The position numbers were made by a program, and so were the translations under genes. The notes under the pieces were generated by a model. The model worked only from the letters and a program-made list of their open reading frames with translations. It was not told the origin of the DNA and ran no database searches. Positions 1 to 38,137 of a stretch of DNA of 38,137 bases are shown here, one piece after another (the stretch's first letter is position 1; every line of letters begins with the position of its first letter). The DNA lies in NCBI GenBank assembly GCA_011390645.1, contig JAABRY010000019.1, positions 1 through 38,137 on the forward strand, written 5' to 3'. Source of the DNA: Gemmatimonadota bacterium. GTDB lineage: Bacteria > Gemmatimonadota > Gemmatimonadetes > Gemmatimonadales > GWC2-71-9.

Positions 1-1357
1 GCCCAAGCAGGTCGGAGTGGCGGATCACTTTCCGGAAGGTGCGCGAGACGTGCATCAGGACCTGATCGCCGATCATGTGGCCGTGCGTGTCGTTCACCCG
101 CTTGAAGTGGTCGAGGTCGAGCATCAGGAAGCAGATGGGTTCGCCGTGGCGGCGCGCGAATGCGACCGCGTGCTCCAGTTCTGCCATGAGCGTCGCGTGG
201 TTCAAGACGCCGGTCAGGCCATCACGATGCACCAGTTCGCGGATGCGACGCCCACGCTCGGTGCGCGTGAGGACGACCTGCAAGAGGTGGCTCCGTTCGA
301 CCGGCTTCACGAGGAAGTCATCGCCACCGGCGCGCAGTCCCTCCATCTCATCCGCAAGGGACCGGCGCGCGGTGAGGAAGACGATCGGCACCAGCGCCAG
401 GCGTGGATCCTGGCGCATCAATCGGGCAATGGCGAAGCCGTCCACGTCGGGAAGGTCCACGTCGAGCAGGACGATGTCCGGGGAATCGTGGGCAAGGGCC
501 TGTCGGGCATGTTCGGCCGTCTGCGCCATCGTCACGCCGGCATTGATCTGCCCGAGCCAGGCGGCAAAGAGTTGCGCCTGCGCGGGATCATCTTCCACCA
601 CGAGGACGTTCGCCGGAGGGGCACCGATCTGCGCCAGCGCACGCGCGAACTGGGTCAGGCCGCGGGGCAAGTTGGTCGCCCCGAACACGGCATCGACGCC
701 CGCGGCGGCGATGCGGAGGCGGTCGAGCTGATCGGTTGGATCGGCGATGACGACGGCACGCGGGCGCTCTGGGGTCGCAGCAGCCCAATACCGCGCAATG
801 GTCACCGGATCATCGTCGATGTCGGTGCTCACGACGACGAGGTCAGGACGCTGCGACGCGGCGACTGACCATGGGTCGACCTCCGCGGCGTGCACCTCCA
901 CCTCGAATCCGCCTTCGGTCAGGCCGGTCACCAGTGCGTCACGCAACTCACCCTCGCGCATCATCAGCAAGGTGCGATAGGCGAAGCCCGGAATGCTCCC
1001 AAGCTCGATCGGCAGGCCAGCGTCGGACGCAACCTCATCGAACGCGGTCCGCAGATCGGCGATGGCGGTGTCGAAGAGCCCCGCGTCCTGCGGTGTCGGG
1101 GGTGGTGGGGTGAGGATGCGGTGCTCCATCGCCCGCGAGATCTCGGTCACCTTGGGCAAGCCATAGGACCCGCCGGAGCCTGCCAGGCGATGGAATCGCT
1201 GGCGCAACGATTCGAGGGCGTCGGGCTCGCCGTTGCGGAAGGCCGCGAGATCCTTGCGCAATTCGGAAATGCGGGCCGGGGCCTCACGGATGTACTCGCG
1301 TTGCAGTTCGAGCAACGCCTCATCGAGCGGCTCGTCGGCAAGCGGTGATGGAGTCAT
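1..1357 (-). CDS. Hpt-REC-REC-GGDEF signalling protein (truncated by window edge)
   Basis: The gene reads leftwards and runs off the window, so only the first 452 residues are visible. The N-terminal helical region carries an Hpt-like phosphotransfer motif, FHRLAGSGGSYGL, with candidate phospho-histidine H56. A degenerate receiver-like region follows (about residues 130-255), then a canonical receiver with an EDD acidic pocket, the phospho-acceptor aspartate in LLDVDLPDVDG, a conserved LTA threonine and a VKPV lysine. After it comes the start of a GGDEF domain (RDGLTGVLNHATL, then LDLDHFKRVNDTHGH). The GGEEF active site itself lies beyond the edge, so diguanylate cyclase activity is inferred. 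The start ATG overlaps the stop of the TrmB-type gene as ATGA, which suggests translational coupling. The probable role is phosphorelay-controlled cyclic-di-GMP synthesis in the cytoplasm. Confidence 0.88.
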   Translation of the reverse strand, partial: MTPSPLADEPLDEALLELQREYIREAPARISELRKDLAAFRNGEPDALESLRQRFHRLAGSGGSYGLPKVTEISRAMEHRILTPPPPTPQDAGLFDTAIADLRTAFDEVASDAGLPIELGSIPGFAYRTLLMMREGELRDALVTGLTEGGFEVEVHAAEVDPWSVAASQRPDLVVVSTDIDDDPVTIARYWAAATPERPRAVVIADPTDQLDRLRIAAAGVDAVFGATNLPRGLTQFARALAQIGAPPANVLVVEDDPAQAQLFAAWLGQINAGVTMAQTAEHARQALAHDSPDIVLLDVDLPDVDGFAIARLMRQDPRLALVPIVFLTARRSLADEMEGLRAGGDDFLVKPVERSHLLQVVLTRTERGRRIRELVHRDGLTGVLNHATLMAELEHAVAFARRHGEPICFLMLDLDHFKRVNDTHGHMIGDQVLMHVSRTFRKVIRHSDLLG

Positions 1358-2043
1358 TCAGTGGCCCCACTGAGGGCGGACAGGGTCTGGCGAGCGGCAG
1401 CAAGGAATGCGGCCCCACTACCGAAGTGGCCATTGAAGCGGTCACCATCACGCGCGCCGATCAATGCACCGCGATCGTCCACGATCATGAGCACCGGTTC
1501 CCCGGGCCACTCCGGACGCGAAATGATGTCGACCGGGATGTTGCCGAGGGCTGTCGGCCCCGTCGATACGACGACCAACTCCACACCCGCGGTGGCGGCG
1601 CGGCGGAGATGTGGGGCGAGGGCGAGGCAACCATCGGGTGGTGCGAGGAGCGCCACGTGCTTCTCGGCGCGGGCGATCTCGTGGCCCATCAGCTGTACGG
1701 CACCACGCGCTGAGGACAACTCGACGAGCGTCGGCGTGTCAGGAACCGTCAGGGCGGCGAGTTGGGCGCCGATCCGATCCATCGCCTCGCCCTGACGATC
1801 TGCGAGGCGTGCCAGCAGCGTGCTGGGTGACTCAGGCCGGAAGCGACGCGGGCGACCCTCTTCCATCCGGGCCGCCCCCTTCTGCACCAGTCCTTCCAGC
1901 GCAGCATAGACGTTGGCCCGAGCGAGTCCGGCAGCCCGGGCAATCGTGTAGCCCGTGCCCGGTCCCTCGGTCAGCAGGACCTCATAGATCAACCCCTCGG
2001 TCGGTGTGAAACCGAAGGCGGTGAGATCCAGCCGGTCTGCCAT
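1354..2043 (-). CDS. TrmB-family winged-helix transcriptional regulator
   Basis: This is a 229-residue protein. An N-terminal winged helix (about residues 8-75; LTPTEG-like start FTPTEGLIYEVLL, recognition helix near GLARANVYAALEGLVQKG) matches the TrmB/sugar-specific regulator family. A short coiled coil (residues 75-100) follows. The C-terminal part (about 105-215) resembles the phospholipase-D-like effector fold of that family (SARGAVQLMGHEIARAEKHVALLAP, later DDRGALIGAR). TrmB proteins usually bind a sugar or other small ligand; none can be named here. The gene begins two bases after the upstream uncharacterised gene and overlaps the signalling gene downstream by four bases, so the three form one operon. 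The inverted repeat at 3264-3298 upstream of the operon is a plausible operator. Confidence 0.82.
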   Translation of the reverse strand: MADRLDLTAFGFTPTEGLIYEVLLTEGPGTGYTIARAAGLARANVYAALEGLVQKGAARMEEGRPRRFRPESPSTLLARLADRQGEAMDRIGAQLAALTVPDTPTLVELSSARGAVQLMGHEIARAEKHVALLAPPDGCLALAPHLRRAATAGVELVVVSTGPTALGNIPVDIISRPEWPGEPVLMIVDDRGALIGARDGDRFNGHFGSGAAFLAAARQTLSALSGATE

Positions 2044-2045
2044 GC

Positions 2046-3155
2046 TCAGGCGTACTCGAGGTGCCAGCCCAGCCGCTTGGCGATCAGTGCCAGACGGAAG
2101 GTGATGTCCGCCTGCCGCGCGGAGAGGCCGCCGTCATCCGGTGCCAGCGGCCAGTAGTGGTGTGAAACCGGCGAGGCGGCCTTCGGCTGCGATCGCAGAT
2201 TCTTCGGGTGCCAGACGCCATCGCCATCGAGATCCTGAAGCAGCTGCTGCAGGACCGACACTGCCGACGCGGAGGCGTGCAGCTGCCCGAGACCAGCGAG
2301 GAGCTCGATGAAGTGGAGCGCCAATGGCACATCCTTCGGGGCGCCCTTGTTGTCGAGTTCGAGCGGATCACCCATCAAGAGGTGGGTCGGACGCATCGAG
2401 GTCTTGCCCACCGTCACCATGAACGAGCGATCCAGCGCCGGCTGTCCAAGGTACGCGCCGAGCCGCTCGACGAATCCCGCACGCTCGCGCTGCAGTGATG
2501 GCATCGCGGCCAGCATCGCCACCGACCACCAGGACGGCGGTGCCGCCTCGGGGTGCAGCTGCCAGGAATTGCCACCGCGCTTCAGCAGCGGGTCGGTCAC
2601 CAGTTCGGAACGCAGGAAGGCCGATACCGACGAGATCACCTTGTGGGCCATGCCCCGCAGGCGTGGGTCGTCTTCACGACCCGATTCTGCCAACGCCGCG
2701 CAGACGCCCTCGCGGATCAGGTTGCGGTACCACTCCGCCGTGTCCGGGTCATCCTCGGTGCTCTCGAAGAACTCGCCATACAGCAGCGGGTCGTCGTCGC
2801 GCGAGAGCGACCGGAAAAGCATCCGATCCGCGAGCCGGAATGGACGCGTCGTGATCGGCAGGCCGAGCTGGAGGAGACGGCGATATTGCGCCACGGTGCC
2901 GATCTCAGGGACACCCTCCTTCTCTGAAGCGGCGAACGCGAGATAGTTGCCGCCCCAGAGCCCGGTCTCCTGTTGACGACTCGTGACCTCCGAAACCGGA
3001 TCCGACAGGACGGTCGCGGAAAGCGCCTCAGCGAGTACGGCCGGAGCAATCGCCCCTTCAGGGGCCAGTTCGGAGAGGGTGCGATAGCGGATGGACGGAC
3101 CGCCCTGCTCAGCCAGCCAGGTCAGCGGTACGCGGTGGGTCGTTGGGAGGTCCAG
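2046..3155 (-). CDS. uncharacterised all-helical protein, probable CTG start
   Basis: I do not recognise the function. An ATG/GTG-only reading would begin at the GTG at 2894 and give 282 residues. The same frame, however, stays open and protein-like for 87 more codons (QGGPSIRYRTLSELAPEG, LWGGNYLAFAASEKEG). The best start is a CTG at 3155, preceded seven bases earlier by AGGAG. That gives 369 residues. Repeated helix pairs and aromatic motifs (RNLIREGVCAALA, LWGGN, DGVWHPKNLRS, HHYWPLAP) recall alpha/alpha-toroid proteins such as prenyltransferase/squalene-cyclase repeats, but this is only a resemblance. There is no signal peptide. It is the first gene of the operon with the TrmB-type regulator. 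Confidence 0.7.
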   Translation of the reverse strand: MDLPTTHRVPLTWLAEQGGPSIRYRTLSELAPEGAIAPAVLAEALSATVLSDPVSEVTSRQQETGLWGGNYLAFAASEKEGVPEIGTVAQYRRLLQLGLPITTRPFRLADRMLFRSLSRDDDPLLYGEFFESTEDDPDTAEWYRNLIREGVCAALAESGREDDPRLRGMAHKVISSVSAFLRSELVTDPLLKRGGNSWQLHPEAAPPSWWSVAMLAAMPSLQRERAGFVERLGAYLGQPALDRSFMVTVGKTSMRPTHLLMGDPLELDNKGAPKDVPLALHFIELLAGLGQLHASASAVSVLQQLLQDLDGDGVWHPKNLRSQPKAASPVSHHYWPLAPDDGGLSARQADITFRLALIAKRLGWHLEYA

Positions 3156-3221
3156 AGCGCGACTCCTCGCCAGAGCGGGATCGGTGGGCCGAACGGAAGA
3201 TGGGGGTAATCTAATGGATCG

Positions 3222-3229
3222 CCCCCCCC
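3222..3229. repeat. C8 homopolymer in the leader
   Basis: Eight consecutive C residues lie between the operator-like inverted repeat and the first gene of the leftward operon. It is one of several G/C homopolymers of eight or nine in this window. Confidence 0.6.
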
Positions 3230-3263
3230 AGAGCCAGAGTTGGGTCCCGGAGGGTTGCGGGGG

Positions 3264-3298
3264 ATACTACCTGTACCAATTGGCTGTACAGATAGCAT
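3264..3298. promoter_or_regulatory. 13-bp inverted repeat, probable operator
   Basis: The left arm is ATACTACCTGTAC (3264-3276) and the right arm is GTACAGATAGCAT (3286-3298). Eleven of 13 positions are complementary, around a 9-base spacer, CAATTGGCT. The right side contains the perfect 8-mer CTGTACAG. It sits about 110 bp upstream of the CTG start of the leftward operon, in a 200-bp region with no other gene. A GTGACA lies just outside on the minus strand and could be a -35 element. The natural candidate binder is the TrmB-type regulator encoded in the same operon. Confidence 0.55.
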
Positions 3299-3359
3299 AG
3301 TTGTTGTCACTACAACCGCGCCGAATTTACGGTTGTGCGTGAGGTGGTGGCCGGGTCCG

Positions 3360-4286
3360 CTACGGACGACAGCGACCCACGAAGACGGTCCCCTCCGTCA
3401 AGAGCCCACGCTCGCTCAGCATGATTACCCGTCCATCCGGAAGCCAGCCAACCGCTTCGCCCTGTGGTTCCTTGCCGAGGATGTCACAGGCCGTTGGCGT
3501 GGCGGCCGTCCGGAAGCGCCGACCCTCCTCCAGCACGAAGGGGAAGAGGTCGCGGTAGGTCTTGACCATGATCGTGGTGCCATCCGCGGAGACCGCCATC
3601 CCGGTGACCGCCCGGCCCATTCCGAGCGCCGCCGTGATCGGCAGGGAATCCACGCGCTCGGCAGTGGCGACCCCTCCGGCGAGCCAAAGGCGGGGGGGCA
3701 GTCGGAAGGCGAGGATACCACCGCTGCGCCCCTTGGTCACCAGCAGGATGGTGCCGTCGGGCAGGACGCCCATCGCCTCCACGTCATGGGGGCCATCCGG
3801 GTACCGGAACCGCAGGGTTTCGACGGATTGGGGCTCGACTCCCTCCGAGGTCGGTGGCGTGGGTTCCACCAGCCGATGCATCGCTACCGTCTCGCGGCGC
3901 TCGCGGTTGTCTCCCGTGTCGGCGATGTAGAGGCAGGTCGCCGTGCCGCAGGGTCCGAGGGCGATCTCTTCCCAGTCGGTGTTGGGGGCATCCCGGAGGG
4001 GAATGCTCCCCAGCAGCGTGCCCGTTGAATCCACGGCAAGGAGATCCGGCGGGTTACCTGAGTCATTGATCACCCAGAGGACCCCCGGGTGTGCCTGGCT
4101 CGGAGCGACCCCGCTGACTTCGGCGAGTCGAGGGTGCGCGAGGCGCCCGGTCTGGCGCCACTCTATCGGTGCGACCCATGTCCAGGTCGGTGACGGGGAT
4201 TGCCCGGGGAGTGGATCGGTGGTCGCACTGAGGGCCAGTGTGACCATGGCGAGTGGCAAGACCGCCGCGCGGTGGCACGCGCTCAT
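3360..4286 (-). CDS. exported beta-propeller-like protein
   Basis: This 308-residue protein begins with a probable signal peptide (MSACHRAAVLPLAMVTLALS). The start is the ATG that overlaps the cytochrome gene's stop as ATGA; the frame stays open upstream but is not protein-like there. The body reads as propeller blades: EVSGVAPSQAHPGVLWVINDSG, DWEEIALGPCG, LYIADTGDNRERR, DVEAMGVLPDGTILLVTKG, GMAVSADGTTIMVKTYRD and GEAVGWLPDGRVIMLSERG. The DWEEIA and IADTGDN motifs are typical of the phytase/SdiA-regulated-like six-bladed propellers. These are periplasmic or secreted, and in most of them the substrate is unknown. It is the last gene of a three-gene secreted-protein operon. Confidence 0.75.
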   Translation of the reverse strand: MSACHRAAVLPLAMVTLALSATTDPLPGQSPSPTWTWVAPIEWRQTGRLAHPRLAEVSGVAPSQAHPGVLWVINDSGNPPDLLAVDSTGTLLGSIPLRDAPNTDWEEIALGPCGTATCLYIADTGDNRERRETVAMHRLVEPTPPTSEGVEPQSVETLRFRYPDGPHDVEAMGVLPDGTILLVTKGRSGGILAFRLPPRLWLAGGVATAERVDSLPITAALGMGRAVTGMAVSADGTTIMVKTYRDLFPFVLEEGRRFRTAATPTACDILGKEPQGEAVGWLPDGRVIMLSERGLLTEGTVFVGRCRP

Positions 4287-4672
4287 TGCGTCGCGGGCTT
4301 CTTCGTATGGAGCACGAGTACGTAGGCCGCGACCTGTTCCACCTGCGCATCGGTGATCCGGCCACCACCCCGCGGCGGCATCGAGATGCCACTCTTCGTC
4401 ACCGAGGCGTCGAGACCATTCTTGATCAAGGTGACGATTGCGTCGCGGGAGCCGTTGGTGTGCAACCACCCGTCCTTGCTGGCGTTGAGTCGAAGCGTCG
4501 GACCCAGGAGGCCTTCACCCTGTTTGCCGTGACACGTAGCGCAGAGCCCGCGCCCCTCGAACAGCCGCTGTCCCGCGGCGATCGCCGCCGAGTCGGCGGG
4601 GGTCTGTGAGCGTGCCGTTGCAGGCGCGGCGAAGGTGACGAGCAGTGTGGTGGCGAACACGAGTCGGAGCAT
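4283..4672 (-). CDS. small secreted mono-haem cytochrome c
   Basis: A 129-residue class I cytochrome c with a signal peptide ending near ATARSQ (about residue 22). The haem-binding CATCH motif is at residues 44-48 and the likely distal methionine is M98 in GISMPPRGG. C-terminal helix ITDAQVEQVAAYVLVL completes the fold. It acts as a periplasmic electron carrier; the partner is unknown. It starts eight bases after the stop of the upstream secreted gene and overlaps the beta-propeller gene by four bases, so all three are probably co-transcribed. The propeller could be its redox partner, but nothing in the sequence shows this. Confidence 0.9.
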   Translation of the reverse strand: MLRLVFATTLLVTFAAPATARSQTPADSAAIAAGQRLFEGRGLCATCHGKQGEGLLGPTLRLNASKDGWLHTNGSRDAIVTLIKNGLDASVTKSGISMPPRGGGRITDAQVEQVAAYVLVLHTKKPATQ

Positions 4673-4679
4673 CGGCGTC

Positions 4680-5621
4680 TCACTGGTACTGGATATAGAC
4701 CGGCAGCGGGCGAAGCGTCAGGATCTGCGCCGGGGTCATCATCGGCTTGTCGTTCTTGTAGAACAGCTTCAACCCGGCGTACTGGACCGGTCGACGGGTC
4801 ACAATAACATCATAGATGGACCGCTTCAGCGCCGGCGTGCCAAAGCCGTCCATATGCAGCACCACCTGCACCCGCGGGTCCATCCGGATCAACTCGTGGT
4901 TGGTGAGCATCTTCGTGGTGAAGCGATGCACCACCAGCATCTTCGGCGGCAATCCGCCCTCCTCGACCAGTCGGGCGAGCAGGTCCACCGCGTCATTGAC
5001 GCCCTTGGCGTCCATTGAGCCGATCCGCTTGCCTGGAATGCCGTCGGGTGGCATCGCGAACTCAGGGTCCAGCCCCAAATGTACGTTGGGCTTTCGAAGC
5101 CATGGAACAAGCCACTCAAGTTCCTCCGCCACGGTGCTTCGGCCAATCTGAATGTCCAGGAAGAGCAGCCATCCCTTGGATTCGGCCCACTCCGCCACCG
5201 GCTGGATCAGCGCATCACCATGCCGCAGGCGGTACATCCCATCCCGGCCGGGTTGCGGCTGCGCCACGGTGACGATCAGGTGCAAGGCCGGTCGCACGGG
5301 GAGCGTGGAGTCTGCCGCCGTCCATTCCGCCGCGACCCGCTCGAGCTGCGCCATCATCTGCTCCGGCGGGATCTCGCCCAGGATCCCCATGCGTGTCGAC
5401 CGCGGGTTGCCGTAGAAGGCGATGACCCGGTGGTACGGCAGCACACCATCACGGCGCGCCAGCATCGGCCGCGAGGCGAGCGGGGGGAAGACGGAGTCGA
5501 CCGGCGTCAGCATGGTGCGCCAGTGCGTGGAAAACGGGAAGTGCTGAAACTGTGCAGCGACCGGTGCAGTGAGGGCGAAGATGAGCAGAAGGACACCCCA
5601 GGCACGCACAGGACGGATCAT
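4680..5621 (-). CDS. exported protein of unknown function, TIM-barrel-like
   Basis: 313 residues from the ATG at 5621, with signal peptide MIRPVRAWGVLLLIFALTAP and cleavage near VAAQ. The frame stays open 25 codons further upstream, but that extension lacks protein character. Strand-like segments recur in (beta/alpha) order: VIAFYGNP, ALHLIVTVAQ, GWLLFLDIQIG, VHLGLDPEFAM, KMLVVHRFT, VQVVLHMDGFG. They end with VTRRPVQYAGLKLFYKND. This suggests a TIM-barrel like those of glycoside-hydrolase-related families, with acidic residues in LDPEF, but no family signature is certain. It heads the secreted operon. A TATGCT box lies six bases before the start, so the mRNA may be leaderless. Confidence 0.7.
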   Translation of the reverse strand: MIRPVRAWGVLLLIFALTAPVAAQFQHFPFSTHWRTMLTPVDSVFPPLASRPMLARRDGVLPYHRVIAFYGNPRSTRMGILGEIPPEQMMAQLERVAAEWTAADSTLPVRPALHLIVTVAQPQPGRDGMYRLRHGDALIQPVAEWAESKGWLLFLDIQIGRSTVAEELEWLVPWLRKPNVHLGLDPEFAMPPDGIPGKRIGSMDAKGVNDAVDLLARLVEEGGLPPKMLVVHRFTTKMLTNHELIRMDPRVQVVLHMDGFGTPALKRSIYDVIVTRRPVQYAGLKLFYKNDKPMMTPAQILTLRPLPVYIQYQ

Positions 5622-5627
5622 GCGGGA

Positions 5628-5633
5628 AGCATA
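5628..5633 (-). promoter_or_regulatory. -10 box (TATGCT) six bases before a start codon
   Basis: Read on the minus strand, TATGCT is followed by six bases (TCCCGC) and then the ATG of the secreted-protein operon. No Shine-Dalgarno sequence can fit. Transcription would begin at or next to the start codon, as in leaderless genes of Deinococcus and actinobacteria. No good -35 is visible. Confidence 0.45.
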
Positions 5634-5727
5634 ATGGCCCCGTGCCCCTTGGTCGCTTCGTGATGGGGCTGTACGATTCCTTCGCTGTGCTGGCACGACA
5701 GGCCCCTTTCAGGAGTTTCCTCGCAAC

Positions 5728-6807
5728 GTGAAGATCGCAATTTCGACCGGAGGCGGAGACGCTCCGGGACTCAATGCCGTCATTCGGGGTGTCGTCCTGA
5801 CCGCCGTGGACCGAGGCTGGGAATGCGTCGGTATTCGGCGCGGGTTCCATGGTCTCTACGACGGCAGTGGCGTCATCCCGCTGGGGTACGAGCAGGTCCG
5901 CGGCATCACCCATCTCGGGGGCACCATTCTCGGCTCGACCAACCGCGGCAACCCCTTCCGCTGGCCAGTCACCGATCCGGATGGCACGGTACGCGAGATT
6001 GATCGGTCCGACGAACTCATGGCCGCGTTTCGTCGCGAGCGGATCGATGCCCTCGTGTCGATCGGTGGCGACGGTTCACTCGCCATTGCCGGCGAGCTGT
6101 GGCGCAAGGGACTCAACGTGGTCGGCGTACCAAAGACGATCGACAATGACGTCTTCTGCACCGACACCACCTTCGGCTTTGACACCGCCGTCTCGACGGC
6201 GACCGATGCGCTCGACAAGTTGCACACGACGGCGGAGTCGCACGACCGGGTGATGGTGGTGGAGTTGATGGGTCGCACGACCGGCTGGATTGCGTTGCAC
6301 AGCGGCCTCTCTGGCACGGCAGACGTGATCCTGATTCCCGAGATTCCGTTCGACATCGAGAAGGTCTGCGAGAAAATTCGTGAGCGCGAAGCACGGGGCC
6401 GACAGTTCGCCATCGTGGTCGTCGCCGAAGGCGCGAAGTCGATTGACGGCGAAGCGGTCTATCTGGAGCGCCGCGGTTCCGGCACGAATGAACGGTTCGG
6501 CGGTATCGGCGAACAGGTGGCCACTGCGATCGCCCAGCGCACCGGGAAGGAGACGCGCTCGCTGGTGCTTGGGCACCTGCAGCGCGGCGGGTCGCCGACC
6601 ACCTTCGACCGACTGCTGGCGTTGCGCTTTGGCTCCGCCGCCGTGCGGGCGATTGCCGATGGCGCGTTCGGACAGATGGTGGCGTACCATCCCCCCACGG
6701 TCGAGCGTGTGCCGTTCAGTGACGTGGTCGGTCGAACCCGCACGGTTCCGCTGGACTCGGGCGTGATCCTCACCGCGCGGCATCTGGGTATCTGCTTCGG
6801 AGACTGA
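5728..6807 (+). CDS. pfkA: 6-phosphofructokinase (group III type)
   Basis: The 359-residue protein phosphorylates fructose 6-phosphate to the 1,6-bisphosphate in glycolysis. The start is GTG, with AGGAG twelve bases upstream. Conserved family motifs are STGGGDAPGLNAVIRG (residues 6-21), GGDGS (113-117), PKTIDND (135-141), MGRTTGW and HLQRGGSP. Phosphoryl-donor choice depends on two positions: Gly-Gly in classical ATP enzymes and Asp-Lys in pyrophosphate enzymes. Here the first is Gly (GGDG) and the second Lys (PKTIDND). That combination is known from actinobacterial ATP-dependent group III enzymes, so ATP is the likelier donor. The DoxX gene follows after two bases. Confidence 0.95.
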   Translation: MKIAISTGGGDAPGLNAVIRGVVLTAVDRGWECVGIRRGFHGLYDGSGVIPLGYEQVRGITHLGGTILGSTNRGNPFRWPVTDPDGTVREIDRSDELMAAFRRERIDALVSIGGDGSLAIAGELWRKGLNVVGVPKTIDNDVFCTDTTFGFDTAVSTATDALDKLHTTAESHDRVMVVELMGRTTGWIALHSGLSGTADVILIPEIPFDIEKVCEKIREREARGRQFAIVVVAEGAKSIDGEAVYLERRGSGTNERFGGIGEQVATAIAQRTGKETRSLVLGHLQRGGSPTTFDRLLALRFGSAAVRAIADGAFGQMVAYHPPTVERVPFSDVVGRTRTVPLDSGVILTARHLGICFGD

Positions 6808-6809
6808 CG

Positions 6810-7316
6810 ATGCGACGCACCGACCACCTGCCCGCCGCCCGTGCCCTCACGCTCCTCCGAGTGGCCCTGGGCGGCGCGTTGTTGTGGGCGGCGTTCGGCA
6901 AGTTCACCCTGCACGCGGTGTGGGGCATTCCGTTGCCGATGGTCAGTGCCACCTGGCAGCAGGAATTGCCCGTCCGCTTCGCTGGGTGGTTGCAGCACCA
7001 CCCGGACGGTGTGATCGGGGCGGTGGTACGCGACCTCCTCCTGCCCAACGGCGCGATGGTGGCGGGGTTGATCGGCTGGTTGCAGTTGCTGGCCGGCGTG
7101 TGCCTGGTGGTGGGACTCTTCACGCCCATTGCGGCCTTCGCGGCCTTGTTGGTGGCCTCCGCGTTGGCCATCGCAGCCGCTGCGGCCGCGCAGTACGACG
7201 CCCGCCCCTACGTGCTGATGATGCTGCTGGCCGTGGCCCTGATGATCGGACGAGCGGGCGAGGTGTGGGGCATGGATGGGTGGCGACGGGAGCGACGGCG
7301 TCACCGGGAGTTCTAG
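6810..7316 (+). CDS. DoxX-family integral membrane protein
   Basis: 168 residues with about four hydrophobic helices: LTLLRVALGGALLWAAFGKF, the GLIGWLQLLAGVCLVVGLF region, AALLVASALAIAAAAAA and VLMMLLAVALMIGRAGEV. Helix 1 with R..LG...L..G..KF, the second-helix G..Q...G..L..G and the final G.......D are typical of DoxX-like proteins of the inner membrane. Their roles range from respiratory to redox-stress functions and cannot be fixed here. It follows pfkA by two bases, with GGAG in the pfkA end serving as ribosome site, so it is probably co-transcribed. Its TAG stop overlaps the convergent TetR gene's stop in the palindrome CTAG. Confidence 0.85.
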   Translation: MRRTDHLPAARALTLLRVALGGALLWAAFGKFTLHAVWGIPLPMVSATWQQELPVRFAGWLQHHPDGVIGAVVRDLLLPNGAMVAGLIGWLQLLAGVCLVVGLFTPIAAFAALLVASALAIAAAAAAQYDARPYVLMMLLAVALMIGRAGEVWGMDGWRRERRRHREF

Positions 7317-7933
7317 GATGGGGGTCGCATGACGCTCGCCACGGCCAGGTCCACCGCACCAGCCAGGTAGTCCGCTGGCGACATCCCCCAATCGTCGTAG
7401 GGTTGCAGTGCTTCGGTGTAGATCGCCCCGAAATGCACCGGCGCCGCCAACACCCGCGCCGCGACATCCACCGGAACCTCCCGAAAGACCCCAACGGAAA
7501 TCCCCCAGCGCAGGACGTCGCGCAGGAGGCGGTGCCGCCGCCCCACGACTTCGCGGGCGTAGAGCTTGGCCACGGCCGGGAAACGGTGGGTCTCGCCGAG
7601 CACGACGCGGGGCAGGGCGGCCACCAACGGATCTGTCATCGCGCCCCACCAGACGATCAGGACCTCACGCAGGGCCGCAGAGGGGCTGCCCCGACGAGCG
7701 CGAACCTGGGCTTCGACCTCGGTCAGCGAAGGGACCAGAAAGCGTCGGACGGTTGCCTCAAAGATGGCGCCCTTGTCCGGGAAGTAGCGGTAGAGCAGCG
7801 CGGTGGTCACTCCCGCACGTTCGGCGATGTCTTGAAGGCGCGTTCCCCCGAAACCGATTTCCGCAAAGCACGCCAGAGCGGCCGATGTGATGTCATCGGG
7901 CCGTTCAGCAGGCTTTCGGCGCCATTTGGAGAT
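7313..7933 (-). CDS. TetR-family transcriptional repressor, no standard start codon
   Basis: An in-frame GTG at 7810 would give only 165 residues and would cut through the DNA-binding domain. Upstream the frame continues as a textbook TetR N-terminus: WRRKPAERPDDITSAALACF, then GGTRLQDIAERAGVTTALLYRYF. No ATG, GTG or TTG exists in this frame before the stop. An ATC at 7933, six bases after GAGG, is the best start and gives 206 residues. Alternatively, a one-base indel separates an out-of-frame ATG (MAPKA) from the body. The C-terminal ligand domain is variable and its inducer unknown. A perfect operator-like palindrome lies 22 bp upstream, which suggests autoregulation. It is convergent with the DoxX gene. 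Confidence 0.82.
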   Translation of the reverse strand: MSKWRRKPAERPDDITSAALACFAEIGFGGTRLQDIAERAGVTTALLYRYFPDKGAIFEATVRRFLVPSLTEVEAQVRARRGSPSAALREVLIVWWGAMTDPLVAALPRVVLGETHRFPAVAKLYAREVVGRRHRLLRDVLRWGISVGVFREVPVDVAARVLAAPVHFGAIYTEALQPYDDWGMSPADYLAGAVDLAVASVMRPPS

Positions 7934-7954
7934 AGAATGCCTCGCTGGGAATTG

Positions 7955-7975
7955 TTTAAGTAAAATTTACTTAAA
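7955..7975. promoter_or_regulatory. 21-bp perfect palindrome, probable TetR operator
   Basis: The arms TTTAAGTAAA (7955-7964) and TTTACTTAAA (7966-7975) are perfectly complementary around one central base. This AT-rich block stands out in a GC-rich genome and sits just upstream of the TetR gene. Size and symmetry fit a TetR dimer site. Confidence 0.7.
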
Positions 7976-7990
7976 TTATATTTGTGTCAA
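7975..7990 (-). promoter_or_regulatory. TTGACA and TATAAT hexamers upstream of the TetR gene
   Basis: On the minus strand a perfect TTGACA (7985-7990) is followed only four bases later by a perfect TATAAT (7975-7980). They cannot form one sigma-70 promoter with each other. TTGACA may instead pair with TAAATT at a 15-base spacing inside the palindrome, or TATAAT may use a weak upstream -35. Either arrangement puts the operator over the core promoter. Confidence 0.45.
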
Positions 7991-8021
7991 GGCTCGAGTG
8001 ATGGTTCGCGGCTGCTCCGCT

Positions 8022-8045
8022 CAGGGGTGAGGGGTGAGGGGGGGG
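8022..8045. repeat. heptamer array, GGGGTGA x2 with G8
   Basis: Two tandem GGGGTGA units run into a G8 tract. The array follows a short imperfect hairpin (TTCGCGGCTGCTCCGC, 8005-8020). A similar hairpin-plus-array arrangement occurs after ispH at 22319-22363. It lies between pabA and the TetR gene. Confidence 0.75.
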
Positions 8046-8066
8046 AAGTTGGCTCGGTGGAATTTC

Positions 8067-8111
8067 AAAGGTAAAAGGTGAACCGGGTCCCCCTCCCTTT
8101 CACCTTTCACG
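8067..8111. repeat. inverted pair of AAAGGTG-type heptamer arrays
   Basis: The left arm (8067-8082) holds AAAGGTA and AAAGGTG units. The right arm (8096-8111) holds two CTTTCAC units, the reverse complement. The spacer is about 13 bp of C/G-rich sequence. Base pairing gives a stem of about 12 bp without a T-tract. The right arm contains the stop codon of pabA and its last codons. Confidence 0.8.
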
Positions 8112-8705
8112 ACGCGCGGCCGCAGGCCGCCTCCCCCTCACTCCCGCCACCCACCGCCGGATCATCCCCAACCCGCCCTCCGTCAAGAGCGCCTCCGGAT
8201 GAAACTGCACCCCCTCGAGCGGCCACTGGCGGTGGCGGATCCCCATCAGCTCGCCATCGTCCTCGGACCAGGCCGTACCGACGAGCTCGGGGGGAAGCGT
8301 CGACTCGCGGACCACCAACGAGTGGTAGCGCGTGGCGTCGAAGGGGGACGGGAGTCCGGTGAAGACACCGCGCCCGTCGTGGCGTACCGGTGACGTCATG
8401 CCATGGCGGGGCGCGACCGCCCGGACCACCTCGGCCCCGAGCGCAGCGGCAATGATCTGGTGGCCGAGGCAGACACCCAGGATCGGGACCGTCGGGCCGA
8501 ATGCGCGAACCACCTCAAGCGAGAGTGGTGCCTCGGCGGGGGTACATGGTCCGGGCGACAGGACGATGCCGTGCGGCGACATCCGCTGGATCGCTTCGAT
8601 GGAGAGGTCCCGGGTACGGACGACCGCGGCGGGCGCACCAGTTTGCCGCAGGTAGTCTGCCAGGGTGTACACGAACGAGTCGTCATGATCGAGCACCAGG
8701 ATCAT
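8100..8705 (-). CDS. pabA: aminodeoxychorismate synthase, glutamine amidotransferase subunit
   Basis: A 201-residue class I glutamine amidotransferase that supplies ammonia to PabB for 4-aminobenzoate (folate) synthesis. The start motif is LVLDHDDSFVYTLADYL, then an oxyanion segment LSPGPCTPAEA. The nucleophile is C79 in GVCLGHQ and the catalytic pair is H169 and E171 in VQFHPEA. Length is normal for PabA/TrpG. The pairing with a PIKGT-type PabB favours aminodeoxychorismate over anthranilate synthesis, although PabA can serve both. Its ATG overlaps the pabB stop as ATGA. The C-terminal RER and TGA stop are encoded by the adjacent GTGAAAG heptamer array, so the natural end of the gene appears to have been replaced by repeat sequence. 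Confidence 0.93.
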   Translation of the reverse strand: MILVLDHDDSFVYTLADYLRQTGAPAAVVRTRDLSIEAIQRMSPHGIVLSPGPCTPAEAPLSLEVVRAFGPTVPILGVCLGHQIIAAALGAEVVRAVAPRHGMTSPVRHDGRGVFTGLPSPFDATRYHSLVVRESTLPPELVGTAWSEDDGELMGIRHRQWPLEGVQFHPEALLTEGGLGMIRRWVAGVRGRRPAAARRER

Positions 8706-10105
8706 GGATCCACCGAGAGTGCGGCGATGATGCCGCGCGCCTTGTCGAGGGTCTCCCGGTACTCATCCACAGGAACGGAGCGGGCGGTGATCCCCCCCCC
8801 AGCGTGGACGACCGCCGTGCGTCCCGCGAGAGTCATCGTCCGAATCGCGACACTGAGCATCATGCCACCGTCGAGCCCGAGCCAGCCGATCGCTCCGCAA
8901 TAGACGCCCCGCGCCACCGGTTCCAGTTCAGCGATCACCTCCATGGCACGAAGTTTCGGTGCGCCGGTGATCGATCCACCGGGGAAGGTGGCGTGCAGCA
9001 GGTCGAGGGCATCGCAGGCCGGTGCCAACACCGCCGTGACGGTGCTCACGAGGTGATGTACTGTCGGGTGCACTTCGGCGGCATGCAGCGCGGGAACATC
9101 GATCGAGCCTGTCTGCGCCACTCGGGCCAGGTCGTTGCGGAGGAGGTCGACGATCATCACATTCTCGGCCCGATCCTTCACGCTCGCCACGAGCTCATCG
9201 CGCAGTTGTGCATCCTCCTCCGGACAGCGGCCGCGCGGCCGGGTGCCCTTGATCGGGCGCGTCTCGATACGTCGGGTCACCGGATCATACCGCAGGAAGA
9301 GCTCCGGCGAGACGCTCAGCACCACATGTGGCGCGTGATCGAGATAGGCCGCAAGCGCAGCAGGCGTGCGGTCCCGCAGGGCCTGATAGAGCGCCAGTGC
9401 GGTACCAGGCCACTCGGCGCTGAAGCGTTGGGCGATATTGGCCTGGAAGAGATCGCCCGCGAGGATCAAGTCGACCACGCGCTGCACGGCGGCTTGATAG
9501 TGCTCCGGGGTGAAGTCGCCGTGCAGCGCTTTGGGTGCGTGGGCAAAGGCGCTGATGGGGACCTGACCATGGGCTGTGGAGGTCCCAGCCGCTGCAGGTC
9601 GCTGGGGGGGGGCATCACCGGCGATGTCGCTGAGGCGGCGCGCGAGCCGCGCCTCCGCCCGCTGGCGTGAGGCCTCACCAGTGGGGTCAATCCCCGTACT
9701 GAGTAGCCACGCCTGATCGGTGAGGTGATCCCACGCCACCACGGTGTCGTACAAACCGAGCGCGACGGCGGGCGCACCAAGGTCGTCGAGTGCAGGAGGC
9801 GGCTGGCGATCGAAAGCGCGACCGAGTTCGTAGCCGAACCATCCGATCCACCCTCCTGCAAACGGCGGCAGCTCCTCCGGATGCTCGCGAGGCTGGAGGG
9901 TCGCCCGGAGCGCCGGTTCGACCGTGGGCCAATCCTCAGGGGCGGCGTGGATGACGTGCACCGGATCCCAGGCCAGATAACTCCAGCGGCCGAGGTCGGC
10001 GTGATCCGCCACCCCCTCGAGCAGGACGGGGTAGGGATGTCCCGCGACGCGCGCGAGGAGTTCCACAGGATCAGGGGGGGGGACGAGCTGGAGTGCCCGC
10101 GTCAC
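8702..10105 (-). CDS. pabB: aminodeoxychorismate synthase component I
   Basis: 467 residues if it starts at the GTG at 10105, eleven bases after the dehydratase gene. The frame is open a further 25 codons into that gene, but with no protein-like sequence. The protein converts chorismate and ammonia to 4-amino-4-deoxychorismate. The N-terminal half is the anthranilate-synthase-I-like domain (FAGGWIGWFGYELGRAF). The C-terminal chorismate-binding domain includes DLFQANIAQRF, PIKGTRPRG (K286, the lysine that marks PabB rather than TrpE, which has Ala), KDRAENVMIVDLLRNDL, FPGGSITGAPK and GGGITARS. There is no fused PabC lyase domain and no pabC nearby. Three G/C nine-base homopolymers lie inside the gene (8792, 9604, 10074). 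Confidence 0.93.
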   Translation of the reverse strand: MTRALQLVPPPDPVELLARVAGHPYPVLLEGVADHADLGRWSYLAWDPVHVIHAAPEDWPTVEPALRATLQPREHPEELPPFAGGWIGWFGYELGRAFDRQPPPALDDLGAPAVALGLYDTVVAWDHLTDQAWLLSTGIDPTGEASRQRAEARLARRLSDIAGDAPPQRPAAAGTSTAHGQVPISAFAHAPKALHGDFTPEHYQAAVQRVVDLILAGDLFQANIAQRFSAEWPGTALALYQALRDRTPAALAAYLDHAPHVVLSVSPELFLRYDPVTRRIETRPIKGTRPRGRCPEEDAQLRDELVASVKDRAENVMIVDLLRNDLARVAQTGSIDVPALHAAEVHPTVHHLVSTVTAVLAPACDALDLLHATFPGGSITGAPKLRAMEVIAELEPVARGVYCGAIGWLGLDGGMMLSVAIRTMTLAGRTAVVHAGGGITARSVPVDEYRETLDKARGIIAALSVDP

Positions 10106-10116
10106 CCCACTGGTGT

Positions 10117-10473
10117 TCAGGGCTTGATCCACCCCTCCGCCTGTCCCTCGAGGCCTGGGAAGCCGCCGTTCGGGCGCCACTGCACCGTCGCCTCGATCCG
10201 CTCGGCGAGCTGGAGGTCCTTCTCGCTCACTCCGCCGGCCGAGTGCGTCTGCAGGCGCACCTCGACATGATCGTAATGCACGGAAAGGTCGGGGTGGTGA
10301 TTCCCCGCTTCGGCCAGGAACGCGATAGCGCCGACCACGAGTTGGGTGCTGCGCCAGCCGTCGGTCTGGTAGGTGCGGACCAGCCAGCCGTCGGTGAATT
10401 GCCAGCCCCCGCCGATGGCGGCAAGGCGTGGTGCGGCGGAGTCGGCAGTGAAGAGCGGTTCGTTGGTGCCCAT
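10117..10473 (-). CDS. pterin-4a-carbinolamine dehydratase
   Basis: 118 residues, the usual size for the PCD/DCoH family. It dehydrates 4a-hydroxytetrahydropterins. The signature runs GNHHPDLSVHYDHVEVRLQT, with H59 and H60 and with H77 in QTHSAGG, then VSEKDLQLAERIE. A GGAGG lies four bases before the ATG. In bacteria without aromatic-amino-acid hydroxylases these proteins are often linked to folate or molybdopterin metabolism. The position here, between the 6-pyruvoyl-tetrahydropterin synthase homologue and pabB, supports a folate/pterin role. No phenylalanine hydroxylase gene is present in the window. Confidence 0.93.
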   Translation of the reverse strand: MGTNEPLFTADSAAPRLAAIGGGWQFTDGWLVRTYQTDGWRSTQLVVGAIAFLAEAGNHHPDLSVHYDHVEVRLQTHSAGGVSEKDLQLAERIEATVQWRPNGGFPGLEGQAEGWIKP

Positions 10474-10501
10474 TTGTCCTCCAGGCTCGGGATGCTGGAA
10501 G

Positions 10502-11050
10502 CTAGTCCAACCGCTCGCTGTAGGTCGCCGATTGCCCGAAGGACTCCTCGACCTCGATCTCGAGGAAGGTCAGCTTCGCGCCCTCCGCAGCCAGGTCGTC
10601 GCGCACGTTGATGGCGAGCCACTCCGCGATCATCTCGGCCGTCGTGTTCGCAATCGGCATCATGGCGCAGTCCTTGGTCGGGAACTGGTAGGTCTGCACC
10701 CCGAAATATTCGACGAAGGTCATCGTGCCCTCCTCTCGGAAGGCCACCTTCGGGTTCTTCGTGGGCAGCAGCACCCGATGGTCGATCTGATCCACGTATC
10801 GTCGGACGATCCGCTTGAGGATGGCGAAGTCCACGACGAAGAGGCATTCGTCATCGATCGGTCCTTCGACGGTCACACCAATCCGGTAGTTGTGCCCATG
10901 CAGGGACTCGCAGGTGTGTCCCCGGAAGGTGATGAAATGGGCCGACGAAAAGACCAGGTAATCCTTGCTCACCGAAACGCGAAACGTCCCCACGGCCAGC
11001 TCCGAGTGCTTGATGCCTCGCGGCGCACCGTAGCGCCGCGCGACCAACAT
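10502..11050 (-). CDS. 6-pyruvoyl-tetrahydropterin synthase / QueD family enzyme with Cys-Glu active site
   Basis: 182 residues from the ATG at 11050; the open frame upstream of it is not protein-like. Zinc ligands are H38 (SSAHF), H51 and H53 (LHGHNY), and ANTTAEMIAEWL and FLEIEVEES are conserved family segments. The active-site motif is C47-E48-S-L-H-G-H. It contains both the cysteine of QueD-type enzymes (CxxxHGH) and the glutamate of PTPS-III enzymes (ExxHGH), which make 6-hydroxymethyl-dihydropterin and bypass FolB. The folate gene neighbourhood supports a FolB-bypass or dual queuosine/folate role. It heads the operon with the dehydratase, pabB and pabA. Confidence 0.88.
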   Translation of the reverse strand: MLVARRYGAPRGIKHSELAVGTFRVSVSKDYLVFSSAHFITFRGHTCESLHGHNYRIGVTVEGPIDDECLFVVDFAILKRIVRRYVDQIDHRVLLPTKNPKVAFREEGTMTFVEYFGVQTYQFPTKDCAMMPIANTTAEMIAEWLAINVRDDLAAEGAKLTFLEIEVEESFGQSATYSERLD

Positions 11051-11077
11051 ACCTCTACGTCCACGGTGAGAACAGGT

Positions 11078-11093
11078 GTCCACAGATGTGGAC
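11078..11093. promoter_or_regulatory. 16-bp palindrome in a divergent promoter region
   Basis: GTCCACAGATGTGGAC has 7-bp perfect arms around GA. It lies 28 bp upstream of the pterin/folate operon start (minus) and 112 bp upstream of the Asp-Arg repeat gene (plus), a position suited to a shared operator. The binding protein is unknown. Confidence 0.45.
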
Positions 11094-11204
11094 GCTCTGG
11101 TACTATCACCAAAACTGTATCTCTTTTTGTTGCAACGAGTTGCGTTCTGGCACGGCACTGGCACACGCATGGGGGCAACGATCGACCCTTTCTGGAGGTG
11201 TTCC

Positions 11205-11762
11205 ATGCGATTTGTTCCGTTGGCGGCCACCACTCTCGCGGCCCTTGCCCTCCTCGCGCAACCGGCCAGCGCGCAGGTATCGGCGAGGATTCTACTCGAC
11301 ATCCCGATTCTCGGAGGCAATCGTCGGCCGGCCGTCGTGCACCGCGCGCCCCCGCCGAGTCGCGTGATCGTCGTTCACGACTACAACTCGCGCCGGCATG
11401 GCAACTGGAAGAAGGACGCACGCGACTGGCGTCCGGTCACGCTGTACCTGTACGGGGGGCGCTACTACTCCAGTCCGATGCGTGGCGGCCGTCAGGTGAC
11501 GGTCTACAACTATCGCAACCAGTACTTCCAGGCGCCCCGCGATCGTGGCTGGGATCAATACCGCAATCGCTATGAGCGGGATGATTGGCGGCGCTGGAAT
11601 GATCGACGGGACGATCGTTGGGACGATCGTTGGGATGATCGCCGCGACGACCGGTGGGACGACCGCCGTGATGATCGGCGTGATGACCGTCGCGATGATC
11701 GGCGTGACGACCGCCGAGATGATCGGCGTGACGATCGATTCAATGGCAGGTCGAGGCAGTAG
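11205..11762 (+). CDS. secreted protein with Asp-Asp-Arg tetrapeptide repeats
   Basis: 185 residues from the ATG at 11205, with GGAGG six bases upstream. The signal peptide (MRFVPLAATTLAALALLAQP) probably cleaves at ASA-Q near residue 23. The middle part is rich in Tyr, Arg and Asn (VTLYLYGGRYYSS, VTVYNYRNQYFQAP). Residues 132-179 are twelve tandem tetrapeptides of the form DDR(R/W). The strictly alternating acidic and basic charges suggest a disordered, possibly polyelectrolyte or metal/polyphosphate-binding tail outside the cell. Similar Arg/Asp-rich tails occur in small secreted proteins of unknown role. It is divergent from the pterin operon. Confidence 0.75.
   Translation: MRFVPLAATTLAALALLAQPASAQVSARILLDIPILGGNRRPAVVHRAPPPSRVIVVHDYNSRRHGNWKKDARDWRPVTLYLYGGRYYSSPMRGGRQVTVYNYRNQYFQAPRDRGWDQYRNRYERDDWRRWNDRRDDRWDDRWDDRRDDRWDDRRDDRRDDRRDDRRDDRRDDRRDDRFNGRSRQ
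11598..11741 (+). repeat. twelve 12-bp tandem coding repeats (DDRR/DDRW)
   Basis: Tandem 12-base units of the pattern GAYGAYCGNYGN encode DDRR or DDRW. Synonymous differences are scattered among the units, while the amino acids stay constant apart from the R/W alternation and the end units. That suggests selection on the peptide rather than very recent duplication. The repeat is long enough to allow slippage in steps of four residues. Confidence 0.85.
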
Positions 11763-11797
11763 GTCAAGCAGCGTCGAGCAACGAATGGCGGTGGGGG

Positions 11798-11845
11798 GTG
11801 AAAGGTGACTCGGATGCGATCCATGCACCCGTTTCACCTTTCACG
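11798..11845. repeat. inverted pair of GTGAAAG heptamer arrays
   Basis: GTGAAAGGTGA (11798-11808) and TTTCACCTTTCACG (11832-11845) face each other across about 23 bp. The element fills the gap between two convergent genes (Asp-Arg repeat protein and SDR), where a bidirectional terminator would be expected. Confidence 0.82.
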
Positions 11846-11887
11846 TTCTACTGTCCGTTACCACTGTTCGCTTCGCTGCTCGCGTCG

Positions 11888-12766
11888 TTACACCGCCACG
11901 TGCTCGCCGGTGATCTCGACCTCAGGGAGGTCGCCCGTCATGCGCAGCGAGACATTCCAGAGGCGCGCGCCGATGGTCGCATCGTGCGACACCAGGGACG
12001 AGGTGGCCGGCGCCTTCTTCTTGAAATACTTGCCGGTCACGCCGTCCACCTCGGGTGAGGTGGCCAGGAAGATCGGCGTTTCGGCGCCTTCCTCCGGGGA
12101 GACCGTGAAGCGGCGCGCGATGGGCCAAAGCCAGCGCGTCCACCACCGGTTGAACCCTTCCTCGAGCAGCGCGGTGTTCACGAGGCCCGGGTGACAAGCG
12201 TTCACCGTGACGCCGGTTCCTTCGAGGCGATGGGCCAGCTCGTACGTGAACATCACGTTGGCGAGCTTCGAGCGCGCGTAGGCCCGGACGCCGCCGTAGC
12301 CCTTCGTGCTCTCCCAGTCCTCGATGTCGACGGCGCGTTGATGCGCTTCCGACGCGACGTTCACGATACGAGACGGGGCGCTCGCCCGGAGCAGGTCGAG
12401 CACGCCGTTGGTCAGGATGAAGGGGGCAAGGTGGTTGACCGCGAAGGTGGATTCGTGGTCGTCCGGTGTCATTGTGCGATAATGGAAGTGCGCCCCGGCG
12501 TTGTTGACCAGCACGTCCAGCCGCTCAGTGACCCGGTGGACTTCGGCGACCAGCGCCCGAACCTGGGCCTGCACGGCGAAATCCGCCACCAGGCACTCCA
12601 CGTTCGGGTTGCCCGTGGCGGCCTGGATGCTCGCCACGGTCGCGGCACCGCGCTGCGCATTGCGCGAGGTGATCAACACCCGGGCTCCGCGACGGGCCAG
12701 ATCCTCCGCCACGACCCGCCCGATCCCCTGATTTGCCCCCGTGACCAAACACACCTTGCCCTGCAT
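11888..12766 (-). CDS. short-chain dehydrogenase/reductase, retinol-dehydrogenase-like
   Basis: A 292-residue classical SDR using NAD(P)H on an unknown carbonyl or alcohol substrate. The cofactor motif is TGANQGIG (residues 9-16), followed by the NNAG motif, a catalytic-region serine in IVNVASEAH and YARSK. The arginine after the first beta-strand (ITSRNAQRG) favours NADP(H). The C-terminus (HPGLVNTALLEEGFNRWW, then GVTGKYFKKK) matches the RDH11-14/WW-oxidoreductase-like branch common in soil bacteria. The start ATG has GAGG five bases upstream. The gene is convergent with the secreted repeat protein and divergent from the helicase. Confidence 0.9.
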   Translation of the reverse strand: MQGKVCLVTGANQGIGRVVAEDLARRGARVLITSRNAQRGAATVASIQAATGNPNVECLVADFAVQAQVRALVAEVHRVTERLDVLVNNAGAHFHYRTMTPDDHESTFAVNHLAPFILTNGVLDLLRASAPSRIVNVASEAHQRAVDIEDWESTKGYGGVRAYARSKLANVMFTYELAHRLEGTGVTVNACHPGLVNTALLEEGFNRWWTRWLWPIARRFTVSPEEGAETPIFLATSPEVDGVTGKYFKKKAPATSSLVSHDATIGARLWNVSLRMTGDLPEVEITGEHVAV

Positions 12767-12808
12767 TCTCGCCTCAATTGGTGATAACGTCCGGGGTCAA
12801 TATAAGGC

Positions 12809-12916
12809 GTTGGTCGTCAGTCGTTGGGGGTTGGTCGTTAGGGGAGGTGGCTTGCCACGGTCGTGTCCCGGCGACCGGAAGTCCCTGACAACTCACGCCT
12901 AACGACTCACGACTCT
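12809..12916. repeat. GTTGGTC/GTCGTNR heptamer arrays in a divergent promoter region
   Basis: The left block (12809-12844) reads GTTGGTC, GTCAGTC, GTTGGGG, GTTGGTC, GTTAGGG. The right block (12888-12916) reads CTCACGC, CTAACGA, CTCACGA, CTC, which is roughly its reverse complement (TCGTTAGG against CCTAACGA). It occupies the space between the divergent SDR and helicase genes, so any helicase promoter must overlap it. Confidence 0.75.
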
Positions 12917-12924
12917 CCAGCCGC

Positions 12925-12930
12925 TATCTT
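12925..12930 (+). promoter_or_regulatory. -10 box (TATCTT) six bases before the helicase start
   Basis: TATCTT, six bases (CCTCAG), then the GTG start. No ribosome site can fit, so a leaderless mRNA is likely. No convincing -35 is seen; that position is occupied by the heptamer array. Confidence 0.45.
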
Positions 12931-12936
12931 CCTCAG

Positions 12937-15630
12937 GTGAAGCCAACCCGCGACCATTTCCTTCCGCCTGACCTCGAGGCGTATCGCCGGGCGGAGCATC
13001 CACGCGGGCGGGTGATCGTCATCGCCCCGACCCGAGCGGCATGCGAGACGATCGAGCTCGCCCTCACGACCCATATCGAAACGGTGCTGCAACGCGAGCA
13101 CGGGGCCCAGCTCGCCGAGTGGGCTGCCACCGGCAAGGCCTTTGGCATCGTCGCCGGCACCGGCACGGGCAAGACCCTCGGCATCCGGATCATCGCCGAG
13201 GGGATCCTGCAGGCGCCGCTCGCTCCGGGCGTGGTCAATCGGGAGCGCGAGGCCACACCCGACACCCCGCACTGGAATGTCGTGGTCGTCACCACCGGCA
13301 TCGCGCGACGCTGGTTGTCGGATGATCTCGTCACCGCACGCGACACGATCATCGTGGATGAGATTCACCAGACGTCCGCCGAGCTCGAACTCTGCCTCGC
13401 GCTGGGCAAGCGCACCGGTTGTCGTTTCATCTGGCTCTCGGCCACGGTGGATCCCGCCTTCTACCGGCGGTACCTCGAGAGCGACGAAGTGCTCCTCACC
13501 TCGGCCTTCGATCCCGCGAAGCGGGCCAAGGTCACGGTCGAGCCGCTCACCCCCGAGGCCTTCCTCGATGACCGTACCGTGCGGCGCTTCATCAGCGAGC
13601 GTCGTGGCGTGGCCGTCTTCCTGCCGACGCGCGCGGAAGTCGAGCGCCTCGGCGAGGGGTTGCGCGAGCGCTTCCCACGCCTCAATGCCGCGTTCTACCA
13701 CGGTGGCCAACCGATTCGTGTGATCCGCCCATTCCTTGAGGGCGACATCAGCAAGCCGTATCTCCTCGCGATGACGGCTGCCGGACAATCCGCGCTGAAT
13801 CTTCCTGAACTCGACACCGTGATCATCTATGACGCACGCTACGGCAACGTCGTGGATCGAGGGCGCAACGTCCTGCATCGACTGCACCTCGGGGCCAACG
13901 AGATCCTGCAGATGGCCGGGCGCGTGCATGGGCGGGTGGAAAACGGGCAGGTGACGATCCTCACCGAACGGCCGCTCGACTTCGCCACCCTCACCCCGGC
14001 GCCGCCCGAGTTCCAGCTGGCAGGTGACGCGGAACGGGTCGCGCTGACCTGCGCCGCGATCGGCGTGGACGCCACCGACCTTGACCTGCCGGTACCGTTG
14101 GATCGTCGGGCGTACGTCGAGGCGATCGAGCGGCTGACCTCGCGCGGCTTGGTCGACGCGGGACGTCTCACGCCCTATGGCCGAGAGGTGGAGGCGCTCC
14201 CGGTGGACCGCCCGTGGGCGGAGTTGCTCGTGCATGCTGACACCGAGCTCGTCCCGATCGTCGCTGGTGCAAGCGGCATTGATTCGCTGCACCGGATGAC
14301 CCGCGAGGAACGCGACCTGCAAGGGGTGCTGGTCAACGGGAGCGACCATCTCACGGCCTACGCGCTCCTCGCCGAGGCGGTCAACAGTTGCGGACGGATG
14401 GGCGAGGTGCATGGACTGGCGCGCCACGTCTTCGACGAGGAGGAGCTCGCGGCCTGGGCCGAGCGTCGTGGTGTACTCGTGAAAGCGATCGAAGACGGCG
14501 CGCTCGGGCTCGCGTCGGTGTATCGCTCCCTGGATCTGGCCCTGCCCAAGGTGTTGCCCCGAGTGACGCGCGAGCTGCGAGAGCGCTTCATCACCCTGGT
14601 GGCCGAGATCCAGCCCTTCACGCTCGTGCTGGACGAGCGGACCGTGGATGGTCACGATGCGCGCGTCTCCAAGACATCGGTGGCGGGCAATTGGGGCGCG
14701 GTCGCCGGCTCGCTGCGCTGGTTCGCCGATCGGTTCGGCACGGCACGGGCGAGCATCGAAGGCACCACCATTCCCCTTGAGTTGGTGCAACGCTTCGCGG
14801 CGCAGGGGGCGCCCTCCGTGGTGATCGCCGGTTACGGCACACGACAGGGACTCGCCATTGCACGCCGGTTGCAGTACGCCGGGTTCGACCTCGAAACCAC
14901 GATGGATCGGATTGCGGGGTCCGTGCCGGACGACCTGCGGGAGAGTGCGCGCGACGCACTCACCGACGCGCTGCTCGCCGGTGGGGTGGAGCATCCGTCG
15001 CGCGGCACCCTTGCGCGCGCCATGCTGCGACTCGACGAATACTGGCGGCGCAGCGGTGGCGCGCTCTCGGGTGTGGACCCCGCGTCGCGCCGGGAATTGG
15101 TCCGCGCGCAACTCGGCGATGTGACCTCATGGGAGGATTTTCAGGCCACGGCCGTCCACCTCGATGTCGACGCGCTCGTCCCACCGGCCGAACGGGCGCA
15201 TCTCGATGCGCTGCCGGCGGGCCTGCGCGTGCACGGCGACATGGCACCGCTGGAGTACGCGGTGGAGCAGGGGACGCCCGTGGTCCGCCTCCTGCTGCGC
15301 GAGGGGCAGGCGCGCCGGCTGGGCGCTGGTGACCTGCCGCCACTCGATCGCGCGCTGCGGTTCGTGGTGCGTCGGGGGGGGGAGTCCCTCGAGGCGGCCA
15401 CCATCGAGGCACTGCATGGCCTGCTGGATCGACCACGCGCGCGCAGCGATCGCCCCGGGATGGGGGGCCGCGATCGCAGTGGGCGTCCGTCTGGGGGGGG
15501 GAGAGGTGCGCCCCGCGGCGGCGGGCCGAAGGGCAAGGGCGGCGGCCCACCGGGGAAGGGCGGGGGCCCGCGACGGGGTGGCCCGGGGGGGTCGCGTGGT
15601 GGGGGGGGGAGGCGCGGCGGGCGCCGCTAG
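12937..15630 (+). CDS. HrpB-like DEAH-box ATP-dependent helicase with RGG tail
   Basis: 897 residues. Superfamily-2 helicase motifs in order are Walker A AGTGTGKT (73-80), DEIH (141-144), SAT (168-170), FLPTRAEVERL (motif IV region), AAGQSALNLPELDTVI (motif V) and QMAGRVHGR (325-333, motif VI, less canonical than QRxGRxGR). The remainder resembles the helicase-associated and C-terminal regions of HrpA/HrpB proteins. Residues after about 830 form a Gly/Arg/Pro-rich, disordered RNA-binding-like tail. DEAH proteins of this class unwind or remodel RNA; bacterial HrpB has no firmly settled role. Three nine-G tracts lie in the 3' part (15374, 15493, 15601). The TAG stop overlaps the convergent receptor gene's stop in CTAG. 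Confidence 0.88.
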   Translation: MKPTRDHFLPPDLEAYRRAEHPRGRVIVIAPTRAACETIELALTTHIETVLQREHGAQLAEWAATGKAFGIVAGTGTGKTLGIRIIAEGILQAPLAPGVVNREREATPDTPHWNVVVVTTGIARRWLSDDLVTARDTIIVDEIHQTSAELELCLALGKRTGCRFIWLSATVDPAFYRRYLESDEVLLTSAFDPAKRAKVTVEPLTPEAFLDDRTVRRFISERRGVAVFLPTRAEVERLGEGLRERFPRLNAAFYHGGQPIRVIRPFLEGDISKPYLLAMTAAGQSALNLPELDTVIIYDARYGNVVDRGRNVLHRLHLGANEILQMAGRVHGRVENGQVTILTERPLDFATLTPAPPEFQLAGDAERVALTCAAIGVDATDLDLPVPLDRRAYVEAIERLTSRGLVDAGRLTPYGREVEALPVDRPWAELLVHADTELVPIVAGASGIDSLHRMTREERDLQGVLVNGSDHLTAYALLAEAVNSCGRMGEVHGLARHVFDEEELAAWAERRGVLVKAIEDGALGLASVYRSLDLALPKVLPRVTRELRERFITLVAEIQPFTLVLDERTVDGHDARVSKTSVAGNWGAVAGSLRWFADRFGTARASIEGTTIPLELVQRFAAQGAPSVVIAGYGTRQGLAIARRLQYAGFDLETTMDRIAGSVPDDLRESARDALTDALLAGGVEHPSRGTLARAMLRLDEYWRRSGGALSGVDPASRRELVRAQLGDVTSWEDFQATAVHLDVDALVPPAERAHLDALPAGLRVHGDMAPLEYAVEQGTPVVRLLLREGQARRLGAGDLPPLDRALRFVVRRGGESLEAATIEALHGLLDRPRARSDRPGMGGRDRSGRPSGGGRGAPRGGGPKGKGGGPPGKGGGPRRGGPGGSRGGGGRRGGRR

Positions 15631-17708
15631 GCGTCCTCGCCTCCGGTGCGCAGGACCCCGACACGGCGGACGGTCGGTGTGCCCCCGGCTACACGTCGCA
15701 ATTCTTCCTCGAGGCGCCCCAGCGTCATCCGATGCTGTCCCATGGCCCGCGCCAATGCACCCCGCTCATCGAGAAACCGTTCCACGGTGGCGGTGAGGTG
15801 ATGGTCGCGGGCGGAACGACGATGCGCGACCGTGGCCGCTTCATCCAGCGCGGGACGGAGTGACCGCGTGTCGCCGAGGAGCGTGCCGGCCACGTCGCCG
15901 AGGCGGCGGGCTGCGTCCTCCCCCGCTTCCGCATCCTGAATTGCACCCCCCAACAAGTCGCGCACCCGTTCGGTCGCAGCGCCGATCGCCGTCACGTCCG
16001 CCGCCAGCGCGAGCGTACGCGCCTCGATCGCACTCGACGACTCCGCGGTCGCGTCGGCGAGCCGTCGGATCTCTTCGGCCAGCACACCGAAGGTCCGTCC
16101 GGCGCTCCCTGCGCGCGTCGCCTCGAGCGCGGCATTGTTGGCCAGGAGCGTGGTGCGGAAGGCGACGCTCTGTGCCCCGAGGTTCTGCGCTTCGATGGCA
16201 TCGGCATGGCCGCCGAGGCGCAGCAGGTCGCTCGCCAGCCGCTGCAGTTCATCGAGGGCCCTCGCCACTTCATCGGTCGCAGCGCGTGCACGGTCGCGGG
16301 CAGCGGTGGCCACCGCCTCGACCTCCTCGCCCCGGCGCATGACCGCGGCCAGCCCGTCACTCAGCTGACCGAGGACTTCCCGCGCATCCACTGGGGGGGG
16401 GACGCCCATGCCATCCTCGGCGGGTGCAACCGGCATCTGGGCCAACACGGCACCGAGCTGGTTCGCCCCGGTGTCGAGGTGGCGGGCGAGTTGTTCGATG
16501 CGCTGCCGCAACAGCTGCTCACGGCGCCGAGCGCGGAGCGCGGCACCAACCGGGCCGAGGAACGCGGTCAGCCACTCCCGCTCACGGCGCCCGAAAGCGC
16601 CTGCGTGGGCGGCCTCCAAGCGGACCTCGCCGAACGGGTCGCCGCCCCGGCCGATGGGGGCGACCAAGGTACGCCGATCGTCCACTGTCTCGGTGTCAGG
16701 AGGCAGGGGGCCGTCCGGGGCGGAGCGGAGCGTGCCAACCGTGGCCACCGCGGCCGGATTCACCAACCGGATCGCGACGCCCTCGGCCTCGAAGGTCTCT
16801 TGCAGCGAGGTCGCCACGTCGCGCAGCGCCACGTCGAGGTTGCGTTCCTCGAGCAGGCGCTGGCTGATCCCGTGGGCGAGCAGGTCGCGCCGCACCGGGT
16901 TGGCAAAGGGGAGCGCGAGCACCGCAGTGAGCCCGAACAGGACAAGCAGCGGCAGGGTCAGGTGGAGCGTGGTGAGGACGCCGTCCAGGCGAAAGCTGAT
17001 TTCCGGAAGCCAGGTCGCGGCAATGGTCGGGACAGCCCCCAGCACGATCGCGACAATGGCCCAACCGGTGGCGCGACGTTGGGCGGTCCGTCGTGCCGGC
17101 GATGCGAGGGCGAGTCCGAGCGCCACAAGAGCGACGACAATGCCCACCGGCTCCAGCAGTCTCAGCCGAAAGGTGCCGTCGACTGCAGCGATCAGCGCGT
17201 CCTCGCCGGCCACGATCCCGAGCGCGATGGTGAACCACATGGCGCCGTGGAGGATGTACCACCCCACCACGAGGCCGTACCAGTAGCGGCGGCGATGCGG
17301 CCACCCGATCGCCAGCGCGAAATGGACCAGGATGGGGGTGAGGGCATAGTGCCACGGCCCGACCAGCAGGAATTGGATCAGTGAGGCACCCGCGGCCGGG
17401 GCGTCGATCGGACTCAGCGCCAACAGCGCCGCCACCGTCGCCGAGAGGGCCGTGAGGGCGAAGGTGGGCCCTGCGTCGGGGGTGCGCACCACCGCCACCA
17501 CACCGGCTCCGGCGGCGATCACGGCCAGCAGAATGAGGATGACCACCGCCGCCGGCGAGGTGGACCCGAGGGGACTCAGGCCGCTGAGCCCCGCACCCAC
17601 CAGAATCACCAGGATGGCTACGACCAGCGGCCATGCTCTGGTGAGCGCGAGGGGGCCGATGCCGCCGGGGGCTGCCGGGGTGTCGGGGTCGGTGGGGGGT
17701 GTGGTCAT
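15627..17708 (-). CDS. membrane-anchored receptor: multi-TM, GAF-like and MCP signalling domains
   Basis: 693 residues. About eight hydrophobic segments fill residues 25-275 (such as PLVVAILVILVGAGLSGL and LPLLVLFGLTAVLALPF). A GAF-like region follows (about 285-395), then a long coiled coil. The tip LLANNAALEATRAGSAGRTF, followed by VLAEEIRRLADATAESSSAI, is the MCP hairpin that contacts CheA/CheW. Classical receptors have a periplasmic ligand domain between two helices; here sensing is likely through the membrane helices or GAF domain. No che genes are nearby, so it is an orphan receptor. It has a nine-base homopolymer at 16393 and a CTAG-overlapping stop with the helicase gene. Confidence 0.87.
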   Translation of the reverse strand: MTTPPTDPDTPAAPGGIGPLALTRAWPLVVAILVILVGAGLSGLSPLGSTSPAAVVILILLAVIAAGAGVVAVVRTPDAGPTFALTALSATVAALLALSPIDAPAAGASLIQFLLVGPWHYALTPILVHFALAIGWPHRRRYWYGLVVGWYILHGAMWFTIALGIVAGEDALIAAVDGTFRLRLLEPVGIVVALVALGLALASPARRTAQRRATGWAIVAIVLGAVPTIAATWLPEISFRLDGVLTTLHLTLPLLVLFGLTAVLALPFANPVRRDLLAHGISQRLLEERNLDVALRDVATSLQETFEAEGVAIRLVNPAAVATVGTLRSAPDGPLPPDTETVDDRRTLVAPIGRGGDPFGEVRLEAAHAGAFGRREREWLTAFLGPVGAALRARRREQLLRQRIEQLARHLDTGANQLGAVLAQMPVAPAEDGMGVPPPVDAREVLGQLSDGLAAVMRRGEEVEAVATAARDRARAATDEVARALDELQRLASDLLRLGGHADAIEAQNLGAQSVAFRTTLLANNAALEATRAGSAGRTFGVLAEEIRRLADATAESSSAIEARTLALAADVTAIGAATERVRDLLGGAIQDAEAGEDAARRLGDVAGTLLGDTRSLRPALDEAATVAHRRSARDHHLTATVERFLDERGALARAMGQHRMTLGRLEEELRRVAGGTPTVRRVGVLRTGGEDA

Positions 17709-17792
17709 GAGGTGGCTGGAATATGCGGGCGAGAGGGGGCCGGAGGAAAGCTGGGGGCGTCACCTTATGAAACCTCCACCACCTCTCCGGCG

Positions 17793-17798
17793 TACCAT
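17793..17798 (+). promoter_or_regulatory. -10 box (TACCAT) five bases before a start codon
   Basis: TACCAT, TCAAT, then ATG of the PAS-Fis regulator. Spacing predicts a transcript starting at the initiation codon. No Shine-Dalgarno sequence is present, and no clear -35 either. Confidence 0.4.
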
Positions 17799-17803
17799 TC
17801 AAT

Positions 17804-18271
17804 ATGAACCAGCCCTCGACGTCCGGCTCGATGCCGTCGGTTTTCTCCCCGCTCGCCAAGACGCTCCTTGATGCGTTCGCCGAGGGGGTCATTGTCTTCG
17901 ACCCGAACGGACGGGTCATCTACCTCAATGCCCCCGCGCGCGAAGCCCTTGCGGATGCCGGACTCGACACGGCGGGCGAGAAGGATGACCTCCTGCCAGA
18001 ACTCGCCAATCTCGGCGGTCGGCTCTCGCCGTTGCGGGTTGGGGCGCTCGAATTGGGCGAAGCGATCTTCCTGCCCAAGCGTGAGGGACCCACCACGCTG
18101 GCGGACCGGGAGAAGGATGCCATTGTGCGCTCCCTCGAGGCCCACAGCTGGAAGTTGGCTGAGACCGCCAAGACGCTGGGGATCTCGCGCACGACGCTGT
18201 GGCGGCGGCTGCGCGCCTACGGCCTCCATCGGGACGGGCGGACCAAGTGGGACCAGTCAGTCTCCTCCTGA
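17804..18271 (+). CDS. small PAS-Fis type DNA-binding regulator
   Basis: 155 residues. Residues 17-60 (LLDAFAEGVIVFDPNGRVIY, LNAPAREALAD) look like a PAS sensor fragment. Residues 95-145 (TLADREKDAIVRSLEAHSWK, LAETAKTLGISRTTLWRRLR) form a Fis-type helix-turn-helix as found at the C-terminus of NtrC-family activators. The AAA+ domain that would normally separate them is missing, so it cannot remodel sigma-54 polymerase. It may act as a stand-alone DNA-binding regulator or partner. It overlaps the downstream outer-membrane gene by 25 bases and is divergent from the receptor gene, so local control of either is plausible. Confidence 0.82.
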   Translation: MNQPSTSGSMPSVFSPLAKTLLDAFAEGVIVFDPNGRVIYLNAPAREALADAGLDTAGEKDDLLPELANLGGRLSPLRVGALELGEAIFLPKREGPTTLADREKDAIVRSLEAHSWKLAETAKTLGISRTTLWRRLRAYGLHRDGRTKWDQSVSS

Positions 18272-20442
18272 CCCTCGGGGCGCTGGTCCAGAGCCCCGTC
18301 AACGACACCGCCACGTATGCCGACAGCGCCACCCGTTCTCTGGTGGCGCTTGCCGCGGCGCGGCATGCCACGGCGGATTCCGCCGTGCGCGACTATCAAG
18401 CGAAACTTCGCTATCGCCTCTCATTCGCCTTCGGTAATCGGCGCTGGGCTGAACTGCCCACGGCAGCGGTTGAGGAGCAGGAAGCGACGCTGCAGTGGTC
18501 GCTACCCAACGACCTCCGGGTGGACATCCTCGGGCGGCGGCAAGCCTCTCGCATCGACGGGTTGAATCTGGCCTCGACCTTCGCGCGCCCGTGGTTCGTG
18601 CCGCGCACGTTGGGCGATTCGATTCGTGTCCTCGGGTCCGATGCGCCGTCGCGCGCCGCACCCCATCCGCTGGCGCGGGGCGCCGACCGACTCTACCGCT
18701 ATGCCGCCGGCGAGTCGGTGAGCCTCACCGTGGGGGGGGGACGCCGCGTGACCATCCGTGCGGTGCGCATCACGCCCCGCGATGCTGCGGCGGCGGCGGT
18801 GGTCGGCACACTCTGGCTCGACGTGGCCACCGGCGACGTCGTGCGCTTCACCTTCCGGTTCGTCGGCACCGAACTCTGGAACCAGCCGGAGGGACCGACC
18901 CGGGCGGACAGCAACGATGCGCGCCGCGCCAACCAGATCGTCTCGCGGATCCTGCAGCTCGACGCCGACCTCGAGTACGCCCTGCAGGACAACACGCACT
19001 GGCTCCCCTATCGGCAGGTGCTCTCGGGGCGGGTCACGCTGCCGTTCACCAGCGGGTTCACGGTGCCATTCGAGGCACGAACAGAGTTCCTCGACTACGC
19101 CGTGAACACGGGCACCGTGGTGACCTTCACGGCCGCGTTTCGCGAACGTGATGCCGCACCGAGTCGGGAAGAGCGACAGGCCGCGCTCGACTCGCTCCGT
19201 CGAGAGCGCCGCACCGGGGTGGTCCCCGACTCTGCCGGCGTGCGCAACCGGACCGGTTACCTGAGCGCCGGGGGCCGATACCAGATCCGCCGCCCGCCGA
19301 CGGATTCACTCGACCAATACGATGCCTGGAGCGACTCGCTCTCGCTGGATATCACCGATGGCGATCGGGCCCGCCTGCGCGAGGCGATGGCCGATCTCGC
19401 CGGCATGGCAGAGGAACTGCCCGGGTCGATGACGGGACGGCCCGGGACAGGTTTGGCGCTTGACCGTCTCCCCGACCTGCTGCGGTACAATCGCGTCCAG
19501 GGGACCACCTTCTCCCTGGCCGCACGAACGCGCGGGCCCTTCGCCTTCTCGGAAGTCATCGGCACGGTTCGCTACGGCCTCGCCGATGAGCGGCTGATGG
19601 CCACCGCGGCCCTTGAACGCGACGCGCCGAGTGGGCGCTGGACGATCACCGCCGGTCGGGACCTCGCGGATGTGGACCCGTTCTCGCGCGGTCTCACCTT
19701 CGGGAACACGCTGCGCGCCCAACTCGTCGGCCGCGACGACGGTGCCTACCTGCTGGCGCAAGGTCTCCGCCTGAAGTACGAGCAATCGCTCGGCGTGGGC
19801 CTCGATCTCACCTGGAGCGCCCTCGTCGAAGACCAACAGAGTGTCACCAGTGGTGCGCGCGCGGGCATCCCCCGGGTGTTCGGCAGTGAGGGGTTCTTTC
19901 CACCAAATCCAGCCGTACGCGAGGGCTTCGCCGCCGGGGGGGCGCTCCGCCTGCAACGCACCGGCTACCGCACCAGCTGGGCGGTGCAGGGTGAGGTCCT
20001 CCATGTCGGGCAGGATGGCACCGGGCTCGTCGCGGGCCGGCTGACCGCTGACCTGCGGGCCGACCTCTTCGGTGGTTGGCTCACGCCCCGGCTGAAGCTC
20101 GGAGCGGCATCCCGAGCGTCCGAGATGCCCCAGATGGCGCTCCGCGCCGGTGGGATGCAGACCGTGCGAGGGTACGACTTCGCCACCGCCACCGGCGAGG
20201 CGCTTTGGGCCGTGCAGCTCGACCTGACGCGACCGGGTCGCGGAGCGCTCAAGCGCGTGCTCTTCCTTGATGCGGGCCAGGCGGCGACCTTTGCCTCGCT
20301 CGGGTCCGCCCCAGTGCTGATGGGTGCGGGGGTCGGGTATTCACTGCTCGGCGGATTGATCCGCGCCGAGCTGAGCCACCCCATCACGCACCGCAACGGG
20401 CGTGGGGTGCGCTTCGACCTGGTGTTCGGAGGGGCGCGGTGA
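18247..20442 (+). CDS. outer-membrane beta-barrel protein, Omp85-like C-terminus
   Basis: 731 residues starting at a GTG inside the regulator's end. That start is chosen because it gives a signal peptide (MGPVSLLLTLGALVQS). The N-terminal half (about 40-330) has LolA-like strand motifs (VRDYQAKLRYRLSFAF, DVATGDVVRFTFRF). The C-terminal half is a predicted barrel with alternating strands. TVRGYDF (639-645) resembles the VRGF/Y loop-6 motif of Omp85/TpsB proteins, followed by LKRVLFLDAG and the final strand VRFDLVFGG. It might translocate or insert surface proteins or lipids; the POTRA-like part is not clear. One nine-G tract occurs at 18732. The next gene overlaps by four bases. Confidence 0.72.
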   Translation: MGPVSLLLTLGALVQSPVNDTATYADSATRSLVALAAARHATADSAVRDYQAKLRYRLSFAFGNRRWAELPTAAVEEQEATLQWSLPNDLRVDILGRRQASRIDGLNLASTFARPWFVPRTLGDSIRVLGSDAPSRAAPHPLARGADRLYRYAAGESVSLTVGGGRRVTIRAVRITPRDAAAAAVVGTLWLDVATGDVVRFTFRFVGTELWNQPEGPTRADSNDARRANQIVSRILQLDADLEYALQDNTHWLPYRQVLSGRVTLPFTSGFTVPFEARTEFLDYAVNTGTVVTFTAAFRERDAAPSREERQAALDSLRRERRTGVVPDSAGVRNRTGYLSAGGRYQIRRPPTDSLDQYDAWSDSLSLDITDGDRARLREAMADLAGMAEELPGSMTGRPGTGLALDRLPDLLRYNRVQGTTFSLAARTRGPFAFSEVIGTVRYGLADERLMATAALERDAPSGRWTITAGRDLADVDPFSRGLTFGNTLRAQLVGRDDGAYLLAQGLRLKYEQSLGVGLDLTWSALVEDQQSVTSGARAGIPRVFGSEGFFPPNPAVREGFAAGGALRLQRTGYRTSWAVQGEVLHVGQDGTGLVAGRLTADLRADLFGGWLTPRLKLGAASRASEMPQMALRAGGMQTVRGYDFATATGEALWAVQLDLTRPGRGALKRVLFLDAGQAATFASLGSAPVLMGAGVGYSLLGGLIRAELSHPITHRNGRGVRFDLVFGGAR

Positions 20443-20963
20443 CGCGACGCGGCTGGATCGGCCTGGTGGCGGTGGCGGTGGTGCTCGGGGGGGGGACGGC
20501 TGTCGCTCGCTCCCTGTTGGGCTCGACCGGAATCCCGGATGGCCAACTGCAGGTCGAATGGCGCGGTGCCTTCCGCGGGCAGGCCACCCTCCCCGCCCAG
20601 TTGCAATGGTGCCCGATCACGCGCCTCGGCACCCTCGAGGCGATCAGCAACGACACCGGGATGCTGGTGTCACTGCGTGAGCGCGACTCCCTCATCACCG
20701 GGATTCACCCGATTCTCGCCCCCGAGCTCGGGGGCGATCTTCCACTCCCCTCGGCCGTCGCGTCGCTCCGGTGGGTCCGCGACACCGGCACGATCCTCGG
20801 CTTCCAAGGGCAGTACGGTGCGGTCGACATCGAGTCCGTCGGGGCGACGGCCTCCGGGTCGTTCGACATCGGCATGCGCCGAGCCTTCCGAGCGGATACG
20901 GTCAGGGTCCGTGGCAACTTCCGCAACATTCCGGTGGTGGCGACGGCCGTGGGGTGTCCGTAG
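20439..20963 (+). CDS. small membrane-anchored or exported protein of unknown function
   Basis: 174 residues. One N-terminal hydrophobic helix (IGLVAVAVVLGGGTAVA) is probably a signal anchor, followed by a beta-rich extracytoplasmic domain with two cysteines (C58 and C173) that could pair. I recognise no family. GTGA joins it to the upstream barrel gene's stop, so it is probably translated with it and may be an accessory of that protein. A nine-G tract (20487-20495) lies within the hydrophobic helix, where a one-base change would abolish the protein. Confidence 0.65.
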   Translation: MTRRGWIGLVAVAVVLGGGTAVARSLLGSTGIPDGQLQVEWRGAFRGQATLPAQLQWCPITRLGTLEAISNDTGMLVSLRERDSLITGIHPILAPELGGDLPLPSAVASLRWVRDTGTILGFQGQYGAVDIESVGATASGSFDIGMRRAFRADTVRVRGNFRNIPVVATAVGCP

Positions 20964-20967
20964 GGGC

Positions 20968-21061
20968 GGTGAACGGTGAACGGTGAACGGGGTAGCACGT
21001 GAAACGTGAAAGGTGAAACGGGCGTCATCACGACCCCCCTTTCACCTTTCACCCTTCACCC
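20968..21061. repeat. compound heptamer element (GTGAACG x3, GTGAAAC/G array, inverted CTTTCAC array)
   Basis: Three GTGAACG units (20968-20990), three GTGAAAC/GTGAAAG units (20999-21021), then CTTTCAC, CTTTCAC, CCTTCAC (21038-21061) in inverted orientation. It fills most of the 138-bp gap between two co-oriented genes and ends about 28 bp before the ispH -10 box. Confidence 0.85.
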
Positions 21062-21088
21062 GGTTTCGCCCTCCACCTCGGCTCTGGC

Positions 21089-21094
21089 TAGATT
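21089..21094 (+). promoter_or_regulatory. -10 box (TAGATT) seven bases before the ispH start
   Basis: TAGATT, CCCCTCC, ATG. There is no Shine-Dalgarno sequence, and the spacing predicts a leaderless transcript. Confidence 0.45.
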
Positions 21095-21101
21095 CCCCTC
21101 C

Positions 21102-22316
21102 ATGGAAACCACCTACTTTCGCCGCGGTTTCGGGCTCAAGGCCGAGATCGAGGGTCAGCGCTCCGCCGACTATGCCAGCGAAATCGTCGATGCGATCCGG
21201 TCGCGCGGCAACACGCTCGTGGTCGGGCCCGTGACCTTTCGCCTCGCCCAGGAGTTCGGCTTCTGCTACGGGGTGGATCGGGCCGTGGATTACGCCTATG
21301 AAACTCGCCGCAAGTTCCCGGATCGCCGTTTGATTCTGGTCGGCGAGATCATCCACAACCCCCACGTGAACGACAAGCTCAAGGCGATGGGGATCACCTT
21401 CCTCCAGCACGACCCGGGATCCGACTTCGATTTCAGTGACATCACGGCGGAAGATGTGGTGATCATCCCGGCCTTCGGCGTGACGATGAAGGACTTCACT
21501 CGGCTCCGGGAGATCGGCTGCATTCTGGTGGACACCACCTGCGGCTCGGTGCTCAATGTCTGGAAGCGGGTCGACAGCTACGCCCGCGACGGATTCACCG
21601 CCCTGATCCACGGCAAGCACTACCACGAAGAGACGCAGGCCACGGCGAGCCAGGTGACCAAGCATCCTGGCGGGAAGTACCTCGTGGTGTTCAACATGGA
21701 CGAGGCCCGCCAGGTGCTCGATGTGATCGAGCAGAAGGCCGATCCCGCCGGTCTGATCGAGACTTTCGCCAAGGCGTCGTCGCCGGGCTTCGATTTCACT
21801 CGTGATCTGGAGCGGATCGGCGTGGCCAACCAGACGACCATGCTTTCCGGCGAGTCGCTGGGAATCGCGGCCGAGTTCCGGAAATCACTGGCCGCGCGCT
21901 ATGGCGAGGAGCATATCGGGGAGCACTTCCGATCCTTCGATACCATCTGCTCCGCGACGCAGGAGCGTCAGGACGCGGTGAAGGAGCTCTTGTCCGAGCC
22001 GATCGACATGATGCTGGTGGTCGGGGGATACAACTCGTCGAACACCTGTGCCCTGGCCGCGCTCTCGGAGGACAACGGGGTACGCGCGCTGCACATCGAA
22101 GACGCGGACTGCATCGCCCCGGCCGATCGGACAATTCGGCATCAGCCCGTGCGCACCAAGAGCGAAGTCTCCGAAGCCGATTGGCTCCATGGGGCGACCC
22201 TGATCGGGATCACCGCCGGCGCCTCCACGCCGAACAACAAGGTCGGCGAAACGATCGCGAAGGTGGTGGAGACGATGGGACTCGGCGCTGAGCTCGACGC
22301 GATTCTCGCGGGGTAG
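21102..22316 (+). CDS. ispH: 4-hydroxy-3-methylbut-2-enyl diphosphate reductase, long form
   Basis: 404 residues; catalyses the last step of the methylerythritol-phosphate isoprenoid pathway, giving IPP and DMAPP, with a 4Fe-4S cluster. Cluster cysteines are C55 (FGFCYGVDRA), C147 (DTTCGS) and C283 (TICSATQERQ). GEIIHNPHVN and GGYNSSNTCALA are substrate-binding segments, and ITAGASTPN is at the C-terminus. Length and sequence fit the ~400-residue branch also found in cyanobacteria and plastids rather than the ~315-residue E. coli type. The ATG at 21102 is chosen because the open frame upstream is read through the heptamer arrays. It is monocistronic. Confidence 0.95.
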   Translation: METTYFRRGFGLKAEIEGQRSADYASEIVDAIRSRGNTLVVGPVTFRLAQEFGFCYGVDRAVDYAYETRRKFPDRRLILVGEIIHNPHVNDKLKAMGITFLQHDPGSDFDFSDITAEDVVIIPAFGVTMKDFTRLREIGCILVDTTCGSVLNVWKRVDSYARDGFTALIHGKHYHEETQATASQVTKHPGGKYLVVFNMDEARQVLDVIEQKADPAGLIETFAKASSPGFDFTRDLERIGVANQTTMLSGESLGIAAEFRKSLAARYGEEHIGEHFRSFDTICSATQERQDAVKELLSEPIDMMLVVGGYNSSNTCALAALSEDNGVRALHIEDADCIAPADRTIRHQPVRTKSEVSEADWLHGATLIGITAGASTPNNKVGETIAKVVETMGLGAELDAILAG

Positions 22317-22318
22317 GG

Positions 22319-22363
22319 GTTCGCGGCTATGCCGCGCGGGGTGAACGGTGAACGGTGAACGGG
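22319..22363. repeat. hairpin plus GTGAACG x3 heptamer array after ispH
   Basis: A 6-bp stem CGCGGC/GCCGCG with a TAT loop (22322-22336) is followed by three GTGAACG units (22341-22363), beginning a few bases after the ispH stop. There is no T-tract. It could act as a terminator or as an mRNA-stabilising end. Confidence 0.8.
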
Positions 22364-22399
22364 AAAAGCGTAGACCCGCCCCTAACCCCCTCCAGAAGA

Positions 22400-22442
22400 T
22401 GTTGACGACGTGCACATCGAATTAGTGTTGACGCCGTCAACA
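22400..22442. promoter_or_regulatory. two TetR operator-like palindromes over a TTGACG-N17-CATCTT promoter
   Basis: Site 2 (22426-22442) is the perfect 17-mer TGTTGACGCCGTCAACA. Site 1 (22400-22416), TGTTGACGACGTGCACA, is the same motif with two arm mismatches. Their starts are 26 bp apart. TTGACG in site 2 is also the -35; with a 17-base spacer it pairs with CATCTT at 22451-22456, five bases before the TetR ATG. Occupation would block polymerase, so this is very probably an autorepression site. Confidence 0.75.
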
Positions 22443-22461
22443 TTTGCCCCCATCTTGTCGG

Positions 22462-23016
22462 ATGGCTTACCACCACGGCGATCTTCGGCGCTCCCTCCTC
22501 CAAGCGGCCCGCGAATCATTGCGAACGATTCCCGCCGCCGAGCTCTCGATTCGCGAGCTGGCTCGTCAGGTCGGCGTGTCTGCCAATGCCCCCTACCGCC
22601 ACTTCGCTGACCGCGAATCGCTCCTTGCCGCGCTCGTGATCCTGGGGTACGAGACCGTGGCGGATGCCCTCGGGGAGCGTGTCGGTGAAGGCGCCCGGGC
22701 GGTCGGGGAGGTTTGGTCCGCATTTGAGGGTTCTGATCCGGAACTCGCGACCTTGATGACGGCAGCAGGTGTGACGATGAATCCGACCGTCGCCGAGGCG
22801 GTGGAGCGCTGGTTCCGAAACGTGGTGGCGGCGGTGGAGGGGGATCTCCCCAGTGCGTCGCCCGAGCGTGTTCTGGCGCGTGCGATCGGTTGCTGGGCGG
22901 CGGTGCAGGGACTCGAGCGGCTACGCCGGACAGGTGCCCTCGCCGGGCTCGAGGATCTCCTGCCCTCTCCTCGTCGCATCGCCATCCGCGCCGTTCGGGG
23001 AGAAATCCCCCGCTAG
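22462..23016 (+). CDS. TetR-family transcriptional repressor
   Basis: 184 residues from the ATG that begins MAYHHGDLRRSLLQAARESL, a typical TetR start; the frame runs six codons further up but into the promoter. The helix-turn-helix is at about residues 25-46 (SIRELARQVGVSANAPYRHF). The C-terminal domain matches the WHG/TetR_C_33 kind, with a GLERLRR segment, and its inducer is unknown. The promoter carries two copies of a TGTTGACG palindrome, so autoregulation is likely. Possible targets are this gene and the convergent DUF72 gene, but no second operator was seen. The stop overlaps the DUF72 stop in CTAG. Confidence 0.9.
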   Translation: MAYHHGDLRRSLLQAARESLRTIPAAELSIRELARQVGVSANAPYRHFADRESLLAALVILGYETVADALGERVGEGARAVGEVWSAFEGSDPELATLMTAAGVTMNPTVAEAVERWFRNVVAAVEGDLPSASPERVLARAIGCWAAVQGLERLRRTGALAGLEDLLPSPRRIAIRAVRGEIPR

Positions 23017-23945
23017 CCAGCCGCGAGCTTCTGTGCCACCGCCGCAATGGTCAGCGGCGCGCACCCTTCGGCCCGATTATTCACGATGAGGTAGGCCGGC
23101 ACACGCAATTCCAGCGCGGCCTTGGCCAGCGCCGTCAGGTCCGCACGGAGCTCAGGGTTCTCGTCCTGGACATGGTCATACGGAGCGAAGGCATCCACCG
23201 CCGCCGAGTAGGTCCGACCGGTGCGGAGGAGTGCCCTCGACACGATGAACGGCGCCGTGATGGCATCGTGGAGCTGGAACTGCTCCCCAATCCGTGGCAT
23301 TCGGGTCCAGGCATTGAAGACGTGGCCGACGCCATGGGTCCGCAACACCGCAAAGTATTCGGGGCAGAGGAATTCCTCGTTGCGGATTTCGACGGCGTAG
23401 GGGACGGTGGTCGGCAGTTGGGCAAAGAAGCGATCGAGGTGGGAGGCGAAATCGGCGCCAGCGACCTTCTCCTTCTTCGCAATGGTCTGGAATTCCAGCA
23501 CCAATGGACCAATGTGGTCACTGAATACATCCACCATCGGCCCAACCACCTCATTCAGGAAAAGCTCCGAATTCAACCAGTCGGGGTTCCGCTGACCAAA
23601 ATGGGCTCGCTCGCGCGGATTCGCGAAGGTGTGGGCAGTGATCCGCTCCCAGACCTTGCTCACGCACCTGAATCCGTCAGGCAGGGCGTCGGCATAGTCC
23701 TGCAGGGTGCGCTGTGAGGCGGGCCGATAGAAGAACGAATCAATCCCCACGGTCCTGAACAGCGGCCATTGGGCGTACTCCTTCAGCATCCTCGCTGTTG
23801 CCCCGCTCGCAGGGTACTCACGCTCGTAGATCAGACCGGTCCACCCCGGGTAGGTCCATGACGAAGTCCCGAAGCGGATCAGCGGCGAAAGCTGATCGGC
23901 CAAGCGGCGAACTTCGTCGGGGGCGGGCCAAGAGGGGTGGGGCAT
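23013..23945 (-). CDS. DUF72 (YecE-like) TIM-barrel protein
   Basis: 310 residues. The N-terminus IRFGTSSWTYPGWTGLIYER and the following EYPASGATARMLKEYAQW and TVGIDSFFYRPAS are characteristic of DUF72. PLVLEFQTIAKKEK, YAVEIRNEEF and YLIVNNRAEGCAPLTI complete the barrel. The biochemical function of the family is not established. It is convergent with the TetR gene and shares the palindromic CTAG stop. The upstream gap carries an inverted heptamer element, and no ribosome site is evident before the ATG. Confidence 0.9.
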   Translation of the reverse strand: MPHPSWPAPDEVRRLADQLSPLIRFGTSSWTYPGWTGLIYEREYPASGATARMLKEYAQWPLFRTVGIDSFFYRPASQRTLQDYADALPDGFRCVSKVWERITAHTFANPRERAHFGQRNPDWLNSELFLNEVVGPMVDVFSDHIGPLVLEFQTIAKKEKVAGADFASHLDRFFAQLPTTVPYAVEIRNEEFLCPEYFAVLRTHGVGHVFNAWTRMPRIGEQFQLHDAITAPFIVSRALLRTGRTYSAAVDAFAPYDHVQDENPELRADLTALAKAALELRVPAYLIVNNRAEGCAPLTIAAVAQKLAAG

Positions 23946-23977
23946 GGGGAAGGGTGTCGGCTCTGGGTTGGGACAGG

Positions 23978-24054
23978 CGAAAGGTAAAAGGTAAAAGGTG
24001 AAACGGACTGCCGGTGCAGTTCCCTTTCACCTTTCACCTTTCACCTCTCACCCC
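23978..24054. repeat. inverted pair of GTAAAAG/GTGAAAG heptamer arrays
   Basis: The left array (23978-24006) reads GCGAAAG, GTAAAAG, GTAAAAG, GTGAAAC, GG. The right array (24022-24054) reads CCCTTTCAC, CTTTCAC, CTTTCAC, CTCTCAC. A 15-base spacer separates them. The stem could exceed 20 bp with few mismatches, and the right array begins directly after the YceI stop. Confidence 0.85.
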
Positions 24055-24055
24055 A

Positions 24056-24655
24056 TTACTGCCGGACGAAATTGAAACCCAGCTCCAGCGCAATCGGATC
24101 ATCCACCCGAGCCACCACCGGCACCCGCGGCTTGGTCATGTCGAATTCGGCGAAGGTGAACGACGTCTTCGCTGTGCCGGTGAATCCGGTGCGCGACGCG
24201 ACCGCGGTCACAGTCCAGGTGGTCGGCTTGGTAACGCCCTTGAGGGTGAGGTCGCCGACCAGCGTGAAGGTGAAGGTCCCGCTGGACGGGAGTGGCGATG
24301 GGGCCCCACGGATCTCGGTGACGCGGAGCGTGGTGGTCGGATGCTCGGCGGTGTTGAGCGTGTTCCGCTGGACGTAGCCGTCGCGGCGGTCGCGATCGGT
24401 CTTGAGCCCAGTGAGGTTCACCGTGATCTGCGACATCGCCGGCACAACCTTCCCCTCGGCATCGAGGCGGATGGTGCCGGAGACGGCGTCGGTTTTCCCA
24501 ATGACGTCGTTCTCGATGGTGTTGGCGGCGAGCAGTTCACGGACGATGTAGCGCGCCTCATTGCCCGTTGGGGCGAGGGTCAGGCTGGTCTGGGCTGTCA
24601 GCGGGCCGGCGAGGGTGGCGGTGGCGGCCATGGCAAGCAGAACACGAGCAAACAT
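24056..24655 (-). CDS. YceI-family periplasmic isoprenoid/lipid-binding protein
   Basis: 199 residues from the ATG at 24655, which has GGAG five to six bases upstream; a GTG two codons earlier is the alternative. The signal peptide is FARVLLAMAATATLAGPLTA. The mature part has the YceI lipocalin-like pattern: ENDVIGKTDAVSGTIRLDAEG, a LKTDRDRRDGYVQRNTL segment, TFTLVGDLTLKGVTKPTTW and a final ALELGFNFVR strand. Members bind polyisoprenoids or amphipathic lipids in the periplasm. It lies 30 bp downstream of the DnaE2 gene on the same strand and could be read with it. Confidence 0.9.
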   Translation of the reverse strand: MFARVLLAMAATATLAGPLTAQTSLTLAPTGNEARYIVRELLAANTIENDVIGKTDAVSGTIRLDAEGKVVPAMSQITVNLTGLKTDRDRRDGYVQRNTLNTAEHPTTTLRVTEIRGAPSPLPSSGTFTFTLVGDLTLKGVTKPTTWTVTAVASRTGFTGTAKTSFTFAEFDMTKPRVPVVARVDDPIALELGFNFVRQ

Positions 24656-24688
24656 CGGCACTCCAGGGGTGAGGTGGTCACGGGTTAC

Positions 24689-27600
24689 CTATAAGCTACG
24701 CCGGGGCGCGGGGCGGGGTTGGGTCGCCATCCGCGCGAGCATGCGCTCGACCCGTTCGAGGTGAGTGATGGTGAGGCTGATGGATCCGAACGATTCCTCC
24801 ACGATTCCCCGAAAGACGAATGGTCCCTGATCGAAGAGCACATGGGAGCGTTCGCGGTAGACATCAGGGAAGAGCACACATTCGATCAGCCCCGCGCCAT
24901 CGTCGAAGGTGGCGAACTGCATCGGTTCGTGTGCTGCGGTGTGGACCGGCTTGCCCGTGGTGTACATCCCGGCCATCAGGACCCTGCGGCCAACATGCTT
25001 GGCGAGGTCGGTGCTGCGGACGAGGCGGAAGCGCCGCAATTCCTCTGCGTGCAGGGTCATCGGATGCGCGTCGAGGCAGAAGCCGAGGAGCGCCCAGGCA
25101 TCCTGGCGCTTGCGCTCGGGGGGGTAGTCGCGGAGGGGAGGGACCGGTGCCGTCACCAGTGGGGTGTCATCCCGAGCGGAGCGACCCGACGGGTCGCGCA
25201 GTCGAGGGATCTGTTGTGCCGATGCGAGGAGATCCCTCGACTCCGGCGGCGTTGCCGCCTTCGCTCGGGATGACAGCAGTGGCGTCGGTGAGCCCACCGT
25301 GTCCACCGCCCACAGCAACTGCGGCCGCGTGCGCCCGCTGGCAATGGCATCGAGTGCCCCCACCTTCACGAGGAGGCGCAGGTCCTCGCTGCCGAGTTCG
25401 GCACGTTCCCGCAGTTCCTCGAGTGAATGGTACTCCCCCCCCCTCGCGCGCTCGGCGAGCAGCCGCTCCGCCGCCTCATGCGAGAGTCCCTTGATGAACA
25501 TCAACCCGGTGCGCATCGCGGTGACATGTCCGGTACACCGCCACGCGCTGGCATTGATACACGGCGGCAGAATCTCCACGCCCATACGGCGTGCCTCGGC
25601 CACATACGCAAAGCGCCGATAGAAGCCACCCTCGTTGCTGAGCACCGCCGCGATGAATTCCGCCGGATGGTGCGCGCGCAAGTAGGCGCTCTGCTGCGCC
25701 ACCTGGATATAGGAACAGGAGTGTCCCTTGCAGAACGAGTAGCCGGAGAACGAGAGGATCATCTCCCAGACGTGGGTGATGCTCTCTTCGCCTCGGCCAC
25801 GTGCGCGCGCGCCCGCGACGAACTCCTCTGCGTAGGCCGCGAGCAGCTTGCCAGGCCGCTTCTTCGAGAGCGCCTTGCGCAGTCCGTCGGCGGTGGCGTA
25901 GTCGAGCCCGGCGAAGGCGTGCGCGACGTTGACCACGTCCTCCTGGAAGACCATCACCCCGAACGTCTCGGCGAGCACTTCGCGCAGCGAGGGATGCAGC
26001 GGTTCATACTCGCCGCCGTGGAGTCGTTCGAGATACTGCTGGATGAAGCGATTCGCCGCCGGGCGGATGATGCTCGTATTGACCACGAGTGTCTCGTACG
26101 ACTCCGCCTTGCTCTTCAGGTTGAGCATCCGACTCGCCGGTGATTCGGTGTAGAAGACGCCGATCGTGTTGCCGGTGCGGAAAAGCGCCCGAGTGGCCGG
26201 GTCGCGCCCCGCCTCCTGCGAGGTGTAGTCGAGTTGCACGCCGGTGTTCTCGCGCACCATCGCGATGGCATCACGAATCACGGCGAGCGAGCGATTGCCG
26301 AGGAGGTCGATCTTGACGAGGCCGGCGTCTTCGGCGCCGTCCTTTTCGAACTGGATCACCGGCACCACCAGATCGGGCGCCGCGTCGAGTCGCTTCGCCG
26401 CACGTTCGAGCGGGACCACATCGGTGAGCGCACCCGGGACGATCACCACGCCACCCGGATGCAGCGAGAGATGGCGCGGCGTCCCGACGATTCCCTCGGC
26501 GAGGCGGGCGAGACGATCCCAGCCATCGGGCAGGCGCATCCCACGGAAGTTCGGATGTTCGGCGAACAGTTCGGTCGCGCTCTCGCCACTCCAGAAGTAC
26601 GGAATGCGCCGGGTGACCTCACGGATCTCTGCGGCCGGCCGGCCGTGCACCTTGGCCACCTCACGCAGCGCCCCCGCCATGCGCAGGCAGTTGTGGTTGG
26701 CCACCATGGCGGCGCGCGGCCGCGGATGCTTCCGAAAGACCCACGCGAGAATCCGGTCGCGTTCGTCCCACGGGAAGTCGAGGTCGATGTCGGGCGGGTC
26801 CTTGCGGGCCGGGTTGAGGAAGCGTTCGAAGAGCAGCCCCGCGCCGAGCGGCTCGACATGGGTGATGCCCAGACAGTACGAGACGATCGAGTTGGCGACC
26901 GACCCGCGGCCGCAATGCGTCGGGCCGTGCAGCACGATGTCGCGCACCACGAGGAAGTAGTCGGCGAAGCCCTTCATCCCGATGATACCGAGCTCGTGCT
27001 CGAGCCGATCGCGCGTGACTGGCGCAATCGTACCGTACCGACGGAGCGCGCCCTCGTACGCCAGCGAGCGGAGCTGTTGCAGCGCGTCCTGCGCCTCCGC
27101 ATGACGCGGCGCGATGGTGCGGCCGATCGGGATACGATACTGACACCGTTCGGCGATTACCGCTGCTGCCGCAAACGCTTCGGGGACGTCAGGGAAGTGA
27201 CGCTCGAGGTCGGCGGCGGGGCGGAGCCAGGAACCGCGATCGGCGAGGGAGGCTGTCATCCTGAGCGAGCCCGCAGGGCGAGTCGAAGGATCTGCACGTC
27301 GTGGGCGTGTCGCGGGAGATCCCTCGACTCCGCGGTCCCCCTCACCATCTGCCCGATCGAGCGTGCCATTGCAGTGAATAGCGTGAATCAGCCTGTGTCG
27401 CGGCCAGTCCTCGGCATGTGCCATCACGACGCCACCGGTGACGACGGCGGGAGTGCCGAGCCGGCGCGCGGCGGCGAGGACGGCGTGGCGCTCGGGGCCC
27501 GGACGGAGTTCGGCGCAGATGCCGGCAGGGCCGGAGAGCTTCACCAGCCGTTCGAGCAGCACCACATCCTGCGTGAGCACGGTGAGTCCCTCGCGGTCCA

Positions 27601-27919
27601 CGGCGAGTTGTGCCGAGAGGGCGAGGTCGCTCTCCCAGTGGATCGCGGTGACCGCTCGGCAGAGCGCGCCCCAGCCACGTGCATCCTCCGCGAGGACCAC
27701 CGCCTCCTGTCCATTGGTCACCAGGTGCGCGCCGAGAATGGGGCGGATGCCCGCGGCCTCGCACGCCTGCTGGAAGGCCACCGCACCGTAGACGCCGTTG
27801 GTATCGGTCAGCGCGAGTGTGCGGAAGCCGCGTTCAGCGGCCGCAGTGACCAACGCCTCAGGTGATGAGGCACCGATCCCGAAGGAGAACCAGGAGTGGG
27901 TGTGGAGGTGGGTGAACAT
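24689..27919 (-). CDS. dnaE2: DnaE2-like error-prone DNA polymerase with two in-frame palindromic inserts
   Basis: 1076 residues from the ATG at 27919. It is a C-family polymerase alpha subunit. A PHP domain (1-190; HLHTHSWFSFGIGASSPEAL) has TDTNG in place of the usual TDH. Polymerase motifs include CGRGSVANSIVSYCLG and the catalytic aspartates in PDIDLDF (376-382), and SYIQVAQQSAYLRAHHPAEF is conserved. The C-terminus is an OB-fold (VLMAGMYTTGKPV, VLFPDVY). Size and the OB-only C-terminus fit DnaE2/ImuC, which extends past DNA lesions; imuA/imuB are not in the window. Residues about 194-223 and 882-919 are encoded by palindromic repeats inserted in frame, in low-complexity linkers before the GSWLRP segment and before the OB-fold. 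The alkylation-repair gene tag lies just upstream. Confidence 0.88.
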   Translation of the reverse strand: MFTHLHTHSWFSFGIGASSPEALVTAAAERGFRTLALTDTNGVYGAVAFQQACEAAGIRPILGAHLVTNGQEAVVLAEDARGWGALCRAVTAIHWESDLALSAQLAVDREGLTVLTQDVVLLERLVKLSGPAGICAELRPGPERHAVLAAARRLGTPAVVTGGVVMAHAEDWPRHRLIHAIHCNGTLDRADGEGDRGVEGSPATRPRRADPSTRPAGSLRMTASLADRGSWLRPAADLERHFPDVPEAFAAAAVIAERCQYRIPIGRTIAPRHAEAQDALQQLRSLAYEGALRRYGTIAPVTRDRLEHELGIIGMKGFADYFLVVRDIVLHGPTHCGRGSVANSIVSYCLGITHVEPLGAGLLFERFLNPARKDPPDIDLDFPWDERDRILAWVFRKHPRPRAAMVANHNCLRMAGALREVAKVHGRPAAEIREVTRRIPYFWSGESATELFAEHPNFRGMRLPDGWDRLARLAEGIVGTPRHLSLHPGGVVIVPGALTDVVPLERAAKRLDAAPDLVVPVIQFEKDGAEDAGLVKIDLLGNRSLAVIRDAIAMVRENTGVQLDYTSQEAGRDPATRALFRTGNTIGVFYTESPASRMLNLKSKAESYETLVVNTSIIRPAANRFIQQYLERLHGGEYEPLHPSLREVLAETFGVMVFQEDVVNVAHAFAGLDYATADGLRKALSKKRPGKLLAAYAEEFVAGARARGRGEESITHVWEMILSFSGYSFCKGHSCSYIQVAQQSAYLRAHHPAEFIAAVLSNEGGFYRRFAYVAEARRMGVEILPPCINASAWRCTGHVTAMRTGLMFIKGLSHEAAERLLAERARGGEYHSLEELRERAELGSEDLRLLVKVGALDAIASGRTRPQLLWAVDTVGSPTPLLSSRAKAATPPESRDLLASAQQIPRLRDPSGRSARDDTPLVTAPVPPLRDYPPERKRQDAWALLGFCLDAHPMTLHAEELRRFRLVRSTDLAKHVGRRVLMAGMYTTGKPVHTAAHEPMQFATFDDGAGLIECVLFPDVYRERSHVLFDQGPFVFRGIVEESFGSISLTITHLERVERMLARMATQPRPAPRRSL
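25165..25275. repeat. 111-bp palindromic element inside dnaE2 (in frame)
   Basis: Outer arms TGTCATCCCGAGCG (25165-25178) and CGCTCGGGATGACA (25262-25275) are perfect 14-mers. Inner arms AGTCGAGGGATCT (25200-25212) and AGATCCCTCGACT (25230-25242) are perfect 13-mers. At 111 bp, or 37 codons, it keeps the reading frame. On the coding strand it is read as SSRAKAATPPESRDLL and onward to the RSARDD segment. Confidence 0.93.
27253..27340. repeat. second palindromic element inside dnaE2 (in frame, partly decayed)
   Basis: It begins with TGTCATCCTGAGCG (27254-27267). Inner arms AGTCGAAGGATCT (27281-27293) and AGATCCCTCGACT (27317-27329) match at 12 of 13 positions. The right outer arm is no longer recognisable. 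Translation on the coding strand gives GVEGSPATRPRRADPSTRPA and then GSLRMTA, which does not look like polymerase sequence. Confidence 0.88.
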
Positions 27920-27931
27920 GGGGGGACTGCC

Positions 27932-28034
27932 GGTGAAAGGTGAAAGGTGAAAGGGGACTCCGCCGCAGGATGCCGTGTGCCATGCAGGGTGATGGCGACA
28001 CCGCACCCCGTTTCACCTTTCACGTTTCACCTCA
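27932..28034. repeat. inverted pair of GTGAAAG heptamer arrays with long spacer
   Basis: GTGAAAG x3 plus GG (27932-27955) and CGTTTCAC, CTTTCAC, GTTTCAC (28009-28030) flank a spacer of about 55 bp. The element occupies almost the whole gap between tag and dnaE2, both on the minus strand, so the dnaE2 promoter must lie in or beyond it. The tag stop TGA touches the right array. Confidence 0.83.
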
Positions 28035-28550
28035 TGATGCCTCGCCCAGCATCTCCCCAATCGGGCACCCCGCCACATGCGCCCCCGGCAAGCGTCCGAT
28101 GCTCATCAGGAACTCGCCGACGATCTCGCCGCCCATGAACTTGAACTCGCGCTTCATCACCTTGACCCATGCATCCTTGGTGAGCGTTCCCTGTGCGTCG
28201 AGCCACGCGGAGAAGGAACCGTGCTCGGCGATGAGGGCGACCACGCGTCCGGCGTTGTGGATCGCGGCGTCCACCTTGAGGCGATTGCGGATGATGCCGG
28301 CGTCGGCCAGCAGGCGTGCGCGATCGGCCTCGCCGTAGCGCGCCACCACGTGCGGATCGAAGCCGTCGTAGGCGCGGCGGAACCCCTCGCGTTTCTTGAG
28401 GATGGTCTCCCACGAGAGCCCGGCCTGGTTGATCTCCAGGATCATCCGCTCGAAGAGCCCCGCGTCATCGTGCAGCGGGAAGCCGTACTCGGTGTCGTGA
28501 TATGGCCCGTGGACGGGATGGCCGGGGGCGATGGAGCAGTAGGAAGCCAT
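28032..28550 (-). CDS. tag: DNA-3-methyladenine glycosylase I
   Basis: 172 residues from the ATG at 28550. It removes 3-methyladenine from alkylated DNA. The zinc ligands of the E. coli enzyme (Cys, His 13 residues later; then His and Cys four apart) match C5, H18, H158 and C162. The catalytic-pocket motif EINQAGLSWETILKKRE, the YHDTEYG segment and the NRLKVDAAIHNA helix are conserved. The sequence just upstream of the ATG is a GTCGTGA-type heptamer array with no ribosome site; TAACGA lies five bases before the start and might be a -10. Its neighbour downstream is the DnaE2-like polymerase, so both could serve a lesion response. Confidence 0.94.
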   Translation of the reverse strand: MASYCSIAPGHPVHGPYHDTEYGFPLHDDAGLFERMILEINQAGLSWETILKKREGFRRAYDGFDPHVVARYGEADRARLLADAGIIRNRLKVDAAIHNAGRVVALIAEHGSFSAWLDAQGTLTKDAWVKVMKREFKFMGGEIVGEFLMSIGRLPGAHVAGCPIGEMLGEAS

Positions 28551-28553
28551 TTG

Positions 28554-28635
28554 AGTCGTTAGTCGTGAGTCGTGAGTCGTTCGTACACCAGCCGGCGGCG
28601 TCAGCCGCCGGGACGTCGTAGGTCGTAGGTCGCGG
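28554..28635. repeat. GTCGTNR heptamer arrays flanking a perfect hairpin
   Basis: AGTCGTT, AGTCGTG, AGTCGTG, AGTCGTT (28554-28581) is followed by the hairpin CCGGCGGC-GTCA-GCCGCCGG (28592-28611), then GTCGTAG, GTCGTAG, GTCGCGG (28614-28634). It lies in the divergent region between tag and the quinone oxidoreductase gene and begins four bases from the tag start codon. Confidence 0.85.
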
Positions 28636-28712
28636 GGTGCTGGATTCCCCAAGCGAAACCGAAGATACACCGAATATCGAGGGCGCGCGAGGGGTTAGAC
28701 TCAGAGGTCGTC

Positions 28713-28738
28713 CTCTGTTCTCCGTTCTCTGTTCTCGG
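28713..28738 (+). repeat. CTCTGTT/CTCCGTT heptamer array upstream of the oxidoreductase
   Basis: CTCTGTT, CTCCGTT, CTCTGTT, CTCGG. It ends eight bases before the ATG of the quinone oxidoreductase gene, where a ribosome site would normally be. The unit is unrelated in sequence to the GTGA types but has the same seven-base period. Confidence 0.75.
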
Positions 28739-28746
28739 ATCTCCTC

Positions 28747-29718
28747 ATGCTTGCCCTCACCCACCCGACCCCCAATCAGTCACTCCTCCTGGAGCACCCC
28801 GATCCCGTGCCCGGGCCGGGGGAGATCCTCGTGCGGGTGCATGCTGCGGGGCTCAATCGGGCCGATCTGGTGCAGAAGGCGGGGAAATACCCCGCCCCGC
28901 CGGGGTGGCCGGCCGACATCCCTGGGCTTGAATACGCCGGTGAGGTGATGGCGCTGGGGGCCGGGGCCGAGCGCTGGGCGATTGGCGACCGGGTGATGGG
29001 GCTGGTCGGCGGCGGGGCCCACGCCGAGCGGGTGGTGGTCCACGAGGACGAGGCGATGGCGGTGCCACCGGGGTTGGCATGGACCGATGCGGCCGCGATT
29101 CCGGAGGCCTTCCTCACCGCGTGGGATGCGATGGTGTTGCGCGGTCGCGTGGGGGGGGGAGAGCGTGTGCTCTTCCACGCGGTCGGGAGCGGTGTCGGCA
29201 CCGCGGCAGTACAGGTGGCCGAGCTGCTCGACGTCACGCTGATCGGCACGTCGCGCACGCCGGAGAAGCTGGCGCGCTGCGCCGCGATGGGGATGGCGCA
29301 CGGTGTACTCACGACGGAGGGTGACTGGCCGTTGCAGGTCGGCGGTGCGGTTGATGTCATCATCGACACGCTCGGCGCGAAGTTCCTGACCCAGAACCTG
29401 AATCTGCTCGCCCCGCGCGGCCGATTGGTGGTGCTCGGCACCCTCACGGGCGGCATGGCCGACACGCTCGACATGGGGCTGATCCTGCGGCGGCGCCTGG
29501 AGATCATCGGCACCGCGATGCGGTCGCGTGAGCTGGCTGAGCGACGCGAACTGGTCGCACGCTTCAGCGTGGAAGTCTTGCCGCACTTCATCTCGGGGGC
29601 GCTCCGTCCGATTGTGGACCGCGTGGTACGGTTGGCAGACTTCGAGGAAGCCCACGCTGCGATGGCGGAGAATGAGACGTTCGGGAAGGTGGTCTTGGAG
29701 GTGAGGGGTGAGGGGTGA
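28747..29718 (+). CDS. zinc-independent quinone oxidoreductase (PIG3-like MDR)
   Basis: 323 residues. It is a medium-chain dehydrogenase/reductase of the NADPH:quinone oxidoreductase group. The N-terminal catalytic domain has AAGLNRADLVQKAGKYPAPP and PGLEYAGEV. The Rossmann domain has HAVGSGVGTAAVQVAELL and GTSRTPEKLARC; the Ser/Arg after the second strand favours NADPH. Structural and catalytic zinc ligands are absent, as in this subfamily. The last residues (RGEG) and the TGA stop come from the GTGAGGG heptamer array that follows, so the original C-terminus seems to have been replaced. One nine-G tract (29151-29159) lies before the cofactor motif. Confidence 0.92.
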   Translation: MLALTHPTPNQSLLLEHPDPVPGPGEILVRVHAAGLNRADLVQKAGKYPAPPGWPADIPGLEYAGEVMALGAGAERWAIGDRVMGLVGGGAHAERVVVHEDEAMAVPPGLAWTDAAAIPEAFLTAWDAMVLRGRVGGGERVLFHAVGSGVGTAAVQVAELLDVTLIGTSRTPEKLARCAAMGMAHGVLTTEGDWPLQVGGAVDVIIDTLGAKFLTQNLNLLAPRGRLVVLGTLTGGMADTLDMGLILRRRLEIIGTAMRSRELAERRELVARFSVEVLPHFISGALRPIVDRVVRLADFEEAHAAMAENETFGKVVLEVRGEG

Positions 29719-29726
29719 GGGGGGGC
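29700..29726 (+). repeat. GTGAGGG heptamer array at a gene end
   Basis: Three GGTGAGG-phase units followed by G7. The second unit supplies the stop codon of the quinone oxidoreductase gene. The array abuts the palindromic element at 29727. Confidence 0.85.
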
Positions 29727-29828
29727 GTCATCCCGAGCAGAGCGAGGGATCTCCACGCCGTCTGAGCGCGATACCCTCGCTTGGTGCTGTGGGCACCCCC
29801 GGAGATCCCTCGCTACGCTCGGGATGAC
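29727..29828. repeat. 102-bp intergenic copy of the CATCCCGAGCG palindromic element
   Basis: Outer arms GTCATCCCGAGC (29727-29738) and GCTCGGGATGAC (29817-29828) and inner arms GCGAGGGATCTCC (29742-29754) and GGAGATCCCTCGC (29801-29813) are perfect. It is the same family as the two copies within dnaE2. It sits directly between two heptamer arrays. Confidence 0.92.
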
Positions 29829-29836
29829 AGCTTACG

Positions 29837-29857
29837 ACCTCCAACCTCCAACCTCCA
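29837..29857 (+). repeat. ACCTCCA x3 heptamer array
   Basis: Three exact ACCTCCA units, followed by GCATCCA, in the leader of the ABC-F gene about 25 bp before its ATG. Confidence 0.8.
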
Positions 29858-29882
29858 GCATCCAGCACGTACCGAGCCCCAG

Positions 29883-31382
29883 ATGACGAGTCTCCGCCTC
29901 TCCGACGTCGCCTTCCGCTTCCATGCCGCCGAGCCCGTGCTCGACGGTGTGACCGCACATGCCCCCGCCGGGTGGACTGCGGTCGTCGGACCGAACGGCG
30001 CGGGCAAGACCACCATGCTGCGCCTGATCGCCGGGGCACTCGTGCCGGATGCGGGCACGATCGTCGTGGAGCCACGCGGTGCGGTTATACGGTACTGTCC
30101 GCAGGAGGTGGCCTCATGCACGCCCGACGTACGGGCTTTTGCCGAGGCGATGGATGGAGCATCCGTGCGGATGCGCGGGTGGATGCACCTCGATCCGGAC
30201 GCTCTCCCGCGCTGGGAGACGCTCTCGCCCGGCGAGCGGAAGCGCTGGCAGGTGGGCGCCGCGCTGGCGATCGAACCGGACCTGCTGTTGCTCGACGAAC
30301 CGACCAACCACCTTGACAGCTCGGCGCGCGAGTGGCTTCTCGACGTGCTGTCGCGCTTTCGAGGCGTGGGAGTCGTCATATCGCACGATCGCGACCTGAT
30401 GGATCGGTTGGCGACCCAGGTGTGGCGGCTCGACCACGGCCAGCTCACGAGCTACCGCGGCGGTTGGACCTCAGCGCGGGCCCAGTGGGAGGCGGAGCGG
30501 ACAACCCATCAGGAGGCGCGCGAGGCGGCCAAGATGGCGCGCGACCGCGCAGCCGAGCGACTCGATCGCACGCGCCGTGATCGTCAGTCCGCCGAGGGGC
30601 AGCGGAACGCCGGTCGGCGGATGAAGGACAAGCATGATAGCGATGCGCGCGGGCTCGGAGCAGACTTCGCGGCAGCCCGTGCAGAGCGGTCACTGGGCCG
30701 GAACGTCACGACGCAGCGTCGCGAGCTGGAGGCCGCGGAGGCGCGGTTGGGAACGCACGAGGCACGACGTGAGGTCGGGCGGTCGCTCTTCGTGGAATGG
30801 GCGCCGCCGCCGAAGACCGTGCTCGCCACCTTGCCCTCGTCCACCATCATGCTCGGCCCGTCGCGTGCCCTGGATGCGAGCGCGGTCGCGCTCACCCGCG
30901 ACACGCGGGTGCGCCTCGACGGACCCAATGGCGCCGGGAAGACCACGCTGCTCGGCGCACTCGTGGCCGGCTTGCACATTCCGCGCGAGCGCGTGCTCTG
31001 GTTGCCGCAGGATATTCCGGCAGGGGAGGCCACCCAGCTGCTCGCCGGAACGCGCTCCCTCCCGCCGGAGGTGCGCGGCCGCGTGCTGCAACTGGTGGCG
31101 GCGCTCGGCGTTGAGCCCGAGCGACTCCTCGCGACGGAGCGACCGTCACCCGGCGAAGCGCGCAAGCTGGCACTCGCCCTGGGTCTGGGACAGCACGCCT
31201 GGCTGGTGCTCCTCGACGAACCCACCAATCACCTCGACCTGCCGGCGATCGAGCGATTGGAGGAGGCACTCGTCGCCTACCCGGGTGCACTGGTGGTCGT
31301 GTCCCACGATCCGCTATTCGGGCTGGAGGCAGTGCATGAACGGTGGGTGATTCGGGAGGGTCGGGTGGGCCGAGAACGGTGA
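29883..31382 (+). CDS. ABC-F family ATPase
   Basis: 499 residues from the ATG at 29883; the open frame upstream reads through the palindrome and heptamers and is not used. Two ABC domains without membrane segments define a soluble ABC-F protein, a group that acts on ribosomes or in antibiotic resistance. Domain 1 has Walker A GPNGAGKTT (36-44), signature LSPGE (114-118, usually LSGGQ) and Walker B LLLLDEPTNHLD. Domain 2 repeats GPNGAGKTT, a degenerate signature RPSPGEARK and LLDEPTNHLD. The linker (about 215-310) is highly charged and helical, as expected for the segment that reaches towards the peptidyl-tRNA. The final RER and TGA stop are donated by the GTGAACG array. Confidence 0.88.
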   Translation: MTSLRLSDVAFRFHAAEPVLDGVTAHAPAGWTAVVGPNGAGKTTMLRLIAGALVPDAGTIVVEPRGAVIRYCPQEVASCTPDVRAFAEAMDGASVRMRGWMHLDPDALPRWETLSPGERKRWQVGAALAIEPDLLLLDEPTNHLDSSAREWLLDVLSRFRGVGVVISHDRDLMDRLATQVWRLDHGQLTSYRGGWTSARAQWEAERTTHQEAREAAKMARDRAAERLDRTRRDRQSAEGQRNAGRRMKDKHDSDARGLGADFAAARAERSLGRNVTTQRRELEAAEARLGTHEARREVGRSLFVEWAPPPKTVLATLPSSTIMLGPSRALDASAVALTRDTRVRLDGPNGAGKTTLLGALVAGLHIPRERVLWLPQDIPAGEATQLLAGTRSLPPEVRGRVLQLVAALGVEPERLLATERPSPGEARKLALALGLGQHAWLVLLDEPTNHLDLPAIERLEEALVAYPGALVVVSHDPLFGLEAVHERWVIREGRVGRER

Positions 31383-31524
31383 ACGGTGAACGGTGAACGG
31401 TTAGGGGTGAGGGGTGAGGGGTGAGGGGTGAGGGGTGCAATATCCAAGATCCAGCATCCGCCTCAACCAACGACCAACGACTAACGACTAACGACCTACG
31501 ACCTACGACTAACGACCTACGACC
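31374..31524 (+). repeat. 150-bp mosaic of four heptamer families
   Basis: The order is GTGAACG x4 (31374-31400), GGGTGAG x5 (31401-31437), ATCCAAG/ATCCAGC/ATCCGCC (31442-31462), then about eight units CAACGAC, TAACGAC and CTACGAC (31466-31524). It is the longest array in the window and fills the gap between the ABC-F and DUF6122 genes. It contains the ABC-F stop codon and ends two bases before the DUF6122 start. Confidence 0.9.
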
Positions 31525-31525
31525 A

Positions 31526-31870
31526 TTGCTGCACCTCCTCCTCCACCTCGCCATTCCGCTCCTCGTGGCCCGGCTCTGCTATCCGGGGCGCTGGCGATTC
31601 GCCGCGTTCGTGATGCTGGCCACGATGATCGTGGATGCTGACCACCTGCTGGCACGCCCGATCTACGATCCGGCGCGCTGCTCGATCGGCTTCCACCCGT
31701 TGCACACGACCGCGCCAATCATCTTCTATGGTATTCTGGCCGTGGTCCCGCTGATCGTGGGTCAACGGACCGTCGGCACCCGCCACCGTCGGACCGTCGA
31801 TGTCCTCCATCTCGTGGGTGTGGGGTTGCTGATCCACATGGCGCTCGACGCCATTGACTGTGTGATTTAG
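31526..31870 (+). CDS. DUF6122 membrane protein
   Basis: 114 residues from the TTG at 31526. This gives the family's normal N-terminus (MLHLLLHLAIPLLVA), whereas an ATG further upstream would translate the repeat array into an artificial TNDLRP-type repeat peptide. Conserved segments are MLATMIVDADHLLARPIYDP, CSIGFHPLHT and HMALDAIDC, with about four hydrophobic helices. The His/Asp/Cys pattern resembles small membrane metal-binding hydrolase-like families, but the function of DUF6122 is unknown. With the ACGAC array directly before the start codon there is no ribosome site. Confidence 0.82.
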   Translation: MLHLLLHLAIPLLVARLCYPGRWRFAAFVMLATMIVDADHLLARPIYDPARCSIGFHPLHTTAPIIFYGILAVVPLIVGQRTVGTRHRRTVDVLHLVGVGLLIHMALDAIDCVI

Positions 31871-31931
31871 GTCGCCGGGTACCGAGAGGCAGGGCTCTTA
31901 ACGCCGGTCACCACTGCGCGTCCCTCCCCAC

Positions 31932-33104
31932 ATGAAACATCTCCTCGCCTCCGTGTGCTGCTTGCTGCTCGCTGCCTGTGGCGGCGACACGCCAGCCACC
32001 CCGACGCCGGACCCCGTCACGCCAGCGACACCGAGCACTTTTCCGGCGATCCGCGCATCACTCATCGTCGATCCCGAGGCGCTGCCGAACTACGCGGCGC
32101 CTACGCTGCCGGCGTACTATGCCGGACTCATCGGTGGCCCGCAGGACAACGGGCGCACGGCACCGGTGTCCAACGCAGGTGCCACGCTGGGCCGGGTGCT
32201 CTTCTTCGACCGCGAGTTGAGCGTCAACCGCACGATCTCGTGCGCATCGTGCCACACCCAATCCACCGGCTTCAGCGATCCGCGACAGTTCAGCGTCGGC
32301 TTCGAGGGTGGGCAGACCCCGATGCATTCGATGCGTCTGGTGAACGCGCGGTTTTGGGCGCCGGGCACTTTCTTCTGGGATCGCCGCGCGCCCACGCTTG
32401 AATCGCAAACGACCGACCCGATTCAGGATCCGGTCGAGATGGGGTTCGATGCGGCGCATGGAGGCTTCACCGCGCTGGTCGGCCGACTCCAAGGTGTGAC
32501 CTACTACCCTGAGTTGTTCACCTTGGCGTTTGGCGACCCTGTGATCACACAGGCTCGAGTGCAGCAGGCACTGGCGCAGTACGTTCGCAGCATCGTATCT
32601 GCGGGGAGTCGCTGGGATCAGGGCTATGCGCAGGTGTTCAACCCTGCGTTGCAAGATCGCGGCGTCAACACACCGATCCCGGGCTTCACAGCCGAGGAGA
32701 ATCGTGGTCGCCAATTGTTCTTCACCCCGCCACCGCAGGGGGGGGCAGGGTGCAGTGCCTGTCATGTGGCGCCCACCTTTGCGCTAACACCAAATTCGCG
32801 AAGCAACGGACTCGACGCCGGCGAGACACGAATCTTCAAGTCACCTTCGTTGAAGAGCGTCAGCGGTGGTGGACCGTTCATGCACGATGGACGCTTCAGC
32901 ACGCTGGCTCAGGTGGTGGAGCACTACACCAATGGCATCCAGAACGGGCCCGCACTGGACCCGCGGCTGCGGGGACCTGGGGGGCAGCCGCTTCGGTTGA
33001 ACCTGTCGCAGGCTGACCAACTCGCCCTCGTGGCCTTCCTCATCACCCTGACCGATGAAGCGATGGTGACCGATGCGAAGTTCAGCGATCCGTTCCGTCG
33101 GTAG
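31932..33104 (+). CDS. di-haem cytochrome c peroxidase / MauG-family lipoprotein
   Basis: 390 residues. The signal peptide ends in a lipobox, LLLAAC (C16), so it is probably a lipoprotein. Two haem sites are CASCH (104-108) and CSACH (274-278). DRELSVNRTISCASCH, NARFWAPGTFFWDRRAPTLE and TPSLK-like FKSPSLKSVSGGGPFMHDG are typical of the bacterial CcpA/MauG superfamily. Such proteins reduce hydrogen peroxide with electrons from small cytochromes, or oxidise protein side chains. An eight-G tract lies just before the second haem motif. The serine hydrolase gene overlaps its end by 32 bases. Confidence 0.92.
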   Translation: MKHLLASVCCLLLAACGGDTPATPTPDPVTPATPSTFPAIRASLIVDPEALPNYAAPTLPAYYAGLIGGPQDNGRTAPVSNAGATLGRVLFFDRELSVNRTISCASCHTQSTGFSDPRQFSVGFEGGQTPMHSMRLVNARFWAPGTFFWDRRAPTLESQTTDPIQDPVEMGFDAAHGGFTALVGRLQGVTYYPELFTLAFGDPVITQARVQQALAQYVRSIVSAGSRWDQGYAQVFNPALQDRGVNTPIPGFTAEENRGRQLFFTPPPQGGAGCSACHVAPTFALTPNSRSNGLDAGETRIFKSPSLKSVSGGGPFMHDGRFSTLAQVVEHYTNGIQNGPALDPRLRGPGGQPLRLNLSQADQLALVAFLITLTDEAMVTDAKFSDPFRR

Positions 33105-34176
33105 CGCCGCGCTGTACCTCGCCCTTGCCGCGTGCGGCGCGGGGGGCGAGGGACCGAGCGAGCCGTCGCCGGTTGCGCCGAGCGATACCTATGTCCCGCC
33201 CGGTGCCGGTGGCGCGTGGGAGACGGTGTCGCCACGCACCGCCGCTCTCGACAGCGCGGCCCTCATGGCGGCGATCGATTGGGCCGGCACGCAGCAGAGC
33301 ACCGCGGTCATCGTCCTCTGGCGTGGACGGATCGTCGCCGAGCGCTACTGGCAGGGGTGGTCGGCGAGCACCGATTCGATCATCGCGTCGGCGGGGAAGT
33401 CGATGACGAGCACGGCACTGGCGATCCTCCGAGCCCAAGGGAAGGTCGACTACGATGCCCCGGTCGCGCAGTATCTCGGGGGGGGGTGGTCGAACGCACC
33501 GACCTCCGAGGCGGGCATCACGGTGCGGCACCTCCTCACAATGACCTCCGGTCTCAATGATGCGCTTCAGGCGGTGGTCGCTCCGGGGACCCGCTTTTAC
33601 TACAACAACCCGGCGTACTACCAGACCTTTGGCGTGATGGCCGTCGCCGGTGGGGTGCCGCGCACCGCGAGCGGGATGACTGCCCTCACCAGGTCGCTCC
33701 TCTGGGACCGCGTCGGGATGGCGTCCGCGCACTGGGTCCCGAATATCAGCGGCGGTGAGCTCGGGTTCATCGCGCGGATGACCGCCCGGGACATGGCGCG
33801 TTTCGGGCTCCTGATCGAGCGCGAGGGCCGCTGGGGGGACGCGCAGGTCGTGCCGGCTTCGGCAGTGGCCGAGATGCTGGGGACCGCCACCCCCGACAAT
33901 CCGAGCTATGGCCAGCTCTGGTGGCTCAATGGGAAGGGAAGTTACCGAACGCCAGGGCCCTACCTGCTGCCGACGATCCCGGCGATGCTGATCCCCAGTG
34001 CCCCAGGTGATTTGAAGGCAGCCCTCGGCGCTGGAGACAAGAAGATCTACGTGATCCCCTCGCGCGAGCTGGTGGTGGTGCGCCACGGGCAAGAAGCCGA
34101 TGTGGCGGGAGGGAACCCGCTGGCCGTCAGCAGCTTCGATGAGCAGTGGTGGCAGCGGCTGAGGTTGGCCCTGTAG
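33073..34176 (+). CDS. beta-lactamase-fold serine hydrolase lipoprotein
   Basis: 367 residues with signal peptide and lipobox LALAAC (C21). Class C/esterase-type motifs are S106-AG-K109 (SAGKS), Y177-N-N179 in RFYYNNP, and a region near GAGDKKIYVIP where the KTG-like box should be, without a clear triad. The typical HLLTMTSGL segment is present. Such enzymes act as esterases, D-aminopeptidases or carboxypeptidases more often than as true beta-lactamases. The ATG at 33073 lies within the peroxidase gene, so translation may be coupled. One nine-G tract (33478-33486) encodes LGGGW. Confidence 0.88.
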   Translation: MRSSAIRSVGSAALYLALAACGAGGEGPSEPSPVAPSDTYVPPGAGGAWETVSPRTAALDSAALMAAIDWAGTQQSTAVIVLWRGRIVAERYWQGWSASTDSIIASAGKSMTSTALAILRAQGKVDYDAPVAQYLGGGWSNAPTSEAGITVRHLLTMTSGLNDALQAVVAPGTRFYYNNPAYYQTFGVMAVAGGVPRTASGMTALTRSLLWDRVGMASAHWVPNISGGELGFIARMTARDMARFGLLIEREGRWGDAQVVPASAVAEMLGTATPDNPSYGQLWWLNGKGSYRTPGPYLLPTIPAMLIPSAPGDLKAALGAGDKKIYVIPSRELVVVRHGQEADVAGGNPLAVSSFDEQWWQRLRLAL

Positions 34177-34181
34177 CGAGC

Positions 34182-34303
34182 AGTGAACGGCGATTGGTGA
34201 TTGGTGATTGGTGAATGATGAACGGGGCGGTCGGACGCTCCCCCGTTTCACGTTTCACCTTTCACGTTTCACCCATTGACCTATGACCTATGACCTCTGA
34301 TCC
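34182..34303. repeat. compound heptamer element (GATTGGT x3, inverted TTTCACG/C x4, CTATGAC x2)
   Basis: It begins with one GTGAACG unit and GATTGGT x3 (34191-34212) with GTGAATGATGAACGG. The right part is TTTCACG, TTTCACC, TTTCACG, TTTCACC (34245-34272), then CTATGAC, CTATGAC, CTCTGAT (34280-34301). Three unit families therefore occur in one 256-bp gap, between the serine hydrolase and GLPGLI genes. The rest of the gap (34304-34431) shows no motif beyond CTTGACC (34347-34353), a weak -35 candidate. Confidence 0.82.
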
Positions 34304-34431
34304 CCAGCCCCCTCGAAACCTTCTCCCACCCCCAGGCATCAACCCTCTTGACCTCGACGACGTACCGGAGGGAGAAACACGCGTTCACCCGGCTCCGTAC
34401 GTGGGGCCAACCTTTCTACCGGAGTACCGTG

Positions 34432-35238
34432 ATGATTCGTGCCGCCGCCCTTTGGGCCGTGATGGTTGGACTACCCGGGGTGGCAATCGGCCAGTCCGGA
34501 ACAGTGCGGTACGACCAGGCGACCAGGTTGGATTTCAATCTCCCGGCCGGCATGGCTCGGAATCCCGAGTTTCTGGCGAACTTGCCCAAGAACACGGTCA
34601 AGCCGATGCAGTTGCAGTTCAACACCGAGGCGGCGCTCTTCTCGCCGTCCGCCGGAGGGGCCGAGCGCCCGGGTGGGGTTGAGGTCGCCGAGATCCGGGT
34701 GATGGGCGACGGCGCCGTGCGGACCGAGCGCATCTCCCCCGAGATGATCCAGATGGGACGGATGATGGGCTTCATGGGGGGCGGCGCCTCCGATGCCGTG
34801 GCCGGCGCGTACACCGACCTCTCGGATGAGAGCTATGTCGAAGTCCGCGAGTTCCTGGGCCGCACCTTCCGGATCCCTGAGGAGCGGCCGGCCTTCGCGT
34901 GGAAGCTGACCGGCGAGACCGCCTCGTTCCTCGGGTATCCCGTGTATCAGGCGATCGCGACCCAGGACAGCACCACCCTCGAGGCGTGGTTCACGCCGGA
35001 CATCCCTGTGCCCGCGGGTCCTGCACAGTACGGCGGGTTGCCCGGGCTGATCCTGACGCTGGCCGTGGATTCGAATCGTGTGGTCTATACCGCGACGGCC
35101 GTCGACACGACGACGCCGGTTGCAACGCTCAAGGCGCCGTCCGATGGCAGCAAGGTCACCCGGGCAGAGTACGACAAGATTGTCGCGGAGAAGCAGGAAG
35201 AACTGGCGCGGTCACGTCGCGGTCGGCGGAACCAGTAA
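34432..35238 (+). CDS. GLPGLI-family exported protein
   Basis: 268 residues from the ATG at 34432, with GGAG about eight bases before it. The signal peptide is MIRAAALWAVMVGLPGVAIG. The family motif QYGGLPGLIL is near residue 200, preceded by LGYPVYQAIATQDSTTLEAW and FTPDIPVPAGP. It is known mainly from Bacteroidota, where GLPGLI proteins are encoded beside TonB-receptor-like proteins, exactly as here with a one-base gap. The role is unknown. The N-terminal third has an unusual Met/Gly-rich stretch (MIQMGRMMGFMGGG), which could bind metal. Confidence 0.9.
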   Translation: MIRAAALWAVMVGLPGVAIGQSGTVRYDQATRLDFNLPAGMARNPEFLANLPKNTVKPMQLQFNTEAALFSPSAGGAERPGGVEVAEIRVMGDGAVRTERISPEMIQMGRMMGFMGGGASDAVAGAYTDLSDESYVEVREFLGRTFRIPEERPAFAWKLTGETASFLGYPVYQAIATQDSTTLEAWFTPDIPVPAGPAQYGGLPGLILTLAVDSNRVVYTATAVDTTTPVATLKAPSDGSKVTRAEYDKIVAEKQEELARSRRGRRNQ

Positions 35239-35239
35239 G

Positions 35240-38029
35240 ATGACCACCTCTTCGATGCTGCGACGTGCAGCCTATGCCATGCTGGTGCTCCTCGGCGGCA
35301 TTGCCGCGCGTCCCGCCGCAGCGGCGGCCCAGCAGTTCGACGTCCGAGGTGTCGTCGTGGATTCGGCCAAGGCGCCGGTCACCGGTGCCATGGTCGTTGC
35401 CCTGACGCGAACCGATTCGGTCATCGCCGCGTTCGCCACGTCTGGCGGGTCGGGCGGCTACATCCTGCGGCGCCTGACGCCGGGTGACTACATCCTGCAG
35501 GTCACTCGCATCGGCTCGAAGCCGGTCCGCCGTGACTTCACGCTCGGGAACGCCAACTTCACGGCCGACACCGTCGTGATGCTGGAGAGCGGACCGGTCG
35601 AGCTCGCCGAGCTCACGGTCAGCGCCGAGCACATCCCGATCGTGAACAAGCCCGACACGCTCGAGTACAATGCCGACGCCTTCAAGACGCGCATCAACGC
35701 GAGCGTCGAGGAACTCCTGAAGCGGCTGCCCGGCGTGACGGTCGAGAGCGACGGCACGATCACGGCACAGGGCAAGCAGGTGCAGCAGGTTCTCGTCGAT
35801 GGCAAGGAATTCTTCGGCAATGACCCGAAGATGGCGACGCGCAACCTGCCCGCCGCCGCAATCGACAAGGTGCAAGTGCTGGACAGGAAGTCCGACGCCG
35901 CAGAGTTCACGGGGATTGATGACGGGCAGGAGATCACCACGGTCAACCTGGTGCTCAAGCCGAACGCGCGGGTGGGCTACTTCGGGCGCGCGGTCGGTGG
36001 TGCCGGACCAGCGCCGGATGCCGACGTGGCGTTCGCGGGTTCCAAGGGTGATGATCCGCGCTACACCGGCGCGCTCAACCTGAACCGGTTCTCCCCCGAG
36101 ACGCAGCTCTCGATCATCGGCAACCGCAACAACGTCGGGCAGTCCGGTTTCTCGATCGGGCAGCCGGTCGCGATGGGCGGCGGGCGGGGCGGCGGCGGCG
36201 CGGGGAGTCTCGGCAGCGGCTTCAGCGAGACGATGGCGATCGGCCTCAATGGCAGCCGCCAGTTCGCGAAGAACAGCTGGCTGCGCGGCAGCTACTTCTT
36301 GAGCACCGGCGACAACCGGCAGCAGGCGACGACCGACGAACAGCTCCTGCTGGGTTCCGCCGTCTCGGCGAACCGGAACGAGCTCGCGACGTCGCAGTCG
36401 GACAACGTGTCGCATCGGCTCAACCTGAACGCCCAGCATCAGTTCAATGATTGGAACCAGCTCCGCTTCCGCGGCAACTTCAACGCGGGCAACAACACCT
36501 CGAGCAGCTTCTCCCAGCAGGAGACACTGCGGCCCGACGGCAGCTTCCAGAACAGTGCGATCTCGCGCGTCGCCACCGACGGCGACAACCTGAGTGGCGA
36601 TGGCCGATTCACGTACTCGAAGCGGTTCAATCAGGCCGGTCGCTCGCTGATCGCCGAGGCATGGGGCGACCTCAGCGAGCCGGACCAGTTCTCCAACCTG
36701 AATTCGAGCACGGACATCGCGAATGGTCAGGGTGGCGTCATCACCCGGGACATCCTGCAGACCCAGCGCCGCGAGAGCCAGACCTTCACCTACGGTCAGC
36801 GTCTGGCCTTGACCGAGCCGCTCGGCAACGGGGCGGTGCTCGAGATCTTCGGCCAGCGCCGGGCAATCTCCGAGGACCAGAACTACGACGTGCGGGACCT
36901 GGTTGACGGCGCCGAGGTGCCGAACACCGACCTCAGCCGGGCGTTCGAGCGGACCTACACCTACCTGCAGGGCGGGACGCGGTTCAGCCGCAACACCGCC
37001 GCGCTGCGGTGGGTGGTCGGGCTCGAGGTGCAGTCGTCCGACCTGCAAGGCACGATCATCGGTCGGGACGAGTCGATCGACAACGGCTTCACCAACGTCT
37101 TGCCCTCGGCGAACATGCGCTACCAGTTCAATCAGGGCAGCAACTTCACGCTGAACTACCGGACCTCGACCCGCGATCCGTCGCTCAACGAGCTCCAGCC
37201 GTTCGTGGACAACACCGATCCGCTCCGCATCTACGCGGGCAATCCGGACCTCACGCCGCAGTTCCAGCACAACCTGCGCGCCGACTTCCGCCGCTTCGAT
37301 CAGTTCACGTTCCGGAACATCTACCTGTTCGCGAACGTGAGCCACAACCGGAACCAGATCGTGCAGTCGCGCCTTGTGGATGACCAGGGCCGCCAGACGG
37401 TGATGCCGGTCAATCTCGGCAACGGTTGGAACGGCAGCATTGGCGGGAGCTATGGCACGCCGATCCGTTCCCTCGGCGCGCAGGTGGACCTCGAGTACAA
37501 CTACTCGCGCTCGCTGAGCCAGGAGCTCGTGAACAACGTCGTCAACGAGAGCCGCACCGCCAACCACAACATCGGACTGCGGGTGCAGAACCGGTCGAAG
37601 GAGGTCTTCGACCTCAATGCCGGCGCGCGGTGGGGCTTCAACGATGTCGCCTACTCGATCAACAGCGCCCTCGACCAGAACTACCTGAACAGCACGTACT
37701 ACGGTGAAGGCACCTGGTTCGTCAATGAGGCGTGGTCCGCGAACGCCTCCGCGAACTACCAGGTATTCGACCAGAACCTGTTCGGGCCGCGTGACAACAT
37801 CATGATGGTCGGGGCGTCGATTGGTCGGCAGATGTTCGACAACCGTGGTGAGATCCGGATCTACGGCGTCGACTTGCTGAACGAGAACAACGGGATCAGC
37901 ATCACCAGCTCGAGCAGCTTCATCCGCGAGCGCCAGTCGCCGACGCTCGGTCGCCGAGTGATGGTGCAGTTCTCCTACCAACTCGGCTCGAACCTCGCAC
38001 CTCCGGGTGGCGGCGGGCGGCGGCGGTAG
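35240..38029 (+). CDS. TonB-receptor-like outer-membrane protein with carboxypeptidase-regulatory-like domain
   Basis: 929 residues from the ATG at 35240. Signal peptide with cleavage near AAAQQ (about residue 32). A carboxypeptidase-regulatory-like domain (about 33-115; FDVRGVVVDSAKAPVTGAMV) is followed by a plug-like region (SVEELLKRLPGVTVESDGTI, then VLVDGKEFFGNDP, NLPAAAIDKVQVLD). A long beta-barrel follows with many Asn/Gln-rich strands. This is the outer-membrane-beta-barrel branch paired with GLPGLI proteins. No TonB box is obvious, so TonB-dependent import is uncertain. The C-terminus ends in GGGGRRR beyond the last strand VMVQFSYQL, which is unusual. It is probably co-transcribed with the GLPGLI gene. 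Confidence 0.88.
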   Translation: MTTSSMLRRAAYAMLVLLGGIAARPAAAAAQQFDVRGVVVDSAKAPVTGAMVVALTRTDSVIAAFATSGGSGGYILRRLTPGDYILQVTRIGSKPVRRDFTLGNANFTADTVVMLESGPVELAELTVSAEHIPIVNKPDTLEYNADAFKTRINASVEELLKRLPGVTVESDGTITAQGKQVQQVLVDGKEFFGNDPKMATRNLPAAAIDKVQVLDRKSDAAEFTGIDDGQEITTVNLVLKPNARVGYFGRAVGGAGPAPDADVAFAGSKGDDPRYTGALNLNRFSPETQLSIIGNRNNVGQSGFSIGQPVAMGGGRGGGGAGSLGSGFSETMAIGLNGSRQFAKNSWLRGSYFLSTGDNRQQATTDEQLLLGSAVSANRNELATSQSDNVSHRLNLNAQHQFNDWNQLRFRGNFNAGNNTSSSFSQQETLRPDGSFQNSAISRVATDGDNLSGDGRFTYSKRFNQAGRSLIAEAWGDLSEPDQFSNLNSSTDIANGQGGVITRDILQTQRRESQTFTYGQRLALTEPLGNGAVLEIFGQRRAISEDQNYDVRDLVDGAEVPNTDLSRAFERTYTYLQGGTRFSRNTAALRWVVGLEVQSSDLQGTIIGRDESIDNGFTNVLPSANMRYQFNQGSNFTLNYRTSTRDPSLNELQPFVDNTDPLRIYAGNPDLTPQFQHNLRADFRRFDQFTFRNIYLFANVSHNRNQIVQSRLVDDQGRQTVMPVNLGNGWNGSIGGSYGTPIRSLGAQVDLEYNYSRSLSQELVNNVVNESRTANHNIGLRVQNRSKEVFDLNAGARWGFNDVAYSINSALDQNYLNSTYYGEGTWFVNEAWSANASANYQVFDQNLFGPRDNIMMVGASIGRQMFDNRGEIRIYGVDLLNENNGISITSSSSFIRERQSPTLGRRVMVQFSYQLGSNLAPPGGGGRRR

Positions 38030-38031
38030 GC

Positions 38032-38050
38032 AGCGAACAGCGAACAGCGG
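38032..38050 (+). repeat. AGCGAAC x2 heptamer array
   Basis: AGCGAAC, AGCGAAC, AGCGG, directly after the stop of the TonB-receptor-like gene. Confidence 0.6.
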
Positions 38051-38075
38051 CGACGCAACCAGCCGTGCGGCGCCT

Positions 38076-38100
38076 GCCCTGAGCGTAGTCGAAGGGTCAA
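38076..38100. repeat. half copy of the CCTGAGCG palindromic element
   Basis: CCCTGAGCGTAGTCGAAGGG resembles the left half of the dnaE2 insert at 27253. No right half appears before the window ends 37 bases later; it is either truncated or completed outside. Confidence 0.55.
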
Positions 38101-38137
38101 CCGCCGGACGGGGGTGGTGAAGGTGTGACGGAGTATT

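What the first reader, a model, noticed from the sequence alone, without database searches (positions are those of the whole stretch)
8022..38050. A family of intergenic tandem arrays whose unit is always seven bases but whose sequence varies
At least fifteen gaps carry 2-8 tandem units of exactly seven bases: 8022, 8067, 11798, 12809, 20968, 22341, 23978, 27932, 28554, 28713, 29700, 29837, 31374, 34182 and 38032. The units fall into several families: GTGAAAG/GTAAAAG, GTGAACG, GTGAGGG, GTCGTNR or its complement NYACGAC, ACCTCCA, ATCCANN, CTCTGTT, GATTGGT, CTATGAC and AGCGAAC. Different families sit side by side in one gap (31374-31524). A constant period with changing sequence argues against simple slippage of one ancestral repeat. 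It suggests a mechanism that measures seven bases. Cyanobacterial short tandemly repeated sequences, also heptameric, are the nearest known parallel; I know of no description of this mosaic.
Basis: partly seen in the sequence, partly recalled or inferred. Interest (0 to 1): 0.85.

Follow-up and report, generated by a model that had tools for sequence, protein, structure and literature searches.

The report
Heptamer-armed hairpins at gene ends
In the sampled part of this soil bacterium's genome, many gaps between genes hold hairpins whose arms are built from repeated seven-letter DNA words; a close relative has hairpins made of different words in six of the gaps that could be compared, and some more distant relatives mostly use eight-letter words.

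Summary
In 448 kb of this Gemmatimonadota MAG (G000) there are 136 period-7 arrays, against 0-5 at each of periods 5, 6 and 8-11. An exact-run scan of 304 kb found 70, shuffles 0.4; 93 of 104 fuzzy arrays were intergenic.

Of 46 two-armed gaps, 45 have all G-rich arrays before all C-rich ones, none the reverse; relative G214 shows 19 of 19. Arms of one gap match better than arms of different gaps (0 of 10,000 permutations in each genome). Arrays favour convergent gaps (21 of 28) over divergent ones (10 of 46) and lie a median 5.5-7 nt from stop codons.

Seven is not universal: three relatives have mainly octamers. Of 7 orthologous gaps with arrays in both G000 and G214, none shares its unit; in 6 both arms differ together. 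Words are nested, outer ones tending to be those common in G214.

Best reading: turnover-prone hairpin elements in the 3'-end slot. Function, and what sets 7 or 8, are unproven.

The parts
8023..8041 (+). G arm, GTGAGGG family
8067..8083 (+). G arm, GTAAAAG/GTGAAC, short
8096..8110 (-). C arm, CTTTCAC (GTGAAAG on the minus strand)
11798..11809 (+). short G arm, GTGAAAGGTGA
11832..11845 (-). C arm TTTCACCTTTCAC, partner of 11798
12809..12842 (+). degenerate G arm, GTCGTNR family
12891..12915 (-). C arm, ACTCACG/CTAACGA, partner of 12809
20967..20990 (+). outer G arm, GTGAACG
20997..21020 (+). inner G arm, GTGAAAS
21021..21037 (.). short (17-nt) loop
21038..21060 (-). C arm, TTTCACC
22340..22362 (+). 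one-armed G array, GTGAACG
23980..24005 (+). G arm, GTAAAAG/GTGAAAC
24023..24052 (-). C arm, CTTTCAC
   Evidence: hairpin z -5.4
27932..27954 (+). G arm, GTGAAAG x3
27955..28008 (-). 54-nt core, one of nine related copies found in the sampled genome
28009..28032 (-). C arm, TTTCAC x3; the orthologous gap in G214 holds GTCGTGA arms instead
28552..28580 (+). outer G arm, GTCGTKR
28615..28632 (+). G arm, GTCGTAG
28709..28744 (-). C arm, CTCTGTT/CTCCGTT (GAGAACR)
29700..29722 (+). G arm, GTGAGGG; by my gene calls it supplies the stop codon of the gene 28747-29718
29723..29830 (.). loop holding the TCATCCCGAGC...GGGATGA palindromic repeat
29837..29864 (-). C arm, ACCTCCA/ATCCAGC
31374..31401 (+). 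outer G arm, GTGAACG
31399..31437 (+). inner G arm, GTGAGGG
31466..31525 (-). C arm, NYACGAC words; does not pair well with the G arms
34183..34215 (+). G arm, GTGAACG then GTGATTG
34244..34272 (-). C arm, CGTTTCAC
34277..34300 (-). outer C arm, CTATGAC
38031..38049 (+). one-armed G array, GCGAACA, just after the called gene end at 38029

Best explanation
Many of the arrays are the arms of short hairpin elements in the 3'-end (terminator-like) slot of intergenic gaps. SHOWN in the samples: the first arm is G-rich and the second C-rich, read on either strand; the innermost arms of a gap usually use the same word and pair; for the commonest word, GTGAAA plus C or G, loops fall into a short class (15-22 nt) and a long class (53-61 nt); arrays lie near stop codons and favour convergent gaps; in six compared gaps a close relative has the same two-armed architecture with a different matched pair of words; words are nested, and outer ones tend to be those common in that relative. 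INFERRED: the hairpin acts as a two-way transcription terminator or mRNA 3'-end block, as stem-loops and REP-type elements are thought to do; foldback at the site is kept while the word is free to change; new elements arrive in, or replace, the middle of old ones, and copies spread within a genome, so that each lineage has its own dialect. Repeat slippage would keep arms tandem, and a lineage-specific step, 7 or 8, is set by unknown machinery.
For: Polarity: 45 of 46 two-armed gaps all G before all C, 0 reversed, 1 mixed; G214 19 of 19; adjacent array pairs in other genomes 14:1 at period 7 and 15:1 at period 8. Pairing: own-arm score 16.0 against 10.2 for other gaps, 0 of 10,000 permutations; G214 14.2 against 6.9, 0 of 10,000; innermost words match in 51 of 64 gaps, permutation mean 25 and maximum 37. 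Loops: 41 GTGAAA...TTTCAC pairs, 23 at 15-22 nt, 14 at 53-61, 4 elsewhere; C-first control 2. Arms 93% identical between nine long-loop copies, cores 63%, shuffled cores 47%. Position: convergent 21 of 28, codirectional 48 of 134, divergent 10 of 46 (convergent against divergent p=9e-6, against codirectional p=2e-4); medians 5.5 and 7 nt from stop codons, 20 and 35 from start codons. Turnover: 7 orthologous gaps with arrays in both genomes, 0 share a unit; in 6 both arms differ together. In one of these (L025 3965-4165) both elements lie between a stop codon and a TTGACA-17-TAAAAT box shared by the two genomes. Nesting: words outside GTGAAAS 24 times, inside 4; ring rank against abundance in G214, Spearman -0.77, p=0.014, 9 hand-made families.
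Against: Nothing here shows transcription, termination or mobility. No T-tract: mean 2.4 T in the 8 nt after the best stem. Array-free hairpins give mixed signs on polarity: in G000 G>C 25, G<C 13 (convergent 4 and 1), in relatives' convergent gaps 4 and 9, so a general hairpin rule neither explains nor excludes the G-first rule. The gap 31383-31525 does not fold better than shuffles (z +0.96). By the array detector 23 gaps have only G arrays and 10 only C arrays. Outermost words matched in 0 of 33 multi-layer gaps, which nesting of intact two-armed elements would not predict. Codirectional against divergent gaps is not significant (p=0.10). Conservation of position is not significant in 11 orthologous gaps (p=0.15), and the gap before lytB has arrays in the window but in only 1 of 8 congeneric loci, with another word. 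For words other than GTGAAA a hexamer-pair test showed no clean loop classes and many C-first pairs (single hexamers, so mostly background). Only nine long loops match the core. GTGAAA arrays occur in G012 but not in the G214 sample, so inner words are not simply lineage-specific. In the octamer genomes many arrays fall inside called genes (9 of 13, 24 of 47 with duplicates, 7 of 17) and in G206 the few intergenic ones do not show left-G/right-C; pairing of octamer arms was not tested by permutation.
Confidence: 0.5

Rival explanations
1. Slippage only: a DNA polymerase that grips 7 (or 8) bases makes tandem duplications of that length wherever selection allows, mostly between genes; no function.
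For: Heptanucleotide repeats are the commonest long class in many genomes, and this was proposed by Mrazek 2007 as reported in PMC4679880 (section read). Explains the fixed period with free sequence, intergenic location and lineage-specific densities.
Against: Does not predict G-first polarity symmetric about the gap (45 of 46), matched words in separate arms, two loop classes for GTGAAA, a core shared between arms of different loci, or both arms differing together between relatives.
Confidence: 0.17
2. Operator arrays: each word is a site for a cooperative DNA-binding protein with a 7- or 8-bp step, as recalled for the omega repressor (heptads) and MetJ (octamers); the protein would set the ruler.
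For: GTGAAA is near-invariant while the seventh base is C or G; arms are far more conserved than cores; steps of 7 and 8 both occur.
Against: Nine hand-made word families in one genome, of which several share GTGA or GTCGT but others (GGATGTT, GAGAACR) do not, and different words in a close relative would need several proteins or one almost blind to sequence. The omega and MetJ comparison is from memory; no such protein family was searched for.
Confidence: 0.1
3. G-quadruplex elements, as proposed by Rehm et al. 2015 for GGGAATC and GGGGA(C/T)T heptamers.
For: Polarity and location as described there (PMC4692102; abstract, passages and sections 11, 13, 16 read); many units here hold GG.
Against: GTCGTGA/GTCGTTA words have no GG, yet they fill the same slot in G214; GTGAAAG offers only two-G tracts; the arms pair with each other.
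Confidence: 0.07
4. Healed breaks: a break in the gap exposes two 3' ends that both receive G-rich repeats, like two telomeres joined head to head.
For: Predicts G-first polarity on both strands, equal words on both sides of the newest junction and older words outside.
Against: A telomerase-like enzyme is unlikely: no RVT_1 reverse transcriptase in 8 of 9 array-rich genomes, G000 (86% complete) among them. Does not explain stop-codon proximity or the shared core.
Confidence: 0.08
5. Classical REPIN transposition by a RAYT tyrosine transposase.
For: Dispersed copies with a related core and conserved arms resemble REPINs (PMC3116915, abstract and outline read).
Against: Y1_Tnp is found in array-rich (7 of 9) and array-poor (9 of 13) genomes alike; the one G000 match (L013) is flanked by palindromes that are not heptamer arrays.
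Confidence: 0.08

Closest known systems
G-rich heptameric repeats of Xanthomonas (GGGAATC) and Nostoc (GGGGA(C/T)T), Rehm et al. 2015, PMC4692102
   Same: 7-nt unit, mostly intergenic, G-strand array close to the 5' neighbouring gene whatever its direction, close to stop codons, inverted pairs (70 and 75 cases in two Xanthomonas genomes), few in divergent gaps, length and sequence variation between close relatives at the same site.
   Different: There one repeat type per genome was studied and read as quadruplexes, and Nostoc had few inverted pairs; here nine hand-made word families in one genome, matched arms, loop classes, nesting, both arms differing together between relatives, and octamer relatives.
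TAACTGA direct repeats of Beggiatoaceae, Cyanobacteria and Bacteroidetes (MacGregor 2015, PMC4679880) and cyanobacterial STRRs
   Same: Heptamer period, mostly intergenic, mixed heptamers in Microcystis and Elizabethkingia, indels in 7-nt steps between two Cyanothece strains.
   Different: In BOGUAY most sets lie just upstream of start codons, 169 direct sets and one indirect repeat; here arrays lie mainly at 3' ends and are often inverted. STRR details are recalled.
REPINs / BIMEs (Bertels and Rainey 2011, PMC3116915)
   Same: Dispersed extragenic inverted doublets that form hairpins. Stem-loops in general prefer convergent gaps and the first 50 bp after stop codons (PMC1590033, passages seen).
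   Different: Arms are tandem heptamers; no link to a RAYT seen.
Long simple sequence repeats (Mrazek et al. 2007, as reported in PMC4679880)
   Same: Heptamers as the dominant long class; the question why 7.
   Different: Arms, polarity and octamer lineages are added here. The original paper was not read.

Membership tests
Rehm-type G-rich heptameric intergenic repeats | unit of 7, mainly intergenic | tested here: met
   for G000; relatives G204, G205, G206 have mainly octamers
Rehm-type G-rich heptameric intergenic repeats | G-strand array nearer to the 5' neighbouring gene whatever its direction | tested here: met
   left-G 68, right-C 55, left-C 13, right-G 9, undecided 1
Rehm-type G-rich heptameric intergenic repeats | G-tracts able to form a quadruplex | tested here: not met
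REPIN/BIME | dispersed inverted doublets forming hairpins | tested here: met
   five of six window gaps folded below shuffles, one did not
REPIN/BIME | association with a RAYT (Y1_Tnp) | tested here: not met
   array-rich 7 of 9, array-poor 9 of 13 genomes; the G000 match is flanked by other palindromes
REPIN/BIME | GTAG or similar tetranucleotide tag | not tested
   no search made
Intrinsic terminators | hairpin close behind stop codons, most often in convergent gaps | tested here: met
Intrinsic terminators | T-tract after the stem | tested here: not met
   mean 2.4 T in the 8 nt after the best stem
Intrinsic terminators | RNA 3' ends formed at the site | not testable with these tools
   no RNA data
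Telomerase-type repeat addition | a reverse transcriptase in the genome | tested here: not met
   no RVT_1 match in 8 of 9 array-rich genomes, G000 (86% complete) among them
Simple sequence repeats by slippage alone | arrays independent of each other | tested here: not met
   arms matched within gaps, 0 of 10,000 permutations in G000 and in G214

The most novel reading that the evidence does not exclude
A self-renewing class of bacterial hairpin elements in which position, foldback, polarity and word length are inherited but the words are not: each lineage overwrites the arms of its gene-end hairpins with its own dialect, adding new rings inside old ones, by a machinery whose step is 7 in some lineages and 8 in others. 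Comparing a 7-lineage with its 8-lineage relatives would identify the molecule that sets the step.
Probability: 0.3. Interest if true: 0.86.

Novelty: new variant of a known kind. Interest (0 to 1): 0.7.

Why it matters
Why heptamers dominate long tandem repeats in many bacteria is an old open question. This phylum offers relatives with a step of 7 and relatives with a step of 8, a polarity rule seen at both, and orthologous gaps where both arms differ together. That turns the question into a comparison of genomes and a test in a reporter, and suggests that gene-end hairpins in such bacteria can have both halves of their stem replaced while the site is kept.

Tried and rejected
Arrays as three-frame stop signals: rejected, because GAGAACR, GGATGTT and several octamer words (CGGGGAAA for one) contain no stop codon on the G strand (read from units). 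Polarity as a general property of gene-end hairpins: unresolved, mixed signs. Telomerase-like reverse transcriptase: not found. RAYT link: not seen. Conserved RNA fold of the core: no support (1 of 27 predicted pairs, arms included, with a two-sided change); model R1 was built but never used in a search. Rfam: no match in the window at gathering thresholds. A survey of 40 further Gemmatimonadota stretches showed arrays to be sporadic: 7 at period 7, 7 at period 8, 14 at period 9 of which 6 in one stretch. A fold of L048:1-100 covered the wrong stretch and is not used. Literature searches listed no paper on octamer relatives, joint arm change or Gemmatimonadota arrays; the lists were capped, only the open-licence part of PubMed Central is held, and Mrazek 2007 and Elhai 2008 (recalled) were not read.

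Count corrections: two contigs were counted twice for G204 (L168 is L049, L165 is L126); removes this. In one search three gaps that were not strictly G-first by word labels were dropped from the innermost-match count. In some searches some relatives appear twice under different locus ids; one search lists distinct gaps of G214 only. Stretches L010, L020, L022-L027 and L084-L087 of G000 were picked because they held GTGAAAG matches, and several G214 stretches because they matched the window, so densities and family shares from those are biased; one search gives the G000 density without them. In one search, 79 of 208 gaps of at least 40 nt carry arrays; one further gap is shorter.


Full report
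WHAT WAS CHECKED. The window is contig 53 of a 2.93-Mb, 295-contig genome. Named relatives of its DNA polymerase III alpha-type gene are mostly Gemmatimonadota MAGs, the best at 74-80% protein identity. Period-7 arrays are real and far beyond chance: 70 against 0.4 expected in 304 kb, 60 in a second set of 144 kb, and 136 against 0-5 at each of periods 5, 6 and 8-11 in all 448 kb at a stricter threshold. They lie mainly between genes: 93 of 104.

ARCHITECTURE. Read gap by gap, G-rich words sit at the left and C-rich words at the right of a gap, whatever the direction of the genes. In 448 kb, 79 of 208 gaps of at least 40 nt carry arrays; 46 gaps have both arms by the detector, and in 45 all G arrays come before all C arrays, in none the reverse. 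The arms of one gap fit each other better than those of other gaps (0 of 10,000 permutations). The close relative G214 repeats this: 19 of 19 two-armed gaps G-first, arms matched (0 of 10,000), convergent 6 of 11 against divergent 2 of 15 (p=0.04), and 62 of 66 arrays outside genes. In other genomes adjacent pairs are G-first 14:1 at period 7 and 15:1 at period 8.

ELEMENT. For the commonest word, GTGAAA plus C or G, the distance between the innermost arms has two classes: 23 of 41 pairs at 15-22 nt and 14 at 53-61 nt. The G arm has exactly three exact words in 22 of 41 pairs, the C arm in 16. Whole-genome pattern counts, which include overlapping registers, are 74 for short and 67 for long loops, with 0 for the reversed control. 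Nine long loops share a core (63% identity, shuffled 47%), while the 22-nt arms beside them are 93% identical, differing mostly in the C-or-G base between words. Other long loops gave no match to the core, and none was convincing in relatives' loci fetched by then (best E 0.19). For other words the same hexamer-pair test gave no clean classes. Of six window gaps folded, three have z below -5, two z -2.4 and -3.3, and one (31383-31525) +0.96.

POSITION. Arrays occupy 21 of 28 convergent, 48 of 134 codirectional and 10 of 46 divergent gaps (codirectional against divergent p=0.10). G arrays nearer the left gene start a median 7 nt from stop codons and 20 nt from start codons; C arrays nearer the right gene end 5.5 and 35 nt away. 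By my gene calls two window genes take their stop codon from the array itself (29718, 31382). In the gap L025 3965-4165 and its ortholog in G214 the element lies between the stop codon (26 nt after it in G000; at once in G214) and a TTGACA-17-TAAAAT box present in both. This is where a terminator belongs, but there is no T-tract. Array-free hairpins show mixed polarity: G>C 25 and G<C 13 in G000, 4 and 9 in convergent gaps of relatives.

STEP LENGTH. Three relatives have mainly octamers: G204 27 octamer against 2 heptamer arrays, G205 14 against 4, G206 13 against 2; G000 has 1 against 136 (Fisher p at most 1.6e-15). Octamer pairs are G-first 15:1. But many octamer arrays fall inside genes as called from these small samples (9 of 13 in G206, 24 of 47 in G204 with duplicates, 7 of 17 in G205), and pairing of their arms was seen by eye only. 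So the mechanism does not measure seven as such; whether octamer arrays share the whole gene-end pattern is open. Most of 40 other Gemmatimonadota stretches hold few arrays, and exact GTGAAAG x3 occurs in 2 of 200 genomes of the phylum.

TURNOVER AND NESTING. Eleven orthologous gaps were compared between G000 and G214: 7 have arrays in both, 2 in neither, 1 in each alone. In none of the 7 is the unit the same; in 6 both genomes have two arms by detector or by eye, and both arms differ together, for example GTGAAAG...CTTTCAC against GTCGTGA...TCACGAC. Two of these six (GTCGTAG against GTCGTGA) involve closely related words. Position alone is not significant with 11 gaps (p=0.15), and before lytB only 1 of 8 congeneric loci has an array. 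Within G000 words are nested: GTGAAAS lies inside other words 24 times and outside 4 times; innermost words of the two arms match in 51 of 64 gaps, outermost words in 0 of 33 multi-layer gaps. Families that lie outside tend to be those common in G214 (Spearman -0.77, p=0.014, nine hand-made families). I read this as growth rings, the newest in the middle; the lack of matched outer rings means that older arms are often lost or were one-sided.

MECHANISM. The best-supported account is a family of hairpin elements in the gene-end slot, kept for their foldback and renewed by replacement. That they stop transcription or protect mRNA ends is inferred from place and shape, as for stem-loops in general (PMC1590033, passages seen). 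How copies spread is unknown: no RVT_1 reverse transcriptase was found in 8 of 9 array-rich genomes, G000 among them, and a RAYT is present with and without arrays.

KNOWN WORK. Rehm et al. 2015 (abstract, passages and sections 11, 13 and 16 read) describe, for one repeat type per genome, the same polarity and stop-codon proximity, and inverted pairs in Xanthomonas, without finding a function. MacGregor 2015 (abstract, passages and sections 3 and 10 read) describes TAACTGA arrays, mixtures of heptamers, 7-nt indels between two Cyanothece strains, and Mrazek's proposal that 7 reflects the polymerase contact. New here, as far as can tell, are matched arms in many words, loop classes, nesting, arms that differ jointly between relatives, and octamer relatives.

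Noticed in passing
window 29723-29830; L028 4053-4196; L069 4434-4526: A palindromic repeat TCATCCCGAGC...GAGGGATCTCC / GGAGATCCCTCGC...GGGATGAC sits as the loop between heptamer arms; one relative (L096, gap orthologous to 12767-12936) carries a similar palindrome without arrays.
   Followed up: partly
L013 15100-15900 (G000 contig 30): A RAYT-like Y1_Tnp match flanked on both sides by REP-like palindromes of the type CGAGCCG..GTCGCTTTAGCGAC, unrelated to the heptamers.
   Followed up: partly
window 11592-11737: Imprecise 12/24/36-nt tandem repeat inside a called gene (11205-11762), periods multiples of three, possibly encoding a repetitive peptide.
   Followed up: no
window 21080-21105 and orthologs in L096-L103: A TATCTT/TAGATT-like -10 box about 10-14 nt before the lytB (ispH) start codon in most of the 8 congeneric loci, suggesting leaderless transcription.
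   Followed up: no
window 38070-38100: CCTGAGCGTAGTCGAAGGG, a short quasi-palindrome resembling one in another spacer (L086 about 9620, CCTGAGCGAAGCGAAGGG).
   Followed up: no
L049 (G204 contig 366): One 14.5-kb contig carries 19 octamer arrays of several different words, denser than the other fetched contigs of that genome.
   Followed up: partly
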